DNA of 64,000 nucleotides, taken from Sulfurimonas autotrophica DSM 16294 (GTDB lineage Bacteria; Campylobacterota; Campylobacteria; Campylobacterales; Sulfurimonadaceae). Both the position numbers and the translations under genes were made by a program. Positions 1 to 64,000 of the stretch are shown here, piece after piece (positions within the stretch are counted from its first letter, which is position 1; each line of letters starts with the position of its first letter). Location: assembly GCF_000147355.1 (NCBI RefSeq), contig NC_014506.1, forward strand, positions 372,001 through 436,000. Direction: 5' to 3'. The notes beneath the pieces were generated by a model. That model had not been told where the DNA came from. It saw nothing but the letters and a program-made list of their open reading frames with translations, and made no database searches.

Positions 1-42
1 ATCGAAACGGTTAAAGAAAAACTGGAAGAACTTCAAAATTAA
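1..42 (+). CDS. 3' end of an unidentified gene (partial)
   Basis: The first 14 codons of the window read IETVKEKLEELQN and stop at TAA (40-42). The fragment is charged and helical, like the tail of a coiled coil. It is too short to name. It could be a chance open frame, but the heptad-like spacing of I, V, L and L favours a real C-terminus. Confidence 0.4.
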   Translation: METVKEKLEELQN

Positions 43-58
43 AATGATATAAAAGTTT

Positions 59-285
59 ATGATTAATCTTACATTTTTAGAAGTCACTGATAAGGAATTA
101 TTAGATAAAGTTTTTGCATTCGGGTATAAAATACTGATGGAGATATACCCAGAATATCTACAAAAATTTATAAGATGCCGTATCATTCAATAGGAGAAAA
201 GTAAAGGCATGGAAATTTTGGTTTGCATTATCCGTGTATATTATATACAGAAGAGTTAGGCAAAGTAAATCCTGAATTTATTTAA
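59..285 (+). pseudogene. decayed short gene with frameshift and stop
   Basis: Two pieces of protein-like reading occur in different frames. An ATG at 59 opens MINLTFLEVTDKELLDKVFA and continues to EYLQKFI before stopping at 191-193. A second frame starting near 172 reads KMPYHSIGEK, hits TAA at 202-204, then continues with LHYPCILYTEELGKVNPEFI to TAA at 283-285. Frameshift plus internal stop suggest a decayed gene. The start weakly resembles an acyltransferase-type N-terminus, but no family can be assigned. The stretch 286-304 only carries the GGAG ribosome site of the next gene. Confidence 0.45.
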
Positions 286-304
286 CTGTGGGAGCAGCAA
301 AAAT

Positions 305-2350
305 ATGAAATATAGAATCAACCTCTTTTTAGTATTGTGTATGGGCGCCCTGCATCTTCAAGCAGATAATCTGCTTTCGTCTATATCTACGGACATGAAA
401 CACTTTAACACAATTGCCACACAGACAAAACAAAATGAGCATTACCAGCCTTATATCATTTCTACATTTAAGAGTAAGGAGTTGGAAAAGTTAGGTGTAT
501 CGAATCTTAAAGAGGCGTTGATGCTTGTTCCGGGTATTGATATGGCAACAGATAATACTAACAATCAAATACCTATTTTTAGAGGTTCTAACCCCTTTGC
601 TTATGGGCAGTCTAAACTTTTAATAGACGGTGTTTTGGTAAACAATCTGTTTTTTGATGCCTACTCTGAGTATTTGTCTATGCCTATAGATATGATTAAA
701 CGCATAGAAGTCATCAGAGGATCGGGAAGTAAGGTTGATGGTATTAACGCTTATGCCGGTTCTATTAATGTTGTGACCTATGCAGAAGATTTTAAGGGTT
801 TTGAATCAAATGATAAACTGGTTTTTAAGTACGGCTCGTATGATTATAAAATGGGTGGTTTTGTTAAAAACTTTAAAACAGAAAATTTTAAAACGCATAT
901 AGATTTTTACTATCAAAAAGATGATAAAAAAATTTCATCCGGTCCTGACGGACTCTCACAAGGCTCTTTAGGTGCAGCTAATACAGGCTTGTCTCAGTCA
1001 GGTGAAGCTCCTTTATGGCTTGATGAATATTCGCTGGGAGTAAACCTCCTGTATAAAGGAATTTCTCTCAAAGCCCGTGTCCTCCAGCATAAGCAGGGCA
1101 GTGCTTACGGCATCAATCTTGCTCTGCCTCAAGCAAGTGACAGAGTAAAACTTCCGAGTTATTATGCTGAATTAGGCTATGCTAAAAAAATCAATGATTT
1201 CAATATAGATATAAAAGCAGGAGTGAAATATGATACTTATGATTCAAAGGCAAAGCTTGGACCGGATGATGTCAATCTAAGCGGGGTAGTCTTTCCTGAT
1301 GGTGCCTATGGAGAGCATTATGCAAAACAAAGAGTTTTATATCAGTCTTCATATCTGAAGTACAATGGTTTTAAAAAGCATCAAATAGCTTTTGGATATA
1401 GAGTGACTCAGGAAAAAACGATTGAGATGATATCTAAACTTTCAAATAGAGCAACGGGTGATGTTGCCTTGGTTGATTATACCTATACACTGCCGTTTTT
1501 TGACAAAGATGCACACCGTAGTGTTTTTGCATTCTCTTTAGAGGATGCATATGATGTGAATGACAAGTTGAGTATTTTATATGGCGTCAATTACGAGCAG
1601 AATTCTTATAAAGATGCAGGACTTGAGCCGAGAATCTCTTTTGTGTACCGCAAAGATTATAAAAATATTTTTAAAGCTATATACAGCACTTCTCATAGAA
1701 ATCCTTCCTGGCAGGAGATGTTTACGAAAAACAATCGTGCAAGAGTGGGCAGTACAGATTTGGAACCGGAGAAAGTAGCGTCGTATGAAATGGCATATAT
1801 AAGAAACTTTTCCAATGATACCTATCTGCAGAGTAGCGTTTTTTATCTTGTCAATAAAAATCAAATATATAACTCGGCTGCCGATCCCGTTTATAAAAAT
1901 ACGGCAAAAACAGATATTTACGGGATTGAACTCGAATATAAAGGGCATATATTAGCAAATGATGAATTATATGCAAATTATACATATATAGACGGAAGTT
2001 ATACTATCGATGGTACCAATGCAACCAATAATATACCAAATGTTTCACACCATCTGGCAAAAGGGTACTATATTTATAATTTTAACTGTGCTTTATCTTT
2101 AGGAACAACATTGAAATATGTCAGTTCTAAAGAGAGGATGAACACAGATTTACGCCCCAAAGTAAAGCCCTACACAACATTAGATACTGCTTTGAACTAT
2201 GAAAATTCACATTATAACTATACCGTAAATGTCAGTGTGAAAAATATATTTAATGCCGATGTGAGATATCTGTCACCTCAAAATACCTATGTAGATGATT
2301 ATGCGCAGGAGCGCAGAACATTTTTAATTACATTGAAAAAGAATTTTTAG
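305..2350 (+). CDS. TonB-dependent outer-membrane receptor
   Basis: A 681-residue outer-membrane receptor with a Sec signal peptide of about 20 residues (ends LHLQA). A plug domain follows at about residues 45-155, with typical phrases such as LLIDGVLVNN and RIEVIRGSGS. A long beta-barrel rich in alternating aromatic residues ends in Phe (LKKNF), as required for barrel assembly. A GGAG site precedes the ATG. The substrate cannot be read from sequence; siderophore, cobalamin and other ligands are all possible. The next gene starts on the base after the stop codon, and a GGDEF-EAL gene follows, so this receptor may act in sensing as well as uptake. Confidence 0.9.
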   Translation: MKYRINLFLVLCMGALHLQADNLLSSISTDMKHFNTIATQTKQNEHYQPYIISTFKSKELEKLGVSNLKEALMLVPGIDMATDNTNNQIPIFRGSNPFAYGQSKLLIDGVLVNNLFFDAYSEYLSMPIDMIKRIEVIRGSGSKVDGINAYAGSINVVTYAEDFKGFESNDKLVFKYGSYDYKMGGFVKNFKTENFKTHIDFYYQKDDKKISSGPDGLSQGSLGAANTGLSQSGEAPLWLDEYSLGVNLLYKGISLKARVLQHKQGSAYGINLALPQASDRVKLPSYYAELGYAKKINDFNIDIKAGVKYDTYDSKAKLGPDDVNLSGVVFPDGAYGEHYAKQRVLYQSSYLKYNGFKKHQIAFGYRVTQEKTIEMISKLSNRATGDVALVDYTYTLPFFDKDAHRSVFAFSLEDAYDVNDKLSILYGVNYEQNSYKDAGLEPRISFVYRKDYKNIFKAIYSTSHRNPSWQEMFTKNNRARVGSTDLEPEKVASYEMAYIRNFSNDTYLQSSVFYLVNKNQIYNSAADPVYKNTAKTDIYGIELEYKGHILANDELYANYTYIDGSYTIDGTNATNNIPNVSHHLAKGYYIYNFNCALSLGTTLKYVSSKERMNTDLRPKVKPYTTLDTALNYENSHYNYTVNVSVKNIFNADVRYLSPQNTYVDDYAQERRTFLITLKKNF

Positions 2351-2899
2351 ATGATACGAGTTCTTTTATTCTATTTTTTATTAGTCCAGTTGCTTTTTGG
2401 ATATAACTATGATGATTTATTACTCAAAGCACAGGCATCAATTTTTCCAAAAATAATGCTGCTGGATAAAAAGATAGAAAACAAACTTGTAAAAAATAAA
2501 ATAATTTATACAATCGTATATGACGGGAGTGATTATCAAACTGCTTTACATGTAAAGAAATATATAGAGACTACATTTAAAGGCCGTTTTGATAAATATC
2601 CGTACGAGATTCATTTAGTTGATTTTTCTCATCTTTCAACGGACACAAAAGCATCTGCTTTTTATGTTTTAAAGTCATCAACAAAAAATATTCAAAAAGC
2701 TGCAAAAATTGCTTATGAAAAGAGAATAATCAGCTTTTCTTATGATATAAATAATTTAAAATATGGATTACTCTTTTCTCTAATTATAGAAAACTCAACG
2801 GTGCTTTATCTCAACAAAGAGTATCTGCATATAAAGAATATTGATTTTGGAGATTTCTTGCTTCAAATGGTAAAATTTATAGATAAAAACAGCATTTGA
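2351..2899 (+). CDS. YfiR-like (DUF4154-type) periplasmic protein
   Basis: A 182-residue protein with a hydrophobic signal peptide (MIRVLLFYFLLVQLLFG). The mature part has the layout of YfiR-like periplasmic regulators: a short N-terminal helix (KAQASIFPKIMLLDK), a central alpha/beta part and a C-terminal stretch (YLNKEYLHIKNIDFGDFLLQ) similar to the conserved YfiR tail. Known YfiR proteins bind and restrain the periplasmic part of a membrane diguanylate cyclase. The ATG directly abuts the TonB receptor stop, and the GGDEF-EAL gene begins 44 bp later. Family assignment is by pattern only and is remote. Confidence 0.6.
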   Translation: MIRVLLFYFLLVQLLFGYNYDDLLLKAQASIFPKIMLLDKKIENKLVKNKIIYTIVYDGSDYQTALHVKKYIETTFKGRFDKYPYEIHLVDFSHLSTDTKASAFYVLKSSTKNIQKAAKIAYEKRIISFSYDINNLKYGLLFSLIIENSTVLYLNKEYLHIKNIDFGDFLLQMVKFIDKNSI

Positions 2900-2943
2900 T
2901 TTTATATTTATGATAAAATAGTTCTAAAAAATAGGGCTATTAT

Positions 2944-4872
2944 ATGAAAGAAAGAAAATTTGAGTCGCTGTCATTCAGGATTATGAGCTCTATTATTATT
3001 ACTTCTATCATAGTTATTGGAGGGGTTTTTCTCGTATTTGAAAAAATAAACAAAGAAGCCTTTTATAAGCTAGAACTACAAAAAGCGACACTTATAGTAA
3101 AAACCATAGAACCTTTGCTAGCGATAGATATTTATTTGGGGATGGAAAATAAAATTCAATCTATACTTGAACAATTGATGCAAAATAAAGATATTTTGTC
3201 TGTAAAAGTTCTCAAAGATAACATAACTCTTTATGAAATTAAATCTACAAACAAGTATGAAAGTTTTTTTGTGATTAAAAAAGATATTTTACAGCCAAAT
3301 TCCCAAAAGAAAATAGGTATTATTGTGTTAAATTATTCTAATCATAACTATAAACAACTTATAAATACATATACTAAACTTTTGCTTATGATGCTTGTAA
3401 TACTTATGATAATAATTGTTTTACTTGGTATGTATATTAAAAAATTGCTAAAACCTTTAAGAAAAACTGCTAAATTGCTAAAAGATTTTTCGCCACAGAA
3501 AAAACTTCAAATAGAGCCGATAAAAGAGAACAATGAAATTTCGCTTATATTGTCCGCATTGAATGAGATGCAGGAAAAAATATTTGATTTTGCAAGCAAA
3601 CAAAAAGATATCAACGCATATTTGGAAAAAGAAGTAGACAACAAAACTGCGGAGTTACGAAAGCAATTGTTTATAGATGATTTAACACAGTTGCCAAATA
3701 GAAGAAAACTCTTTAAAGATATTAAAAACTCCAATAATAACGGTGCATTGTTAATTTTAAATATTGATGATTTTAAAGAGATTAATGACTTTTATGGGCA
3801 GAATGTTGGTGATTATATTTTAATAGAGTTTGCAAAAAGACTGCAGTATCTTGTTGAAGATGAAAAAAATATTAGTATTAGTCGACTTTCGGGCGATGAA
3901 TTTGCTCTGTTTTTTCAACATAAACCCTCTTATAGAAGTTTTGTGAGAGTTGTAAATACTTTGTCAAAAGGGATTGAAAAAATGCTTTTTATACATAAAC
4001 AACATGAGATTTACATAAGAGTTACAATAGGCGGTACTTTGGATTCAAAAGAGATGCTTGAAAAAGCAGATATAGCCTTAAAACTTGCAAAAGAACATAG
4101 AAAATACTTCTTACTTTATGATGAAAAGTTGGAAGTAAAAAGACAGTATAAAGAAAATATGGAATGGGTGAAAAAACTAAAAAGTGCCATCAAAGAAGAT
4201 AGAATAGTCCCCTTTTTTCAACCAATATTTGATACACAAACTAAAGAAGCAGTAAGTTATGAGTGCTTAATACGATTGGTAGACACAGACGGCTCAGTAG
4301 TAAGTCCATATAAGTTTTTGGGTATTGCCAAAAAAAGTAAACTTTATCCCAAATTAACCAAGATAATGATTGAAAAAAGCTGCCAATATTTTCAGCATAT
4401 AGACACAACTTTTTCTGTCAACCTCTCTATTCATGACATCCTTGATGTTGATATGGTTGTATATATTCAAAAAACTATGCAGAAATACGAAGTCAGTAAT
4501 AAAATCGTCTTTGAAATTCTTGAAACAGAGGGAATAGATAATTATGAGGAGGTTTCTTCATTTATATTGAACATGAAACGATTAGGCTGTAAAATTTCCA
4601 TAGATGATTTCGGTTCAGGCTATTCGAATTATGAGCATATTCTCAAACTTGACATTGATTACATTAAAATTGACGGAAGCCTTATAAAAAATCTTGATAC
4701 GGATGTCAATGTTCAAATAGTTGTTGAAACGATTGTGGATTTTGCTAAAAAGCTGAATTTAATTACGATTGCGGAGTTCGTTCATAATCAAGCGGTATTT
4801 GAAAAAGTCAAAGCGCTTGATATTGAACGTGTGCAAGGTTTTTATCTGGGTGAACCAAATAAAGAGATATAA
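2944..4872 (+). CDS. membrane GGDEF-EAL cyclic-di-GMP enzyme
   Basis: 642 residues. Transmembrane segments at about 14-33 and 145-165 enclose a periplasmic sensor of about 110 residues. A HAMP-like linker (166-220) and coiled coil follow. The GGDEF domain (about 242-395) has SGDEF at 316-320, a variant often still active. The EAL domain (about 412-642) keeps key residues: E440 (ECL), N493 in NLS, E524, DDFGSGYS at 554-561, E611 and QG at 631-632, so phosphodiesterase activity is likely. The small periplasmic domain and the upstream YfiR-like gene fit a YfiN-type partner. The 3' end lies 2 bp from the convergent porin gene. Confidence 0.92.
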   Translation: MKERKFESLSFRIMSSIIITSIIVIGGVFLVFEKINKEAFYKLELQKATLIVKTIEPLLAIDIYLGMENKIQSILEQLMQNKDILSVKVLKDNITLYEIKSTNKYESFFVIKKDILQPNSQKKIGIIVLNYSNHNYKQLINTYTKLLLMMLVILMIIIVLLGMYIKKLLKPLRKTAKLLKDFSPQKKLQIEPIKENNEISLILSALNEMQEKIFDFASKQKDINAYLEKEVDNKTAELRKQLFIDDLTQLPNRRKLFKDIKNSNNNGALLILNIDDFKEINDFYGQNVGDYILIEFAKRLQYLVEDEKNISISRLSGDEFALFFQHKPSYRSFVRVVNTLSKGIEKMLFIHKQHEIYIRVTIGGTLDSKEMLEKADIALKLAKEHRKYFLLYDEKLEVKRQYKENMEWVKKLKSAIKEDRIVPFFQPIFDTQTKEAVSYECLIRLVDTDGSVVSPYKFLGIAKKSKLYPKLTKIMIEKSCQYFQHIDTTFSVNLSIHDILDVDMVVYIQKTMQKYEVSNKIVFEILETEGIDNYEEVSSFILNMKRLGCKISIDDFGSGYSNYEHILKLDIDYIKIDGSLIKNLDTDVNVQIVVETIVDFAKKLNLITIAEFVHNQAVFEKVKALDIERVQGFYLGEPNKEI

Positions 4873-4874
4873 GA

Positions 4875-6446
4875 TTAGTATCTGTATCTAAGATAGAAAC
4901 GGATGTCTTGTGCCTTGTCTACGACTTTAGAACCGTTACCGGCTGCTATAGCTTCATTAATACTCATAGCATTTCCTGAAGTGCTTCCAAAGAAACCATT
5001 GCTTCCTGCATATTTATAGTCTATATATGTATAACGAATCTGCAGGGATAAGATGTCGTCTATCAACGGTTCTGTAAAATATGCTTCATAAGCATCACCG
5101 CGTGCTGCAAGTTTTGAACCGATATTTGTGTCCTCACCGTATGTAATACTTCTCCAGTATTTAGAACCGTGATTATATTCAAGACCCCATCTTCCTTCTT
5201 CACTTATAAGTGACGGATATTGTACGCCTACCCACTCAGAGTAACCGTTTTGCGCTTCAGTTGATCCGAGCATACTTTGTCCGTTGTCAGGATCTGTAAT
5301 ACTCATAGCACCACTGATAAAGAAAACAGTATCGTCTAAAAAGTCATTTATACCGTCACCTATACCGTTTGCAACAAAGTTGGCTGTTATAGCGTGTAGA
5401 TTACCTACTGTTTTGAAACCTTGACTTTGGTCATTTGAGTTTTTAACATCAATCAAATTCCCGGCATAATAGTACTGAGAGTTAATAGTATACTGCCCGT
5501 CGCTCCAAGGCGTGAAGATAAGACCTACTAAATCAATAGCAGAGTTTGAAGTCGTATCTGCATACGGTGCTGAATTAAATCTCGGTGCTGCATTGCTCAT
5601 ACCGCGACCGGCACAAAATTTGACATACATACCATCAACGCCGGTTACATTTTCCAAAGCAAATTTTGAACTCAGACCGTCAAATTCAACATTGATATTG
5701 TGTCCCATAGGAGAGGCCGCATGGTCGTCATCTCTTAAGTTTACAAGGTGCCCGTTTGTTGATGGGCGGCGTCCTATACTGAATGTCCAGGGCACATCTG
5801 TACCCATGAAGGTATCGTTTTTATATAAAAAGTATGCAGAACGCACTCTGAGTGTATCATCGTAAGCATTTTCATTTGCTATCCAGTCAAATGTTTCAAA
5901 TGAAGAATTTGTCGGATCTGATGCACCGCTTCTTGCACCAAATGCTTTGTTATAAGCAAGCTGCCCTGTAAAACTCAAGTTTTTTGTTGCTGCCCAGTTC
6001 ATATTTAACCAAAGTCTGTTTGTCATAAAAGCATCATTTTCCTGTTTGCTTCCGTCTGCCATTTTATATTGAAGATTTTCAACAGCAAATCTGTAATCAA
6101 CATTGAATTTTATATGATTACCATTTGTGTTTTTATTTAAATCTGAAAGAGTATCTTGAATATCTGCAAGCTGCTCCTCTACTGTCATCTCTTCATCCTC
6201 GCCTTCATCTTCTTCATCATCCGCCGAAGCTGTCTCTTTGTTGTCGGATGAAACTTCATCCTCATCTTCTTCTTCATCAGCTGCTGCTACTGCATTTTGC
6301 TTGGCTTTGAGTTCATCAAGCTCTTTTTTCATTTTCTTCATTTCAAGCTCCATCGCTTGAAATCTGTCATACATTGATTCTGCACTTACGTTTGTTGTTC
6401 CCAATATAGCAATAGTTGCTAAAGAGAGGAGGAGAGGCTTCTTCAT
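4875..6446 (-). CDS. DUF3373-type outer-membrane porin
   Basis: 523 residues with a signal peptide (ends NVSA). A coiled coil (about 25-50, rich in M, E and K) is followed by a very acidic linker (about 54-90), a second short helix and then a barrel-like region of alternating aromatic residues ending RFYLRYRY. This layout matches the DUF3373 proteins common in Campylobacterota, taken to be abundant porins. A GGGAC ribosome site lies before the ATG. The acidic linker between coiled coil and barrel is unusually long and may bind cations or peptidoglycan. The role is inferred from layout only. Confidence 0.82.
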   Translation of the reverse strand: MKKPLLLSLATIAILGTTNVSAESMYDRFQAMELEMKKMKKELDELKAKQNAVAAADEEEDEDEVSSDNKETASADDEEDEGEDEEMTVEEQLADIQDTLSDLNKNTNGNHIKFNVDYRFAVENLQYKMADGSKQENDAFMTNRLWLNMNWAATKNLSFTGQLAYNKAFGARSGASDPTNSSFETFDWIANENAYDDTLRVRSAYFLYKNDTFMGTDVPWTFSIGRRPSTNGHLVNLRDDDHAASPMGHNINVEFDGLSSKFALENVTGVDGMYVKFCAGRGMSNAAPRFNSAPYADTTSNSAIDLVGLIFTPWSDGQYTINSQYYYAGNLIDVKNSNDQSQGFKTVGNLHAITANFVANGIGDGINDFLDDTVFFISGAMSITDPDNGQSMLGSTEAQNGYSEWVGVQYPSLISEEGRWGLEYNHGSKYWRSITYGEDTNIGSKLAARGDAYEAYFTEPLIDDILSLQIRYTYIDYKYAGSNGFFGSTSGNAMSINEAIAAGNGSKVVDKAQDIRFYLRYRY

Positions 6447-6477
6447 TTTGTCCCTTTTTTTGTGTTATTTCTGTGAT

Positions 6478-6483
6478 ACTATA
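6478..6483 (-). promoter_or_regulatory. -10 box of porin promoter
   Basis: On the minus strand the sequence reads TATAGT, about 31 bases before the porin ATG, with the AAAGGGAC ribosome site between them. No clear -35 is seen, as is usual for sigma-70 promoters of this phylum. Confidence 0.5.
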
Positions 6484-6591
6484 CATTGTTTAAGATAAAT
6501 TTACTTTTAAATCTACCTTTAATATGTATAAAAATTAGTTATATTTATAAAAAAAGAGATTCAAACAAAAAGCTTTATTTAAACATATATT

Positions 6592-6600
6592 TAGTATAAT
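6592..6600 (+). promoter_or_regulatory. rpsB-tsf promoter (-10 region)
   Basis: TAGTATAAT, a consensus -10 hexamer (6595-6600) preceded by a T-rich region (ATATATTTAG). A start near 6607 would give a leader of about 147 bases before rpsB. The rest of the 307-bp gap between the divergent porin and rpsB genes (6447-6753) is A+T-rich and holds no gene. Confidence 0.65.
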
Positions 6601-6606
6601 TCGCGG

Positions 6607-6753
6607 ATTTTTCTTCTGTAATAAACAGTTGAAAATATTAACAGGTATGTGTCAAAAGTCAGTGCAACCCGTTTTTTAACGGATAATTGTTCGACATTAC
6701 CAAAGCCAACTGATAAATTTCTGGTTTGAAACAAAACCTTTAAGGATTACCCC
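6607..6753 (+). promoter_or_regulatory. long 5' leader of rpsB with a hairpin
   Basis: About 147 transcribed bases precede rpsB. A short hairpin, CCGTT-TTTT-AACGG, lies at 6669-6682. Ribosomal protein S2 represses its own operon through its leader in some bacteria, so a regulatory role is plausible. The fold is only partly visible by eye and the link to S2 is inference. Confidence 0.35.
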
Positions 6754-7527
6754 ATGGTAACTATGAAAGACCTATTAGAATGTGGTGTACACTTCGGACA
6801 CCAAACTCGTCGTTGGAACCCAAAAATGAAAAAATACATTTTCGGTGTTCGTAAAAATATCTATATTATAGATTTACAAAAAACACTTCGTTATTTCCGT
6901 AATACATATACAATCGTTATGGATGCAGCGGCTGAAGGTAAAACTGTACTTTTCGTTGGTACAAAGAAACAAGCTCGTAACTCTGTAAGAGATGCAGCAA
7001 TCGCTTGTAACATGCCTTACGTAGATAACAGATGGTTAGGTGGTATGCTTACTAACTTTCCGACTATTCAAAAATCTATCCGTAAACTTGACGTTATTAC
7101 TGAAATGCAAGAAAATGGTCAAATTGATCTTCTTACAAAAAAAGAAGCATTAATGCTTTCAAGAAAAAAAGACAAACTAGAGCAATATTTCGGTGGTATC
7201 CGTAATATGAAAAAACTTCCTGATATGTTATTTGTAGTTGACGCTGTAAAAGAACACATCGCAGTTTTAGAAGCTCGTTGTTTAAACATTCCAGTTGTAG
7301 CGCCACTAGATACTAACTGTGACCCTGACCTTATCACTTACCCAATTCCCGGTAATGATGATGCGATTCGTTCTATTCAACTTTTCTGTCGTGAAATGAC
7401 AGCGGCTATCAATGAAGGTAAAGCACTTCGTGATGCACCGGCAGAGCAAGAGCAAACAGAAGAAGCAGCGACTGAGGAAGCTCCGGCAACTGAAGCAGCA
7501 GCAGTAGAAACTACAGAGGAAGCATAA
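6754..7527 (+). CDS. rpsB: 30S ribosomal protein S2
   Basis: 257 residues, opening [20 protein letters not shown], the classic S2 start. Conserved phrases include [25 protein letters not shown] and [14 protein letters not shown]2 joins the small subunit late and contacts S1. The last 35 residues form an Ala/Glu-rich acidic tail beyond the conserved core. The ATG follows an AAGGATTA ribosome site. tsf follows after 2 bp, and the pair forms the usual rpsB-tsf operon with a long leader upstream. Confidence 0.98.
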
Positions 7528-7529
7528 TC

Positions 7530-8585
7530 ATGGCAGCAGTTACAGCAGCAATGGTAAAAGAGTTGCGTCAAGCGACAGACGCACCAATGATGGATTGTAA
7601 AAAAGTTTTAGTTGAAGCTGACGGAGATATGGAAAAAGCAAAAGAGCTGCTAAAAGAGCGTGGTATCGCCAAAGCAGCTAAAAAAGCTGACCGTGTTGCA
7701 GCAGAAGGTCTTACTGGACTTAAAATTGCAGATGATTTCTCAAAAGCAACAGTTGCAGAAGTAAACTCTGAAACTGACTTTGTTGCTCAAAATGAAGGTT
7801 TTCAAAACCTTGTAAAAGAGACTGCTGAAGAGATTTTTAACAATAATCCTGCCGATGTTGAAGCATTTATGAACAGTGATTTTGGAAATAAATTTACAGA
7901 ATCTGTAACAAAAATCGGTGAAAAGATTGAACTTCGCCGTTTTGCAACATTGAATGCTGATGAACCAAATGAAGCTTTAAATGGGTATATTCACTCAAAC
8001 AATCGTATTGCAGTTATCGTTAAAGCAAAATGTGACAGTGAAAAAACTGCAGAGTGTATGAGAGATACATTGAAACAAGTTGCAATGCATGCATCTGCTA
8101 TGAAACCCAGTACATTAAGTTACAAAGATTTTGATTCTGAGTATGTTGAAGGTGAAACAAAAGGTCGTATTGAAGCACTTAAAAAAGATAATGAAGAGTT
8201 AGCAAGACTTAAAAAACCTCTTAAAAATGTACCGCAGTATGTATCTATGATGCAACTTACTGATGAAGTTATGGCAAAAGCTGAAGCTGACATCAAAGCT
8301 GAGTTACTTGCAGAGGGCAAACCTGAAAAAATTTTAGATAAAATTATTCCGGGTAAAATTGCTCGTTTTATTTTAGATAACACGCTCCTTGATCAAGAGC
8401 AGGCATTACTTGACCAACAATATGTTTTAGATGATAAATTGACTGTGGCACAAGCAGTTGAAAAAGCAGCAAAAGCATGTGGTGGTACTGCTGAAATTAC
8501 TGAATTTATTCGCCTTGAAGTTGGTGAAGGAATTGAGAAAGCTGAAGATGACTTCGCAGCAGAAGTTGCAGCACAAATGAGCTAA
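7530..8585 (+). CDS. tsf: elongation factor Ts
   Basis: 351 residues. The N-terminal UBA-like domain ([20 protein letters not shown]) and the [10 protein letters not shown] motif used in nucleotide exchange on EF-Tu are intact at about residues 8-27 and 81-90. The protein is longer than the roughly 283 residues of E. coli EF-Ts, as is common in this phylum. It restores GTP-bound EF-Tu during translation. A hairpin overlaps its stop codon. Confidence 0.98.
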
Positions 8586-8602
8586 GCCTTTGGCTTAACT
8601 CA
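8578..8602 (+). terminator. hairpin at the tsf stop codon
   Basis: TGAG and TAAGCC pair with GGCTTA and CTCA around a TTT loop, with a C/A mismatch in the stem. Only a pyrimidine-rich tail (ATTCTTCCCCTCTTC) follows, not a clean T-run, so termination may be partial. Confidence 0.5.
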
Positions 8603-8656
8603 TTCTTCCCCTCTTCTATTTTAAAATCCTTTTTATAAAATAACTTTTTTTAATGC

Positions 8657-8662
8657 TATAAT
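8657..8662 (+). promoter_or_regulatory. TATAAT box six bases before an ATG (leaderless start)
   Basis: TATAAT ends exactly six bases before the ATG at 8669. Transcription would begin at or next to the start codon, and there is no ribosome site between them. The same spacing recurs at 9900, 28404 and 33137. Confidence 0.6.
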
Positions 8663-8668
8663 TATTGC

Positions 8669-9874
8669 ATGAATACACATACTCATAATAAAATCATTGT
8701 TGTCGGCGGCGGTTACGGCGGACTAAAAGCAGTAGAAAATCTTGCCAAACATCAAAATAATCAGATAACACTTTTAGATAAAAATGCCTACCATTTTATG
8801 CAGACGGATGTGTATGAACTTATCGCAAATGAAAAAGATTTTGCAAAAGTGAGCGTAGATTTGTTTACCTATTGCAGCGGATTTGACGGGAATGTCAGTT
8901 TTTATAAACAAGAAGTCGACGATATCGATTTTGAAAATAAAAAAATCATTACTGCCGTACAGCGATTTTCTTATGATTACCTTATTATAGCTGTCGGTGC
9001 AAGGACAAAATTTGTAAAAAGTATAAATGGACTTAAAGAGTATGCCCATGGGGTAAAAGCGCTGCATCGTGCAATGTATTTTAAGCAAAAGTTTGAAATG
9101 TCACTCTTTAAAAAAGTACAAGAGAGCGGTATTACATGTAAGCCTTTAAGTATTGTTGTAGCCGGTGCAGGACTCAGTGGTGTTGAAATAGCTGCACAGA
9201 TGGCATCTTTTGCAAAAGAATTTTATTGTGAAAATAATTTTTTATGTAGAAAATTAAATATTATACTTGTCAGTTCATCAAAACAGATACTCAAAGGATT
9301 GGACAGTTTTTTGGTAGAAAAATCTCAAAAAAGACTGTTTGATTTAGAAGTAGTTATAAAATCACAAGCGAGGGTAATCTCTTTGACAAAAGAGAGTGTT
9401 ACACTCAGCAGCGGAGAAATTATATCCATGGATTTTATGATTTTTGCCGGAGGAATAGAGCCTAACGGGTTAATATATAAACTTGATTTAGCAAAGAATG
9501 AAAGAGGCTTTTTAAATATAAATGAGTGTCTGCAGGCAGATGGGAAAAAAGAAGTTTTTGCCATAGGTGATTGTGCAACGTTATATAATAAAGGCGAGTT
9601 CATCGCACCTACGGCTGATGTAGCTGAACAGATGGGCGAGTTGTGCAGTGAGAATATTATGCGTATTGGTAAAAATCAAGAACTAAAAGAACACAATATA
9701 CGTTCACGAGGCATTTTAATTGCTTTGGGACGTAGATATGCTGTGGGAAAAGTTTTTAATGTACATATCAGCGGATATTTAGCATTTATAATGAAAAAAA
9801 TTATTGAAAAAGTCTATTTTATAAAATTGGACAGGCACTCAAAAAAGGGATGCGACAAAATATTTAAAGTTTAA
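8669..9874 (+). CDS. NDH-2-like FAD/NAD(P) oxidoreductase
   Basis: 401 residues with two Rossmann dinucleotide sites: GGGYGG at 13-18 for FAD, and GAGLSG at about 166-171 for NAD(P)H. A FAIGDCA motif near 300 closes the FAD site. This is the layout of type II NADH:quinone dehydrogenases and relatives such as sulfide:quinone reductase. The paired cysteines expected of sulfide:quinone reductase are not obvious, which favours an NADH dehydrogenase-like role at the membrane face. It sits between tsf and an ABC ATPase, where my memory of the C. jejuni order has no such gene. Its start appears leaderless. Confidence 0.8.
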   Translation: MNTHTHNKIIVVGGGYGGLKAVENLAKHQNNQITLLDKNAYHFMQTDVYELIANEKDFAKVSVDLFTYCSGFDGNVSFYKQEVDDIDFENKKIITAVQRFSYDYLIIAVGARTKFVKSINGLKEYAHGVKALHRAMYFKQKFEMSLFKKVQESGITCKPLSIVVAGAGLSGVEIAAQMASFAKEFYCENNFLCRKLNIILVSSSKQILKGLDSFLVEKSQKRLFDLEVVIKSQARVISLTKESVTLSSGEIISMDFMIFAGGIEPNGLIYKLDLAKNERGFLNINECLQADGKKEVFAIGDCATLYNKGEFIAPTADVAEQMGELCSENIMRIGKNQELKEHNIRSRGILIALGRRYAVGKVFNVHISGYLAFIMKKIIEKVYFIKLDRHSKKGCDKIFKV

Positions 9875-9899
9875 AATATTATAATAAGCAAGAGTAGAA

Positions 9900-9905
9900 T
9901 ATAAT
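9900..9905 (+). promoter_or_regulatory. TATAAT box six bases before an ATG (leaderless start)
   Basis: TATAAT (9900-9905), then six bases (TGCCGT), then the ATG of the ABC ATPase gene at 9912. No Shine-Dalgarno is present. Confidence 0.6.
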
Positions 9906-9911
9906 TGCCGT

Positions 9912-10556
9912 ATGAATCTATTATCCGCTAAAAATTTATCACACTCATTTGAATATGAACTTTTTTCTGATGTATCTTTGTCTTTGGATACAAATGAGAG
10001 TATTGCTATTATTGGTATGAGTGGAAGTGGCAAGTCTACGCTTTTACATCTATTGTCTACTCTTTTAACGCCAGAGAAAGGCAGTATTGAGCTTTTTGGT
10101 AAAGATATTGCATCAATGAATAAAAAAGAGCTCACTCTTATAAAACGCAACAAACTTGGTATTGTTTTTCAATCTCATTATCTTTTTAAGGGGTTTAGTG
10201 CCTATGAAAACCTTGAAGTTGCAGAAATTCTTTCACGAAAAAACATAGATGATATATTAATCAAAAATTTAGAAATCAAGCAGTGTATGCACCAAAAAGT
10301 AACTGAACTCTCAGGCGGACAGCAGCAGCGTGTCTCTATTGCCAGAGTGCTTACAAAAAAACCCTCAATTATATTTGCAGATGAACCGACGGGAAATCTT
10401 GATAATCAAACAGCAGCAGAAGTAATGAAACTTTTTTTTCAATATTGCGAAGATAATGACGCCGGTATGATACTAGTAACGCATGATAATGATTTGGCAC
10501 ACATGTGCAAACGTGTTTATAAACTTGAAGACAAAGAGTTAAAACTAATTAAGTAG
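9912..10556 (+). CDS. LolD/FtsE-type ABC transporter ATPase
   Basis: 214 residues. Walker A GMSGSGKST is at 35-43, signature LSGGQ at 133-137, Walker B IIFADE at about 153-158 and a switch His in TLVTHD-like LVTHDN. Size and sequence fit the LolD/MacB-ATPase family, which powers lipoprotein export or similar membrane complexes. No partner permease lies beside it; the same orphan position next to fliR is, from memory, seen in C. jejuni. The exact substrate is therefore unknown. Confidence 0.88.
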   Translation: MNLLSAKNLSHSFEYELFSDVSLSLDTNESIAIIGMSGSGKSTLLHLLSTLLTPEKGSIELFGKDIASMNKKELTLIKRNKLGIVFQSHYLFKGFSAYENLEVAEILSRKNIDDILIKNLEIKQCMHQKVTELSGGQQQRVSIARVLTKKPSIIFADEPTGNLDNQTAAEVMKLFFQYCEDNDAGMILVTHDNDLAHMCKRVYKLEDKELKLIK

Positions 10557-10567
10557 AAGGTGAACTG

Positions 10568-11332
10568 GTGGGCTGGATAGAAATATTTAACGAAACAAAT
10601 GTAGTAGGTTTTCTTTTACTTTTTTTTCGTTTTGCCGGGTTATTTATTGCCGTGCCGATTTTTAATCATCAAAATATACCGATGAATATCAAAGCATCCA
10701 TGGCTTTTTTCTTTGCGGTAGTATTTTACTCTTCAATGCCCGCATTACATATTAGTATTGATGTGCCAACTATTTTAGTCGCTGTATTGGGTGAACTTTT
10801 GCTTGGCTTATCTGTGGGCGTTGTTTTGCAACTTGCATATAATGTCATCACTTTTGCCGGTGGCCAAATATCATTTATGATGGGGTTTTCAATGGCAAGT
10901 GCTATCGACCCCCAATCAGGTGTTTCGATGCCTATTATTTCTCAGTTTCTCTCTTTGATGGGTTTAATGATTTTACTCTCTCTCAATCTGCATCATTGGA
11001 TGCTGCTCTTTATTGACCATTCTTTAAAAACAGTGCCTTTAGGCGGTTTTGTCATGAGTAAAGATTTGTTTCATTACATTATGCACGCTACATCAAATAT
11101 GTTTTTGGTAGGTTTTATAATTGCATTTCCTATTATTGCACTTTCATGGCTCGCCGATGTAATTTTTGGAATGCTTATGAAAACAATGCCGCAATTTAAC
11201 CTTTTGGTTATTGGTTTTCCTATTAAAATCATGGTGGCTTTTGTTGTGCTTATAGCAACTTTTACAGCAATTATGCTGATACTAAAAGGACAGATTCAAG
11301 AAGCATTTAACTCTTTAGAAATGCTTTTTTAG
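10568..11332 (+). CDS. fliR: flagellar export protein FliR
   Basis: 254 residues with about six membrane segments, beginning at GTG (MGWIEIF) just after GAAGGTGAACTG. Typical FliR phrases are seen: FFRFAGLFIAVPIF at the N-terminus, GGQISFMMGFSMASAIDPQSG in the middle and MPQFNLLVIGFPIKI near the end. FliR is part of the FliPQR gate of the flagellar type III export apparatus. It is the only flagellar gene in the window, as in the scattered flagellar genes of Campylobacterota. Confidence 0.95.
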   Translation: MGWIEIFNETNVVGFLLLFFRFAGLFIAVPIFNHQNIPMNIKASMAFFFAVVFYSSMPALHISIDVPTILVAVLGELLLGLSVGVVLQLAYNVITFAGGQISFMMGFSMASAIDPQSGVSMPIISQFLSLMGLMILLSLNLHHWMLLFIDHSLKTVPLGGFVMSKDLFHYIMHATSNMFLVGFIIAFPIIALSWLADVIFGMLMKTMPQFNLLVIGFPIKIMVAFVVLIATFTAIMLILKGQIQEAFNSLEMLF

Positions 11333-11403
11333 TTTTTTTTTGATACAATAGTGTTAATAGAGATTTTTGAAATACGCTCAAGAAATCATCCAAAGGAACA
11401 TGC

Positions 11404-12840
11404 GTGAAAATACTGCTTTTAAATGATAATCCCGTAGTAAATAAATTAGTTACTCTAAGTGCACAAAAGACATCCGATGAAGTAGATATAACATCAACGA
11501 TTGAAGGAATTGAATCTCAAAATTATGATTTATTAATTGTTGATGACAGCGTTTACAGTGATGAATTGTTGAGTGAATTGCAAGAGCAAGAGAAAGTAAA
11601 ATACAAAAAATCACTTTTTATATGTGCCAAGGATGCAGAGGAAGTAGAATCTTTTTCATCTATTATATTAAAAAAACCTTTTTTACCAACTGATTTGGTA
11701 GAACTATTTATGATGTTTGAAAAAGAAGTGGCCAGTGAAGTAGATAAAGAGATGCCTGTTGAAGAAACTCAAGTAGAAGAGATCCAATCAAGCGATTTAG
11801 AAGAATTAAGTGATGAATTATCCTTGGATGACGAAGAGAGTTTAGGGGAAAGTGTCTTGGATGATGAAGAGGCGCAAAAAGTAAAAGATTTACTTGATGA
11901 AAATGAAGAAGAACTCTCTTTTGATGAAGAAGTAGAAAATGATATTGAGAGTTTAGAACTCGATGAAGAAGAGGGGCTTGCCGAGGTACCTGAAGAAGCA
12001 GAAGAAGATTTGGAACTCGAAGATGATGACCTTTTAGCAGATTATGATATGGCACTTGATTTGGAAGATGAAGCAGATGTAGATATTGCAGAGGAAGATA
12101 GTTTTGATTTAGAAGATGAAGTTGAGACTTTGGAAGATGAAGAACTTGAAGAGTTAGATACAGCAACGGTAGCAGAACTCGAAGATGAGATAGATGATGT
12201 TGTGACAGAGGAGTTAAGCGAGAAAGAGGGTGATTTGGCGGTAGATATGGCACTTGATTTGGAAGATGAAGCAGATATAGATATTTCTCATGATATGGTT
12301 GATGAGTTTAATCTTGAAGAAGATATAGAAGAACCTGAAGAAGAAAGTGTGCAAGAGCCTGAAGAAGAAGTTGAAGAAGAACCTGAAGATGTCGATACTC
12401 CAGCAGTAGCAGAACTTGAAGATATAATTGAAAATGAAGAAGCAGAAGAAGAGCCGGAAGAAGTTGTTGAGGCTGAAGATATAAATTTGGAGAGTGAAAT
12501 CCAAAGTGCTGTTGAAAATTTAAGTCAAGAAGATTTAGAGAGTGAATTGGATGAAGATACTCTTTTGCAAATAGCAACGAATGAAATAGACCCGTTAGCA
12601 GACCTGACAAGTAAAGATTTAAAAGTAGCACTTGGAGAAGAATTAGAAGAAGTGGAAGAAGTAGATACAGCGGCAGTAGCAGAAATTGAAGATACTATAA
12701 TGAGTGAAGAAGAGGATGAAGGACAAAACAGTGGTGTAGAAGCTCTGAAAAAACTCCTTGAAGCACTCAGTGACAAAGATGTGGCCGCATCAATGAAAGG
12801 GATGAAAATCAGTATAAATATTACATTGGGTGACAACTGA
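11404..12840 (+). CDS. highly acidic protein with receiver-like N-terminus
   Basis: 478 residues from a GTG start with AAAGGA upstream. Residues 1-105 look like a response-regulator receiver fold: MKILLLNDNP, then LLIVDD and a KKP near the end, but the usual first acidic pair is only partly kept. Residues about 110-440 are extremely Glu/Asp-rich and contain repeated units around MALDLEDEAD and DTATVAELED. The last 40 residues form a distinct basic/hydrophobic segment (KKLLEALSDKDVAASMKGMK). It matches in position and composition the poly-Glu proteins beside gmk in H. pylori and C. jejuni. No function is known to me; a charged scaffold is one guess. Confidence 0.75.
   Translation: MKILLLNDNPVVNKLVTLSAQKTSDEVDITSTIEGIESQNYDLLIVDDSVYSDELLSELQEQEKVKYKKSLFICAKDAEEVESFSSIILKKPFLPTDLVELFMMFEKEVASEVDKEMPVEETQVEEIQSSDLEELSDELSLDDEESLGESVLDDEEAQKVKDLLDENEEELSFDEEVENDIESLELDEEEGLAEVPEEAEEDLELEDDDLLADYDMALDLEDEADVDIAEEDSFDLEDEVETLEDEELEELDTATVAELEDEIDDVVTEELSEKEGDLAVDMALDLEDEADIDISHDMVDEFNLEEDIEEPEEESVQEPEEEVEEEPEDVDTPAVAELEDIIENEEAEEEPEEVVEAEDINLESEIQSAVENLSQEDLESELDEDTLLQIATNEIDPLADLTSKDLKVALGEELEEVEEVDTAAVAEIEDTIMSEEEDEGQNSGVEALKKLLEALSDKDVAASMKGMKISINITLGDN
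12046..12276 (+). repeat. 33-bp direct repeat in the acidic gene
   Basis: A 33-base unit starting GATATGGCACTTGATTTGG occurs identically at 12046-12078 and 12244-12276, both in frame, encoding DMALDLEDEAD. Related DTATVAELEDEI-type units follow each copy and occur a third time near 12663. This looks like internal segment duplication. Confidence 0.8.
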
Positions 12841-13460
12841 TGAGTGCTATACACGGGGCAGTTTTAGTCCTTTCAGGTCCAAGCGGTGCAGGAAAAAGTT
12901 CTTTAATTCATAAAGTAATGAATGATTTAGGAGAATGTTATTTTTCTATATCTACAACAACACGCCCAATTAGAGAGGGCGAGGTAGATGGTGTTGATTA
13001 TTATTTTGTAGATGAAGAAGAATTCAAAAAAGAGATAGAAGAAGATCAGTTTTTAGAGTATGCCATTGTGCATGGAAACTATTATGGGACTTCACTTAAG
13101 CCTGTCAAAAAAGCTCTTTCAAAAGGAAAACTGGTGATATTTGACATTGATGTACAGGGAAACAGTGCTATTAACAGTCGGCTTGGAGATATCACTACCT
13201 CTGTGTTTATAACACCGCCGACACTCAGTGAACTCAAAAAGAGACTTGTAAATCGTCATACAGATGCCGAGGAAGTGATAGAACGTAGAGTAAAAATGGC
13301 TAGACGTGAAATTCAGAGGGTATCTGAGTATGAATACTTGCTTGTGAATGATGATTTAGATGAAGCAGCCGATAAATTGCGTATTATTGCAAAAGTTGCG
13401 AGATTCAAAAAATCAAATGAAGAGATAAATGAGTTTGTGCAAAAATGGGAAGATTTGTAA
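12840..13460 (+). CDS. gmk: guanylate kinase
   Basis: 206 residues. P-loop GPSGAGKS is at 13-20, followed by the GMP-binding STTTRPIREGEVDGVDYYFV region and the DIDVQG motif. The enzyme phosphorylates GMP to GDP. The ATG overlaps the stop of the acidic gene by one base (TGATG), so the two are translationally coupled. This pairing is conserved across Campylobacterota as far as I recall. Confidence 0.97.
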   Translation: MSAIHGAVLVLSGPSGAGKSSLIHKVMNDLGECYFSISTTTRPIREGEVDGVDYYFVDEEEFKKEIEEDQFLEYAIVHGNYYGTSLKPVKKALSKGKLVIFDIDVQGNSAINSRLGDITTSVFITPPTLSELKKRLVNRHTDAEEVIERRVKMARREIQRVSEYEYLLVNDDLDEAADKLRIIAKVARFKKSNEEINEFVQKWEDL

Positions 13461-13547
13461 AACTTCAAAACATAATATATAGTGATAAGAGAATTTACAG
13501 CAAATGTGAGTTATACTTCACAACTTAATTTATAACAAGGAAAAAAT

Positions 13548-13778
13548 ATGGGAATGCCTAGTGGAACAGAATTACTGATAATTTTTGGAATTATCGTTTT
13601 ATTATTTGGAGCAAAAAAAATACCTGATTTAGCAAAAGGTCTTGGTAAAGGAATCAAAAACTTCAAAGCAGAAATGAAAGATGTTGATGAAGTTGAAGTT
13701 GAAACACCTAAAAAAGTTGAGAAAAGTGATGAAGTAGCTTCATCTGATGAAACTCCAAAATCTACAACACAAGCGTAA
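13548..13778 (+). CDS. tatA: Sec-independent translocase TatA
   Basis: 76 residues: one N-terminal membrane helix ([24 protein letters not shown]), the LPxLA-like hinge replaced by [11 protein letters not shown], an amphipathic helix with FKAEMKD and an acidic Lys/Glu tail. TatA oligomers form the pore for folded twin-arginine proteins. AAGGAAAAAAT precedes the ATG. It lies in the conserved gmk-tatA-argS order; tatBC are not in this window. Confidence 0.95.
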
Positions 13779-13781
13779 ACA

Positions 13782-15377
13782 TTGAAACAACGAGTATCGG
13801 CGTTATTACGCGAAAAAATAGGTCGCGAAGTTGTTCTAGAAAAGCCTCGTGATCGTTCTTTTGGTCACTTTGCTACTCCTATAGCATTTTCTTTAGCAAA
13901 AGAGTTGCGAAAATCTCCTATGGTTATTGCGGATGAACTGGCTTCATCTTTTGAATCTAGTGATGTGTTTTCCAAAGTGGAAGCAGTAAAAGGGTATTTG
14001 AATTTTCGTTTAAGTGAAGATTTTTTAGCCGAGTATGCTTCATGGGCTCTTAAAAATCCTTCAGAATTTGCGACACAAGAAAAAAATCAAAAAATACTTT
14101 TAGAATTCGTAAGCGCGAATCCGACTGGACCTTTACATATAGGACATGCACGTGGTGCAGTCTATGGTGACACGCTCTATCGTATGGCAAAACATCTGGG
14201 TTATGACATTACAGCTGAGTATTATGTTAATGATGCCGGAAATCAGATTGATTTGCTTGGACTTTCTATTCAGCTGCATGCAAGAGATAATCTTTTAGAT
14301 GAAACTGTGGAGTACCCTGAGAGTTATTACCGTGGAGAGTATCTTGATGCTCTTGCACGTGATGTGATGGAAAAATTCGGCAGTGAAATTTTTTATGATG
14401 AATCTCGTCAGCGTGAGCTTGCTCTTTGGGCTAAAGATGAAGTGATGAAAATCATTGCTAAAGATTTAGGTGATTTGAACATCTTTTTTGATACTTTTGT
14501 TTATGAGTCAACATTATATGATGACTGGGACAGAGTTATGAAAAAAATGGGCTCGGGTATCTATGAAAAAGATGGGAAAATCTGGATAGCATCTGAAGCC
14601 AAAGGCGATGAAAAAGACAGAGTTGTTGTCCGTGAAGACGGCCGTCCGACATACCTTGCCGGTGATATTGTGTACCATAATCAAAAATTTGAACGTGGCT
14701 ATGATCATTACATCAATATCTGGGGTGCGGATCATCACGGCTATATACCACGTGTAAAAGCGGCAATTGAATATTTAGGTTATGACTCAAATAAACTTGA
14801 AGTTCTGCTGTCTCAAATGGTAAGTCTTTTAAAAGACGGCGAGCCGTATAAAATGAGCAAGCGTGCCGGCAATGTAATACTTATGAGTGATATTGTCGAA
14901 GAAATCGGTGCGGATGCCCTGCGTTTTATCTTTGCATCTAAAAAGAGCGATACTGCACTGGAATTTGATTTGGCTGAGTTTAAAAAGCAGGACAGTTCAA
15001 ACCCTATTTTTTATATTCAGTATGCACATGCGCGTATTCAAACACTGCTCTCTAAAGCGACTCTCACAAAAGAAGATATTGCAAATGCAAGTTTGAAAAA
15101 TCTTGGTGAAAATGCGGATACGCTTCTGTTTGATGCACTTTTACTGCCTGAAGTGATTGAAGATGCCTTTAATACGCGTCAAGTACAGAAATTGACGGAT
15201 TATCTGAAATCTCTTGCTGCTTCACTGCATAAATTTTATTATGATGTGCGCATGATCGGTACTGAAGATGAAGCAAAACTCTTAAAACTAATGCTAATGG
15301 TTGCACTGAGTATAAAAACCGGACTTTCATTAATGGGTATTGACGCTAAAGATAAAATGTCAAAAGAAGAGGAATAA
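13782..15377 (+). CDS. argS: arginyl-tRNA synthetase
   Basis: 531 residues from a TTG start 3 bases after tatA. The class I HIGH signature is at 119-122 (GPLHIGHARGAV) and a KMSK-type loop near 358 (YKMSKRAGN). An N-terminal Add-1 domain and a C-terminal DALR helical domain are present. It charges tRNA-Arg. A strong hairpin follows the stop. Confidence 0.96.
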   Translation: MKQRVSALLREKIGREVVLEKPRDRSFGHFATPIAFSLAKELRKSPMVIADELASSFESSDVFSKVEAVKGYLNFRLSEDFLAEYASWALKNPSEFATQEKNQKILLEFVSANPTGPLHIGHARGAVYGDTLYRMAKHLGYDITAEYYVNDAGNQIDLLGLSIQLHARDNLLDETVEYPESYYRGEYLDALARDVMEKFGSEIFYDESRQRELALWAKDEVMKIIAKDLGDLNIFFDTFVYESTLYDDWDRVMKKMGSGIYEKDGKIWIASEAKGDEKDRVVVREDGRPTYLAGDIVYHNQKFERGYDHYINIWGADHHGYIPRVKAAIEYLGYDSNKLEVLLSQMVSLLKDGEPYKMSKRAGNVILMSDIVEEIGADALRFIFASKKSDTALEFDLAEFKKQDSSNPIFYIQYAHARIQTLLSKATLTKEDIANASLKNLGENADTLLFDALLLPEVIEDAFNTRQVQKLTDYLKSLAASLHKFYYDVRMIGTEDEAKLLKLMLMVALSIKTGLSLMGIDAKDKMSKEEE

Positions 15378-15386
15378 CTCTTCTTT
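15363..15386. terminator. bidirectional terminator between argS and L,D-transpeptidase
   Basis: A perfect 9-bp stem, AAAGAAGAG with CTCTTCTTT, encloses a six-base loop. It overlaps the end of argS and abuts the end of the convergent transpeptidase gene. T-rich tails occur on both strands, so it can serve both genes. Confidence 0.65.
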
Positions 15387-16077
15387 ATTTGAGCAGCTCG
15401 GAATTTTTCAGCTGCGGATAGAGTTTTAGCACTTCTTTAGCAGATTTTTTGGGAATTTGTATTAAGATTGGATTTTTACGTTTATCCAGCCAATTAGCAA
15501 TTTTTTGTATATTTTTTTCACTCATTGAAGTACATCCGACAGTTGTAGAATTCGGTGCGCGCTCAATGTGCATAAATATACAAGAACCTCTGTCTTTGAG
15601 CGCTTTTTTATTATAATCAACGACTATTCCCAGCTTATATTGTGCATCATCACGTTTCATATATTCAAAACTTTTTTCGTCTCCATGAGCCATTATTATC
15701 TGATTATAGAAATTTGAATGTGTATCATCGATACATATTAAGTTTTTTGCTGTATAAAGATAAGGGACATTATAATTACTTTTTTGTGCATAACCAAAGA
15801 TATTCGAGAGTCTGAAAATACCGGCAGGTGCTTTTTTATCACCTTCATATTTTAAAGCATCATCAGGATTTTTAGTAAACTGTTCACTCTCTACACCCCA
15901 GCCTAAGCCATTTTTCCCCAAATTAACATGCATGGTTTCAAAAGCTTTTTGTGAAGCTTCATAGCACTCCAGTTTTGCCTGTGAACTATTCATATCATCA
16001 GCAACAACCAGAACTATTTGCTGGGATGAAAACAATAAAATTGAAAAACTTGTCATAATTAAGAAACTTTTTATCAT
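15385..16077 (-). CDS. YkuD-family L,D-transpeptidase-like protein
   Basis: 230 residues with a hydrophobic N-terminal signal or anchor (about 2-26). The catalytic pattern His170...Gly181-Cys182 (MHIERAPNSTTVGCTSM) is that of YkuD-type L,D-transpeptidases, which cross-link or trim peptidoglycan or attach proteins to it. The GIFRL segment near 86-90 fits the same fold. The start lacks a clear ribosome site. It diverges from the acetyltransferase gene across a gap filled with inverted repeats. Carboxypeptidase activity, as for H. pylori Csd6, is an alternative. Confidence 0.82.
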   Translation of the reverse strand: MIKSFLIMTSFSILLFSSQQIVLVVADDMNSSQAKLECYEASQKAFETMHVNLGKNGLGWGVESEQFTKNPDDALKYEGDKKAPAGIFRLSNIFGYAQKSNYNVPYLYTAKNLICIDDTHSNFYNQIIMAHGDEKSFEYMKRDDAQYKLGIVVDYNKKALKDRGSCIFMHIERAPNSTTVGCTSMSEKNIQKIANWLDKRKNPILIQIPKKSAKEVLKLYPQLKNSELLK

Positions 16078-16088
16078 AAAGTATGGTA

Positions 16089-16140
16089 CTATTACTATTA
16101 AATGATGTCAATAGTAATAGACTTCTTGCAAGAAGTCTAT
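16089..16140. repeat. inverted repeat plus 24-bp perfect palindrome
   Basis: CTATTACTATT (16089-16099) is inverted as AATAGTAATAG (16110-16120). Overlapping it, 16117-16140 is a perfect 24-bp palindrome centred on TTGCAA with arms ATAGACTTCTTG. Both lie in the 86-bp gap between divergent genes. They could be operators for a shared regulator or a small transcript's terminator. Confidence 0.75.
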
Positions 16141-16163
16141 AAAATTAAATTTTGGATAAAACA

Positions 16164-16787
16164 ATGAGTATTACAATAAAACAAGCCACAGCTGGTGACG
16201 CTTCTTTTTTAGCACAAATGATTTTACAAAGTTCAAGAGCAGGGAAAAAAGATGGCTTGTTTGATGTACTGTTTGGGACAGATGATGATAAAATAGTCTT
16301 AGAAAAATTAGAAAAGCTTACACAGACAGAGGCAAAAAGCCATTGTCATTATAAAAATTTTTTAATAGCGCAAATGGATGGAAAAAATGTCGGAACATTA
16401 TGCAGCTATGAACCTAGAATTGCAACAAAAGAGGCATTTGTACAAGCCTTAAAAGAGATAGGCTGCGGCGATGAGATAAATAAGCCTTTGGAAGTTGTAT
16501 ATAATTGTAGTTTCGACACTAACAAAAGCAGACTGATGTTTGATTTTATGGAAGAGTTGGAGGGCTTTATAGATGTTGGTGTACTCAAGGCATTAATGCA
16601 AAAAAGTCTGCTTAGTGCCAGACTCAAAGGCTATAGAATTGTGCAGACAATTATAGAAATAGGTTCATTAGAAGCAGAACTCTTTTACAAAAAACTCGGA
16701 TTTGAAATTGTAGATAAAAAAGAATGTGAAGCTTATAGAGAAATTTTTGGTAGAGCGGGCGTTATGCTCTTGGCTATGGAATTTTAA
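16164..16787 (+). CDS. GNAT-family acetyltransferase
   Basis: 207 residues starting MSITIKQATAGDASFLAQMI. I chose the ATG at 16164 over an in-frame TTG twelve bases earlier because the conserved GNAT beta strand begins right after it and GGAT lies before it. The central acetyl-CoA binding strand is weak, but the C-terminal YKKLGFEIVDKK segment is typical. The substrate is unknown. The NhaC gene follows within a few bases of the stop. Confidence 0.8.
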   Translation: MSITIKQATAGDASFLAQMILQSSRAGKKDGLFDVLFGTDDDKIVLEKLEKLTQTEAKSHCHYKNFLIAQMDGKNVGTLCSYEPRIATKEAFVQALKEIGCGDEINKPLEVVYNCSFDTNKSRLMFDFMEELEGFIDVGVLKALMQKSLLSARLKGYRIVQTIIEIGSLEAELFYKKLGFEIVDKKECEAYREIFGRAGVMLLAMEF

Positions 16788-16832
16788 GGTTTTATTATAG
16801 AACTTTCATTCCTTTCAGTTTTTCCATCTCTC

Positions 16833-18182
16833 TTGGCCATTGCCTTGGCACTTTATACTAAAAATATTATGCTCTCTTTATTTGGCGGAATATTTTTAGG
16901 GCTTTTTTTCCTACATGACTTTTCTGTAATTGCAGCGGTGAACTCCACATTTGAACTGTTTTTTTCTCTTTTGAGTGAAGCCTGGATACTTAAAACCTTA
17001 GCCTTTGCAGTCTTGGTAGGCAGTGTGATGGAACTGATGCAAAAAAGCGGAGGTATCAGCGGTTTTGTCTCTTTTATGACACAAGAAACTGCACTGGTAA
17101 ATTCTCCTCGTTCGGCTTTACTGGTGAGTTATTTTATAGGTGTCATTATTTTTATTGAATCTTCTATAACCTCTCTTATCGCTGGAGCCGTCGGTAGACC
17201 GCTTTGCGATAAAGAGAAAGTTCCGCATGCAAAACTGGCCTTTGTGTGTGACTCCACCTCGGCTCCTATCAGTTCTTTAATTGTTCTTAACGGATGGGGT
17301 GCACTGCTGCTCGGACTTATTGCAACACAGGTGCAAACAGGAATAATATCAGGCGATAATGTCAATATTTTACTGCACAGTGTTGCTTATAACTTTTATG
17401 CTGTGAGTGCTTTAATCGTCACTTTTTTAGCTGTGTGGTTTAACATAAATATAGGTCCGATGAAGAATGCAAAACCCTCTTTAGACAAAGCTTCTTTACA
17501 TGTAAACTCTAAAGTCAGTATGGCATATATGATAATTCCAATATTTTTGATGATTACATTTGTATTTATGTTTTTGTATATAACAGGCAAGGGCGATATG
17601 TTAAAGGGAAGTGGTTCTAGTTCTATCTTTTATACTATGCTTGCCACGCTGATGGTGATGTTTATTTATTACATAGGCACAAAAAACATGTCCGCAAAAA
17701 CCTACACAAAAAGTGCCTACATCGGAGCAAAAAAACTTTTTCCGATTGCTATGATACTGCTTTTTGCTTTTGCAATAGGGGAAGTGACCGTTGATTTAAA
17801 AACAGGGCAGTATTTGGCTTCGCTTGCAAGTGACAACCTCAGTGTGTTTCTTTTAAGCGGTGTGATATTTTTACTCAGTAGTATTATTTCATTTTCTACA
17901 GGAACATCCTGGGGTACTTTTAGTATTATGATACCTATTGCCGTACCGATGGCTGTAGGCATGGATACAGATGTAGCTTTGGCTATAGGAGCCGTCATCA
18001 GCGGCGGTGTTTTTGGAGACCACTGTTCACCCATTTCTGACACGACCATCATATCATCACTCGCAAGTGACTGTGAAGTTGTAGAACATGTTAAAACACA
18101 GCTTCCTTATGCTCTTATAAGCGGAGCTGTCGCACTTGTTTTGTTTATAGTTTTCGGATTTACGACTCTAAATAATAGTTGA
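16833..18182 (+). CDS. NhaC-family Na+/H+ antiporter
   Basis: At least 449 residues with about eleven membrane segments. NhaC-type phrases include FIESSITSLIAGAVGRPL, VCDSTSAPISSLI, FSTGTSWGTFSIMIPIA and GGVFGDHCSPISDTTI. It exchanges sodium for protons. The TTG at 16833 has no ribosome site, and coding-like sequence (ELSFLSVFPSL) runs upstream in frame to ATA 16797 and ATT 16794, preceded by AAGG at 16786-16789. The true start is probably one of these rare codons. Its 3' end overlaps the convergent exonuclease gene by 23 bp. Confidence 0.88.
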   Translation: MAIALALYTKNIMLSLFGGIFLGLFFLHDFSVIAAVNSTFELFFSLLSEAWILKTLAFAVLVGSVMELMQKSGGISGFVSFMTQETALVNSPRSALLVSYFIGVIIFIESSITSLIAGAVGRPLCDKEKVPHAKLAFVCDSTSAPISSLIVLNGWGALLLGLIATQVQTGIISGDNVNILLHSVAYNFYAVSALIVTFLAVWFNINIGPMKNAKPSLDKASLHVNSKVSMAYMIIPIFLMITFVFMFLYITGKGDMLKGSGSSSIFYTMLATLMVMFIYYIGTKNMSAKTYTKSAYIGAKKLFPIAMILLFAFAIGEVTVDLKTGQYLASLASDNLSVFLLSGVIFLLSSIISFSTGTSWGTFSIMIPIAVPMAVGMDTDVALAIGAVISGGVFGDHCSPISDTTIISSLASDCEVVEHVKTQLPYALISGAVALVLFIVFGFTTLNNS

Positions 18183-18903
18183 TGGAATAACGCAAATCTT
18201 CATCAATATTTTCCATATTTTTAAGCATCCATCTCAAATAACCGGCATCTTCGCGGGCCACTTCTTCAAGACTTTTTCCTTTGTGCTTTCCAAATCTGAA
18301 TGTTTTGACCAAAATTGGTGTATTGGTTAAATCGACCATCTTTTCAACCGGGTTTTCATTTGGAAACTGTGCTTGGACGATGTCTTTTAGTTTTGAGAGA
18401 AAGAGTTTTAATACAAGTACGTCACCAATGGCATCATGGGCTTTTACAACGATACCGAGCGCTTTCGCCTCTTTTTCTTCATCTTTATAAAGTTCCATTT
18501 TATAGCGAAAATATTGAAGTCTGTGAGCCTCTTCATCCGGCATAACATGTTTTGCAACTCTAAGGGTATCTATAACTTTCATCTGTGTTTTAAAACCCTC
18601 TTTTTCAAGCATAGTAATATCAAAAGGTGCATTATGAATAATGAGATAATTCTCCGACGTGTTCAGCTCTAAAAGTCTTTTATATGCCACCGTTTCCACA
18701 CAAGGTGGTTTGCCTTCAAGCAAATCAGGTGTAATACCGTGGACTTCCATAGCACCGAACTTAATCGCTACATCAGTTGAACAAAACTCATTGTGAACCT
18801 CTATCTCTTTTGCTCCCAAGACCATGTATCCAAGCTGGATGACTCTGTCTTCTTCATTTGTGCCCGTTGTCTCCGTATCTAAAATCACATATTGTTTTGC
18901 CAT
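18160..18903 (-). CDS. DnaQ-like 3'-5' exonuclease with DUF3820 tail
   Basis: 247 residues. The DEDDh exonuclease motifs are seen: DTETTG near 8-13, HNAPFD near 88-93 and HDAIGD near 153-158. A C-terminal block (about 200-245) with FRFGKHKGKSLEEVAREDAGYL is the DUF3820 type, sometimes found fused to exonucleases. It may proofread or process nucleic acid ends. A TATAAT-like box (ATTATA on plus at about 18932) lies about 30 bases before the ATG. Confidence 0.85.
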   Translation of the reverse strand: MAKQYVILDTETTGTNEEDRVIQLGYMVLGAKEIEVHNEFCSTDVAIKFGAMEVHGITPDLLEGKPPCVETVAYKRLLELNTSENYLIIHNAPFDITMLEKEGFKTQMKVIDTLRVAKHVMPDEEAHRLQYFRYKMELYKDEEKEAKALGIVVKAHDAIGDVLVLKLFLSKLKDIVQAQFPNENPVEKMVDLTNTPILVKTFRFGKHKGKSLEEVAREDAGYLRWMLKNMENIDEDLRYSINYYLES

Positions 18904-18968
18904 AATAATTTCACTTCTTATTTTTTAGGACATTATATGCTACACTTATAAAAAAGTAGGTTAAAGCT

Positions 18969-20117
18969 TTGATTGACTCTCCTCTTGTATATCTTTTTAC
19001 GCTTGCCCTGCTTGTAGCGGCTGTGAGCTTTTTACAAATCAAAACAAAATGGAAATTTTTCAGTTATGTGCCTGTTGTGGTGCTCATTTATGCACTTGCA
19101 ATGCTGCTTGCTTCTCTGGGTGTGTTTGAGCAAAACAAAGAAATAACAACAATTTATAAACTCACAAAAACAAATTTACTCCCGGCAATGCTTTTTTTAA
19201 TGCTTTTAGAAGTAGATTTCAAACACTTTTTTAAGCTTGGAAAATCACTTTTGATTGCGTACTCTTTAGCTGCTCTCTCCATTGCATTTTCCTTTATTAT
19301 CGTTGCCTATATATTTGATTTTAACAAAGAAACTGCCGCCGCTTTTGGAGCACTTGCAGGCAGCTGGATGGGCGGCACGGCAAACATGATAGCCGTCGGG
19401 AGTGCTCTACATGTAAGCGAAGATGCTTTTGCATATGCACTTGTCGTGGACAGTGTCAACTATACGCTTTGGGTAATGCTGCTGCTCTTTTTAGTGCCTT
19501 TTGCCAAATTTTTTAACAGATTTACAAAAAGTGAAGAGAAGTTGGCATACTTAGACAAAATCGGCTGTGCCTGTTCTATGGGTGCTAAAAGATACTGGCT
19601 TTTAATAGTGCTTGCTCTTGGCGCTTCACTGCTGAGTCAACTAGTTGCTTCAAAGCTTGTCATACTCAACACCACGACAAGCATTGTGCTCTTTTCTACA
19701 CTCTTAGGCGTAATCGGCTCTTTTACAAAATTGCGTTTTATCAACGGCTCAAGTGAAGTGGCAACAACCATGCTCTACATCTTAATAGCCCTCATAGGCT
19801 CCCGTGCAGTCATAGAAAACTTCAACGGTCTTGGTATGTATGTTTTAGCAGGTTTCGTTATTTTACTTATTCACGCATTGATAATGCTCGCGGGTGCAAA
19901 AATATTCAAACTAGACCTCTTTAGCATCTCAGTCGCCTCTTTAGCAAACATAGGCGGTGTAGCCTCAGCCCCGATTTTAGCAGCAACTTATAACAAAGCA
20001 CTCGTAAGCATAGGCGTACTTATGGCAATCATGGGGTATTTAATAGGAACGTTCGGCGGGCTTTTGGTTGGGAGTGTTTTATTATATTTTACAACCGCGT
20101 CCGGCAATTTCTTCTAG
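18969..20117 (+). CDS. DUF819 family integral membrane protein
   Basis: 382 residues, about ten membrane helices, TTG start with GTAGG upstream. The motifs AGSWMGGTANMIAVGSAL and LANIGGVASAPILAATYN are characteristic of DUF819 (YjcL-like) proteins, which resemble secondary transporters. The substrate is unknown. The last 36 bases overlap the convergent Rrf2 regulator gene. Confidence 0.85.
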   Translation: MIDSPLVYLFTLALLVAAVSFLQIKTKWKFFSYVPVVVLIYALAMLLASLGVFEQNKEITTIYKLTKTNLLPAMLFLMLLEVDFKHFFKLGKSLLIAYSLAALSIAFSFIIVAYIFDFNKETAAAFGALAGSWMGGTANMIAVGSALHVSEDAFAYALVVDSVNYTLWVMLLLFLVPFAKFFNRFTKSEEKLAYLDKIGCACSMGAKRYWLLIVLALGASLLSQLVASKLVILNTTTSIVLFSTLLGVIGSFTKLRFINGSSEVATTMLYILIALIGSRAVIENFNGLGMYVLAGFVILLIHALIMLAGAKIFKLDLFSISVASLANIGGVASAPILAATYNKALVSIGVLMAIMGYLIGTFGGLLVGSVLLYFTTASGNFF

Positions 20118-20495
20118 TGTAGATTCTTGAAACATTTTTTGCATTAAATGTTTTGGCTCCATCCATTGATCATGAAGAGCACATTTGCACATACCATTAC
20201 AAAAACCAATGCCCAAAACACACTGTTCATCTTTAATAGAATCATGAAAAATATCTAAAATTTCACTCACCATAATTTCAGAAGGCGGCTTTGCAAATGA
20301 ATAACCGCCATCCCTTCCTCTTATGGACACAACCAAACCGGATTTTACTACTTCAGTCATTATTTTAGTTAAAAATTTATAAGGTATTAAAAGAGTTTCT
20401 GAAAGTTCAGTTGCATTCAAAAGTTTTGAATCTTTATGATCAGCCATATAAGCTAAAATTCTTATGGCATATTGTGCACTTTTACTCAGCTGCAT
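20082..20495 (-). CDS. Rrf2-family regulator, NsrR-like
   Basis: 137 residues from the ATG at 20495, chosen because AAAGGA sits in front of it and the Rrf2 winged helix (MQLSKSAQYAIRILAYMADH) begins there. Cysteines at 92, 99, 103 and 105 form a C-x6-C-x3-C-x-C cluster that could hold an iron-sulfur centre, as in NsrR and IscR. The gene diverges from the nitric oxide reductase operon, and two similar inverted repeats lie between. A nitric-oxide-sensing repressor is the best inference. Confidence 0.88.
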   Translation of the reverse strand: MQLSKSAQYAIRILAYMADHKDSKLLNATELSETLLIPYKFLTKIMTEVVKSGLVVSIRGRDGGYSFAKPPSEIMVSEILDIFHDSIKDEQCVLGIGFCNGMCKCALHDQWMEPKHLMQKMFQESTLEEIAGRGCKI

Positions 20496-20545
20496 TTGAT
20501 TCCTTTTGTCTTGATTTTGTAAATTATAGCATAATAGGCAAAAAC

Positions 20546-20568
20546 AATTACTACTTAAAGGTAGAATT
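20546..20568. promoter_or_regulatory. inverted repeat, likely Rrf2 operator 1
   Basis: AATTACTACTT and a near-mirror GGTAGAATT form an imperfect inverted repeat 51 bases before the regulator's ATG and 62 before norC. The half-site AATTACTACT is repeated in box 2. Confidence 0.6.
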
Positions 20569-20590
20569 AAAATTTTTCTGCTAATATTCC

Positions 20591-20614
20591 AATTACTACT
20601 CATAAGTAGAAATT
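20591..20614. promoter_or_regulatory. inverted repeat, likely Rrf2 operator 2
   Basis: AATTACTACT and AGTAGAAATT form an inverted repeat of the same pattern as box 1. It lies just upstream of the AAAAAGGA ribosome site of norC, where a bound repressor would block transcription. Confidence 0.6.
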
Positions 20615-20629
20615 AAAAAAGGATGATTT

Positions 20630-21076
20630 ATGACTGAGCGTATAACGAAAAGTATGGCAAAAAATATCTATTACGGTGGCGGTACTTTCGCACTTATGAT
20701 ATTTATTGCACTCTCTTTTGATACTGTACACCAAATTCCTAAACGATCAAATCAGCAAAATATGACTGCGAGTGTTGTTGCCGGAAAAAAACTTTGGGAA
20801 GCGAATGACTGTGTTGGTTGTCATACACTTATAGGAGAAGGAGCATACTATGCACCGGAGCTTATGAATGTATTTCAAAGAAGAGGCGGCGGTGATGAAG
20901 GCGCATTTAAAGCATATATGCAGGGCTGGATGGCTGCACAACCTCTGGATACGCCAAACAGAAGAAAAATGCCTCAATTTCATTTAACCGACAAAGAGGT
21001 GAACAATTTAGCTGATTTCCTTATATGGACATCTAAAGTAAATGCCAATGAGTGGCCACCGACCATAGAAGGATAG
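20630..21076 (+). CDS. norC: nitric oxide reductase cytochrome c subunit
   Basis: 148 residues. One N-terminal membrane anchor (about 13-32), then a periplasmic class I cytochrome c with heme site CVGCH at 61-65 and an axial Met114 in RRKMPQF. NorC passes electrons to NorB. Ribosome site AAAAGGATG. First gene of a six-gene operon; norB starts 9 bp later. Confidence 0.95.
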   Translation: MTERITKSMAKNIYYGGGTFALMIFIALSFDTVHQIPKRSNQQNMTASVVAGKKLWEANDCVGCHTLIGEGAYYAPELMNVFQRRGGGDEGAFKAYMQGWMAAQPLDTPNRRKMPQFHLTDKEVNNLADFLIWTSKVNANEWPPTIEG

Positions 21077-22471
<1,395 letters not shown>

Positions 22472-22475
22472 GCAG

Positions 22476-24281
22476 ATGAAAATGCTTCATTATTGGCTGG
22501 AATTTGAAGAGAGTATGGGCAAAGTATGGGATAAATATCTCAACAAAAAAGTCCATAAATTTCATGAAGACAAAAGAGTCTATTTTGAAGATATTTCTAA
22601 GCCTTTACATATTTTTCACCGCCTTATGGGTGGTGAAAAAGCAAAAGAACTGCAAATCACCGACAAAAGATATGTCGAAACTTCTAGAACACTCTTAGAA
22701 AAGATATCGTTTCTGGGTAAAGAGTTTTTTTTAACATGGCAGGATGAAGAATCTGTTTATCTGCCTGCATCATTTGCATACTTTTCTACAAAGCAAGAGA
22801 ATGAAATGCTTTACTATTGGCTTATAGCTATGGCAGCACAAATAGAGAATGTTACAAACAATAGTTTTATAGAGAAAAATCAACAGGCTATGTACTACCT
22901 CACAAAAAGATACAGTGGATTTGACGTTTTTTACAAGAGTGCAAGTCAGTATTTAATGGATAAATATGAACAATTATCATTTCTTAAATCTTTAGATGAA
23001 CAATCAAATCAAGATTTAATAGATGATTATCCAAATCCTTTGTGGATATATCCGCCCTCGATTACACTGAGTTATGCGAACAATGTTGACAGCGGGGATG
23101 AAGAACTAACAAGAGAAGAAGACAAAGATAAGTCTGAAGAACTGCATATGAAAAAGCAGGCGAATCAGATTGACGATAAACATGAAACAGACGGCTTTTT
23201 GGCTTTTTTACCTGAATCTTTGATGAGCATCTTTGAACAGGTAAATGTAGACAGATGTGAAGATGACAGCTTTGATGAAGATGCGCTTTATCATGCTGAA
23301 GATTTAGATGAGATAACAGTCGGACAAAAACAGGCAAATCTCTCAGCGCGTATTAAAATGGACTTGGAACTTTTACCTGACAATACAGTAACTTATCCGT
23401 TAGGCAAAGGTCATTTTGTAGATGAGTGGGATTATAAAAGACAAGATTATTTGCTAAAATATGCTCGTATTTTACCGCAGGTGACACTCAATGTTATTCC
23501 CATAGAACTGCCTAGGCGACTGAAAAAAACTGTAAAAAAAATTCAGGGTGAACTTGACCTTTTACAACTTGACCGCATTAAAAACGACCGTTTGCCTTAT
23601 GGTGATGAGCTCAATATGGATAGCTGGATAGAGTATATGTCGCATCAAAACAAGTCAATGCATCATCAAAACTTCTACACTACATATGAGAAAAAAACAC
23701 GGGATATGTCCACATTGCTTTTAGCTGACATCTCACTCTCAACAGAAGGTGGCATAACTCAGGAGCTGCGTATTATTGATGTTATCAAAGACTCATTGAT
23801 GGTCTTTAGTGAGGCCTTGGAAAAACTCGAGGATAAATTTGCAATTTATACTTTTTCTTCACTGCAAAACAAAAAGGTCTATTTTAACATCATAAAAAAC
23901 TTTAAAGACAAGTATGATGCGTTGATACGGGGAAGAATAGAGAGTATAAAACCACAATACTATACCCGAATGGGAGCTGCCATTCGTGAAAGTGCAAAGA
24001 TTTTAGATAAACAGCAAAGTGCAAATAAACTGCTGCTCATCATAAGTGACGGTAAGCCAAATGATGAAGACAGATATGACGGGCGTTATGGTATTGAAGA
24101 TACAAAAAAAGCACTCCAGGAGATAAAGAAAAAAGGAATTACTCCTTTTTGTATTACGATTGATTTAGATGCTAAAGAGTATTTGAATTATCTTTTTGGT
24201 CAAAATGGTTATGCCATTGTACGTGATGGACAAAAATTGCCAAAAGTACTGACAGAAGTCTATATAAATTTAACGAAATAA
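22476..24281 (+). CDS. norD: NorD-type VWA activation protein
   Basis: 601 residues. A long, poorly conserved N-terminal half is followed by a charged linker (about 205-260) and a C-terminal von Willebrand A domain with metal site DISLS (near 415) and later LLIISDGKPND. NorD works with the NorQ ATPase to insert iron into NorB. Here norD precedes norQ, the reverse of the common norCBQD order. Confidence 0.9.
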   Translation: MKMLHYWLEFEESMGKVWDKYLNKKVHKFHEDKRVYFEDISKPLHIFHRLMGGEKAKELQITDKRYVETSRTLLEKISFLGKEFFLTWQDEESVYLPASFAYFSTKQENEMLYYWLIAMAAQIENVTNNSFIEKNQQAMYYLTKRYSGFDVFYKSASQYLMDKYEQLSFLKSLDEQSNQDLIDDYPNPLWIYPPSITLSYANNVDSGDEELTREEDKDKSEELHMKKQANQIDDKHETDGFLAFLPESLMSIFEQVNVDRCEDDSFDEDALYHAEDLDEITVGQKQANLSARIKMDLELLPDNTVTYPLGKGHFVDEWDYKRQDYLLKYARILPQVTLNVIPIELPRRLKKTVKKIQGELDLLQLDRIKNDRLPYGDELNMDSWIEYMSHQNKSMHHQNFYTTYEKKTRDMSTLLLADISLSTEGGITQELRIIDVIKDSLMVFSEALEKLEDKFAIYTFSSLQNKKVYFNIIKNFKDKYDALIRGRIESIKPQYYTRMGAAIRESAKILDKQQSANKLLLIISDGKPNDEDRYDGRYGIEDTKKALQEIKKKGITPFCITIDLDAKEYLNYLFGQNGYAIVRDGQKLPKVLTEVYINLTK

Positions 24282-24290
24282 GGAATAATT

Positions 24291-25082
24291 ATGTCACAAA
24301 CTTACTACTTACCCCAATCAAATGAGGTGGAACTCTTTAGTGCTGCCGCGCAGATGAATCTGCCTGTTTTAATCAAAGGGCCGACAGGATGTGGAAAGAC
24401 ACGATTTATTGAGTCTATGGGCGAGCAACTTGGTCGTGATGTTTATACCGTCGTATGTCATGATGATTTGAGTGCGGCAGATTTGGTCGGTCGCCATCTT
24501 ATAAGTGAAAAGGGTACTTATTGGCAGGATGGTCCGCTTACAAAAGCTGTACGAAACGGTGGGATTTGTTATATTGATGAGATTATCGAGGCTAGAAAAG
24601 ATACTACTGTTGTACTACATTCTCTTGCTGATTATCGTAGAGTATTGCCAATAGACAGAACAGGAGAGGTAATAGAAGCGCATCCTGATTTTATGCTTGT
24701 CGTCTCTTATAATCCCGGATATCAAAATGTTCTTAAAGGGATGAAACCAAGTACAAAACAGCGTTTTATCTCTTTGAGCTTTAACTATCCTAAACCGGAG
24801 ATTGAAAAAGAAGTACTGATAAAAGAGAGTGGCGTTAATGCACAGACGGCACAAAAACTTGTAGATATTGCAAGTGAAATTAGAAGCTTGGACGATACCG
24901 ACATTCAAGAAGCAGTATCAACGAGACTGCTTATTTATGCAGGAAAACTCATCACAAAAGGGTTTGATCCTTATCAGGCATGTATGCACTCTATTGTAGA
25001 ATCTTTAAGTGATGAGGAAGATGTTCTTGAAGTGCTGCAAAAGCTTATAACACTTCATTTTGCAAAGAGTAGTGATGTCTAA
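24291..25082 (+). CDS. norQ: NorQ/CbbQ AAA+ ATPase
   Basis: 263 residues. Walker A GPTGCGKT at 30-37, Walker B ICYIDEI near 92-98 and a C-terminal CbbQ-type domain. MoxR-clade chaperone that activates nitric oxide reductase together with NorD. AAGGAATAATT precedes the ATG. The stop overlaps norE by 8 bp. Confidence 0.95.
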   Translation: MSQTYYLPQSNEVELFSAAAQMNLPVLIKGPTGCGKTRFIESMGEQLGRDVYTVVCHDDLSAADLVGRHLISEKGTYWQDGPLTKAVRNGGICYIDEIIEARKDTTVVLHSLADYRRVLPIDRTGEVIEAHPDFMLVVSYNPGYQNVLKGMKPSTKQRFISLSFNYPKPEIEKEVLIKESGVNAQTAQKLVDIASEIRSLDDTDIQEAVSTRLLIYAGKLITKGFDPYQACMHSIVESLSDEEDVLEVLQKLITLHFAKSSDV

Positions 25083-25674
25083 AACTATGCGCCTTAAAGA
25101 AAAATATCCTCCCGGAGATTTTGGCATTTGGATTATTATTTACGTTGAACTTTTAACATTCGGTCTTTTTTTCATTGGCTATGCCTTTTCAAGAAGAGAA
25201 AATATTGAGATGTTTAACACATCGCAGTTGATGCTCAACCAAACATCGGGATTTATTAATACCTTTATTCTTATTACAAGCAGTTATTTTGTTGCAAAGG
25301 GTGTGCATTTTATGCAGACGATGACGCAAGAGAATGTAGAGGAGTCAAACAAGAAAGCCTCTGTATGGCTTCTGCTTGCTATCGCCTGTGGTGCTGCTTT
25401 TGTATTTATAAAAGGTGCGGAGTTTGCACATATTTTTGGGGAAGGTATAACGCTGAGTACAAACAAGTTTTTTATGTTTTATCTATTGCTTACTATGTTT
25501 CATTTTATGCATGTTGTTTTGGGAACCGTTATCCTTTTTAACATCCGTCAAAGGACAAAAATTTCAGGCTATACACCAGATGACACGGGTGGATTTGAAT
25601 CGGGTGCCTCTTATTGGCATATGGTTGATTTATTGTGGATTGTACTTTTTCCGCTTGTGTATATAATAAGATAA
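25075..25674 (+). CDS. norE: NorE-like cytochrome oxidase subunit III protein
   Basis: 199 residues from the ATG at 25075, which overlaps the norQ stop (ATGTCTAA). Five membrane helices and the subunit III motifs YVELLTFGLFF near the start and LTMFHFMHVVLG late on. NorE improves NO reductase function in other denitrifiers but is not catalytic. Confidence 0.88.
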   Translation: MSKTMRLKEKYPPGDFGIWIIIYVELLTFGLFFIGYAFSRRENIEMFNTSQLMLNQTSGFINTFILITSSYFVAKGVHFMQTMTQENVEESNKKASVWLLLAIACGAAFVFIKGAEFAHIFGEGITLSTNKFFMFYLLLTMFHFMHVVLGTVILFNIRQRTKISGYTPDDTGGFESGASYWHMVDLLWIVLFPLVYIIR

Positions 25675-25684
25675 GGGCTGCAAA

Positions 25685-25948
25685 ATGATAAATCGTAAAA
25701 GAACTTTGGAATATGTATGGATCATTTTAGTTGCACTGACAATTTTTGCTTATTTACTAGGTTACCTTAAATTAATTAGTACTTCTTTAGTTGCTGTATT
25801 GTTGTTAACTACCTTTATAAAAGGAATGTTGGTAAGTGATTATTTTATGGGTCTAAGAGCTGTTGAGATGAAATACAGGCTTATTCCTATAATTTGGCTT
25901 GGTGTAATTATTTTATTAATCGGTGTAGCATATTATCTTCCAATTTGA
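25685..25948 (+). CDS. norF: NorF-like small membrane protein
   Basis: 87 residues with three predicted membrane helices and the basic start MINRKRTLEYVWII, resembling prokaryotic cytochrome oxidase subunit IV. It follows norE by 10 bp, as norF does elsewhere. Last gene of the operon; no strong terminator seen after it. Confidence 0.8.
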   Translation: MINRKRTLEYVWIILVALTIFAYLLGYLKLISTSLVAVLLLTTFIKGMLVSDYFMGLRAVEMKYRLIPIIWLGVIILLIGVAYYLPI

Positions 25949-26028
25949 AGTGATAAAAAAAAGCTTAATCAATTTTTAATTAAATAGTCATTATCATTGA
26001 TACTAAAATTTAAATCTGAGTACAATTA

Positions 26029-27096
26029 TTGAAAATAAAAAATATACAAACAAACATAGAAAAAATACCGCTTCGTACTCCTTTTGCAACTGCTTTGCGG
26101 CGGGTGGAGAATGTCGAGTTTGTACGGGTCAAGCTTACATGCAACAACGGAGCAACTGCTTATGGAGAAGCACCTGCTACCAAAGCGATTACGGGCGAAG
26201 ATTTAGAGAGTATTATATCTTCTATCGAATCTATAAAAGAAAAACTACTCGGGTTGCCGCTTTTGGAAGCTTTGGAGTCTTTACATGTAAAGGCAATGGG
26301 TTCAAGCGCAAAAGCTGCTCTTGATATGGCGATTGTTGCTCTTATGGTAGAGCAAAAAGGAGAGACTTTGCTGCAATATTTTGGGGCAAAAGATTTCTCT
26401 TGCGTAAAAACGGATGTTACTATCAGTCTTAATGATGCCGATACAATGCTACAAGATGCACAAACAGCCTATAATAACGGTTTTGATATTTTGAAAGTCA
26501 AGCTTGGCAGTGACATAAATCATGCGGTAGATGTCACAAAGGCAATAGCCAAAAAACTTCCACACTCACAACTGCTTATAGATGCTAACCAGGCATGGAA
26601 TCTTGAGACGTCATTATATTATATTGAGGCAGTTAAGGGATTACATGTAAGCTTGATTGAGCAGCCTGTAATTGCGGATGATTTGGAGAGTCTTAAAATT
26701 ATAAGTCACTCAACAGAAATTCCCATACTTGCAGATGAAGCCGTATTTACACTTGAAGATGTAAAAAAAGTTTATGAAAATGGCTGTGCGGACATGATAA
26801 ATATTAAGCTGATGAAGTGCGGCGGACTCAGCAGGGCAAAAGAGATTTTAGAGTTTGCACGAGAGAAAAATATAGGGTGTATGCTCGGCTCGATGCTTGA
26901 AGGTCCTGTTTCGATTTGCGCTGCATATGCGCTTTGTTTTGCATACAGAGATGTTATAAAATATGTAGACTTGGACAGTCCTCTGCTCTACAAAGAAGTG
27001 CCTGATTTTGTCGGAGGTTTTGCAATAAATCGCAACCAGATAAAACCTATAAATCCTGCAAACATAGAAGCGAGTAAAATACCGACTTTGGCGTGA
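26029..27096 (+). CDS. L-Ala-D/L-Glu (dipeptide) epimerase
   Basis: 355 residues, enolase superfamily. The active-site set is visible: KVK (DILKVKLGSD) near 161, metal ligands in LIDANQ, LIEQP and LADEAV, and a second base Lys in INIKLMKCGG. Such enzymes epimerise dipeptides released from peptidoglycan. The start is TTG with no clear ribosome site and a TACAAT box only two bases upstream, so the start is uncertain. The last 109 bases overlap nhaA on the other strand. Confidence 0.88.
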   Translation: MKIKNIQTNIEKIPLRTPFATALRRVENVEFVRVKLTCNNGATAYGEAPATKAITGEDLESIISSIESIKEKLLGLPLLEALESLHVKAMGSSAKAALDMAIVALMVEQKGETLLQYFGAKDFSCVKTDVTISLNDADTMLQDAQTAYNNGFDILKVKLGSDINHAVDVTKAIAKKLPHSQLLIDANQAWNLETSLYYIEAVKGLHVSLIEQPVIADDLESLKIISHSTEIPILADEAVFTLEDVKKVYENGCADMINIKLMKCGGLSRAKEILEFAREKNIGCMLGSMLEGPVSICAAYALCFAYRDVIKYVDLDSPLLYKEVPDFVGGFAINRNQIKPINPANIEASKIPTLA

Positions 27097-28340
27097 ATAA
27101 GCAGTTCTTCACTATGGGCAAAAGCAAGCTCGGCGACAAAAATACTCATAGTAAAACCAATACCTCCAAGGGCTGCCACACCAAAAAGCTGACTCATTGT
27201 ACTGTTTTGCGGGAGTGTTGCGATGCTGAGTTTAATACTCAAATACGAAACCCCGAAAATGCCAATAATTTTCCCTGCTAAAAGCCCTAAAATAATTCCT
27301 AAAGAGACCGGCTCAGCAAGACTGTCACTGAGTGCTGTGAAATTTAAACTGACACCGGCATTTGCGAGCGCAAAAAGAGGAATGACAATCAGACCTATGG
27401 GGAGATGCAGTGTATGTTCAAGCCTTGCAGCTGGAGAGCTGACCGCATTAATTTTGTCTTTTATGTTTTGTAAAATCGCTTTTTGTTTTTCGTGCATTGT
27501 ATGGTCGGTGGCAACAGGATAGTTGTCATATTCTTCTAGCAGATTTTTTGTATGTGCGGTAAAATCAACAGGTGTATAATTTGGTTTAGAGGGGATTGCA
27601 AAAGCGGCTATAACACCTGCAATAGTGGCATGAATACCTGATTCAAGCATAAAAAGCCACATAAAAGTTCCGATAATAAGATAAGGCAGTATCATATGAA
27701 TACCGAAGCGGTTAAAGCTGACCATAATAAGAAATGAAACACCTGCTAAAAAGAGAGGCAGCAGATGAATCTGCTCGGTATAAAAAATTGCGATGACCAC
27801 AACAGCACCCAGGTCATCAACAATGGCGAGGGCTATAAGAAAGGTGACAAGAGCAGGCGAGACACGGTGCCCCAAAATGACTAAAGCACTGATGGCAAAA
27901 GCGATGTCTGTCGCCATAGGAATACCCCAGCCATTTGCACCCGGGGAGTCTGCATTGATGCTCATATAGATAAGTGCGGGAAAAATCATACCGCCGATAG
28001 CTGCTAAAATAGGTAAAATGGCGACTTTAATATTTGAGAGCTCGCCGATGAGAATTTCTCTTTTTATTTCAAGGCCGACTAAAAAGAAAAAGAAGGTCAT
28101 CAGTCCGTCATTTATCCAGTGGCTCAGTGATTGTGAAAGCTGCCATGAACCTATGCTAATAGCTATAGGAATATGAAATATATGTTGATAGGTTTCTGCA
28201 AATGGAGAATTTGCCAGTATAAGCGCAATAATAGTCGTAAAAAACAGGATAAGACCTGTGGTAGTCTGTGCATGAATAAAATTTTCTAACGGAGTAGAAA
28301 TTTTTTCAAAAGCCTTTTCCCATGGAGCATATAACTTCAT
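26988..28340 (-). CDS. nhaA: Na+/H+ antiporter NhaA
   Basis: 450 residues, about twelve membrane helices. The essential aspartates are present in MATDIAFAISAL and LAIVDDLGAVVVIA, and the alkaline-pH helix start FFFLVGLEIKREILIGEL is typical. NhaA exports sodium using the proton gradient. AAGGAATAACAA precedes the ATG. Its C-terminus is encoded opposite the epimerase C-terminus over 109 bp. Confidence 0.95.
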   Translation of the reverse strand: MKLYAPWEKAFEKISTPLENFIHAQTTTGLILFFTTIIALILANSPFAETYQHIFHIPIAISIGSWQLSQSLSHWINDGLMTFFFFLVGLEIKREILIGELSNIKVAILPILAAIGGMIFPALIYMSINADSPGANGWGIPMATDIAFAISALVILGHRVSPALVTFLIALAIVDDLGAVVVIAIFYTEQIHLLPLFLAGVSFLIMVSFNRFGIHMILPYLIIGTFMWLFMLESGIHATIAGVIAAFAIPSKPNYTPVDFTAHTKNLLEEYDNYPVATDHTMHEKQKAILQNIKDKINAVSSPAARLEHTLHLPIGLIVIPLFALANAGVSLNFTALSDSLAEPVSLGIILGLLAGKIIGIFGVSYLSIKLSIATLPQNSTMSQLFGVAALGGIGFTMSIFVAELAFAHSEELLIHAKVGILLASMFAGFIGFIWLRFIAKPPTKSGTSL

Positions 28341-28403
28341 TTGTTATTCCTTAAACATCTTTTGTTGATTATAACACTAAATATTAAAAAGTGAAAATCT
28401 GTG

Positions 28404-28409
28404 TATAAT
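28404..28409 (+). promoter_or_regulatory. TATAAT box six bases before an ATG (leaderless start)
   Basis: GTGTATAATTTGCATATG: the -10 hexamer ends exactly six bases before the ATG at 28416, leaving no room for a leader or ribosome site. Confidence 0.65.
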
Positions 28410-28415
28410 TTGCAT

Positions 28416-29660
28416 ATGAATTTACAGGATTTAAAAAATACAACTATATTACTGCTTGGAAAGAGCAGGGCATTTAGCGAAGATGAGTTTTTCTCACAGC
28501 TAAAGTTTCATAACATCTCAATAGCGCAAGAGACGGGTGATGATGTACGTTTCATTGTAGAGGGACGTATGATGAGTCCTTATGAGCAAAATATGAGTGA
28601 TGCATTTTATGAGGAAAAAAGATATGAATTTATAAATATAGATGTTTTCGAAAAGCTTTTAGCACAAGAGATAGATAATGATACACTGCTTATGAGTCTG
28701 AAACTCTCAAATGACAAGATGCGACTTAAAAGTTTTATACAAAACAGCTGTATTGACGATACTCTTTTTTTCAAACTTTTAAAAATGTACTCATTTGAGG
28801 GCGAAGATTTTTTTGAAAATGATGACAACCGCGATGTCTCCGCCGCGCTTATCGGCAGATTTTATGAAAATATAGAGAGAAACCATAATGTGCAGTATGC
28901 TACAACGGGCATTTATCATCTTATAGCACAAACTGACAATGAGCAGCTTTTAGAGGCAATAGCACAGCTTACACCTGCTCTACAACATCCAAAAATCATG
29001 AAAGCACTTGCGATGCATGAAAAAACACCGAGAAGTGTGCATAAAATATTTTTAAAAAAAGGTGATGACTCGGTAAAAGAGGCAATGGCTTATAATGCTA
29101 ATTTAGATAAAAGCATAATACACGAACTGATAAAATATGAAGATTTGGCAGCCGTCGTGGCGCAAAACACCAAACTTGACGATGAGTTGTTTGGGTTTTT
29201 AAGCGCATATAAAACTTTTTTGGCAGCGAATGAAACACTTAGTGAGGTCATGCAGCAAGAACTTTTTAGTTTAAATGAAGAACAAGTGCATCTTGCTTTA
29301 GCGCAAAATAGAGGTTTACATGTAAGTATATGCAAACTCTTGTTACATGTAAAGAGTGAGGAAATAAAAAAAGCATTATATATAAACCGTGCAACACCTG
29401 TAGATATTTTACAAAATGCGTATAAAGAAGGTGGGTACAATGAAGCATTGAGTGCAAACAGTGCAACACCTCAAAGTATTTTACAAGAGCTTGCACAGAG
29501 TCAAGACGAGAAAATTCTTTATAATCTGGCAAAAAATGAGAACACACCGGTTGATATTTTGTATCAGCTGCAGCTTGACAGCCGTTTTGAGCGTGCGGTA
29601 AAAACAAATGAAGCCTTTGGAAAATATATACAGAGTCAAAATATAGGATGGTTAGTATGA
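28416..29660 (+). CDS. alpha-helical repeat protein (LRV-like)
   Basis: 414 residues from the ATG at 28416, selected because the TATAAT box lies within the longer frame. There is no signal peptide. The C-terminal half contains about seven helical repeats of 22-25 residues with the pattern N-x-x-T-P-x-x-I-L (NRATPVDIL, NSATPQSIL, NENTPVDIL), like leucine-rich-variant repeats, which bind partners. The N-terminal 150 residues are not recognised. It is co-translated with a MoxR ATPase through an ATGA overlap and so is probably its substrate receptor or target. Confidence 0.75.
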   Translation: MNLQDLKNTTILLLGKSRAFSEDEFFSQLKFHNISIAQETGDDVRFIVEGRMMSPYEQNMSDAFYEEKRYEFINIDVFEKLLAQEIDNDTLLMSLKLSNDKMRLKSFIQNSCIDDTLFFKLLKMYSFEGEDFFENDDNRDVSAALIGRFYENIERNHNVQYATTGIYHLIAQTDNEQLLEAIAQLTPALQHPKIMKALAMHEKTPRSVHKIFLKKGDDSVKEAMAYNANLDKSIIHELIKYEDLAAVVAQNTKLDDELFGFLSAYKTFLAANETLSEVMQQELFSLNEEQVHLALAQNRGLHVSICKLLLHVKSEEIKKALYINRATPVDILQNAYKEGGYNEALSANSATPQSILQELAQSQDEKILYNLAKNENTPVDILYQLQLDSRFERAVKTNEAFGKYIQSQNIGWLV

Positions 29661-30652
29661 GAGCAGGAGAATTAAGTCAGGCACTACAGGCACTTGTGCT
29701 GCAAAAAGTGCCTACGTTTTTGTGGGGAGCACCGGGGATTGGAAAGTCATCTATCGTCAAGCAGATTGCACAGGAAAATGATTTGGATTTCATCGATTTG
29801 CGTTTGGCGTTGATGGACCCGACGGATTTAAAAGGCATTCCTTTTTATGATAAAGAATCACATACCGCACTCTGGGCGCCACCGGCATTTTTGCCGCGTG
29901 AAGGCAGAGGCATATTGTTCTTAGATGAACTTAACTCCGCAGCACCAGCCGTACAGTCTTCGGCATATCAGCTTATACTTGACAGGCGTGTAGGTGAGTA
30001 TGAACTGCCTGATGGCTGGGCAATTGTAGCAGCCGGAAACCGTGAGGGCGATAGAGGTGTGACATACAGAATGCCCGCACCGCTGGCAAACCGCTTTGTG
30101 CATTTTGAGCTTGAAGTGAGCGTGGATGATTGGCGGGAATGGGCGTATAAATACGGGCTTGACAGCAGAATTATTGCCTATATCAGCTACAAAAACGAGC
30201 ATCTTTTTACTTTTGATGCAAAAAACGAGAGCAAAAGTTTTGCAACACCGAGAAGCTGGGAATATGTCGGTAATATTTTAAAAAGTTCTCTTGCGCAGGC
30301 ATTGCTGCTAGATACTATAAGCGGTGCCGTAGGGCGTGACGCGGCTGTTTCATTTTTGAGTTTTTTAAAAGTTATGGACAGACTGCCTGATATTGAGACG
30401 ATACTCAATGGAGAAGATTTTACTTACGGTGAAGAGGTAGATGTTTTATATGCTCTGAGTTCAGGCATTGTGAGTCATTACCTGCAAAACCCTAGTTCGC
30501 AGCGTCTGGAAAATCTACTGTGTTACACGCTCGAACTCAAAGGAGAATTTGCCGTTATGATTGCACAGGATCTACAGCGCGCAGGCATTACAATGGAAGG
30601 CTCAGAGGTCTTTAAAGAGTGGGTGAGAAAGTTTTCTTATCTTTTAGAGTAG
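29657..30652 (+). CDS. MoxR-family AAA+ ATPase
   Basis: 331 residues from the ATG overlapping the previous stop (ATGA); an ATG nine bases upstream is the alternative. Walker A GAPGIGKS at 24-31, Walker B LFLDE at 87-91, sensor motif AAGNRE. MoxR ATPases act as chaperones with VWA partners, and such a partner follows 19 bp downstream. This is a second AAA+/VWA pair in the window beside NorQ/NorD. Confidence 0.9.
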   Translation: MRAGELSQALQALVLQKVPTFLWGAPGIGKSSIVKQIAQENDLDFIDLRLALMDPTDLKGIPFYDKESHTALWAPPAFLPREGRGILFLDELNSAAPAVQSSAYQLILDRRVGEYELPDGWAIVAAGNREGDRGVTYRMPAPLANRFVHFELEVSVDDWREWAYKYGLDSRIIAYISYKNEHLFTFDAKNESKSFATPRSWEYVGNILKSSLAQALLLDTISGAVGRDAAVSFLSFLKVMDRLPDIETILNGEDFTYGEEVDVLYALSSGIVSHYLQNPSSQRLENLLCYTLELKGEFAVMIAQDLQRAGITMEGSEVFKEWVRKFSYLLE

Positions 30653-30671
30653 GAAGCTTTTCAAAAAGAAT

Positions 30672-31817
30672 ATGCAAAACACAGAAAAGAAAATATCTCA
30701 GGCAAAAGCAAAACTCTTAGTAGATTATCCCTATTTTGGGACGCTTGCTTCCAAAATTTCGGTTGTTATAAATGACGATATAGAAGCATTTAAAAATGAT
30801 GGTCAAAACCTTGAAATCAACAGTGATTATCTGCAGAATTTAGAACTCTCAGAAATGGAGTTTGTTTTTGCCAACGGAGCGATGCATACGAGTCTGGCTC
30901 ATGAGATGCGAAAAAACAACCGCAGCGGATGGCTGTGGCAGATGGCCACCGATATGGCAGTCAATGATATGCTTGTGCAAAACGGTCTTGATATGCCTTA
31001 CGGTGCACAGTACAGAGAACGCTTCAGCGGCATGTATGCCGAAGAGATTTATGCCGAGCTCAAAGATGATATCCTGCGTGATGATGAAAATTTGGAATAC
31101 GAAGCTGATGATGTGGATGACGTACAACACAGTGAGAACGAAAAAAATGATGAAAAGCAAAACAACCAACAGACACAACAGGAACTAGAAGAAGAAATCC
31201 TGCAAGAGCAGCTTTTTGCCCAAGAAGCCATTAGCCTTTTAGAATCTAAAATGCAGACAGGTGAAGCACCGGCAATGATTGAACGTTTCTTTCAACTGAA
31301 GGACTTTGGAAAAATTGACTGGCGAAATGAGCTGAGGGTTGCACTTGATAAATACTTCAGAGATGACTATGTAGTGATGCCGCCGTCAAAAAAGCTGCTT
31401 TACAGCGGAATTTATCTGCCCTCAAATGTTTCTCAAACCTTTCGTCTTGTTATTGCAGTTGACAGCTCAGGTTCTATTGACGAAGTGCTTTTAAATGAGT
31501 TTTTGAGTGAAGTTAATTTTTTGATGACCTTGGTGCAAAATTATCAAATAGAGCTTTTAGTCTGTGATGAAAAAATTCGCTCACATAAAACTTTTTACAG
31601 CGGAGATGTGTTAGAAGTTGATGTAAAAGGCGGTGGAGCAACAGATTTTCGTCCGGTATTTCATTTTATAAATGAGAATTTTGATGATGTGAAACTACTT
31701 TTGTATTTTACAGATTTAGACGGAGCTTTTCCTCAAAACAGACCAGAATATGAAGTAAAATGGGTGAGCGCAAATGGACAAGAAATCCCTTTTGGAACTC
31801 TTGTAAAACTGGATTAA
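30672..31817 (+). CDS. VWA-like / metallopeptidase-like protein (DUF2201 type)
   Basis: 381 residues. The N-terminal part carries a zinc-peptidase-like block (H72, HE at 77-78, then WQMATDMAVN) typical of DUF2201 N-domains. A charged linker (about 135-185) rich in Asp, Glu and Gln follows. The C-terminal VWA-like domain has DSSGS near 262. Such proteins pair with MoxR ATPases. The stop overlaps the convergent regulator by 4 bp. Confidence 0.85.
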   Translation: MQNTEKKISQAKAKLLVDYPYFGTLASKISVVINDDIEAFKNDGQNLEINSDYLQNLELSEMEFVFANGAMHTSLAHEMRKNNRSGWLWQMATDMAVNDMLVQNGLDMPYGAQYRERFSGMYAEEIYAELKDDILRDDENLEYEADDVDDVQHSENEKNDEKQNNQQTQQELEEEILQEQLFAQEAISLLESKMQTGEAPAMIERFFQLKDFGKIDWRNELRVALDKYFRDDYVVMPPSKKLLYSGIYLPSNVSQTFRLVIAVDSSGSIDEVLLNEFLSEVNFLMTLVQNYQIELLVCDEKIRSHKTFYSGDVLEVDVKGGGATDFRPVFHFINENFDDVKLLLYFTDLDGAFPQNRPEYEVKWVSANGQEIPFGTLVKLD

Positions 31818-33067
31818 GCTTCAAATACAACTTGATCTCTGCCATTGTCTTTTGCTTTGTACAAAAGCATGTCTGCGGCATTTATATTTTCTTCAAGAGA
31901 TTCTTCTTCATTAAAGAGTAGCGCCCCGATTGAGACACTAAAATTGATATACTGTTCATCTTTTAAATGAAAAGAGAATTTTTCTGCCTCTTCTCTGAGT
32001 CTGTTAAAAATTTCGTGTGCGCTGTATTGATTTATATTTTTAAGTACAACACAAAATTCTTCACCGCCAAATCTTGCAACTACATCATGTGGATTTGTAG
32101 AACTTCTTAGTATGTCAGCAAGTGCGGTAATGACTTTATCTCCCACATCATGACCGTAGGTGTCATTGATTTTTTTAAAATGGTCTATATCTATCATCCC
32201 GATGGAAAATTTTTCACCGCTGTCTTTAATTTCATCAATATATTCATTGATTGTTTCAAAAAAATATCTGCGGTTGTAAAGACCTGTCAGATAGTCACGA
32301 TTTGCATAGTTTGTTATCATTTGTATATTTTCCAAAGCCTCTATAGAATTATTCACACGACAGGAAAACTCCTCTTTTGAAAAAGGTTTTTTTACATAAT
32401 CATTTGCACCGTGTTTTAAAAATAGTGCGGTTATTTCTTCATCTTCATTCGAGGACAACGCAAGGATGCAGAGTTCATTTTTAGTATATGTTTTTCTGAT
32501 TTGAATGGTAAGTTCTAAGCCGTCCATTACAGGCATATGGTAGTCAGTCAGTACAAGGGAGATGTCGGGCTGAGCTTGAAGCATACCGATAGCTTCTTCT
32601 CCATGTGCAACACTTATCACATTAAAAAAAAGATTCTCCAGCATTGTCTGCATCTGCTGTCTAAATATTCTTGAATCATCAACGACAAGAACTTTGTGCT
32701 TTTGGTTATTTTGCAGGCGCTGTATAGTATGAATAATATAGTTTATATCATCTACACCGCTTTTATTGACATAATCAATGATATTTTTTTTAAGAATTTT
32801 TTTTCTAAATTCTTTATCTATATTACCACTTAAAACCATAGCGTGAATCTTCTTTTTCGTTACATAATCAACGATTTCTCCATTGGGAGCATCTGGGAGA
32901 TTTATGTCCAAAAGGGTAACAAAATATGTGTAGCGTGCTATGAAAAGTTTTGCTTCTGCTAAAGTGTAGGCTACATCCACTTCTATGCCCAAACTTGTTT
33001 GAATTTTTTTTGCGATAAGCTTTGCAAGTGTTTTATTATCTTCTACTATTAAAATTTTTTCACTCAT
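31814..33067 (-). CDS. double-receiver diguanylate cyclase
   Basis: 417 residues: receiver 1 (1-118; phospho-Asp D54 in LLDINLPDAPNG), receiver 2 (about 124-240; VVDDSR and TDYHMPVMDG) and a GGDEF domain (about 250-415) with FGGEEF, a functional signature. It resembles PleD-type output proteins that make c-di-GMP when phosphorylated. No sensor kinase is next to it. An AGGGACATT site precedes the ATG. Confidence 0.93.
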   Translation of the reverse strand: MSEKILIVEDNKTLAKLIAKKIQTSLGIEVDVAYTLAEAKLFIARYTYFVTLLDINLPDAPNGEIVDYVTKKKIHAMVLSGNIDKEFRKKILKKNIIDYVNKSGVDDINYIIHTIQRLQNNQKHKVLVVDDSRIFRQQMQTMLENLFFNVISVAHGEEAIGMLQAQPDISLVLTDYHMPVMDGLELTIQIRKTYTKNELCILALSSNEDEEITALFLKHGANDYVKKPFSKEEFSCRVNNSIEALENIQMITNYANRDYLTGLYNRRYFFETINEYIDEIKDSGEKFSIGMIDIDHFKKINDTYGHDVGDKVITALADILRSSTNPHDVVARFGGEEFCVVLKNINQYSAHEIFNRLREEAEKFSFHLKDEQYINFSVSIGALLFNEEESLEENINAADMLLYKAKDNGRDQVVFEA

Positions 33068-33136
33068 ATTGAATGTCCCTAAAATATATTAACTAATAGT
33101 ATACAGTTATTAATCTAATATTATACTAAGAGTAGA

Positions 33137-33142
33137 TATTAT
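33137..33142 (+). promoter_or_regulatory. TATTAT box six bases before an ATG (leaderless start)
   Basis: TATTAT, then CCGTTT, then the ATG at 33149. Same spacing as the other three leaderless-type starts. Confidence 0.55.
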
Positions 33143-33148
33143 CCGTTT

Positions 33149-34417
33149 ATGAATTACATGGATCTAATACTTGATAAACTACACAATAAACAAAACGTTT
33201 TTTTAACCGGCGGTGCGGGTGTTGGAAAAACCACTATTACAAGAGAGATTATCAAGCAGTATGAAAGCGAAGCCAAAAAAGTTGCCAAGCTTGCCTCAAC
33301 AGGAATGGCAGCAACACTGATAAACGGGCAGACACTGCACAGCTTTTTTGATCTTGGAATCGCTTCAGATGTAGAAGAACTGCAAAACAATGCAAAATAC
33401 GAAATCAAAAAAAAGATAAAAAAACTCATATCGAGTATGGATTTAATCGTCATAGATGAAATTTCTATGGTGAGTGATACGCTTTTTGAGATGATAGAAC
33501 TGCGTTTGAATCAGGCAGGATTTAGCGGTTCGCTACTGGTCGTAGGTGATTTTTTACAGCTTCCTCCGGTTGTCCGCGGTTACGGTGAAGTCAAGTTTGC
33601 TTTTGAATCGCCTTCATGGAAAAATTTTGCCTTTGAAAAAGTAGAGTTGACGCATATCTACAGAACGGATGATTTGCGTTTTATAGAACTTTTACATGCG
33701 GTACGATTTGGAACTATTAATGAAGCAGTACATAATCAACTCAATGAATTTATAAAACCTCTGCCAAATGATCTGAGTCAGTTTACATTTTTGTTCGGAA
33801 AAAATATTTCGGCTACAAAACATAACAAAACCCAGCTCGATTTTATAGACGAGGCTTTACATGTAAAGGAAGCACAGGTCGTAAAACACCTTAAATCAAC
33901 ACAAGACAAAGAAGTAGAGCGTTTTATGGATGATGCAAGAATAGATAAAGAACTTGCATTAAAAGTTGGCGCTCCGGTGCTTTTTACACGCAATTCATGG
34001 AACTATTTTAACGGAGAGCGCGGTGTTGTCGTGAATGTGGATGCAAGTTATGTATATGTGCAAAAGAGTGATGGCAAGGTTGTCAAACTCGAGCCGACTG
34101 CCCAAAGTAAAGCACAATGGAAAGAAAAAAGCGTCGAGGGAAAAAAAGAGATGGTTGAAGAGAATATTTTTACCGTGTATCAGTTTCCAATCAAGCTTGC
34201 TTTTGCCATAACTATACATAAATCGCAGGGAATGAGCATAGAAGATTTAATTATTGACACGAATGAAATTTTTGCACCCTCACAATTTTATGTAGCACTT
34301 TCACGTTCATCAAACCCTGCAAGACTAACGCTCATCGCACCAAGTAAACAATGGTATGATTTGGCATATGTAAACCCAAAAGCTATGATATTTACTCAAA
34401 AAGAGCAAAGTTGTTGA
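33149..34417 (+). CDS. Pif1/RecD-like DNA helicase
   Basis: 422 residues, superfamily 1B. Walker A GGAGVGKT at 21-28, motif II VIDEISMV near 103-110, GDFLQLPPV motif III and the C-terminal AITIHKSQGMS and YVALSRS motifs. A 5'-3' helicase for replication or repair intermediates. It lies divergent from the double-receiver gene and overlaps the next gene by 7 bp. Confidence 0.9.
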   Translation: MNYMDLILDKLHNKQNVFLTGGAGVGKTTITREIIKQYESEAKKVAKLASTGMAATLINGQTLHSFFDLGIASDVEELQNNAKYEIKKKIKKLISSMDLIVIDEISMVSDTLFEMIELRLNQAGFSGSLLVVGDFLQLPPVVRGYGEVKFAFESPSWKNFAFEKVELTHIYRTDDLRFIELLHAVRFGTINEAVHNQLNEFIKPLPNDLSQFTFLFGKNISATKHNKTQLDFIDEALHVKEAQVVKHLKSTQDKEVERFMDDARIDKELALKVGAPVLFTRNSWNYFNGERGVVVNVDASYVYVQKSDGKVVKLEPTAQSKAQWKEKSVEGKKEMVEENIFTVYQFPIKLAFAITIHKSQGMSIEDLIIDTNEIFAPSQFYVALSRSSNPARLTLIAPSKQWYDLAYVNPKAMIFTQKEQSC

Positions 34418-35298
34418 AAAAAGTAGACAGCGGCGTGCTTTTTATGCTTGGAAGTGCTTTGATTTCTGCACTTAACGGGGCATTGACAAAAATACTCTCA
34501 GAAGATATTTCTGCTTTGGAAATTGTCTTTTTCCGTAATTTTATCGGTGTTTTTATTATATTCTATGCACTCAAACATACTGCGCCAAAACTCACAGGCG
34601 GTAAAATTCATATGCTTTTTACCCGTGGGCTTTTTGGGTTTATGGCAATGATTTTGTTTTTTTATACGATTACGGTTATTCCGCTGGGTGAGGCAATAAC
34701 GCTGAACAAAACTTCGCCGTTTTTTGTGACACTTTTCGCTTATTTTCTTTTACATGAGCATTTGAACAGGCGAACACTGTTTGCACTGCTCATAGGTTTT
34801 TTGGGTGTTGTTCTAATTGTTAAACCTTTTGGTATGAGCTTCTCGTATGCCCATTTTTTAGGAATACTGGGCGGTTTTTTTGCAGCTGCTGCTTATACAA
34901 CCATAAAAAAAATAAAAGACATTTATGACTCGCGCGTGATAGTGCTCTCTTTTGTAGGTATGGGAACACTCTTGCCCGCACTGTTGTTTTTAACGGCACC
35001 TTTTATTCATGCACCTGCATCACTGGAGTTTTTATTTCCTAAATTTATTCTCCCTAATACTTTACATGTATGGCTGTTAATTATCTTAATGGCATTTATC
35101 TCTACGCTTTCGCAATGGCTCTTAACCAAAGCATACAGTGCATCGAACTTAAGTATTGTAGGGGTTGTAAGTTACACAAATATCCCTTTTGCTATCGGTT
35201 TTGGCACTCTGCTTGGCGATAATTTCCCGGATACATTGACGTTTTTAGGTATATTGTTTATTGTGCTTGGCGGTATATTGGTGAGTAAAAGACAGTAA
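34411..35298 (+). CDS. EamA/DMT-family transporter
   Basis: 295 residues, ten membrane helices in two EamA repeats (about 8-135 and 150-292), with typical EIVFFRNF and LGFLGVVLIVKPF segments. The start is TTG at 34411 or 34414, both inside the end of the helicase gene. The substrate is unknown; family members export amino acids or metabolites. Confidence 0.88.
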   Translation: MLKKVDSGVLFMLGSALISALNGALTKILSEDISALEIVFFRNFIGVFIIFYALKHTAPKLTGGKIHMLFTRGLFGFMAMILFFYTITVIPLGEAITLNKTSPFFVTLFAYFLLHEHLNRRTLFALLIGFLGVVLIVKPFGMSFSYAHFLGILGGFFAAAAYTTIKKIKDIYDSRVIVLSFVGMGTLLPALLFLTAPFIHAPASLEFLFPKFILPNTLHVWLLIILMAFISTLSQWLLTKAYSASNLSIVGVVSYTNIPFAIGFGTLLGDNFPDTLTFLGILFIVLGGILVSKRQ

Positions 35299-35363
35299 TT
35301 AAGCTTTTTAGCAGAAAATAAAAGTTATCATTTACTTAAATATGTGAGAAAAGGGGGTTTTAG

Positions 35364-36632
35364 ATGCAAGATACAAGCAAAAATGTTACTATTGCTATAG
35401 ATGAAATTCCTGAGAATGTCGCTATTTACAAATTTGAAGAGGGTGATTTTGTCATTGTAGACTTTAATAAAAATGCCCAGAAGACTGAACATATTTCCAA
35501 AGAAGAAGTAGTAGGAAAAAAGTTAACAGAAGCTTTTCCAGGAGTAAAAGATTTTGGGCTTTTTGATATTTTATTAAATGTTTATGAAGACGGCAAGCCA
35601 AGAGAACTTGATACAAGACTCTACAAAGATGAAAAAGTAAATAGTTGGCGTTACAACAGTGTAAGAAAATTACCAAGCGGTGAGTTAATAGTCTTTTACA
35701 AAGATGTGACGAAATACAAAGAACTAGAAGATGAAGTGCATCACTTGGATAAAGAAACAGCACATAAACGTAAAAAGGTTCAACTACTTGCAAAAGCCTT
35801 AGAACAAACTGATGATATGGTTTTGATTACGGATGCTAACGGTATTATAGAATATGTCAATGATTCAGTCACCTTGAAAACAGGCTATGACAAAAGTGAA
35901 CTTATAGGGAGTAAAACAAATATTTTCAAATCAGGAAAGCATACGAATGAATTTTATAAAAATCTATGGGGGACTATATTATCAGGGAAAAACTACCATA
36001 GTATCGTTATAGATAAAACAAAAGATGACAGGCTTTATTATGCAGATTTGAAAATTACGCCATTATTTGATGAAAACAAGACTATTCAAAATTTTGTTGC
36101 AACAAGTACAGATATCACAAGTCGTATTAAAATGGAAAAAAAGCTCAAGAAGTTGGCAACCATAGACAGTTTAACCAAGATATATAACAGATATAAAATA
36201 GATGAGGCGATCAATATTCAAATAGCGCGATATAGACGTTATAAAGAGCCATTTTGTATATTCATGTTTGATATAGATAACTTTAAAACTGTTAATGATA
36301 CTTATGGACATGATGCAGGGGACAGAGTCTTGAAAGCTTTAAGTCGTTTGGTATCCAATCATATTCGAACTACTGATATATTTGGTCGTTGGGGTGGTGA
36401 AGAGTTTGTTATTATACTTGAAAATACAAGTAAAGAGGAAGCTTTTGTAATTACTGAAAAACTTAGAAAGATAGTCGAAGTATCTGTAATAGATGGAAAA
36501 TATAAAATTACAATCAGTATAGGTGTCGCACAGTACGAAGAGTCAGAGTCAAGAGAAGAGTTAGTAAAAAAAGCAGATAAAGCTTTGTATAGAGCGAAAG
36601 AAAATGGAAGGAATCAAGTTGTTGCTGCATAA
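35364..36632 (+). CDS. two-PAS diguanylate cyclase
   Basis: 422 residues, soluble. PAS 1 at about 8-120, a short coiled coil, PAS 2 at about 145-262 (DANGIIEYVNDSVTLKTGYD), then GGDEF at about 262-420 with WGGEEF. A strong GGGGG ribosome site sits before the ATG. The input signal is unknown. A small lipoprotein gene begins inside its last codons. Confidence 0.93.
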   Translation: MQDTSKNVTIAIDEIPENVAIYKFEEGDFVIVDFNKNAQKTEHISKEEVVGKKLTEAFPGVKDFGLFDILLNVYEDGKPRELDTRLYKDEKVNSWRYNSVRKLPSGELIVFYKDVTKYKELEDEVHHLDKETAHKRKKVQLLAKALEQTDDMVLITDANGIIEYVNDSVTLKTGYDKSELIGSKTNIFKSGKHTNEFYKNLWGTILSGKNYHSIVIDKTKDDRLYYADLKITPLFDENKTIQNFVATSTDITSRIKMEKKLKKLATIDSLTKIYNRYKIDEAINIQIARYRRYKEPFCIFMFDIDNFKTVNDTYGHDAGDRVLKALSRLVSNHIRTTDIFGRWGGEEFVIILENTSKEEAFVITEKLRKIVEVSVIDGKYKITISIGVAQYEESESREELVKKADKALYRAKENGRNQVVAA

Positions 36633-36762
36633 AAGTTTACTATTGGCAATATTGGTAGTAGTTGGCAGTTTCACTGCATGTGCATCACATCAAGATGATG
36701 GCTATTATGATAGAGCAAATAAAGCGAGTGAAAAAGCTTTGAAGAAGTTAGACAGAGAGTAG
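36619..36762 (+). CDS. small lipoprotein, about 47 residues
   Basis: A short reading frame in another phase starts within the cyclase gene. A GGAAGGA site at 36606-36612 points to the TTG at 36619, though ATG 36604 (52 residues) is possible. It encodes a hydrophobic signal with lipobox SFTAC, then a 26-residue charged tail (ASHQDDGYYDRANKASEKAL). A membrane-anchored lipoprotein is predicted. A hairpin overlaps its end. Confidence 0.7.
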   Translation: MLLHKSLLLAILVVVGSFTACASHQDDGYYDRANKASEKALKKLDRE

Positions 36763-36772
36763 ATTCTCTGTC
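36751..36772. terminator. hairpin between convergent lipoprotein and peroxiredoxin genes
   Basis: A perfect 8-bp stem, GACAGAGA with TCTCTGTC, and a six-base loop holding the lipoprotein stop. There is no strong T-run, but the position between convergent genes suits a two-way terminator. Confidence 0.5.
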
Positions 36773-36782
36773 CTTAAAGTTA

Positions 36783-37379
36783 TTATAACTCTGATTCGTG
36801 TTTTGCCAAGTACTCAGCAACACCTTCAGTGTCAGCTTTCATACCTTCGTCGCCTTTTTGCCAGCCGGCAGGACAAACTTCACCGAACTCGTCAGTAAAT
36901 TGTTGTGCGTCAATCATTCTTAACATTTCATCAACATTACGTCCAAGTGGTAAATCATTTACTACTGCATGACGTACGATTCCTTTGTCATCGATTAGAA
37001 ATGAACCACGTAGTGCAACTGCATTGTTTAAAAGAACGTCAAAATCACGAGCGATATCTTTTGTTAAGTCTGCAACTAACGGGAAGTTGATACGGCCGAT
37101 TCCACCTTCACTTACAGGAGTTTCTCTCCATGCGAAGTGAGAAAATTGTGAGTCAACTGAAATACCTACAACATTTACACCACGTTTTTGGAACTCTTCA
37201 TATCTGTGAGAAAAGGCAATAATTTCTGACGGACAGACAAAAGTAAAGTCTAGCGGATAAAAGAATACAACCGTACCTTTTTCACCGTAATTTTCACTTA
37301 AAGTAAAGTCTTCAACGATTGAACCGTCAGCTAAAACTGCTGTAGCTGTAAAATCTGGAGCTGGATTTGTTACTAACAT
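36783..37379 (-). CDS. 2-Cys peroxiredoxin
   Basis: 198 residues. Peroxidatic Cys49 (DFTFVCPSE) and resolving Cys169 (EVCPAGW) of a typical AhpC/TSA enzyme. It removes hydrogen peroxide and organic peroxides with thioredoxin. AAGGACATTTAT precedes the ATG. Abundant in microaerophiles of this phylum. Confidence 0.96.
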   Translation of the reverse strand: MLVTNPAPDFTATAVLADGSIVEDFTLSENYGEKGTVVFFYPLDFTFVCPSEIIAFSHRYEEFQKRGVNVVGISVDSQFSHFAWRETPVSEGGIGRINFPLVADLTKDIARDFDVLLNNAVALRGSFLIDDKGIVRHAVVNDLPLGRNVDEMLRMIDAQQFTDEFGEVCPAGWQKGDEGMKADTEGVAEYLAKHESEL

Positions 37380-37486
37380 ATAAATGTCCTTGTATATTAA
37401 TTTTTATCACATAATTCTATCAAAGTTTTGCTAATAGCAAACTGTAATAATGCTCTAAAATTTAAACTAAAGATAATTTTTATTAT

Positions 37487-38434
37487 TTAAGATAAAATCG
37501 CATTAAATAAATATCCGATTGCAATAATACCAAGTCCGACGATACCGAAAAAAGTTGCTATAAGTTTGGTATGTAGAATCTTTTTAAGTATCATCGCTTC
37601 TGGAAGGCTCAATGCCGTGACTGCCATCATAAAGCTTAATGCCGTACCAAGCAGCATACCTTTGTTCGTTAAAACTTCAACAAGCGGCATGATGCCCGCT
37701 GCATTCGAGTACATCGGCACACCCATAACAACAGCTATGAGAACCGCAAAAGGATTGTCTGCTCCTGCATATTTGGCAATAAAATCAGCCGGAATGTAAC
37801 CGTGAATAAAAGCACCCACACCCACACCGACTAAAACATAAAGATATATCTGTTTAAAAATATCAAGTGTATAGTCCCATGCCTCTTTTGCTCTGTCTTT
37901 CATGGTAAGTGTAATTTTGACTTCCTCAAGTTCGCCTTCCATCGGCTTGACATTAAGGAGGATGTATTTTTCCATGCCGAGTTTACCAATGACAAAACCA
38001 CCGGCGATGGCTACAAAAAGTCCAAAACCTATGTAAATAGCCGTAATCTTCCAGCCAAAAAGACCAAAGAGCAGGGCAATTGCCACTTCATTGTTCATCG
38101 GAGCGCTGATAAGAAAGGAAAAAGTCACACCGATGGGAATACGTGCCTGAATGAAGCCTAGAAACAGGGGAATTGCACTACAGCTGCAAAAGGGTGTGAT
38201 GATACCAAAAAGAGCGGCAAGAACATTCCCGTAAAGCTCTGATTTACCCTGCAGGTGAGCACGGACATATTCCGTATTGAAGTGCGTTCTTAAGTATGAA
38301 ACGATAAAGATGATGGTGATAAGCAAAAACCAAATTTTGACCGTATCGTAAATAAAAAAGTTAACAGCATCTCCGAGATGCCCCTCTAAATGTAGTATAT
38401 TATTGGTTAAATAGTCAACGCTCTCTTTCCACAT
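37487..38434 (-). CDS. ArsP-like permease (UPF0718/DUF318)
   Basis: 315 residues, about eight membrane helices. The PFCSCS motif at 81-86 and a second VPMYSNAAGIMPL segment are typical of the permease family that includes ArsP, an exporter of organic trivalent arsenicals. It ends the arsRC-thioredoxin operon, which supports a metalloid role. Other family members have unknown substrates. Confidence 0.85.
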   Translation of the reverse strand: MWKESVDYLTNNILHLEGHLGDAVNFFIYDTVKIWFLLITIIFIVSYLRTHFNTEYVRAHLQGKSELYGNVLAALFGIITPFCSCSAIPLFLGFIQARIPIGVTFSFLISAPMNNEVAIALLFGLFGWKITAIYIGFGLFVAIAGGFVIGKLGMEKYILLNVKPMEGELEEVKITLTMKDRAKEAWDYTLDIFKQIYLYVLVGVGVGAFIHGYIPADFIAKYAGADNPFAVLIAVVMGVPMYSNAAGIMPLVEVLTNKGMLLGTALSFMMAVTALSLPEAMILKKILHTKLIATFFGIVGLGIIAIGYLFNAILS

Positions 38435-38437
38435 GTC

Positions 38438-38671
38438 TTAGCCGTTAATGAGTTTTAAAACTTCATCGACAGTAAGGACTTTGCCAGTGCTTACAACTTG
38501 ACCATCAATTACAAGTCCCGGAGTACTGACTACATTGTACTCCATGATTTTCATGATATCATCCACTTTTTCAATCTGCACAAATTTACCGCTTTTGGCA
38601 ACTGCCTGCTTCACTACTTCTTCCAAAGTTTTACATTTTGTACAGCCTGTGCCGAGTATTTCTATTTTCAT
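38438..38671 (-). CDS. small thioredoxin-like redox protein
   Basis: 77 residues starting at the ATG at 38671 with AGGAAAAAT in front. The active site is C10-T-K-C13, and a cis-proline loop STPGLVI follows. It belongs to the thioredoxin-like proteins often placed beside UPF0718 permeases. Here it could reduce arsenate reductase or the permease. Confidence 0.88.
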   Translation of the reverse strand: MKIEILGTGCTKCKTLEEVVKQAVAKSGKFVQIEKVDDIMKIMEYNVVSTPGLVIDGQVVSTGKVLTVDEVLKLING

Positions 38672-38672
38672 T

Positions 38673-39092
38673 TTATTTTTCCTCACATAATTCTTTTTTA
38701 ATAATTGGCAGCAGTTCTTTTTCCAGTAAATCAAGAGTTTTTTCATACTCTTGCTCTGCTTTGCCGCTTGGGTCTTCAAAGCCGATATGTATTGTCTTCA
38801 CCGCTTTTGGAAACATAGGACAGGTCTCTTTTGCCGCATCACATACAGTCACGACCAAGTCAAAGGGCGTATCTAAAATAGTTTCTATAACTTTGGAGTG
38901 ATACTCATCCCTCCAATAGCCTTTTTTTTCTAAAAGTGCTTGTGCATGAGGGTTTACTTTGCCGCTTGCTTTGACACCTGAACTTTGTGCATGAACACAA
39001 TCACCAATCTTTGCATTGACAAGTGCCTCAGCCATGATAGAACGGCAGCTGTTTCCTGTGCATAGTATTAAAACTTCTTTTTTTTGACTCAT
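38673..39092 (-). CDS. arsC: arsenate reductase, thioredoxin-coupled type
   Basis: 139 residues of the low-molecular-weight phosphatase fold. P-loop CTGNSCRS starts at Cys11, and the redox relay cysteines Cys84 and Cys91 (TVCDAAKETCP) are present, as in the pI258-type enzyme. It reduces arsenate to arsenite. ATG overlaps the arsR stop by 4 bp and the thioredoxin gene follows closely. Confidence 0.94.
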   Translation of the reverse strand: MSQKKEVLILCTGNSCRSIMAEALVNAKIGDCVHAQSSGVKASGKVNPHAQALLEKKGYWRDEYHSKVIETILDTPFDLVVTVCDAAKETCPMFPKAVKTIHIGFEDPSGKAEQEYEKTLDLLEKELLPIIKKELCEEK

Positions 39093-39412
39093 ATTTTACA
39101 TTCTCCGTTTTGTGATGATTTTTTTATAGGCGGCAGCTGTATATCCAAATGCCTTATCTCTTCTAACGCTTCTGTGCGAAACCTGTCAAGAGGTGAACGA
39201 ATAGCATAATATGCCCAAGTTCCTTTACGCTCAACTCTTAAAAATCCGGCCTCTTTTAAAATTTTCAGATGTCGTGAAAGACGTGACTGAATCATATCAA
39301 GAGAGTCTTGCAAATCGCAAACACAACACTCCCCGTATTCATCTAAAAATCGTAGTAAAAGCACCCGTGTTTCATCATTTAAGGCTGAAACTGTTTTTAA
39401 AAATATTTCCAT
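39089..39412 (-). CDS. arsR: ArsR-family metalloregulator
   Basis: 107 residues, winged helix. Cysteines 29, 30 and 32 (GECCVCDL) form the arsenite-binding site at the start of the DNA-recognition helix region (QSRLSRHLKILKEAG). It should release DNA when arsenite binds. GGAG site before ATG. A perfect palindrome lies 43 bases upstream. Confidence 0.95.
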   Translation of the reverse strand: MEIFLKTVSALNDETRVLLLRFLDEYGECCVCDLQDSLDMIQSRLSRHLKILKEAGFLRVERKGTWAYYAIRSPLDRFRTEALEEIRHLDIQLPPIKKSSQNGECKI

Positions 39413-39430
39413 GTTTACTCCATTTGTAAA

Positions 39431-39436
39431 ATTATA
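39431..39436 (-). promoter_or_regulatory. -10 box of arsR operon
   Basis: TATAAT on the minus strand, about 19 bases before the arsR ATG and 18 bases from the palindrome that occupies the -35 position. Confidence 0.6.
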
Positions 39437-39454
39437 TCAGAATTAAGTTTTAAT

Positions 39455-39470
39455 ATCAAGATATCTTGAT
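39455..39470. promoter_or_regulatory. ArsR operator palindrome
   Basis: ATCAAGATATCTTGAT, a perfect 16-bp palindrome of the ATCAA-TTGAT type recognised by ArsR proteins. It lies about 18 bases from the -10 box of arsR (39431-39436) and of arsB (TATAGT at 39489-39494), covering both -35 positions. Confidence 0.75.
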
Positions 39471-39525
39471 TTATGGATTTTATTTAGTTATAGTTTCACT
39501 ATTATTATATAAAAGAGGTATAACT

Positions 39526-40788
39526 ATGGCATTGGCATTTGGTTTATTTTTAGTAACACTGGTCTTTATTATTTGGCAGCCCAAGGGCTTACAAATTGGA
39601 ACTACTGCGGTAATTGGCGCAATAGTTGCAATAGTTTTGGGTATCGTAAGTTTTGATGATGTTATCACCGTTATAGACATCGTCTGGGATGCAACTCTTG
39701 CTTTTATAGGTATTATCATATTATCAATGGTCCTTGATGAAATAGGCTTTTTTGAGTGGGCAGCCATTAAGATGGCACGTTTAAGCGGTGGAAGCGGCAA
39801 TAAAATGTTTGTCTATATTTTACTTCTCGGTGCTGTTGTGGCAGCTTTTTTTGCCAATGACGGTGCTGCTTTGATTTTGACGCCTATTTTGCTGGCAAAA
39901 ATGAAATACCTTAAAATGAAACCGCTTCCGATTTTTGCTTTTTTAATGGCAGGCGGTTTTATCGGTGATGCTGCGTCAAATCCGCTTGTTATTTCAAACC
40001 TTACAAACATTGTGACAGTGGGATATTTTGATATTGGTTTTGTAGAATATGCTAAAAATATGTTCCTGCCAAACCTGCTGAGTATTATGGCTTCCATTGC
40101 AATTTTATGGGTTTACTTTAGAAAAGATATCCCTTTACATGTAAACGTAGATGAACTCCCTCAAGCTGCTTCTGTCATTAAAAATCAAACAATGTTTAAA
40201 TTTTCTTGGGGTTTCCTGGCACTTCTAATGGGTGGCTACTTTATAGGGGATAGACTGCATTTACCCGTTTCAGTCTTTGCTCTTGGCGGTGCTTTACTCT
40301 TTTTGGCAATCGCAAACCATTATAAAGCAGTTAAACCGATTATGACAATAAAAGCCGCACCCTGGCAAGTTGTATGGTTTAGTATCGGGCTGTATGTTGT
40401 AGTGTACGGCTTAAAAAATGCAGGGCTGACAGACATCATTGCTTCATGGATTGAATTACTCATTGCGCAGGGGGAAGTTGCTGCCGTCATCGGTACAGGC
40501 TTTTTATCGGCTCTAATCAGTTCCATAATGAACAATATGCCGACAATCATGATAATGGACATCGCCATAGACAAAGTTGGTTACGCTGGACATGAAGCAC
40601 TGGTTTATGCAAATATTTTAGGCTCAAATCTTGGACCGAAAATGACACCGATAGGTTCTCTTGCAACACTTCTATGGTTACATGTACTCGCACAAAAAGG
40701 TGTCAAAATCGGCTGGGGTGAGTATATGAAAGTAGGACTTGTTGTTACACCTCCAGTGTTATTTATTGCATTATTAGGTTTAATTTAA
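39526..40788 (+). CDS. arsB: ArsB arsenite efflux permease
   Basis: 420 residues from the ATG at 39526, chosen for the AGAGG site before it. Eleven to twelve membrane helices with the ArsB-type segments FFANDGAALILTPI, GFIGDAASNPLVISNLTN and MNNMPTIMIMDIAI. It expels arsenite. Divergent from arsRC and sharing their operator. Confidence 0.93.
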   Translation: MALAFGLFLVTLVFIIWQPKGLQIGTTAVIGAIVAIVLGIVSFDDVITVIDIVWDATLAFIGIIILSMVLDEIGFFEWAAIKMARLSGGSGNKMFVYILLLGAVVAAFFANDGAALILTPILLAKMKYLKMKPLPIFAFLMAGGFIGDAASNPLVISNLTNIVTVGYFDIGFVEYAKNMFLPNLLSIMASIAILWVYFRKDIPLHVNVDELPQAASVIKNQTMFKFSWGFLALLMGGYFIGDRLHLPVSVFALGGALLFLAIANHYKAVKPIMTIKAAPWQVVWFSIGLYVVVYGLKNAGLTDIIASWIELLIAQGEVAAVIGTGFLSALISSIMNNMPTIMIMDIAIDKVGYAGHEALVYANILGSNLGPKMTPIGSLATLLWLHVLAQKGVKIGWGEYMKVGLVVTPPVLFIALLGLI

Positions 40789-40813
40789 GCCAATATGATG
40801 TAGCATAGTAATT

Positions 40814-41785
40814 ATGAAAATAAAATTACTTGCTTTATCCTTACTATTATTTATTTCTTTACGCGCAGATGAATATTCCTTTGTTGTGTATAATGATTTC
40901 TTCGCAGGAGAAGACGGGCATTTTACTAACGGTGTATCTTTGTCCTGGCTTGAAGATAATGAAGAAAATTCATATACAAATTTTTTAACAGCATCACTTG
41001 GCACTCTTTCATTTCCTCTTGAGAACTCCAAAAACTACAATGCAGGCTTGAGTATCAACCAAATTATATTAACGCCGATTAATACAGAAAAAGCAACACC
41101 CCAATATAATGATTTGCCTTATGCAGGTTACTTGTCCCTTGCAACGTATCTTTTTGAATGGGATTCTTACAGTTTTAATGAATACAGTATAGAAATAGGC
41201 GTTGTAGGGAAAGAATCAGGGGCTGAGTATGTACAAAATAAATTCCATAAAATTATAGGTAATGACGAATCAAAAGGCTGGAACACGCAACTTGGAACAA
41301 GATACACTTTTAACCTCTTTTTCCACCATGGTGTAAAGCCGTGGCAGGGTAAAATCGGACAAAATCTGCAAGCGGACTGGTTTTATCATTATGGTGCGAC
41401 GCTTGGGACTTTTGATGTATCGGGTTTTGGAGGAACTGCTTTTAGAATAGGACAAAATTATGTCCATAACTTCAACTCTCATTATCCCTATTTAAAAGAA
41501 GAGGCCGGTTTGGTAAGTGTTGATGGATTAAAGCAGGGCTTTGGGTGGTCTGTGAGTGCAGGTGCCGACGGGGAATATTTAGCGTATTCATATGTATTTA
41601 ACAAGGCTAAAAATGACGGGTATGCTGTGCATATTGAAGGCTTAAGTGCTGTGGCAAATCTCTCTGCAAGTTTGTATTACAATCATCATAAATTTCGTTT
41701 TTTCTATGAAATTCCTTCACACTATATAAAAGAAGAAAGAGGCGTCAATATTTTTGGCGGATTTATGTACTCCTATAAATTTTAA
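40814..41785 (+). CDS. LpxR-like outer-membrane lipid A deacylase family protein
   Basis: 323 residues with a signal peptide (ends SLRA). The mature N-terminus, YNDFFAGEDGHFTNGVSLSW, carries the N-D and T-N-G residues of the LpxR (DUF2219) active site, and the protein ends MYSYKF as a beta-barrel should. LpxR removes 3'-acyl chains from lipid A. Activity here is inferred from these residues only. Confidence 0.82.
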   Translation: MKIKLLALSLLLFISLRADEYSFVVYNDFFAGEDGHFTNGVSLSWLEDNEENSYTNFLTASLGTLSFPLENSKNYNAGLSINQIILTPINTEKATPQYNDLPYAGYLSLATYLFEWDSYSFNEYSIEIGVVGKESGAEYVQNKFHKIIGNDESKGWNTQLGTRYTFNLFFHHGVKPWQGKIGQNLQADWFYHYGATLGTFDVSGFGGTAFRIGQNYVHNFNSHYPYLKEEAGLVSVDGLKQGFGWSVSAGADGEYLAYSYVFNKAKNDGYAVHIEGLSAVANLSASLYYNHHKFRFFYEIPSHYIKEERGVNIFGGFMYSYKF

Positions 41786-41815
41786 TTTTTTAGCATTAAT
41801 TTATTTTTTCTCTGC

Positions 41816-41835
41816 TATAATTAACTAAATAGTTA
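41816..41835. promoter_or_regulatory. promoter and TetR operator of efflux operon
   Basis: TATAAT (41816-41821) is followed directly by TAACTA-AA-TAGTTA (41822-41835), a perfect 6-2-6 inverted repeat covering the transcription start. Bound TetR would block the operon. Confidence 0.65.
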
Positions 41836-41860
41836 GTTATGCGCAATGAGGGAGAAAAAA

Positions 41861-42490
41861 ATGGCAAAACAAAAACGTGATGCAGAAGCAACAAAGGCAA
41901 AAATTTTGACAAGTGCGATTGCACTGTTTTCAAAAAACGGCTTTGATGCTACGACAGCCGATGATATAGCTAAAGAAAGTCAAGTCAATAAAGCATTGAT
42001 TTACTACTACTTTAAAAATAAAGCAGGTCTTTATGAAACTGTGATGAGCAGCTTGTTTAACTCTATATATGAAGAGGTAATTAAAGCTGAAAAATGTTGT
42101 GACTCAATTACATCAGAGTTGCATGCGTTTATAGAGACCTATGCAAACTACGCGCAAAAACATCCTTATTTCCCTGCATTGTTACTACGAGAACTCAGCG
42201 ACAGCGGAGCACATCTGCCTGAGATGATGTTTGCAAGCATGCGAAGACTCTTTTTGCTTTTGAGCGATATTTTGCGTCGTGGTGAAGCAGAAGGTGTGTT
42301 TAAAAAATCTATTCCGATGGTGCTTCATTTTATGATTATAGGGAGTTTAAATCTTTTGGTGACAACTCAGCCTTTGCGCAAACAAGCAGCACAAATGGAC
42401 AGTGAAGTTGATACCTGCAGTGAGTGCCCTATGGATGAAATAGCAGAGTATATTTTTAACACGGTGAAAGCCGCTTTGGAGGTTAATTAA
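41861..42490 (+). CDS. TetR-family regulator
   Basis: 209 residues from the ATG at 41861, preceded by GAGGGAG; an ATG at 41846 is less likely. Helix-turn-helix near 10-55 (NGFDATTADDIAKESQVNKALIYYYF, shortened here to its pattern of TADDIA and ALIYYYFKNK). The C-terminal ligand domain is unassigned. It starts a TolC-MFP-RND operon and probably represses it. The TolC-type gene begins on the next base after its stop. Confidence 0.92.
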   Translation: MAKQKRDAEATKAKILTSAIALFSKNGFDATTADDIAKESQVNKALIYYYFKNKAGLYETVMSSLFNSIYEEVIKAEKCCDSITSELHAFIETYANYAQKHPYFPALLLRELSDSGAHLPEMMFASMRRLFLLLSDILRRGEAEGVFKKSIPMVLHFMIIGSLNLLVTTQPLRKQAAQMDSEVDTCSECPMDEIAEYIFNTVKAALEVN

Positions 42491-43762
42491 ATGAAAAAAA
42501 TAATTTTATCTTTGGCAGTTCCTTTTGTGATGTACGCACAAAACCTGTCCCAACTCTTTGATGCACTTAAAGTCCATTCACAAACAAAGTCAGACGAAAT
42601 AGCGGTACAAAAGAGCGAAGTGCAACAAGATTTAGTCTATGCAAATTTATATCCAAAAGTGAATTTATTTGGTAGTTTTGACAACTACTCAAGTCCGACA
42701 AATATGAAACCAATAGCACCAAATGTTTTGAAGCCAATGCTTTCAGATCAGTCTATAGCACAGCCATATAGCTATAATATTTACAAAACAGGTGCTAACT
42801 TCACTATGCCAATTTTTGTCAAGTTTATTTATACAGCGGCAGACAAAGCAAAAGCACTGCAAAAAAGTGCAAAGGCAAAAAAGCATATAAATCTTTTGAA
42901 AAATGAAGCGCTTATAGTAGGCGCGAATGCAAATTATTTATATCTTGATTCACTGCTTAAAGCTTTACATGTAAAAGAAGAATCATTGCAGGAGACTCAA
43001 AAAACAACACAGATAAAAGTTGACAACGGCAGAGCACCGGAGTCGGCACTCTATAAAATAAACGATGCACTTAATCAGGTGGCAATTGCAAAAAATAACA
43101 TACAATTGGAAAAGAAAAAGCTTATAAGTACAATTCAAACATTGACAGGCATAGTTCTTGATAAACCGGTGTCTATGCATGAACTTGCATCATTTAGCAA
43201 AGGACAAATGGGTGCACTACAGCCGTTGCAGGACAAACTTCGCGCAGACAGACTGGGTATAAAAGCTGAAAAAGAGAAACTCTACCCGACGCTTGTCGCA
43301 CATGGCAATTATGCTTTTTCAAAAGCAACCGCTTATAATAATGACAAAGATGTCAATGAAGAGTATGGCAATGTCGGCGTTGTTTTAAATATTCCTCTTT
43401 TGGCAATGGACAGTTATGCTAGCATAAAACTCTCTCAAATAGAGCTGCGTGCAGGTGAAATAGAACTCGCAAAACTTTCAGATGAACTCACGGCTCAGGC
43501 AAAAATGCTTGAAGACTCACTGGAACTTTTGAAAAACTCACAAAAATTGTATGTACACAGTGTTGAAGATAAGAAAAAACTTTTAGAAATCGCGAAAGTA
43601 AATTATAACAGTGGCAGACTCTCAACAGAAGAGTATTTACGATATGAAGATGATGTTGTTTCGCAAGAAGCAAATTTATACAAAATAGAGGCAACAAGGT
43701 GGCAGACGCTTATGCAGTTGGCAGTGATATATGCAAATAATATAGAGGAGATGGTTCAATGA
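42491..43762 (+). CDS. TolC-like outer-membrane efflux protein
   Basis: 423 residues with a signal peptide (ends VMYA) and the long helical hairpins of the OEP family, for example VDNGRAPESALYKINDALNQ and VNYNSGRLSTEEYLRYED. It would form the outer-membrane duct of the pump. Its stop overlaps the adaptor start by 4 bp (ATGA). Confidence 0.92.
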   Translation: MKKIILSLAVPFVMYAQNLSQLFDALKVHSQTKSDEIAVQKSEVQQDLVYANLYPKVNLFGSFDNYSSPTNMKPIAPNVLKPMLSDQSIAQPYSYNIYKTGANFTMPIFVKFIYTAADKAKALQKSAKAKKHINLLKNEALIVGANANYLYLDSLLKALHVKEESLQETQKTTQIKVDNGRAPESALYKINDALNQVAIAKNNIQLEKKKLISTIQTLTGIVLDKPVSMHELASFSKGQMGALQPLQDKLRADRLGIKAEKEKLYPTLVAHGNYAFSKATAYNNDKDVNEEYGNVGVVLNIPLLAMDSYASIKLSQIELRAGEIELAKLSDELTAQAKMLEDSLELLKNSQKLYVHSVEDKKKLLEIAKVNYNSGRLSTEEYLRYEDDVVSQEANLYKIEATRWQTLMQLAVIYANNIEEMVQ

Positions 43763-44808
43763 GTAAAATAGTAAAAATAGGTTTGGGTGTTGTTGTTACA
43801 GTAGCACTGGTAGTTGGGGGTGTAAAGGCAGTTAAAAATGCACAGGCAAAAGACAAAGCAACTCCAAAAGCAAAAATTTACCCTGTAGTTGTTTCAAAAA
43901 TGAATCCGAAAATGTCACAGGTACAACTGACACTGCCGTATTTGGCAGAAGTGGCAAATGACAAAGATGTAAAACTTTCAGCAAGAATTGCAGCAAGAAT
44001 TATGAAAATTATGCCAAGCGGGTCACGTGTCAAAAAAGGTGATTTGCTTATAAAGCTTGACACGACAAGTATAGAAAGTTCGCTCTCAAGTGTAAAAGAA
44101 CAGCTTCACTCTGCCCAAATTACTCTGCAAAATTTAGAGCGTACTCATGGGAGAACGCTTGATCTCCTAAAAGTAAAAGGTGCGTCCATCGAGGAGTCGC
44201 AAAAAGAAGAGAGTATGATAGCAAGCGCGCAGGCTGCACTCAATGCCCTCAAACAAAAAGAGATAGAGCTTAGAAACAATCTCTCCTATGCGACCATCAC
44301 TTCCCCTGTGGATGGTGTCATAGCAAAAACATTTGCAAATCAGGGTGCTATCAGTGCTCCGGGAAAACCTCTTGTGGCTATCAGCTCCAAAAACGGATTT
44401 TTTCTTTTAGTGAGAGTTCCGAGTGATTTACCAATAAAAGGTGTAGAATTTAGCGGTAAAAAGTATGATGCTACTGCTCTTGGCAGTACTTTTAACGGTT
44501 TGTCTGAGTATAAAGTATATACAGGCAATACAAATTTGACAAGCGGAGACAGAGTTGAGGTCAATGTGCTTGTATTTAATGCAAAAGCAATTCTTTTGCC
44601 TTTTGATGCACTGCTGAACCGAAACGGCAAAAGTTATGTGCTTGTTATTTCGGGGAATAAAGCAAATGCCGAGGAAGTGCATATTATTCAAAGTGCACAG
44701 CAGGGCGTTGTTGTTTCTGATAATCTTGAGGGAAAAAATATTGTTGTGGCAAAACCGGATATTTTGTTAAAACTTACAAGCGGTTACAGTTTAAAAGTAA
44801 AGGACTAA
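43759..44808 (+). CDS. RND efflux periplasmic adaptor
   Basis: 349 residues, N-terminal anchor (about 5-25). A lipoyl-type domain flanks a coiled-coil hairpin (about 105-170), with the usual phrases VKKGDLLIKLDT and TITSPVDGVIAKTFANQGAI. It joins pump and duct. Confidence 0.93.
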   Translation: MSKIVKIGLGVVVTVALVVGGVKAVKNAQAKDKATPKAKIYPVVVSKMNPKMSQVQLTLPYLAEVANDKDVKLSARIAARIMKIMPSGSRVKKGDLLIKLDTTSIESSLSSVKEQLHSAQITLQNLERTHGRTLDLLKVKGASIEESQKEESMIASAQAALNALKQKEIELRNNLSYATITSPVDGVIAKTFANQGAISAPGKPLVAISSKNGFFLLVRVPSDLPIKGVEFSGKKYDATALGSTFNGLSEYKVYTGNTNLTSGDRVEVNVLVFNAKAILLPFDALLNRNGKSYVLVISGNKANAEEVHIIQSAQQGVVVSDNLEGKNIVVAKPDILLKLTSGYSLKVKD

Positions 44809-44811
44809 AAA

Positions 44812-47800
44812 ATGTTTGAATTTTTTTATAAACGACCTTATTTGCTCTATTCCATTATAGCAGCTTTTTTTATAATGGGGATTATTGCACTGATAACACT
44901 GCCTAAAAACCTCTTTCCCGATGCCAATCCACCACAGGTAATTGTTATTACCCAAGTGCCGGGAGCTACGGCTCAGGTAGCGGCTTCTACCGTTTCAAAA
45001 CCAATCGAGCAGGAGATTTCGCGTCTTGGTTTGGTAACAGATGTCAGCAGTGTCAATGTTGCAGGTTTTTCTATCGTAAAAGCTGATTTTGGGTATAAAA
45101 AAGGGCTTAATGCCGCGGCGGTTGATGTGGCAAATGCTCTCTCAATTGCAAAAGCAAAACTGCCTGCGGGAGTCAATCCGGCTATATATACAGCGGGGGA
45201 TTTTACGCTTCCTGTAGATGTGATAGCACTGAGTCCGAAAAATACCAATGTCAACTTGGCAGATATCAGAAAAATTGCCGACAGTTTTATAAAACCGCAT
45301 CTTTTAAGCAATAAAACCATAGGAAATGTAGAGGTGTTCGGAGGGTATCAAAGTGCTATAAATATAGAAGTTGACCCGTTTAAAGCAAAAAGATACGGTG
45401 TGAACTTTGAAACTATTACAAAAGCTATAAACACGCTTAACCGTGATATTCCTATAGGGTTTATCAAGGGTGATAACGACTTTTACACGGTTACTTTTTA
45501 CGGTGAAAAAGACAATATAGAGAAGCTCAACCAACTTCAAATTATGCCCAATGTCAGGCTTAGTGATATTGCAGATGTAAAATGGGGATACAAAAAAAGA
45601 ACAAGCGGTTACATGGGTAACGGTAAAGATGCCATAGCCCTTGCTATTCAACGCGCACCCGGCGGAAGTGTTTTAGATGTCAGTAAGGCAGCCAGAAAAG
45701 AGCTGGCAAAGCTCAAGCAGGAGTACCCGAATATCAAGTTTGAAATAAGCGACACGCAAAGAGACCTGATTGAACAGGCAAATGATAATATGCTTGAGGC
45801 ATTACGTGATGCAGTCATTTATACACTGCTTGTGATTATGCTCTTTTTGGGAAATTTTCGAGCCATCATAGCAGCGGGTCTTTCTATTCCTATGGTATTT
45901 TTCTCAACTATGGCTATCATCTGGCTGACAGGCGGCGAGTTAAACATCGTTATTTATACAGCAATTATATTGGCTCTTGGAATGCTTACAGATGATGCGG
46001 TCGTAGTGCTTGAAAATATTGAAAGGCATCTCAACGAAGGGCATGAAAAGCTCGAAGATGCTATAACACACGGAACAAAAGAGGTTTTAAGCCCTGTATT
46101 TGCGGGAACTGCAGCGACTATTGCTATTTTATTTCCATTAATGTTTGTCGGCGGTTTTCCTGAGAAGATTTTTAAACCTTTGATTGAAACATTGATAATT
46201 GCACTCTTAGTGAGTTATTTTTTATCTATTACTTTTATACCCTCTCTTTCAAAATGGCTCTATAAAAACGGCGTCGGTAAAACAAAAATAGAGGGGTATT
46301 TTGAGTGGTTCTATCAAAACACGATAGGCAGACTTGTTGCTCCTTATGTCGGGATTATTAAATTTTCCAATGGGAAATGGTGGTTTGTACGACGTATGTT
46401 GTTAACAATCGGTGTTATCGCTGTTTTACTTGTAAGTATGAAAAATATTATGCCCACAATCGGTAAAGACGCTATGCCTCCTATGGATACGGGAATTATT
46501 AAGGCACAAATAGCCTTTAGCTCAAATGAAACGGTTGACAGCGCGCAGAAAAAAATTCAGCCGGTACTTGATTGGTTGAAAACACAAAAATGGGTAAAAA
46601 TGAGTTCAGTTGCATTTGGAACAGAACCGGGAGTGTTAAGTCTTGGAAGCGGTAACCTGCCTTCAGAAGCGACTATTACCATTAATGCTGTAAACAGATT
46701 TGAACGTAAGCAGACTATGTGGGAACTTGAAAATATCATTCGAGACAAATTAGCAAAGGTCGAGGGACTCAAACGTAATGATGTTTTTGATTTTGGTGCA
46801 ACAGCACTCTCATCCATAAAGGCAACAGTTGATGTGCGCCTCAGTTCTCCTGTCATTGATGGATTAACCGACAATGCACATAAAGTTGCCAATGCTATAC
46901 AAAATGTACATGGTTTAACTTCGGTAAGCACAAGCTGGGACAAAGATTTTATGGAAGTGGAACTTGATATTGATGAAAATAAGGCACTCAGTTACGGTGT
47001 GACACCGTATCAAATAGCGATGCAAATTCCTATAAAAGGGCAGATTGTCGGACTCAATGCCAACTTGGAATCTATGAATACGCAGTTTGTAAGACTCTAC
47101 TTAAAAGGAAAATTTTCTAAAAATATAGAAACTTTACGACTCTTGCCTATTGCGACGCCGAGAGGCGAAATACCTCTGAGTCAAATTGCAACGCTTAAAA
47201 GACATTTGACTTTTGCAAAGATAGAGCGTGATAAAATGCTCTACAGTGTGGATGTTAACGGTTACAGAGCAAAAAGACCGGTAACACATTTGACTGATGA
47301 TACAATAGCAGCACTCAAAAAAGCAAATATAAAAGATGTGAAAATAGACCAGACAGGTGACATCGCTCAGATTAATGACAGTTTTGCACGCATGTTAAAA
47401 GCTATTGGCTTAGGTGTGATTATTTTACTAATGACGCTTATAGCCATTTATAAGTCTGTAAGAATGGCATTTGTGATGATTCTTGTTCTACCTTTGTCTC
47501 TCATAGGGGCGGCATGGGGTATGCTGCTTTTTGGAAAACCAAGCTGCATGCCGAGTCTGCTTGGAATATTGCTGCTTTTTGGTATTATTATTAAAAATGC
47601 GGTACTCTTAATTGATTTTTATCAAAGTTATCGAGCAGAGGGCGAGAGACCGTTTGAGAGTGCTATTGAATCTGTTCGTGTACGTTTTCGTCCTGTAATG
47701 ATGACGGCTTTTGGAACAATCGCAGGTATGATTCCTATCGCGTTAGAGCAGGCAGTAGGCTTAGAGAGACTCAGCCCGCTTGCAGACGTGGCAATAGGCG

Positions 47801-47919
47801 GACTTTTAATAGGAACACTTTTAACCCTTATATATGTGCCGATGTATGCCTATATATTTGACAAAGACAATAAAAAAACAAACCCTATAAATAAAGCCGA
47901 AGAAGCACTGCTCTCTTAA
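44812..47919 (+). CDS. RND-family efflux pump
   Basis: 1035 residues, twelve helices with two large periplasmic loops. Helix 4 carries the proton-relay aspartates in LGMLTDDAVVVLENIERH, and GKPSCMPSLLGILLLFGII marks the second half. HAE1/CusA-like family; no methionine set of metal pumps is obvious, so a drug or lipid substrate is more likely. Confidence 0.95.
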   Translation: MFEFFYKRPYLLYSIIAAFFIMGIIALITLPKNLFPDANPPQVIVITQVPGATAQVAASTVSKPIEQEISRLGLVTDVSSVNVAGFSIVKADFGYKKGLNAAAVDVANALSIAKAKLPAGVNPAIYTAGDFTLPVDVIALSPKNTNVNLADIRKIADSFIKPHLLSNKTIGNVEVFGGYQSAINIEVDPFKAKRYGVNFETITKAINTLNRDIPIGFIKGDNDFYTVTFYGEKDNIEKLNQLQIMPNVRLSDIADVKWGYKKRTSGYMGNGKDAIALAIQRAPGGSVLDVSKAARKELAKLKQEYPNIKFEISDTQRDLIEQANDNMLEALRDAVIYTLLVIMLFLGNFRAIIAAGLSIPMVFFSTMAIIWLTGGELNIVIYTAIILALGMLTDDAVVVLENIERHLNEGHEKLEDAITHGTKEVLSPVFAGTAATIAILFPLMFVGGFPEKIFKPLIETLIIALLVSYFLSITFIPSLSKWLYKNGVGKTKIEGYFEWFYQNTIGRLVAPYVGIIKFSNGKWWFVRRMLLTIGVIAVLLVSMKNIMPTIGKDAMPPMDTGIIKAQIAFSSNETVDSAQKKIQPVLDWLKTQKWVKMSSVAFGTEPGVLSLGSGNLPSEATITINAVNRFERKQTMWELENIIRDKLAKVEGLKRNDVFDFGATALSSIKATVDVRLSSPVIDGLTDNAHKVANAIQNVHGLTSVSTSWDKDFMEVELDIDENKALSYGVTPYQIAMQIPIKGQIVGLNANLESMNTQFVRLYLKGKFSKNIETLRLLPIATPRGEIPLSQIATLKRHLTFAKIERDKMLYSVDVNGYRAKRPVTHLTDDTIAALKKANIKDVKIDQTGDIAQINDSFARMLKAIGLGVIILLMTLIAIYKSVRMAFVMILVLPLSLIGAAWGMLLFGKPSCMPSLLGILLLFGIIIKNAVLLIDFYQSYRAEGERPFESAIESVRVRFRPVMMTAFGTIAGMIPIALEQAVGLERLSPLADVAIGGLLIGTLLTLIYVPMYAYIFDKDNKKTNPINKAEEALLS

Positions 47920-47931
47920 AAAGGAAAAAAT

Positions 47932-48243
47932 ATGCAAGAAATTGCCTGTCATACAATGAATGAGGGTGAGATTTTAAATGAATCTCATCCGGAGTATCCG
48001 CTTTATGAAGGTGTGCTATACGGCGACAGAGTCAGCACGGCAAAGTTTTCAAAAAGACTGAGCTGTTCTATAAAACATCTGCCGCTGCGTTTGAAATTTC
48101 ACTATGAATATGATACACTTAAGGCGATAGAAAACGGCGTGACAAAAAGTCCGACACTTATTCTTAATGGAGATATATTTCTTGAAGGACTGACGCAAGC
48201 TGAAGAGATAACAAAAGCGTTTGAACAATTAAGTAAACAATAA
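47932..48243 (+). CDS. small protein with thioredoxin-like C-terminus
   Basis: 103 residues, no signal. The C-terminal segment GVTKSPTLILNGDIFLEGL resembles the cis-Pro loop and last strands of thioredoxin folds, but the usual CxxC is absent; cysteines occur at 5 and about 44. It is 12 bp downstream of the pump with its own AAGGAAAAAAT site, so it is probably part of the efflux operon. Function unknown. Confidence 0.6.
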   Translation: MQEIACHTMNEGEILNESHPEYPLYEGVLYGDRVSTAKFSKRLSCSIKHLPLRLKFHYEYDTLKAIENGVTKSPTLILNGDIFLEGLTQAEEITKAFEQLSKQ

Positions 48244-48350
48244 AAAATTAATTACAACTAAATAAATTATTTAATATTTTAAATTAACAGTTAAGATTGT
48301 TTTTAAGATAATAAAGATAGAATTAGAAAGTTTAAATTAAAGGAAAAAAA

Positions 48351-48812
48351 ATGAAAAGAGACGGTTTTACACTTATAGAGTTAATCTTCGTTATCGTTAT
48401 TATTGGTGTGTTGGCAGCTGTTGCAGTGCCTAAGTTTACAAACTTAAAGCAGAGTGCAGAAGCGAGAAATATGATTAAAATTGTTAAAGATGCAGAAACA
48501 GCTGTTCCAAGTGCAGCTGCTAACATGTCAGATTTAGAAAATAACACGAGTTACAGCTTAAATGATATTTTAACTTTAACAGGAAAAAATATTGTATTAG
48601 TTGATACTAACAATACATATGACCTTAACAATACAGCAAATAACGCTACAATAGCAAGTGTTAAATTTAGCAGAGCTAATCGAGAAGTGAACACAAGTAT
48701 TGATTGTGATGCATTTGTAGATACTAAATCACAAGATAAATGTGCGGATGAACTTGGAACAACAAAAAGTGGTAATACAACACCAGAGTATACGGCACAT
48801 ATAACATACTAA
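48351..48812 (+). CDS. type IV pilin, MshA-like
   Basis: 153 residues. A short leader ends in Gly before FTLIELIFVIVIIGVLAAVA, the classic type IV prepilin motif with Glu5. A C-terminal cysteine pair (IDCDAFV and DKCADEL) may form a disulfide loop. Major or minor pilin of the MSHA-like pilus whose assembly genes lie opposite. AAAGGAAAAAAA precedes the ATG. Confidence 0.92.
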   Translation: MKRDGFTLIELIFVIVIIGVLAAVAVPKFTNLKQSAEARNMIKIVKDAETAVPSAAANMSDLENNTSYSLNDILTLTGKNIVLVDTNNTYDLNNTANNATIASVKFSRANREVNTSIDCDAFVDTKSQDKCADELGTTKSGNTTPEYTAHITY

Positions 48813-48816
48813 AACT

Positions 48817-49293
48817 ATGAAAAAGGCTTTTACGCTTATAGAACTTATTTTTGTACTTGTTATTATAGGTGTATTGGCTGCAGTTGCCATCCCGAAATTT
48901 GGGGGGCTTATTGCAAACTCTAAAGTATCGGCAGAATTGGCTACTGCTTCTACAATTCAATCGGCTCTAGATGATGTTCATAGTGACTGGATTATTAGTG
49001 AAGGTAGTTTTAGTTGGGGTAATGACAAAAATGAGAGTGATATAAACTCTCAAGGTTACCCTAAAAAATTGGGTAATTGTCCGCCGGCTTTTGATTGGAT
49101 TTTAAAATCATCTTCAATCGTTAATGCAAAATGGACGTGTGTAGATAATGGTGACGGTACCTTTAAATATGAGGGACCGGCTTCCCAAGCAGATAGCGGG
49201 GTAAATAGTATAAAAGAGGGAAAGCCTGACAAATCTAAACATTGGGATTACAATAGCAGTGACGGCAGCTTTTCGTTAGTTTCTGACAGCTAA
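48817..49293 (+). CDS. type IV pilin, MshA/MshB-like
   Basis: 158 residues. The prepilin site has Ala, not Gly, before FTLIELIFVLVIIGVLAAVA. Cysteines in GNCPPAF and KWTCVDN could form the D-loop disulfide. It follows the first pilin by 4 bp, and its stop overlaps the end of the small minus-strand gene. Confidence 0.9.
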   Translation: MKKAFTLIELIFVLVIIGVLAAVAIPKFGGLIANSKVSAELATASTIQSALDDVHSDWIISEGSFSWGNDKNESDINSQGYPKKLGNCPPAFDWILKSSSIVNAKWTCVDNGDGTFKYEGPASQADSGVNSIKEGKPDKSKHWDYNSSDGSFSLVSDS

Positions 49294-49388
49294 AGGTTAG
49301 ACATCCTTTTTACTATCCAAAGAGCAAATCCTAAAATAAGTGCACTTACTATTGCTATAACTATGCTTCCGCTATTTTCAATATTCAT
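49290..49388 (-). CDS. 32-residue single-helix membrane peptide
   Basis: ATG at 49388 preceded by AAAAGGAATATT, a strong ribosome site. It encodes MNIENSGSIVIAIVSALILG, then FALWIVKRMSNL: a short polar start, one hydrophobic helix and a basic cytoplasmic end. It lies 10 bp after the GspF/MshG gene, in the place where Vibrio MSHA loci carry mshF, though no similarity to MshF can be claimed. Confidence 0.7.
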   Translation of the reverse strand: MNIENSGSIVIAIVSALILGFALWIVKRMSNL

Positions 49389-49398
49389 AATATTCCTT

Positions 49399-50637
49399 TT
49401 ATTTTGCTAAGTCAACCATATTCCACATAGGCAGAAAAATACCAAGTGCTAGAACCATGACAAAACCGGCGATAGCAGCTATGAGAATAGGCTCTATGAG
49501 TGTTGCAATATTATCAACTATATAATCAAATCTATCTTTATAGATTTTTGTGATTTTGTTGAGCATCTTGTCAAGTCCGCCGCCGATTTCACCGGCTTTT
49601 ATCATCTCTACTATCATATTTTCAAATACTTCTGTCTTTTCAAAACCTTGATAAAGACTCTTTCCTTCTTCTATTGATGTAGAAATTCTCTTTATTTTTT
49701 CTTTAAGATAACTGTTTTCTATTATATCAGAAGCTATATTAAGAGCTTCTAACATTGGTATGCCCGCATCAACCAAAACTTGAAACACATACATAAATCT
49801 GCTTATCATTGCATTGAGTGTTGCCTTGCCTAATATATATATTTTTAACATCAATTTATCAAGATATAGTCTTACTTTTTCACTTCTTTTATATAATATA
49901 TTTATAAATATTGATAAAATGACGGCAGAAACTATGATGTAAGGTCCATAAACAATTAGTGCATGCTCTATCCACAATAAAAATTGAGTCGGCAGTGGTA
50001 ATTCCATATTTGATTGTTGAAAAAAACTTTTAAATTGAGGTACAACAAATATAATAACAACTGAAAATGCTATACCCATGGCAAATATAATAATAAGCGG
50101 GTATCTTGTAGCTTTTTGAAACTTCTTTCTATTGTCTATAATATTTTGCAAAATAGATGTTAAGTGGGAAACAGATTCAGAGAGTCGCCCTGTTTCTTCT
50201 CCTAATTTAAACATAGAAAGGGTTATAAAGCCTAATTGTTCTTTAAATGTTATTGCTGAATTATATAAACTTTTACCTCCTTCAATATCATTATTTATCT
50301 TAGTAAATATAGCTTTTATCATTTCATCATTTTGATTTTTTACAGCTTCTGCCAAAACATAATTAAGAGGCAGTCCGGCATCAAGCATGATGGCAATCTG
50401 ATCAAGGATAGCTATGAGTTTTTCAGTATCGACCTTTTTATTTTTTATAGGATTTTTAAATTTATTTACATATTGACCAAAAGCTATTTTTAATGGTTTT
50501 GAAATCTCTTGAATCCTAATTAAAACACCTATTTTCATCTCATAAAAATTTTGCATTGCTGAAATTTTATTTTCAGCTTCTAATACTATAGAATCTTTTT
50601 TCTTTCCAATTTTATAATTTATTCTAAAGTATTTCAT
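49399..50637 (-). CDS. mshG: pilus inner-membrane platform protein (GspF/MshG)
   Basis: 412 residues with two repeated T2SSF domains (about 75-195 and 278-400), each followed by membrane helices. Phrases such as LDAGLPLNYVLAEAV and VDAGIPMLEALNIASDII are typical. Platform for the pilus motor. It starts 2 bp after the ATPase gene. Confidence 0.93.
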   Translation of the reverse strand: MKYFRINYKIGKKKDSIVLEAENKISAMQNFYEMKIGVLIRIQEISKPLKIAFGQYVNKFKNPIKNKKVDTEKLIAILDQIAIMLDAGLPLNYVLAEAVKNQNDEMIKAIFTKINNDIEGGKSLYNSAITFKEQLGFITLSMFKLGEETGRLSESVSHLTSILQNIIDNRKKFQKATRYPLIIIFAMGIAFSVVIIFVVPQFKSFFQQSNMELPLPTQFLLWIEHALIVYGPYIIVSAVILSIFINILYKRSEKVRLYLDKLMLKIYILGKATLNAMISRFMYVFQVLVDAGIPMLEALNIASDIIENSYLKEKIKRISTSIEEGKSLYQGFEKTEVFENMIVEMIKAGEIGGGLDKMLNKITKIYKDRFDYIVDNIATLIEPILIAAIAGFVMVLALGIFLPMWNMVDLAK

Positions 50638-50639
50638 AA

Positions 50640-52319
50640 TTACCTATCCTTTGTAATTCTCAATACTTCTTCTACAGTTGTTATACCTTTTAGAGCTTTT
50701 TTGATTCCATCTGCTATCATAGGTTTATATAGTCCGTTTGATTCTGCATACTCAATTATAGCTATTTTGTTTGCATTTTCTGATATCATTTTTGCCAATA
50801 CAGTATCTATAGTTAATATTTCTGATATCATGGTTCTATTGAAGTAGCCTGTAAAATCACATTTGGAACATCCTTGCCCTGTATAAAACTTTATTTCAGG
50901 ATTAGATAAATATTTTTCAATTTTGCTTAATTGCGCTTTTGTAAGTTTAATCTCATTTTTACAATACGGACAAATTTTTCTAACAAGTCTTTGTCCTACA
51001 ATTCCAACTAATGCATCAGCGATTAAATAAGGTTTTAATCCCATTTGAATCATTCTAGGGATTGCTCCCGGAGCATCATTTGTGTGCAGAGTTGTAAATA
51101 CCAGGTGCCCTGTCAAAGCAGCTTGTGATGCAGAATTTAATGTTTCAAAATCACGAACTTCCCCAATGAGTATAATATCGGGATCTTGTCGTAAAAAAGA
51201 TCTTACAGCCAATGAAAAAGTTAATCCTGTTTTTTCATTTATTTGAATTTGCTGCACAAGCGGCAATCTGTATTCAACAGGGTCTTCTGCTGTCATTACT
51301 TTATTTGAAATATTTTTTATCTCATTTAATGCTGCATAGAGTGTGGTGGTTTTACCACTTCCTGTAGGCCCTGTGATAAGCACTATTCCATTTGGAGAAT
51401 GAATAAAATCCATAAAATTATCTAAATTTTCATCTTCAAAACCTAAATCTTCTAATTTTAGAAGAACTTTGTCACGATCAAGTATCCTCATAACGATTGA
51501 CTCACCAAATATTGTTGGTGTCGTTGAAAGTCTGAAGTCATAATTTTTTTCATTAATAACAAGACTAAATCTACCATCTTGAGGAATTCTTTTTTCTGAA
51601 ATATCCAAATTTCCTAAAAGTTTTATTCGTGAAGAGAGAGCATTATATATTTCACTATCAAAAACAAAATTTTCATGAAGTATCCCATCTATTCTTGAAC
51701 GAACTATCATCTCTTTTTCATCCGGTTCTATATGTATATCACTCGCTCTTTTATTGATGGCTTCTTTTGCTATGAATAAAATAAGCTTCATAATAGCACT
51801 ATTTTCATCCTCTTTTTTTAAGCCTTGTGTTGTTAACTCTTTTTTTACTTCAGAAATAATTTCTCTAGTAGTTTGAAGTATTTTTATCCGATGAAAAATT
51901 ACATGTATATCATCACTGTAAGCCAAATAAATTTTGACCGGTTTTATAGATATTGTTCTTTCTAATGCTTCTAAAGCATCATAATTTAAGGGGTCGCTTG
52001 TTGCAATATAAACAAAGTCTTCATCTTCTTTAAAAGGTATAGCCTGAGCAGCTTGGAGTATATGCAGGGGGTATTTTGTAGCGATTGCATTAAAATTTAT
52101 ATTTTCGCCGTAAAGATCAACAAAATCTATATCTAATTGTTTAGATAAGGTTTTTAGTAAATCTCTTTGGGTTACATATCCTTCAGCTATAAATATTTCA
52201 CCTAATTTTTTAGTGTAATTTAACTCTTTTTGTTTTTTTAAAGCTTCGTTAAGTTGATCTTTAGTTATAAAATCATTTTTTATTAATATATCACCTAATC
52301 TTACTTTTCTTTGTATCAT
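50640..52319 (-). CDS. mshE: pilus assembly ATPase (GspE/MshE)
   Basis: 559 residues. N-terminal MshEN-type domain (about 5-150) that in MshE binds c-di-GMP, then the ATPase core: Walker A GPTGSGKTT near 318, Asp box, Walker B ILIGEVRD, and a zinc site C-x2-C (CPYCKNEI) plus C-x2-C (CSKCDFTG). It powers pilus extension. Several c-di-GMP enzymes occur in the window, which fits this control. Confidence 0.94.
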   Translation of the reverse strand: MIQRKVRLGDILIKNDFITKDQLNEALKKQKELNYTKKLGEIFIAEGYVTQRDLLKTLSKQLDIDFVDLYGENINFNAIATKYPLHILQAAQAIPFKEDEDFVYIATSDPLNYDALEALERTISIKPVKIYLAYSDDIHVIFHRIKILQTTREIISEVKKELTTQGLKKEDENSAIMKLILFIAKEAINKRASDIHIEPDEKEMIVRSRIDGILHENFVFDSEIYNALSSRIKLLGNLDISEKRIPQDGRFSLVINEKNYDFRLSTTPTIFGESIVMRILDRDKVLLKLEDLGFEDENLDNFMDFIHSPNGIVLITGPTGSGKTTTLYAALNEIKNISNKVMTAEDPVEYRLPLVQQIQINEKTGLTFSLAVRSFLRQDPDIILIGEVRDFETLNSASQAALTGHLVFTTLHTNDAPGAIPRMIQMGLKPYLIADALVGIVGQRLVRKICPYCKNEIKLTKAQLSKIEKYLSNPEIKFYTGQGCSKCDFTGYFNRTMISEILTIDTVLAKMISENANKIAIIEYAESNGLYKPMIADGIKKALKGITTVEEVLRITKDR

Positions 52320-53245
52320 TTATTATTCCACTTTGATAATATTTTATTAACTTCTGAAGAATTTTCAAATTGACTATATATAGTTAATATTTTTTTAGCC
52401 TTTTTTTTATCACCTAAGATGTATAATGATTTTGCATATATTATCCAAGATTTATCATCTGTTTTATCGATGCTGTTTGCAGTTTTTGACCATTTGACTG
52501 CATTTTTATAGTCTTGTATATGATAATAATGTTGTGCAAGTTTCAATGCAATATTGTAGCTTTTTCTTTCTTGAAAAAGCTTTTTGAGATTTTCTATATT
52601 ATACTTTTGAGATTTAAGAACAAAATTATTTTTCTCTATCTTTTTGTTTTGTTTTACAATTGTTTTTTGCTTTACGATTGCTTTAGGCTTTTTAAATGTT
52701 TTTTTTGCTTGAATCACCTTAGGTTCTTTATTGGTACAGATTACTTTTTTAATTATATATTCCAAATTATTTTTATCAGCCAATTTCTTTGAGTGTAAAA
52801 ATTCATTATAGTTTTTTGTTTTATTGCATCTGAGATATAATAGCTGTTTTCCTTTATGAACATAACACGTAAAACCGAGCTTTTCTATTTTTTCTTTCTT
52901 TTTATAAAGATATTTTGCATTGAATTTCCTAGCGATAAAAAATTGTAAATAATAGCATTCATTTTTCTTTATAATTTGTTTCTTTTTATGCTGAATGCTT
53001 TTACTGTTTTCTTTTGTTTTGTCTTTCTTTTTTTTCATGACAACATCTTTTTTTATAACAACATCTTTTTTAATGACAACATCTTTTTTTACAATCGAAG
53101 TTTTTTTTGTTTTAAAATTATCACTATAAGAAAGAAAAATATAGATGCTCGCAGATAGAATTACAACAACAGGTATAATAGCAAACAGATATTTTTTCAA
53201 ATGATAGATTTTACATTTTTTTTCCAGCATATCAAAATTATACAT
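52316..53245 (-). CDS. mshN: MshN-like membrane protein with SPOR-like and TPR regions
   Basis: 309 residues. One membrane helix (about 20-40), a basic linker with three to four copies of VKKDVVIKK, a middle region with paired Cys that looks SPOR-like (CYYLQFFIARKF), and C-terminal TPR-type helices (WIIYAKSLYILGDKKKA). The ATG at 53245 overlaps the upstream stop; a second ATG at 53230 lies six bases after TATAAT. Role in pilus assembly inferred from gene order. Confidence 0.75.
   Translation of the reverse strand: MYNFDMLEKKCKIYHLKKYLFAIIPVVVILSASIYIFLSYSDNFKTKKTSIVKKDVVIKKDVVIKKDVVMKKKKDKTKENSKSIQHKKKQIIKKNECYYLQFFIARKFNAKYLYKKKEKIEKLGFTCYVHKGKQLLYLRCNKTKNYNEFLHSKKLADKNNLEYIIKKVICTNKEPKVIQAKKTFKKPKAIVKQKTIVKQNKKIEKNNFVLKSQKYNIENLKKLFQERKSYNIALKLAQHYYHIQDYKNAVKWSKTANSIDKTDDKSWIIYAKSLYILGDKKKAKKILTIYSQFENSSEVNKILSKWNNK
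53037..53093 (-). repeat. 18-bp tandem repeats in mshN
   Basis: On the minus strand, GATGTTGTTATAAAAAAA-like units recur three to four times in frame, giving the VVIKKD repeats. Poly-A runs inside each unit make slippage possible. Confidence 0.7.
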
Positions 53246-54029
53246 CTATAAGCCCGCCCTCTATTGCAGCCATGGTTAAAATACATTTAGAAAGTTTTTG
53301 ATATTTATGCTTATGATTATTTTGTGCATAATTTAGTAGTAAAAACGCAGTATGCAGCATTTTTTTAAATTCTCTAAAGTTCCCCTTAGTATTTTTGTAA
53401 ATAAAATTTAAATATTTGAAACTTAATTCTTCTAGCAAATACGGCTTATTTATATCTTTTAATTTTAAATATATATAATCTTTGTATTCATTTTTCTGCA
53501 GATGATTTAATTCTAGTATTTTGTGTGGTCTTGATGAAAATTGCGGTGCATTTAAAATGTTTTTTGATTCATGTTTATGCATAACAAGAATAAACCAAAA
53601 TGCTTTTGAATCTGCCAGTATTCTTATAACTTCAATCATATCTTTAGATAGTAGTTGCGCTTCATCTATAATAACAACATAATTTGAATTTTTATATATT
53701 GAAACAACTTGTTTAATAAGTCCCTCAATTGAAAAATCTTTAACTTCTTCTTTACTTTTTTTTATAAGTGTTTTTATAAAATCAACAGGTTCCAAAAAAG
53801 GTATATCAAATTTTATAATATTAATATTTTCATTATTTTCATTTTCTAAATGATTAACAAAAGCACTTTTCCCTACTCCGGGTTCCCCTATTAAAAAAAT
53901 TAACTGTTTTGTGTCATTCTTAAAAATATTTAAAAGATTGTTTTTTAAATGCATTGTTTCAAAGCTTTCGAAAAAATTCATCTCTTGCGATTTTTCTTCA
54001 AAAATTCGTGATATTTCCAAATAATCCAA
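53238..54029 (-). CDS. mshM: ExeA/MshM-type AAA ATPase
   Basis: 263 residues from a TTG start. Walker A GEPGVGKS at 48-55, Walker B YVVIIDEAQLL near 114-124. ExeA-family ATPases help place or assemble secretins. It sits between the secretin and mshN as in Vibrio. Confidence 0.88.
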   Translation of the reverse strand: MDYLEISRIFEEKSQEMNFFESFETMHLKNNLLNIFKNDTKQLIFLIGEPGVGKSAFVNHLENENNENINIIKFDIPFLEPVDFIKTLIKKSKEEVKDFSIEGLIKQVVSIYKNSNYVVIIDEAQLLSKDMIEVIRILADSKAFWFILVMHKHESKNILNAPQFSSRPHKILELNHLQKNEYKDYIYLKLKDINKPYLLEELSFKYLNFIYKNTKGNFREFKKMLHTAFLLLNYAQNNHKHKYQKLSKCILTMAAIEGGLIDV

Positions 54030-54030
54030 T

Positions 54031-55545
54031 TTACTTAACCTTTGATGAATTAAAATCTAATTTATATTTTGAAGTTGAAAAGAATTTATCATCATCTATA
54101 TCATCAATAGTCGGCATAGATGAATTTTTAACAATTTTCGGTGTTATTAAAATGAACATTTCTGTTCTGCTTTTCTTGTTATTAGTATATCTAAAAATAG
54201 TGCTTAGTATCGGAATGTCTCCAAGAATTGGTATTTTTTTTGAGTCTTTGCCTTTTGTAGCACTTATTAGTCCGCCGATAAGTACCTTTTGTCCGTTTTT
54301 AACTTTTACAACAGATGTCATTTGTTTAATCTTTGTATCAGGTGGAATTTCTCTTATGCTGGTTGTAGGAGTATTGTCCGCAGAAAGAGAACTTACAACA
54401 GGATTAATACTCATAAGTATTTCATTGCTATCGGTAATTTCCGGTATTACATATAAAGTGATGCCTATAAATGTCGAGCCGAGAGAAAAGGTATTTGTAC
54501 CCGCAGCAGTGCCGCCCGTTGTAGTAACTGATCCTGTTTGATATTTATAACTTAACTGCTGGCCGACATTTACAACTGCAGGTTGATTATTCATAGTCAA
54601 AATTTTTGGATTTGACATAACTTTGACATCACCGAAAGTATTTAAGTATTTAAAAAAATTGGATGTTGAAAAATTATAAGCAATACTATAAGAATTATTA
54701 AAAGTGTTTCCACCGGTGCCTTGTGTACCACCTAACGTACCGTTTAAAGATACATTTAACTGACTCCAGTCAATTCCCGAAGAGTGACTGTCATCATAAA
54801 CAAGCTCTATTAATTTAACTTCTATTAATACCTGTTTATGCATTCTTTTCATAAGCAGGTCTAAAAAGTTTTGTATTTTTTGCAAATCTTTTTTATCTGC
54901 ATTTACGGTTAGCAGTGATGCATCTCTATTTATAAACATATTTACATTTTTTGGATCAAGAAAAAGTTTTGTAAGATTGTTTTTTAAGTTATCCCAAAAC
55001 GTAAATTTTGATTTTGTTACTATTGTTGTCTGGTCATTTGATGAACTGTTTCCACTGCTATTATTGGTATTATTGGTATTATTGGTATTATTGGTAGTAG
55101 TATTATTGGTAGTAGTATTTATTCCGGAAGAACTGCCGGAACCTGAATTTATCGATTTGCTGCTCTCACTGGTTAACTCGCTAACATTTATATAATCAAT
55201 ATTAAAAGTTTTTGTTTTCATATATTGTACATTTATAAAATGTTTTTCTCTGTCATATGTATAAAATAAATTTGCCTCATTAAATAAAAAATTTAAAAAA
55301 CTTTCTAATGTATAATCTTTTATATTAACATAATCAAGGCTTTTATTTATTTTTTGTTTAGATTCTTTATCTTTAAAAAAGATTGATATATTACATTTTT
55401 GAGATAATTCTTTTAGTACGTTAGAAATTTTTAAACTTTTGCTCCCTTTATCATAGGCACTCAACGAGAAAAGATGCTCATCACAATTATTTGTATTTGC
55501 AGTTAGAATCCGTGTAAATATAAAAAATATGAATATATATTTCAC
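54031..55545 (-). CDS. mshL: secretin (MshL/PilQ type)
   Basis: 504 residues from GTG. Signal peptide ends LTANT. N-terminal STN-like domain (about 20-110), a low-complexity Asn/Thr linker (about 128-172), N-domain and secretin core with VGQQLSYKYQTG, VIPEI and VKVKNGQKVLIGGLI. Outer-membrane gate for the pilus. Confidence 0.93.
   Translation of the reverse strand: MKYIFIFFIFTRILTANTNNCDEHLFSLSAYDKGSKSLKISNVLKELSQKCNISIFFKDKESKQKINKSLDYVNIKDYTLESFLNFLFNEANLFYTYDREKHFINVQYMKTKTFNIDYINVSELTSESSKSINSGSGSSSGINTTTNNTTTNNTNNTNNTNNSSGNSSSNDQTTIVTKSKFTFWDNLKNNLTKLFLDPKNVNMFINRDASLLTVNADKKDLQKIQNFLDLLMKRMHKQVLIEVKLIELVYDDSHSSGIDWSQLNVSLNGTLGGTQGTGGNTFNNSYSIAYNFSTSNFFKYLNTFGDVKVMSNPKILTMNNQPAVVNVGQQLSYKYQTGSVTTTGGTAAGTNTFSLGSTFIGITLYVIPEITDSNEILMSINPVVSSLSADNTPTTSIREIPPDTKIKQMTSVVKVKNGQKVLIGGLISATKGKDSKKIPILGDIPILSTIFRYTNNKKSRTEMFILITPKIVKNSSMPTIDDIDDDKFFSTSKYKLDFNSSKVK
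55059..55119 (-). repeat. 9-bp tandem repeats in secretin gene
   Basis: ATTATTGGT units recur about six times, in frame, giving the NNT/NTT-rich linker. Copy number could change by slippage without shifting the frame. Confidence 0.8.
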
Positions 55546-55889
55546 CCTTGATCCTTTAGTTTTATAATATCTAAATTATTTGATTTTATTAATGGAATAA
55601 TTGATATTTTTCCTTTTTTTTTCACCTGAATATAGTTATCTGCTATATTTATGATTTTATAACCGTAAACAACTTCACCTACTCTATAGAATCTACCATT
55701 TATGTACACTTTTTTATTTAAAATTGCATTAATTGATAAAATCCTTTTAGGAGTAGAAAATAGTTTTTTTGCGGAGTGAGTATTTAGAAGTATTTTTGCT
55801 TTTTTAAACGGGTCATAATGAATTATATTTAATGATTTTGCACCTGCAATAGAAGATAATATAAATAAAAATGCTATAAATTTTTTCAT
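55542..55889 (-). CDS. mshK: MshK-like small periplasmic protein
   Basis: 115 residues, signal peptide ends IAGA. Contains a GspC/PilP-like core: YINGRFYRVGEVVYGYKIINI, then a short strand with KKKGKISIIPL. It may link the secretin to the inner-membrane complex. ATG overlaps mshJ by 4 bp. Confidence 0.75.
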   Translation of the reverse strand: MKKFIAFLFILSSIAGAKSLNIIHYDPFKKAKILLNTHSAKKLFSTPKRILSINAILNKKVYINGRFYRVGEVVYGYKIINIADNYIQVKKKGKISIIPLIKSNNLDIIKLKDQG

Positions 55890-56506
55890 TTTTTAATTCC
55901 ATAAAAATTTATATCATAGCTTACATAAGGAACTGTGCCGTCTGTTTCTATACTTAAATTTTTAATTTGCATTAACATAGAGTTCTCTTCTACTTTTCTA
56001 ATAAAACTCAATACATTTAAAAATTCTCCATGTCCGGTTACTTTAACATTTTTTTTATATTTTAGTTTGCCTATGAAATCATCATCTTTTTTAGATATAT
56101 TTACATCATCGAGTAAAATATTATTTTTTACCGACTTAGCAAGTAGATTATTTAAAAAGATATTAAAATCTTTTTGAGATAGAAATAAAAAATGACTTTT
56201 AGATAATGCAGAATCAAGATATTTTAATTTTTGTTCATCCTCCGCAATTTTACTCTTTACTTGTAAAATTTCCTGTTTTGAAGATTGTATTTTATTTAAA
56301 ATCTTTTTTACAGAATATTTATTTAAATCATGATTTATTTTTGTTAATTTCATATCATTACTTTTTTTTTCATCTATAGCATTCGATATATATAAAAAAT
56401 AAAATAATATTATGACTGCAAAAGGAATAAAAATAAGCAATGCTGTTTTTTCATTTTTATTTAATGATTGAAATTTTTCTTCGAATAAATCTATTTTTTC
56501 TCTCAC
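55886..56506 (-). CDS. mshJ: PilO/MshJ-like protein
   Basis: 206 residues: N-terminal membrane helix (about 22-41), long coiled coil (about 42-100) and a ferredoxin-like domain. This is the PilO layout. Overlaps mshI by 4 bp. Confidence 0.82.
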   Translation of the reverse strand: MREKIDLFEEKFQSLNKNEKTALLIFIPFAVIILFYFLYISNAIDEKKSNDMKLTKINHDLNKYSVKKILNKIQSSKQEILQVKSKIAEDEQKLKYLDSALSKSHFLFLSQKDFNIFLNNLLAKSVKNNILLDDVNISKKDDDFIGKLKYKKNVKVTGHGEFLNVLSFIRKVEENSMLMQIKNLSIETDGTVPYVSYDINFYGIKK

Positions 56507-57981
56507 AACTCTATCCTGATTAAACTTTTGTAAATAGTTTTATCTAAATATATCTGTTTTGTTGATACATTGTGATATTGCTTTTTTAGTAGTTCATTAA
56601 TAAATTTAGCAATATTTTCTCGATTTTTGGAATTAGAAATAAGCATAATATCCATTGTTTTATCATTATGCTGTTTTATGAACTGTGTGTTTAATTTGAA
56701 CTTGGCTAGTGCCAAAATAACATCATTCATAAATTTTTGTCTTTTATATTTTGCATTTTGAATGAGAGGAATAGTATTTATTGTGTTTTCATACACAAAT
56801 ATGCTGTCTTCAATTTTATTTTGTTTTTTATGTAAATCTGTATATTCCTTTTTTATTTTTTGTAATTTTTTTTCAAATTTTAAATATTTAGCTTTTTCTT
56901 CTTTTAGTGCTGTCTGCTTTTGATTAATTTCGCTTTGTTGTTGAAATAATAGAATTTCAATATACGTATATATAATGAGACAAATTATAACACTAAAAGC
57001 AAAAACAAAGCTATATTTGACAAGTAAATACTCAAAAATAGGTTTTCTTCTTTCTAGAAAACTGAAATTTAGATGTTGATAGTTGTTATCTTCCTTTGCC
57101 ATTGAATTTAATTTATATAAATAATCTACATATAGAAAAATATTTCCAAATTTTTCATCTTCTTTAAAATCAAATGTATTTATTGTTAAAGAGTCATAGC
57201 CATAAGGGACAAACAACTGCTCTAATCCAAGGATATTATGGTTGTTAAAATCAATAAAAACTTTATCTAGAGCATCAAAACCAAATAAACTTCTTTTATG
57301 GTTTATAGAGTACATAATTTTTTCTATATCTTTAAATAGAATACTTTGTATAGAATCTAAAATATGTGTTTCATCCATAGTGTAATTGGATTGTATTAAA
57401 CCTTTGGTTTGCAGATATTCTTTTAGTTTTACAATTTCAATTCCTGTCTTTTTTGAAATATCACTTAATGAGCTTAAAATTCTATGTCCTATATATCTTC
57501 CATTTTGATATAATGCGGCAAATGATTCTGTTTCACTTATGTAAATTATTAAGTCATTGCTCTGTTTATCTAGCTTATTATCATAAAGTGATTGATATAC
57601 TAAAAATTGTGGAAAGACCATATCTATAGCTGCAACTTTTTTAGTATATTCACCAAAATATTCATCAAAATGTTCTTTGCTAAGAGCAAATGCTTCTACG
57701 AGATAATCGCTGCCGATGTCATATTTTATATAATCTACAACATACTCTTTATCGGCATTTAAACCGCCCTCACTGTACATTTTGATTTCTGTTTGTATAG
57801 CAATTTCATCATCATTAGTGGTGTTGGCAATTTTATAGGAAAATGTATTTAAATATTTTAATGGAATAATTGCTGCGGTAAAATATTTTTTAGAATCTTT
57901 AAAATCAGCAGATTGAATATTATAACCATCATATATAATAGCTTTTTGATTGTATAAAAATATAATATTATCACTACTCAT
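56503..57981 (-). CDS. mshI: MshI-like PilM/PilN fusion
   Basis: 492 residues. The first 310 residues resemble an actin-like PilM domain, though weakly; a membrane helix at about 325-345 and a coiled coil plus PilN-like end follow. MSHA systems join PilM and PilN roles in related ways. A 71-bp gap (57982-58052) separates it from the minor pilins, with no clear promoter. Confidence 0.75.
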   Translation of the reverse strand: MSSDNIIFLYNQKAIIYDGYNIQSADFKDSKKYFTAAIIPLKYLNTFSYKIANTTNDDEIAIQTEIKMYSEGGLNADKEYVVDYIKYDIGSDYLVEAFALSKEHFDEYFGEYTKKVAAIDMVFPQFLVYQSLYDNKLDKQSNDLIIYISETESFAALYQNGRYIGHRILSSLSDISKKTGIEIVKLKEYLQTKGLIQSNYTMDETHILDSIQSILFKDIEKIMYSINHKRSLFGFDALDKVFIDFNNHNILGLEQLFVPYGYDSLTINTFDFKEDEKFGNIFLYVDYLYKLNSMAKEDNNYQHLNFSFLERRKPIFEYLLVKYSFVFAFSVIICLIIYTYIEILLFQQQSEINQKQTALKEEKAKYLKFEKKLQKIKKEYTDLHKKQNKIEDSIFVYENTINTIPLIQNAKYKRQKFMNDVILALAKFKLNTQFIKQHNDKTMDIMLISNSKNRENIAKFINELLKKQYHNVSTKQIYLDKTIYKSLIRIEL

Positions 57982-58052
57982 TCAAAACCCCATAAATTTA
58001 GCCATAAAACAGCAAATTTCATTCCATATTTTATAATTGATATATTTATTCC

Positions 58053-58520
58053 TTAATTTACACGATGTATATTACCGCTTAAAGAATCTATCTTTAAAAC
58101 GGAGATTTTATTTTGATAAGTATATGTTAAATGAATCTCATTATTTTGTAATGAATCAAGAGTTGTCTGATTGTTATCAATGTCACCATCGTGGACTCTT
58201 CCCAGCGCATCAAAACATATGACATTAATAGCTGATGAAGATGATAAATCAAAGTACGAATAAAATTTATAGGCTTGCGTGTCTGTTTTGCTTAAGGTAT
58301 CTACACTTATGCAGCCTATTGAATAATTTATATCTGATGAAGGAAGTGATTTATTATATCCTATAGCCTTATATCTGGTTTCTTCGAGCTTCATTAGTAC
58401 AAAATTAGTATCATCTCTTAAATGATGCGGCTTGAAACTGCTAATTGCAACACCGGATAATATCCCGATAATTATTATTACAAAAATAAGTTCAAGTAAA
58501 GAGAATGCTTGTTTTTTCAT
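58053..58520 (-). CDS. minor pilin, MshC/GspH-like
   Basis: 155 residues. Prepilin motif A-FSLLELIFVIIIIGILSGVA with Glu5. Two cysteines (SIGCISV and VICFDALG) match GspH-like minor pilins. Overlaps the next upstream pilin by 4 bp. Confidence 0.85.
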   Translation of the reverse strand: MKKQAFSLLELIFVIIIIGILSGVAISSFKPHHLRDDTNFVLMKLEETRYKAIGYNKSLPSSDINYSIGCISVDTLSKTDTQAYKFYSYFDLSSSSAINVICFDALGRVHDGDIDNNQTTLDSLQNNEIHLTYTYQNKISVLKIDSLSGNIHRVN

Positions 58521-58990
58521 GGACGTTGCAGGCTCCTTCTTACTATTCTGACAGGAGTAACATAACCTTTAATTTTTACATTGTTATTATTTGTAGTAAT
58601 GATTGTTTCTATTATAACATAACCATGTGATTCATTCGTGTTAATTGAAACTATATTACTGTTACAGTTTGGCAGAGTATCATTTCCGTCATTATCTTTG
58701 CCATTATATAGATAATAGTGTGTTATATTTACATCTGCTTTAAACCTGCCGTCACTGGAATTAAAATTTAACAGATCAATACAATCATGATTAGAACTTC
58801 TATCGTAGCCTTCAATTTTTAAAATAGTAGCCTCCAGTACACTTTGCGAAAAAATCTCAGCCTGCTCTTTTATATAACTGTCCGTTATATGTTTAGCAGA
58901 GATTGATACATATTTTAAAGTCATAATAGCAGCACCGCTTAAAATCAGTATCATTCCTATAGCCATAATTAGGTTAAATGCTTTTCTCAA
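58517..58990 (-). CDS. MshP-like minor pilin lacking Glu5
   Basis: 157 residues. Leader A-FNLIMAIGMILILSGAAIM: membrane helix typical of pilins, but Met replaces Glu5 and Ala replaces Gly at -1. Such Glu5-less pilins cap or prime pilus tips (GspK-like). The rest has KEQAEIFSQSVLEATILKIE, as in MshP proteins. Confidence 0.78.
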   Translation of the reverse strand: MRKAFNLIMAIGMILILSGAAIMTLKYVSISAKHITDSYIKEQAEIFSQSVLEATILKIEGYDRSSNHDCIDLLNFNSSDGRFKADVNITHYYLYNGKDNDGNDTLPNCNSNIVSINTNESHGYVIIETIITTNNNNVKIKGYVTPVRIVRRSLQRP

Positions 58991-59946
58991 AATACTACCT
59001 TCATTTTAGAAAAATGGATAGGCGACGCACCTCTTATGGCTTTATTGATATCTAAATTAATTCTTATTGTATAATCAAGTTCTTCAAATTTAAAACCATC
59101 AACATTTTGCATTAAAATTGATACATTTCCATCTTTATTGTTTCCATTTTTGTCTGCACAAAAAGTTTCCCCTTTCCATGGTCTGTAATTGGAAAATAAA
59201 AATAGAGTATTATTTAACTTTTGGGTTGAGATATTTAAGTCAGAAATACAAGAAGATGATGTATTAATGTCTGTTCCTCTTGCAACAGCATAAGCAGTGT
59301 CAACCAAAAAATATTTTTCATATATGAATTTTGGTTTTTTTGTGTCATTTATAGTAATCAAACCATTATTATCAATTGTAATATCATATGTTTCAATGCT
59401 GTTATGCCCATGCCAACCAAATGAACTATTATAGTCATTTATATTACTGCTGGCTCTGTCAAAACTTCCTGCAAATATTAAATTTACTATTTTTTCAGCA
59501 TAAATATCATTAGATATATGGAATTTGGCTTTTGTTGAGTCACTAATTTTATCACCGTCGCTATTTTTAGAACTTAGCGTAGCATTTGCAGTATCTAATG
59601 TGGACATATCTATAAATTCACTATAGTCTCCTTTGGTAAATGATTCATGGGCTGTACCTATCCATTCAAGTATTGGTTTATTGTCTGTTAAATCACCTAT
59701 ATATTGAAATTTATCACTCTCTGTATCATAACCTATAGTGGTATATGGAACTCTGCTTGAGAGGTAGTTACTTAGCTGATTTACTGCAATTTGCGATTCT
59801 AAAGATAATTTTGTTATCTCTTTTGCTTTATATGAGCGAATCATAATAGCCTGTAACCCTTTATATGTTGCAGTAGATAAGAAAGAGATTATAATTAAAA
59901 CAAAAATTAATTCTAATAAGGTAGCGGCATTCCTTTTCAATTCCAA
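58987..59946 (-). CDS. MshO-like long minor pilin
   Basis: 319 residues. Prepilin motif A-ATLLELIFVLIIISFLSTA with Glu5. Long globular part with two cysteine-containing loops. Size and position suit MshO. Overlaps its neighbours by 10 and 4 bp. Confidence 0.8.
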   Translation of the reverse strand: MELKRNAATLLELIFVLIIISFLSTATYKGLQAIMIRSYKAKEITKLSLESQIAVNQLSNYLSSRVPYTTIGYDTESDKFQYIGDLTDNKPILEWIGTAHESFTKGDYSEFIDMSTLDTANATLSSKNSDGDKISDSTKAKFHISNDIYAEKIVNLIFAGSFDRASSNINDYNSSFGWHGHNSIETYDITIDNNGLITINDTKKPKFIYEKYFLVDTAYAVARGTDINTSSSCISDLNISTQKLNNTLFLFSNYRPWKGETFCADKNGNNKDGNVSILMQNVDGFKFEELDYTIRINLDINKAIRGASPIHFSKMKVVF

Positions 59947-60566
59947 ACTCTCTTATTAATTTGGAATTGTCCTATATTTTGAGCTATGAATGACATTTGT
60001 ACAAAAGAATTACCAAGAGCCGAAGCTTTTTTCTTAACATCGACTTTTATTGTGATTCTTTTTGTATTTGTTGTATTGCTTTTTGTTGTAGATGAAAAAG
60101 TATTGCCATTTTCTGCAATATCTTCTAAATAATCTACGCTGACATTTAAGTCGTATGCTCTTGAATTAGTATTGTTTGTTGCATTAATAGTGTCAAAATC
60201 ATCCATATCGTTATTATAGCTTTCATTGCTGTCACTACCTAAAGAAGATGCATTTTTGGCATTTTTACAGTTTCTTGAACCGTCAAATCCGCCTATGCGA
60301 TAAGTTGTTGTTGTATTACAGTCATAATCAGAGTCTCCGTTTGCTACAAGTAAAATATCATTATATTTTATATTTTCCTCATCCCATGCAGTTGATTTTA
60401 TAAGCCCAATATATGCTATGGCATTATACATAGCTTCACCTTTTAGATTTTGGACAGAAACTTTGGCAGATAATTGTAATATTTTTGGGAGTACAGTAAA
60501 AGCTATAGCTATAATAACCATTGATAAAATTAATTCTATAAGTGTAAAAGCATTTTTTTTAATCAT
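59937..60566 (-). CDS. minor pilin, MshD-like
   Basis: 209 residues. Prepilin motif A-FTLIELILSMVIIAIAFTVLP with Glu5; CNTTTTYRIG and SRNCKNA give one cysteine pair. ATG overlaps the end of the adhesin gene (ATGA). Confidence 0.82.
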   Translation of the reverse strand: MIKKNAFTLIELILSMVIIAIAFTVLPKILQLSAKVSVQNLKGEAMYNAIAYIGLIKSTAWDEENIKYNDILLVANGDSDYDCNTTTTYRIGGFDGSRNCKNAKNASSLGSDSNESYNNDMDDFDTINATNNTNSRAYDLNVSVDYLEDIAENGNTFSSTTKSNTTNTKRITIKVDVKKKASALGNSFVQMSFIAQNIGQFQINKRVWN

Positions 60567-63500
60567 CTTAACAATCTTACTCCCCGACTATTTTTACTGA
60601 CATTCGCATCAAAATGTACACCTGTCGTATTTCCGCTTGTAACGGCATTGCCTTCAGATTTTTTTTCATAGTTATATTTTATACATGGGTGTTGTGTACA
60701 ATTACTTCCAGCACTGTAATCATAAGTATTGCCAAAATTTTGTGGTGCATACCATAACCATTTATCTACTCCCAAATGTATAAAATATGTACCTTCATTT
60801 TTGCCGGCATTATGAACACTAATATCAAAAACCCCGTTCCCTTTAAATGTAACTGACGTGTTAAAATCAGCAGATTCTACAGAATCAGTTTTGTCGGTAG
60901 AAGAACTTATGTTGGAGTCGCTTATATTCCCGTCATTTTGTGTTGTATGTTTATTAATTAAATACCAATCTAATAACTCCTCTTTAAAACCGTCAACATA
61001 ATCATTATCAGCACTATCATATACTAAAATTTCGGCACTTACATTGTCATCTGTTTGTGATGTTGCAAGGTCTTGAGTATATGTACGTGCAAAGTAAAAG
61101 GTAGCATTCCCGTCAGTTGCGGCATTTGAAAGTGATATGTTTTCATCAGAAACATTAACATCCGTAATATTAAAGTCAAAAGGATTAACGGTTTTAGAAT
61201 AGTTCCTGTCAAAATTTATAAACACTTTTAGAAGTGTACTTCCATTGTGATCAGTTGTAAAATTTTCTTTTGGATATGATGTTATATTTATATCTACATT
61301 TTTATTGACTATATTTAAAGATGAGTTCAGATCTGAATCATCTTGATAAATATATAATATTTTAGATAAATTACCGTCTCCTATGCTGCTGTGTGAAATG
61401 TTTATATCGATGTTTTTAGCATAGCAGTTTTTATTATAATTTTTTGCAGCTTCATTTTGTTTATTTTGAGCAGTGACATTTAAGTCTAATCTTGTTGACA
61501 TATTTAAGTCTTGAGAGATATAGGTAAATTCATTATTTTCATCAAAGTTGTACAAAATAGAATCTATTTTAAAGTGATGCGGTAAAACTGTAAGTCTGGT
61601 TGCATTTTCATCAATTCGAGTATCTGTATCTGTATTCCAATGCCCGCTTATATTTTGATCTTTACAATCAATTCCTGCAAATCTATTTGTACATGTAATG
61701 TCTCTATCTGTAATATTCAGGTCTATTTTTCCAACTTCATTATAGTTGGATGTGACGGTTACATTTCCATCATTAAAATTGATACTGCCGTTAAAGTCTC
61801 CATTTATACAATTTGTATTTATTTCATTTACATGTAAATGAAAACTTGACCCGTTACTTTCATTATAATCACTTGCATTAGCATCACTTCCATACACTTT
61901 TGCAGCGTAAGATATGTTGAAGTCTTCTCCTGCATATATCTGCGTGGATGGCGGGTATATAATAAATCTGTCCGGTCTTATGGTAAAATTGTCCGTTGCA
62001 TTTGTGTCATTACTATCTATGCTTGACATGCACTCCGCATCTTGTATGTTTTTAAACCATTTTATGTATAAAGTGGCGTTTACACCTCCGCCTATTGCCC
62101 TGATAACAGTAAATGAGGCATTTTTTTCTTTATTGTCACTCCATATTGTTTTATTGTAATCCCCCGCATATCCGCTGGTTGACTCAACTTTAGCGCACAC
62201 GGTTCCGTTAAAGTCTTGTTTAGTACCATTTTCATCCAGTGACATAAGTGTAAGTTGAAACTCTCGGCTTACTATTTTTGTTGAAATATTTCTGTCATCT
62301 TCACCCCTGAAAATATCTCTTGCATCAAATTGATAATTTCTTATTGGCGGTTGAGTGCCTCCGCACTCCGGCGCAGTTCTATCTGAACCGTCATAATTTT
62401 TCCCATTATTTTCATTGCCATATATAGTTTGTATTTGAGAGTTGCTTAATGCTTTATCAAAGATTTTAAATTCATCGACACTTGCACCTATTGATTGAGC
62501 ATTTGTTACGTTATCGTTACTGTTATAATCACTATTAAATAATAATCCGAGGTTTCCTCTATTTGGATGAGTAGTAAATGTATGTTCTTTGTTTGTATCA
62601 AGATAAAAATCTGTTCCGTTATTGGTAATTACAAAGGTAAGCATATACCAACCACTTAAATTTTGTGGATTAAAATTCATAGATTTACTGTCATGGTCAT
62701 CATCAATATTTAAAGTCCACTTATTTCTTCTTATGTCCTTCGTGAAGTATATAAAATCTTTATTACTGCCTGTTCTATCGGCTATATTAAAATACTGTAC
62801 TCTTTTTCTGCCGCTTCTAAAGATTTTATGTCCATTGGTATTAAGCGGAAATTTAATCCAAGTCGTAAGAGTGTATTTATGTGGCAGTGATAAGTCTGTT
62901 TTTGAAATAATTGCTTTATCATCACTGGCAGTACTGTTTATATCTCCGGCTCTGTAAATTTTCCCATCCTCAATAGTATCGGCATTGTTTAGCGCTGAAG
63001 CATTATAGTCGTTTTCAAGGCTTCCAAAATTTTTAATTTCATAAGTGTTACTGCCGCTATCCCAGCTGCACTCATCCATATGATAATTAATGATTGGTGT
63101 AAGTGAAGGAGTTTCACCGCTACAGCTGTTTGGACAACTAGAAAGTGTTTGGTTGTCAAAAACATGATTATAATTATAATCTCCGCTTACGCCTTCCCAA
63201 AAATTTCCTTTATAATCATTTCCATTCTTTTCAGTTCTAGCCAAATTTTCTTTTGGTGCGCCGTATATACAGTTATTGTTTACTTTTGCATTAGTTTCCC
63301 AGTTATGAACATAAAGATCATAAAATGAAGAATCATTATTTTTATAAAAACAACTGTCCTTTATCTGAATATTATTGGTGTTTGTATCAAAAAAGATTGT
63401 ATGATTTTTTTGACTAACAATCTTGCTTTTTTCAATATTCGGTTTTCCATTTTTTAGTTCAAGTGCAATGCCTGTTACATTAATATCTGAATTTTTGATG

Positions 63501-64000
63501 CTAACAGTGCCGTTTACATTTGCATCACCATAAATTCCCCAGTAATTTTCATTTGGGCTATTGCCTTTTAGTGTTAAATTGTCAAAGGTTATATCATTTG
63601 ATTTTCTGATTATAAAACCGTAAGAAGAGGTTGAACTGTTTACATCCTTAAAAGTATAGTTGCCTTGCATCCCCCAATCACAAAAGAGAATATATCCTGT
63701 ACCGCTTATTCCGGTAATATTTGCATCTTCCATATTCAAATCATTACCGTTTTTTATATAAATACCATACTCTTGATTTGCTTTTAGAGACAAATGTGTA
63801 AAAGTCAGTTTTCCTTTTATACTGCTATCTAAAAATATACCATACCCGCTGCTGCCGTTTATACTGAGAGTATCAAAATTTATGTCATCAGCTTTTTTTA
63901 CATTTATGCCTTCACCTTTATTTAAATCTATATTTACATTTTTAAAAGTAAATTGTGCATTACTATCAATTCCCCAGTCAAGATAAAGTGCTGTTTTATA
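60563..64000 (-). CDS. giant MshQ-like pilus adhesin (partial, 5' end beyond window)
   Basis: At least 1145 residues. The frame stays open from 63793 to the window edge, so an internal TTG at 63793 is not the start. In order: right-handed beta-helix repeats (SKIVSQKNHTIFFDTNTNN-like), a LamG/concanavalin-type domain (about 240-480 of the visible part) with DEFKIFDKALSNSQI, then a DUF6701-type C-terminal half ending NSRGVRLLR. The last gene of MSHA loci, mshQ, has this ending. Likely a surface or tip adhesin; Asn/Asp rich. Confidence 0.85.
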   Translation of the reverse strand, partial: YKTALYLDWGIDSNAQFTFKNVNIDLNKGEGINVKKADDINFDTLSINGSSGYGIFLDSSIKGKLTFTHLSLKANQEYGIYIKNGNDLNMEDANITGISGTGYILFCDWGMQGNYTFKDVNSSTSSYGFIIRKSNDITFDNLTLKGNSPNENYWGIYGDANVNGTVSIKNSDINVTGIALELKNGKPNIEKSKIVSQKNHTIFFDTNTNNIQIKDSCFYKNNDSSFYDLYVHNWETNAKVNNNCIYGAPKENLARTEKNGNDYKGNFWEGVSGDYNYNHVFDNQTLSSCPNSCSGETPSLTPIINYHMDECSWDSGSNTYEIKNFGSLENDYNASALNNADTIEDGKIYRAGDINSTASDDKAIISKTDLSLPHKYTLTTWIKFPLNTNGHKIFRSGRKRVQYFNIADRTGSNKDFIYFTKDIRRNKWTLNIDDDHDSKSMNFNPQNLSGWYMLTFVITNNGTDFYLDTNKEHTFTTHPNRGNLGLLFNSDYNSNDNVTNAQSIGASVDEFKIFDKALSNSQIQTIYGNENNGKNYDGSDRTAPECGGTQPPIRNYQFDARDIFRGEDDRNISTKIVSREFQLTLMSLDENGTKQDFNGTVCAKVESTSGYAGDYNKTIWSDNKEKNASFTVIRAIGGGVNATLYIKWFKNIQDAECMSSIDSNDTNATDNFTIRPDRFIIYPPSTQIYAGEDFNISYAAKVYGSDANASDYNESNGSSFHLHVNEINTNCINGDFNGSINFNDGNVTVTSNYNEVGKIDLNITDRDITCTNRFAGIDCKDQNISGHWNTDTDTRIDENATRLTVLPHHFKIDSILYNFDENNEFTYISQDLNMSTRLDLNVTAQNKQNEAAKNYNKNCYAKNIDINISHSSIGDGNLSKILYIYQDDSDLNSSLNIVNKNVDINITSYPKENFTTDHNGSTLLKVFINFDRNYSKTVNPFDFNITDVNVSDENISLSNAATDGNATFYFARTYTQDLATSQTDDNVSAEILVYDSADNDYVDGFKEELLDWYLINKHTTQNDGNISDSNISSSTDKTDSVESADFNTSVTFKGNGVFDISVHNAGKNEGTYFIHLGVDKWLWYAPQNFGNTYDYSAGSNCTQHPCIKYNYEKKSEGNAVTSGNTTGVHFDANVSKNSRGVRLLR

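What the first reader, a model, noticed from the sequence alone, without database searches (positions are those of the whole stretch)
2544..61843. TTACATGTAA palindrome iterated at least eleven times, mostly inside genes
By eye I find the 10-mer at 2546, 9132, 17496, 26281, 26641, 29316, 29343, 33857, 40135, 42965 and 61829. Several extend to CTTTACATGTAAAG (2544, 26279, 33855), and the copy at 61822-61843 is a perfect 22-bp palindrome. Base composition of about 65% A+T predicts roughly 0.2-0.3 copies (hand estimate). Ten of eleven are read in frame as Leu-His-Val; only 9132 is in another frame. This resembles a highly iterated palindrome such as cyanobacterial HIP1, perhaps a methylation, segregation or mismatch-repair signal. 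It is shared by unrelated genes, so it is not gene regulation in a simple sense.
Basis: partly seen in the sequence, partly recalled or inferred. Interest (0 to 1): 0.75.

Follow-up and report, generated by a model that had tools for sequence, protein, structure and literature searches.

The report
Highly iterated palindrome in sulfur-cycling Campylobacterota
A 10-letter DNA palindrome, TTACATGTAA, is scattered hundreds to over a thousand times through the genomes of Sulfurospirillum and some Sulfurimonas bacteria, is kept in place for its DNA sequence even where it alters proteins, and has been lost repeatedly, which suggests a 'self' tag read by an unknown protein, perhaps during DNA uptake.

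Summary
TTACATGTAA occurs 11 times in the window and 340 times in its genome, Sulfurimonas autotrophica OK10 (about 5 expected; the reversed control word occurs once). Protein- and codon-preserving shuffles give 7.6 copies against 74 in a 464-kb sample. The motif also moves protein sequence: the tripeptide Leu-His-Val is 4 times commoner than expected, and most copies are spelled by the palindrome. In 399 genomes of the order, the core TACATGTA is massively iterated (about 90-1,730 copies) in 43 of the 44 sampled Sulfurospirillaceae and in some Sulfurimonadaceae; the other families stay near chance. Closely related species switch it on and off. There are dialects (TTACATGTAA versus CTACATGTAG). 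Individual sites stay in place far longer than background DNA in maintaining lineages and decay at the background rate in lineages that lost it. So the DNA word is actively maintained and not essential. No DNA-methyltransferase family of four tested is common to the carriers, so HIP1's methyltransferase link is not met. Pilus and ComEC genes are present in nearly all genomes, carriers or not. Best mechanism, inferred and not shown: a DNA-uptake-sequence-like self tag. The reading protein is unidentified. I found no paper in the held library describing the motif.

The parts
2546..2555 (.). TTACATGTAA, inside CTTTACATGTAAAG; read TALHVK in ORF 2351-2899 (no Pfam match)
9132..9141 (.). TTACATGTAA in the other open frame (ITCK), in ORF 8669-9874, pyridine nucleotide-disulfide oxidoreductase-like
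17496..17505 (.). TTACATGTAA, read LHV, in ORF 16833-18182, Na+/H+ antiporter family
26281..26290 (.). TTACATGTAA, inside CTTTACATGTAAAG; read LHV in ORF 26029-27096, dipeptide epimerase-like
26641..26650 (.). TTACATGTAA, read LHV, second copy in ORF 26029-27096
29316..29325 (.). TTACATGTAA, read LHV, in ORF 28401-29660
29343..29352 (.). TTACATGTAA, read LHV, in ORF 28401-29660, 17 bp after the previous copy
33857..33866 (.). TTACATGTAA, inside CTTTACATGTAAAG; read LHV in ORF 33149-34417, RecD-like helicase
40135..40144 (.). TTACATGTAA, read LHV, in ORF 39466-40788, ArsB
42965..42974 (.). TTACATGTAA, read LHV, in ORF 42491-43762, outer membrane efflux protein
61828..61837 (.). TTACATGTAA, centre of the perfect 22-bp palindrome 61822-61843; read LHV in ORF 60563-63793 (minus strand)
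19408..19415 (.). core-only copy TACATGTA (CTACATGTAA)
35063..35070 (.). core-only copy TACATGTA (TTACATGTAT)
40679..40686 (.). core-only copy TACATGTA (TTACATGTAC)
51900..51907 (.). core-only copy TACATGTA (TTACATGTAT)
61690..61697 (.). core-only copy TACATGTA (GTACATGTAA)

Best explanation
TTACATGTAA is a species-level DNA tag. Shown: it is iterated genome-wide, maintained for its DNA sequence at individual positions, tolerated inside genes at a cost to protein sequence, varied in dialects, and dispensable (repeatedly lost). Inferred: the two-fold symmetric site, with an almost invariant TACATGTA core and graded flanks (C-T-T before the core on each strand), is read by one sequence-specific, probably dimeric, DNA-binding factor. 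Inferred, my most likely mechanism: the factor biases uptake or recombination of DNA in natural transformation, so that DNA carrying the tag preferentially replaces DNA that has lost it. That drive keeps each site in place and enriches sites wherever they are tolerable, as for the uptake sequences of Neisseriaceae and Pasteurellaceae. When the factor is lost or changes specificity, sites decay at the background rate or a new dialect spreads.
For: Copy number and density: 340 in S. autotrophica, 1,484 in the 3.18-Mb genome G207, about 840-1,500 in most members of genus g20 (Sulfurospirillum) and down to 49 in others; Neisseriaceae uptake sequences run from roughly 900 to 3,600 copies (PMC3630211). 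DNA-level maintenance: Sulfurospirillum maintainers keep the core at 68% of aligned coding sites against 28% of background 8-mers, while the loser G113 keeps 25% against 28%; among Sulfurimonadaceae, maintainers keep 44% against 15%, losers 14% against 14%; G137/G426 versus G183 is 6 of 7 kept versus 0 of 7. At 80% DNA identity all five G207 core sites of the atp block are intact in G239, background 23%. Losses are nested in the tree: G113 (109 cores) and G151 (342) inside the clade with 1,259-1,727; G183 (99) beside G137 (608); G149 (32) and G021 (113) beside G361 (527). Proteins are bent to the motif: LHV 70 observed against 17 expected in G000, 55 spelled by the motif, and no excess in non-carriers. 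Dialects: CTACATGTAG 62-225 copies in several genomes of both families and 1-7 in genus g20. Uniform density and random spacing. ComEC found in 78 of 80 genomes (the other two are incomplete drafts) and PilC-type T2SSF in all 56 tested, so uptake machinery is available. Campylobacter jejuni, in the same order, takes up only DNA methylated at the palindrome RAATTY (PMC10046745).
Against: No reader protein was found. Known DUS and USS are not palindromic. ComEC and PilC do not separate carriers from losers. I found no report of natural transformation in these genera in the held library. An intracellular binding protein with a chromosomal role would predict most of the same observations. The pairwise retention counts are not independent of phylogeny and come from one 20-kb block.
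Confidence: 0.45

Rival explanations
1. Chromosome-service site: the palindrome is bound inside the cell by a homodimeric nucleoid, repair or recombination protein, and selection keeps about one site per 2-6 kb.
For: Two-fold symmetry with graded flanks looks like a homodimer site; uniform genome-wide density; position-specific maintenance. The same 10-mer is found as paired operator-like sites in promoters of unrelated bacteria, e.g. beside an Rrf2-like regulator, so it is a plausible target for dimeric DNA-binding proteins.
Against: Repeated loss shows dispensability. Spacing is random, not regular, and there is no ori-ter bias in the sample. Selection on each of over 1,000 individually redundant sites, many changing amino acids, needs implausibly strong per-site effects (inference).
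Confidence: 0.27
2. HIP1-type, methyltransferase-linked palindrome: an orphan DNA methyltransferase acts on the core and methylation-directed repair accumulates the site.
For: One-base deviants concentrate at the outermost position, as for HIP1 (PMC4390886).
Against: PF01555 absent from G000, G011, G207, G229, G137; PF02086 absent from G000, G011, G032, G126; PF00145 absent from G000, G011, G137, G402, G055, G290; PF02384 in G137 only a 4.6e-5 match in a 238-aa frame. No family tested is common to carriers. MT-A70, EcoRI-type and other small families were not tested.
Confidence: 0.1
3. Mutational or repair bias: a sequence-specific nicking, mismatch-repair or gene-conversion activity creates the word, with no function for the word itself.
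For: Explains excess in permissive DNA (in Sulfurospirillum about 0.6-1.5 per kb intergenic versus 0.15 in coding sequence of the sampled loci) and loss when the activity is lost.
Against: A mutational bias by itself gives turnover, not near-complete retention of the same positions at 80% identity.
Confidence: 0.13
4. Chance, codon usage or a conserved LHV peptide motif.
For: Most in-gene copies read Leu-His-Val; one site in atpG is an old protein feature shared with some non-carriers.
Against: Synonymous shuffles give 7.6 against 74; intergenic copies; a second frame is used; LHV has no excess in non-carriers.
Confidence: 0.01

Closest known systems
HIP1 (GCGATCGC) and alternate HIPs of cyanobacteria
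   Same: Short perfect palindrome iterated genome-wide, mostly inside genes; deviants mainly at the outermost base; replaced or lost in some relatives.
   Different: Unrelated sequence, AT-rich, Campylobacterota; no common methyltransferase family among carriers.
DNA uptake sequences (DUS) of Neisseriaceae and their dialects
   Same: About 10-bp word in hundreds to thousands of copies; conserved core with dialect variation (PMC3630211); tolerated in genes and between genes.
   Different: DUS is not palindromic and has a known receptor (ComP); here no receptor and no transformation data.
Campylobacter jejuni RAATTY (CtsM) uptake discrimination
   Same: Palindromic self-recognition word in the same order, coupled to natural transformation (PMC10046745).
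   Different: RAATTY is a methylation mark of a 6-bp word with about 30,000 sites (PMC7785942); CtsM-type (PF02086) enzymes are absent from carriers G000 and G011 (that CtsM belongs to PF02086 is from memory).
Nucleoid and segregation sites (Noc, MatP, SlmA, KOPS, Chi; from memory)
   Same: Repeated short motifs read by a chromosomal protein.
   Different: Those are fewer, regionally biased or orientation-dependent; this one is uniform, symmetric and usually more numerous.

Membership tests
HIP (highly iterated palindrome, generic) | Perfect palindrome grossly over-represented genome-wide | tested here: met
   340 copies in G000 against about 5 expected, reversed control word 1
HIP (highly iterated palindrome, generic) | Not explained by codon usage or protein sequence | tested here: met
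   74 against 7.6 in synonymous shuffles
HIP1 | Sequence GCGATCGC or a GC-rich alternate in cyanobacteria | tested here: not met
   Word is TTACATGTAA; genome is S. autotrophica OK10, length 2,153,198 bp
HIP1 | Cognate DNA methyltransferase present in carriers | tested here: not met
   None of PF01555, PF02086, PF00145, PF02384 common to carriers; small families untested
DNA uptake sequence (DUS/USS) | Hundreds to thousands of copies of a 9-12-bp word, with dialects between relatives | tested here: met
DNA uptake sequence (DUS/USS) | Natural transformation machinery present | tested here: met
   ComEC in 78 of 80 and T2SSF in 56 of 56 genomes, carriers and non-carriers alike
DNA uptake sequence (DUS/USS) | Specific receptor that binds the word | not tested
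   No candidate identified
DNA uptake sequence (DUS/USS) | Word raises uptake or transformation | not testable with these tools
   Needs experiment
DNA uptake sequence (DUS/USS) | Non-palindromic word | tested here: not met
   Word is perfectly symmetric; this is a feature of all known cases (from memory) rather than a strict definition
Transcription-factor operator regulon | Sites in promoters of co-regulated genes | tested here: not met
   74 of 83 copies in the G000 sample are inside coding sequence

The most novel reading that the evidence does not exclude
A previously undescribed, methyltransferase-independent class of palindromic self-DNA tag in Campylobacterota, read by an unknown dimeric receptor in transformation or recombination, that spreads by molecular drive, splits into dialects and is repeatedly switched off, reshaping many proteins as it does so.
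Probability: 0.4. Interest if true: 0.88.

Novelty: new variant of a known kind. Interest (0 to 1): 0.76.

Why it matters
Highly iterated palindromes are a long-standing puzzle (HIP1) without an agreed function. Here a comparable element exists in culturable genera (Sulfurimonas, Sulfurospirillum), without a shared methyltransferase, with dialects, and with closely related species in which it has just been lost. That makes function testable: the lost gene can be sought by comparing G113/G151 with their S. multivorans-clade sisters, and the uptake hypothesis tested by ordinary transformation assays. If it is an uptake tag, it would be a palindromic one and would explain species barriers to gene flow in an ecologically important group.

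Tried and rejected
Methyltransferase link: four Pfam families searched in 30-43 genomes, none common to carriers. Competence genes as the on/off switch: ComEC and PilC-type T2SSF are present in carriers and losers alike. Regular spacing or ori-ter gradient: none. Promoter or regulon role: mostly inside genes. Hairpin or terminator: a 10-bp palindrome has no loop, and copies are not concentrated after genes in S. autotrophica. Viral origin: 47 viral stretches with paired motifs, mostly with few copies, no clearly motif-dense virus (weak test). Not achieved: a gene-by-gene comparison of G113 with sister genomes. A search for plasmid copies of AtpD to name relatives was uninformative.

Full report
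WHAT IS THERE. The window holds exactly eleven TTACATGTAA. Its genome is one 2,153,198-bp contig, the published length of Sulfurimonas autotrophica OK10 (PMC3035374). The genome holds 340 copies; the reversed control word AATGTACATT occurs once. Dinucleotide shuffles of the window give 0.14 per 64 kb, i.e. about 5 per genome.

MOTIF ANATOMY. In a 464-kb sample of the genome (window plus twenty 20-kb stretches) 83 copies are found against 1.25 expected by a second-order Markov model. The core TACATGTA is nearly invariant: one-base deviants occur mostly at the outermost base (C/A/G at position 1: 15, 12, 11 copies), inner deviants are near background. Each half-site prefers C-T-T before TACATGTA. 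This symmetric, graded pattern is what a homodimeric binding protein would give (inference).

NOT CODON USAGE, BUT PROTEINS ARE AFFECTED. Shuffling synonymous codons while keeping every protein gives 7.6 copies against 74. LHV itself is enriched (70 against 17), 55 of 70 being spelled by the motif; other carriers also show excess LHV, while non-carriers G012, G073 and G296 show none. So the DNA word has pushed protein sequence.

DISTRIBUTION. Over 399 genomes of the order, TACATGTA is iterated about 90-1,730 times in 43 of the 44 sampled members of family f20 (the exception, G073, has 28) and in a subset of family f1; all other families are at or near the control. Family f20 includes Sulfurospirillum deleyianum (G100: 2,306,351 bp, PMC3035281), S. 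diekertiae (G174) and S. cavolei (G185) (contig lengths). G361 (2,201,561 bp) and G207 (3,175,729 bp) match S. denitrificans and S. multivorans by length (from memory).

DIALECTS. G361 and G032 favour CTACATGTAG in sampled sequence. Whole-genome counts of CTACATGTAG: G032 214, G006 192, G256 202, G309 220, G339 225, G297 122, G361 70, G205 62, but only 1-7 in genus g20 and 3 in S. autotrophica. The outer base therefore changed in both families while the core stayed.

MAINTENANCE AND LOSS. A tree of 13 proteins of the atp block places G113 (109 cores) and G151 (342) inside a Sulfurospirillum clade with 1,259-1,727 cores, G183 (99) next to G137 (608), and G149 (32) and G021 (113) next to G361 (527). 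In aligned atp blocks, G207 and G239 share 80% identity and 23% of background 8-mers, yet all five G207 core sites are intact in G239; in G113 one of five remains (background 33%). Codon alignments of the same genes: Sulfurospirillum maintainers 358/529 kept against 28% background; to G113 11/44 against 28%; Sulfurimonadaceae maintainers 56/127 against 15%, losers 28/206 against 14%; same-residue codons are identical in 88% inside the motif versus 56% elsewhere among Sulfurospirillum maintainers. These pair counts share ancestry and come from one genomic block, so no p-value is claimed; but maintainers exceed background two- to three-fold while losers sit at it. The word is thus actively maintained, and the maintenance is dispensable.

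PLACEMENT. Density along the S. autotrophica chromosome is uniform and spacing is random. In sampled Sulfurospirillum DNA (mostly the atp block) copies are 4-10 times denser between genes than in genes; in Sulfurimonas autotrophica there is no such clear preference.

MECHANISM. Methyltransferases: PF01555, PF02086 and PF00145 are absent from G000 and G011, and no family of the four tested is common to carriers; MT-A70 and EcoRI-type families were not tested. Uptake machinery (ComEC, T2SSF) is present in nearly all genomes, carriers or not, so it permits but does not prove an uptake role. I favour a DNA-uptake-like self tag (0.45) because drive explains strong maintenance of individually redundant, protein-altering sites, dialects and repeated loss; C. 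jejuni shows that this order uses palindromic self-recognition in transformation (PMC10046745). An intracellular chromosome-service protein is the main rival (0.27). The reader protein remains unidentified; that is the central gap.

NOVELTY. No paper in the held library describes the word in bacteria of this group; subscription journals are not covered. It works like HIP1 and like DUS, but fails HIP1's methyltransferase link and, as a palindrome, differs from known DUS. I file it as a new variant of a known kind.

Noticed in passing
window 49399-55545 (minus strand): A type IV pilus/T2SS-like locus: T2SSF (49399-50637), T2SSE ATPase with MshEN domain (50640-52319) and secretin (54031-55545). 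The genome has 10 T2SSF domain matches, i.e. about five such systems, unusually many. The stretch between the motif copies at 42965 and 61828 that contains it holds no full motif copy.
   Followed up: partly
G073 stretches L067-L070: In a Sulfurospirillaceae genome without TACATGTA excess, TCATGA/ATCATGAT is mildly over-represented (18 against 5.4; TATCATGATA 4 against 0.4), perhaps a further dialect.
   Followed up: no
G113 stretches L075-L078; G296 stretches L083-L086: Unexplained repeated 12-mers (e.g. CTAGCAACACTA and CAGGCGGAACAC in G113, GTTAAGAGTTAA in G296), 6-8 copies each per 80 kb.
   Followed up: no
L195, L260 (Bacillaceae); L204; L222, L242, L244 (Endozoicomonas): Paired TTACATGTAA sites lie in intergenic or promoter positions, e.g. 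between an Rrf2-like regulator and an NmrA-like gene in L195 and before an MNT-like nucleotidyltransferase gene in L204: candidate operators of unrelated regulators.
   Followed up: partly
L207, L251 (bin labelled Dysgonamonadaceae): Local arrays of TTACATCTAA/TTACATGTAA at about 20-bp spacing; a repeat of its own kind or a mis-binned contig.
   Followed up: no
G111:C30:13558-14595: A cytosine-methyltransferase match with eleven in-frame TGA codons, suggesting a contig from an organism or virus that reads TGA as an amino acid, i.e. contamination of the bin.
   Followed up: no
G000 and relatives, genome-wide: The hexamer AAAGAG is over-represented in every genome sampled, carrier or not (e.g. 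1,103 against 622 in G000); GATGAA/TCATCA is also high in G000. Probably codon usage; untested.
   Followed up: no

Follow-up and report, generated by a model that had tools for sequence, protein, structure and literature searches.

The window, a stretch of 64,000 nucleotides from the complete 2.15 Mb genome of Sulfurimonas autotrophica DSM 16294, contains a compact unit of three genes, encoding in order a protein with helical repeats, a MoxR-family AAA+ ATPase, and a DUF2201 protein with a VWA domain (Table 1). The ATG of the MoxR gene shares an ATGA overlap with the stop codon of the repeat gene (an alternative in-frame ATG lies at 29648), and 19 nt separate the MoxR stop from the ATG of the VWA gene; the coordinates, the overlap, and the gap reported in the first-pass annotation proved exact. 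The same is true of its remark that the window holds a second AAA+/VWA pair, since NorB/NorD/NorQ-type genes are located at 21086-25082.

Table 1. Genes, protein domains, and promoter element at the locus, in window positions
Feature	Position	Strand	Basis or remarks
DEDD (RNase_T/ExoX-like) exonuclease, possible associated gene	18160..18903	-	Pfam RNase_T 2.8e-16
NorB-like COX1	21086..22471		same window
VWA protein (NorD-type)	22476..24281		same window
CbbQ/NirQ/NorQ_C protein	24291..25082		same window
TATAAT -10 element, putative promoter of leaderless mRNA	28404..28409	+	ends 6 nt before repeat-gene ATG
Repeat gene/candidate adaptor, 414 aa	28416..29660	+	ORF; ATG 28416, stop TGA 29658-29660
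BRCT-like domain, residues ~1-85	28416..28670	+	predicted strand-helix-strand-strand-helix-strand-helix; Foldseek 2ebu; LigA BRCT profile alignment
LRV solenoid, residues 171-369	28926..29522	+	repeats of ~21-26 aa; Asn ladder; variable copy number
MoxR-family AAA+ ATPase, 331 aa	29657..30652	+	Pfam AAA_3; PHROG 1297 E=3e-100
DUF2201 VWA protein, 381 aa	30672..31817	+	Pfam DUF2201_N + DUF2201; degenerate zincin-like N-domain, C-terminal VWA domain
PIF1-like helicase, possible associated gene, not core	33149..34417	+	Pfam PIF1 1.8e-30; syntenic neighbor

Homologs of the three genes were drawn from relatives, from a genome collection (80 of 130 relatives), and from a sample of 298 Campylobacterota genomes. 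A MoxR gene adjoins 107 of 115 distinct full-length repeat genes on the same strand, mostly overlapping or within ~20 nt; three of the other eight lie at contig edges and five have no adjoining MoxR gene. The VWA gene follows downstream in 86 of these 107 loci (69 within 250 nt, 17 with inserts), while 8 of the remaining 21 loci stop at a contig edge and 13 have no adjacent VWA gene. Counted per genome in the Campylobacterota sample, the repeat gene is accompanied by MoxR in 39/39 cases and by VWA in 38/39; MoxR occurs without the repeat gene in 6 of the 298 genomes, of which five are nifK positive and carry paralogous pairs, while the sixth has a partial match. Fisher P values computed for this co-occurrence take no account of phylogeny. 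The three-gene set is a real, conserved module to which the repeat protein genuinely belongs. The tight unit first seen in the window is thereby borne out in its relatives, where the repeat gene is mostly found together with the other two genes rather than apart from them.

In Sulfurimonas, the unit usually occupies a fixed site, flanked by nhaA and, on the opposite side, by a response-regulator/GGDEF gene and the PIF1 helicase gene. The VWA or MoxR gene is located elsewhere in the genome in several members of family f6 and in genome G042, and the operon is therefore not obligatory. One genome (L073) shows decay of the unit, with the VWA gene split and the repeat and MoxR genes gone. At loci L049, L051, L053, L060, and L120, a ferritin-like gene lies between the MoxR and VWA genes.

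The repeat gene also stands out by its promoter. Of 99 repeat homologs, 76 carry an exact TATAAT that ends 5-7 nt upstream of the start codon (58 at exactly 6 nt), and most lack a Shine-Dalgarno-like motif before the ATG. The hexamer was found 4-9 nt before the start of 1/62 MoxR and 2/75 VWA genes; across the 472 ORFs of the loci, repeat genes counted in, it precedes some early ATG in 41, about half of which are repeat genes. With this spacing, transcription would begin at the start codon or close to it, which, together with the conservation of the spacing, supports the earlier suggestion that the lead gene is leaderless.

Structure prediction indicates that the repeat protein has two recognizable parts. 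The AlphaFold model, built with 98 homologs, has a mean pLDDT of 94.9. Foldseek pairs its solenoid with the LRV crystal structure 1lrv at a probability of 1.00, and LRV_2 and LRV are matched in Pfam by 53/98 (best, 3.2e-14) and 26 of the homologs, respectively, the match of the window protein alone to LRV_2 being subthreshold; the LRV-like helical repeats noted at first reading are thus confirmed. A sequence search of the PDB with the repeat-protein profile gave nothing significant. The solenoid is the least conserved part of the protein, with an entropy of 2.07 versus 0.52-1.45 elsewhere in the closer subset of homologs, and the proteins fall into length groups around 388, 414, and 450 aa, as would be expected if about one repeat has been gained or lost.

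The N-terminal ~85 residues follow the secondary-structure order of BRCT domains (beta-alpha-beta-beta-alpha-beta-alpha) in the AlphaFold model, and Foldseek matches this part to the BRCT domain of RFC1 (2ebu; probability, 1.00; TM, 0.52; 3.1 A). In an hhalign comparison, the repeat-protein profile was colinear with that of the LigA BRCT domain over 72 columns at a probability of 18.8%, with six controls at or below 0.9%. The whole-chain Foldseek E values of the two structure matches are weak (0.035 and 0.014). We therefore hold the label to "BRCT-like" and do not regard a BRCT domain as proven. No Pfam BRCT match was found for the window protein, and the 25 families listed for the 98 homologs do not include one. 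Residue 14, at the end of strand 1, presumably corresponds to the canonical phosphate-binding Thr/Ser position of BRCT domains; this residue is not kept, being Phe, Leu, or Val in 98/98 homologs.

Both other proteins retain the motifs of their families. The window MoxR matches Pfam AAA_3 above the cutoff (E=2.8e-8), does not match the CbbQ_C domain, and falls below the cutoff of the bpMoxR model; Walker A, the Walker B sequence ILFLDE, R146, and R199 are conserved in 27/27 aligned homologs. The VWA protein matches DUF2201_N (1.9e-27) and DUF2201 (7.1e-21), and the MIDAS residues D264, S266, S268, T324, and D348 are invariant in 75/75 homologs. Its model resembles VWA domains, including the MIDAS domain of MDN1 (8ql1), itself an AAA+ machine. 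The VWA domain lies at the C-terminal end and nothing follows it; therefore, no effector is fused to the protein. A smaller part of the model resembles selecase (4qhi), which we take to be a metallopeptidase. The HExxH motif is absent from 75/75 Campylobacterota members, with NGAMH, for example, in its place, and is kept in 3/3 phage homologs examined. The N-domain therefore retains a peptidase-like fold without the catalytic motif: "peptidase-like," the wording of the first-pass annotation, holds for the fold and not for catalysis, and the label "putative metallopeptidase" should not be used for this DUF2201 branch.

Two further genes accompany the module in some relatives. In 21 loci of Sulfuricurvum-type lineages, an RNase_T/ExoX-like exonuclease gene precedes the repeat gene on the same strand (within 100 nt in 7/21). 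The array in these lineages is co-oriented and runs from the exonuclease through the repeat gene, MoxR, and VWA to the PIF1 helicase. The VWA and helicase genes overlap by 8-26 nt or are 8 nt apart in seven loci (L144, L150, L152, L156, and L192-L194). The helicase gene stays near the module in Sulfurimonas, where it is adjacent in L061 and L113; in other genera and families, the two are not linked. The helicase is encoded by 171/298 genomes, most of which lack the module; it thus does not depend on the module, and the compact array in relatives is a weak hint at DNA metabolism rather than proof of it.

The closest paralogs of the window pair belong to two more MoxR-DUF2201 branches in Campylobacterota, whose MoxR proteins are ~55% and ~40% identical to that of the window and which occur only in genomes with nifK (15/15). 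In several cases, the pair is part of a nif region and has as its neighbor nifK (TIGR01286, E=1.6e-236), NifQ, or a TIGR01616-like nitrogenase-associated protein. The confinement of the pairs to nifK genomes and their location suggest that members of the family can be linked to one specific enzyme system. In place of an adjacent LRV repeat gene they have a helical neighbor, c12, which was considered as a homolog of the LRV protein and rejected, as hhalign detected no homology. Nitrogenase was likewise rejected as the client of the window module: the S. autotrophica genome lacks nifK, as do 24/39 module-bearing genomes, and the module is thus not dependent on nif. In the MoxR tree, the repeat-linked sequences do not form one clade, and the family f4 sequences group as sister to one nif branch; the partnership with the repeat protein may therefore predate that branch, in a tree whose rooting is unsure because the phage sequences sit on very long branches.

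Taken together, we think it moderately likely that the module is a nonproteolytic, ATP-driven MoxR-VWA machine for protein remodeling, with the repeat protein as its client adaptor. By analogy with NorQ/NorD (PMC9976466), MoxR would be the motor and the VWA protein the coupler. That system, which remodels cNOR, is an experimental precedent: its VWA protein attaches to the MoxR ring, with a VWA finger modeled into the pore, and the MIDAS, which touches the client, is needed for the client (PMC9976466). In the window module, a MoxR hexamer would supply the force, the MIDAS metal site of the VWA protein would link the ring to the client, and the repeat protein, with its BRCT-like domain and LRV solenoid, would act as a dedicated subunit for client recognition, produced in step with the ATPase. 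On the same analogy, the three proteins may form one complex in which selecting or holding the client falls to the repeat protein, and the outcome would be remodeling or maturation, not degradation. Target recognition, proposed for the repeat partner from the start, is plausible for a protein whose solenoid is its fastest-evolving part. Rapid evolution of the solenoid could also mean weak constraint instead of recognition, and the nif-linked paralogs, which have a nonhomologous neighbor instead, are a counterpoint to the adaptor model.

Which client the machine would act on is a separate question. One answer, rather unlikely in our estimation, is that the client is a respiratory or metal enzyme that the module matures, in the manner of NorQ/NorD and perhaps of the nif-linked paralogs. 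Clients of known MoxR-VWA systems are often metalloenzymes (PMC9976466; PMC4240915), the close paralogs are tied to nifK genomes, and some loci carry the ferritin-like gene inside the unit; however, no metalloenzyme gene is found among the conserved neighbors, nifK is missing from the module's own genome, and the features of the adaptor give no pointer to such an enzyme. We regard as unlikely, too, the proposal that a DNA replication or repair complex is the target, with the BRCT-like adaptor recruiting the ring and with the DEDD exonuclease and PIF1 helicase as companions. The BRCT-like domain, the co-oriented array of Sulfuricurvum-type lineages, and the proximity of the helicase in Sulfurimonas all point in this direction, but the wide occurrence of the helicase without the module means that the link may reflect inherited gene order, and the putative phosphate-binding position is occupied by hydrophobic residues throughout the family. 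The fuller version of this proposal, in which the BRCT-like/LRV adaptor, translated from a leaderless mRNA, steers the MoxR-VWA ring to such complexes and clusters with the exonuclease and helicase in sister lineages, appears quite unlikely.

The remaining two alternatives concern the nature of the machine itself. The first-pass annotation had left open whether the MoxR-VWA pair is a chaperone or a conflict module; the assignment as a MoxR-VWA machine stands, and a role in biological (antiphage) conflict is very unlikely. The combination of MoxR, VWA, and a third, rapidly diverging component is indeed the layout of MoxR-vWA ternary conflict systems (PMC7159879). Against such a role, the module sits at one syntenic chromosomal locus in Sulfurimonas, its VWA protein carries no fused effector, its third component is of a different kind from theirs, PADLOC gave only marginal matches, which were to the AAA core, and homologs of the repeat gene numbered zero in 50,697 phage records, with two weak matches in 72,556 plasmids. 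An ATP-dependent protease, in which the DUF2201_N domain would cut proteins fed to it by MoxR, is suggested by the Pfam label, the resemblance to selecase, and the HExxH-bearing phage relatives; with that motif missing from every Campylobacterota member, we consider it highly improbable.

MoxR-VWA machines are widespread, yet few of their clients are known, and client choice is poorly understood. A co-inherited, separately encoded adaptor provides a handle, as a tagged version of it could be used to capture the client. With nitrogenase-linked branches in the same family, comparison between branches could show how one remodeling engine is retargeted.

The window module resembles NorQ/NorD and CbbQ/CbbO in that a MoxR AAA+ gene adjoins a VWA gene and that the MIDAS and ATPase motifs are intact; it differs from them in the missing CbbQ_C match of its MoxR, the DUF2201 N-domain of its VWA protein, and the presence of a third protein. 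With the ternary conflict systems (PMC7159879) it shares a three-component makeup that includes MoxR and vWA. Their third component is VMAP, iSTAND, FtsH, or a beta-propeller, whereas that of the window module is a BRCT-like and LRV protein, and their variable effectors and patchy distribution contrast with its effector-free fixed locus within the genus; the terms DUF2201 and LRV are absent from the main text of PMC7159879. The MoxR/DUF2201-VWA pairs of phages (PHROG 1297/1314; for example, Thermus phage phiFa) belong to the same families, with E values of 3e-100 and 1e-70, but differ in the retained HExxH of the VWA proteins examined and in having no repeat-protein homolog. The nif-region pairs, the nearest relatives within Campylobacterota, are set apart by their restriction to nifK genomes and by c12 in place of the LRV gene. 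The repeat type itself is that of the Azotobacter LRV protein (1LRV), whose N-domain we take to be an Fe-S domain; the window protein instead has a BRCT-like N-domain and sits in a MoxR-VWA operon. The repeat partner, which the first reading had called unusual, is indeed absent from the MoxR-VWA systems in the open-license literature searched, where neither this module nor a MoxR-VWA system with such an adaptor is described, although a description elsewhere is possible. We conclude that the module probably represents a known MoxR-VWA type to which a previously undescribed candidate adaptor, combining a BRCT-like domain with an LRV solenoid, has been added.

The junction between the MoxR and VWA genes of the repeat-MoxR-VWA module is a recurrent site of unrelated inserted genes among the homologous loci compared (L053, L061, L089, L099, L117, L121, and L200). 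The inserts comprise an EcoRI-type methylase with GmrSD/HNH, a type III methylase and, in two cases, a nucleotidyltransferase/HepT-like pair, one of which is confirmed by Pfam; at L049, L051, L053, L060, and L120, the MoxR and VWA genes flank a ferritin-like gene of 172 to 173 aa. Remnants of the module were also seen: genome G013 (L073) lacks the repeat gene and MoxR and has a split VWA gene, and the VWA gene was the sole component found in G245.

Many Campylobacterota encode short proteins of the LRV type, each roughly 200 aa long (G009, G011, G016, G030, G336, and others; e.g., L210 to L212 and L221), whose match to the module's repeat protein is limited to the solenoid part; the loci fetched contained no MoxR of the module's family. 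In one family, f4 (L067, L069, and L209), the region upstream of the module's repeat gene carries an ankyrin-like repeat gene (about 165 aa), and two of these three loci carry a DinB-type polymerase gene downstream on the opposite strand.

Several relatives have a TATAAT a few nucleotides 5' of an early ATG in the gene for the PIF1-like helicase that neighbors the module, and because of this proximity the helicase gene may be leaderless there too. The pilus/type II secretion-like cluster is unrelated to the module.

Positions of two further features in the window
Feature	Position	Components
PIF1-like helicase gene	33149-34417	
Pilus/type II secretion-like cluster	49399-55545	T2SSF, T2SSE, secretin, AAA_22

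Two branches of paralogous MoxR-DUF2201 pairs were confined to genomes with nifK (L070, L071, L072, L074, L076, L077, and L234 to L253). The more distant branch is usually followed by c12, an unnamed helical protein (about 235 and 187 aa) that matched no Pfam family above the cut-off. Phage DUF2201-VWA proteins are widely labeled as HNH or homing endonucleases (e.g., phage records H2, H3, H5, and H7; PHROG 1314). Those examined contain HExxH and VWA-like domains, and the endonuclease label looks like an annotation error.
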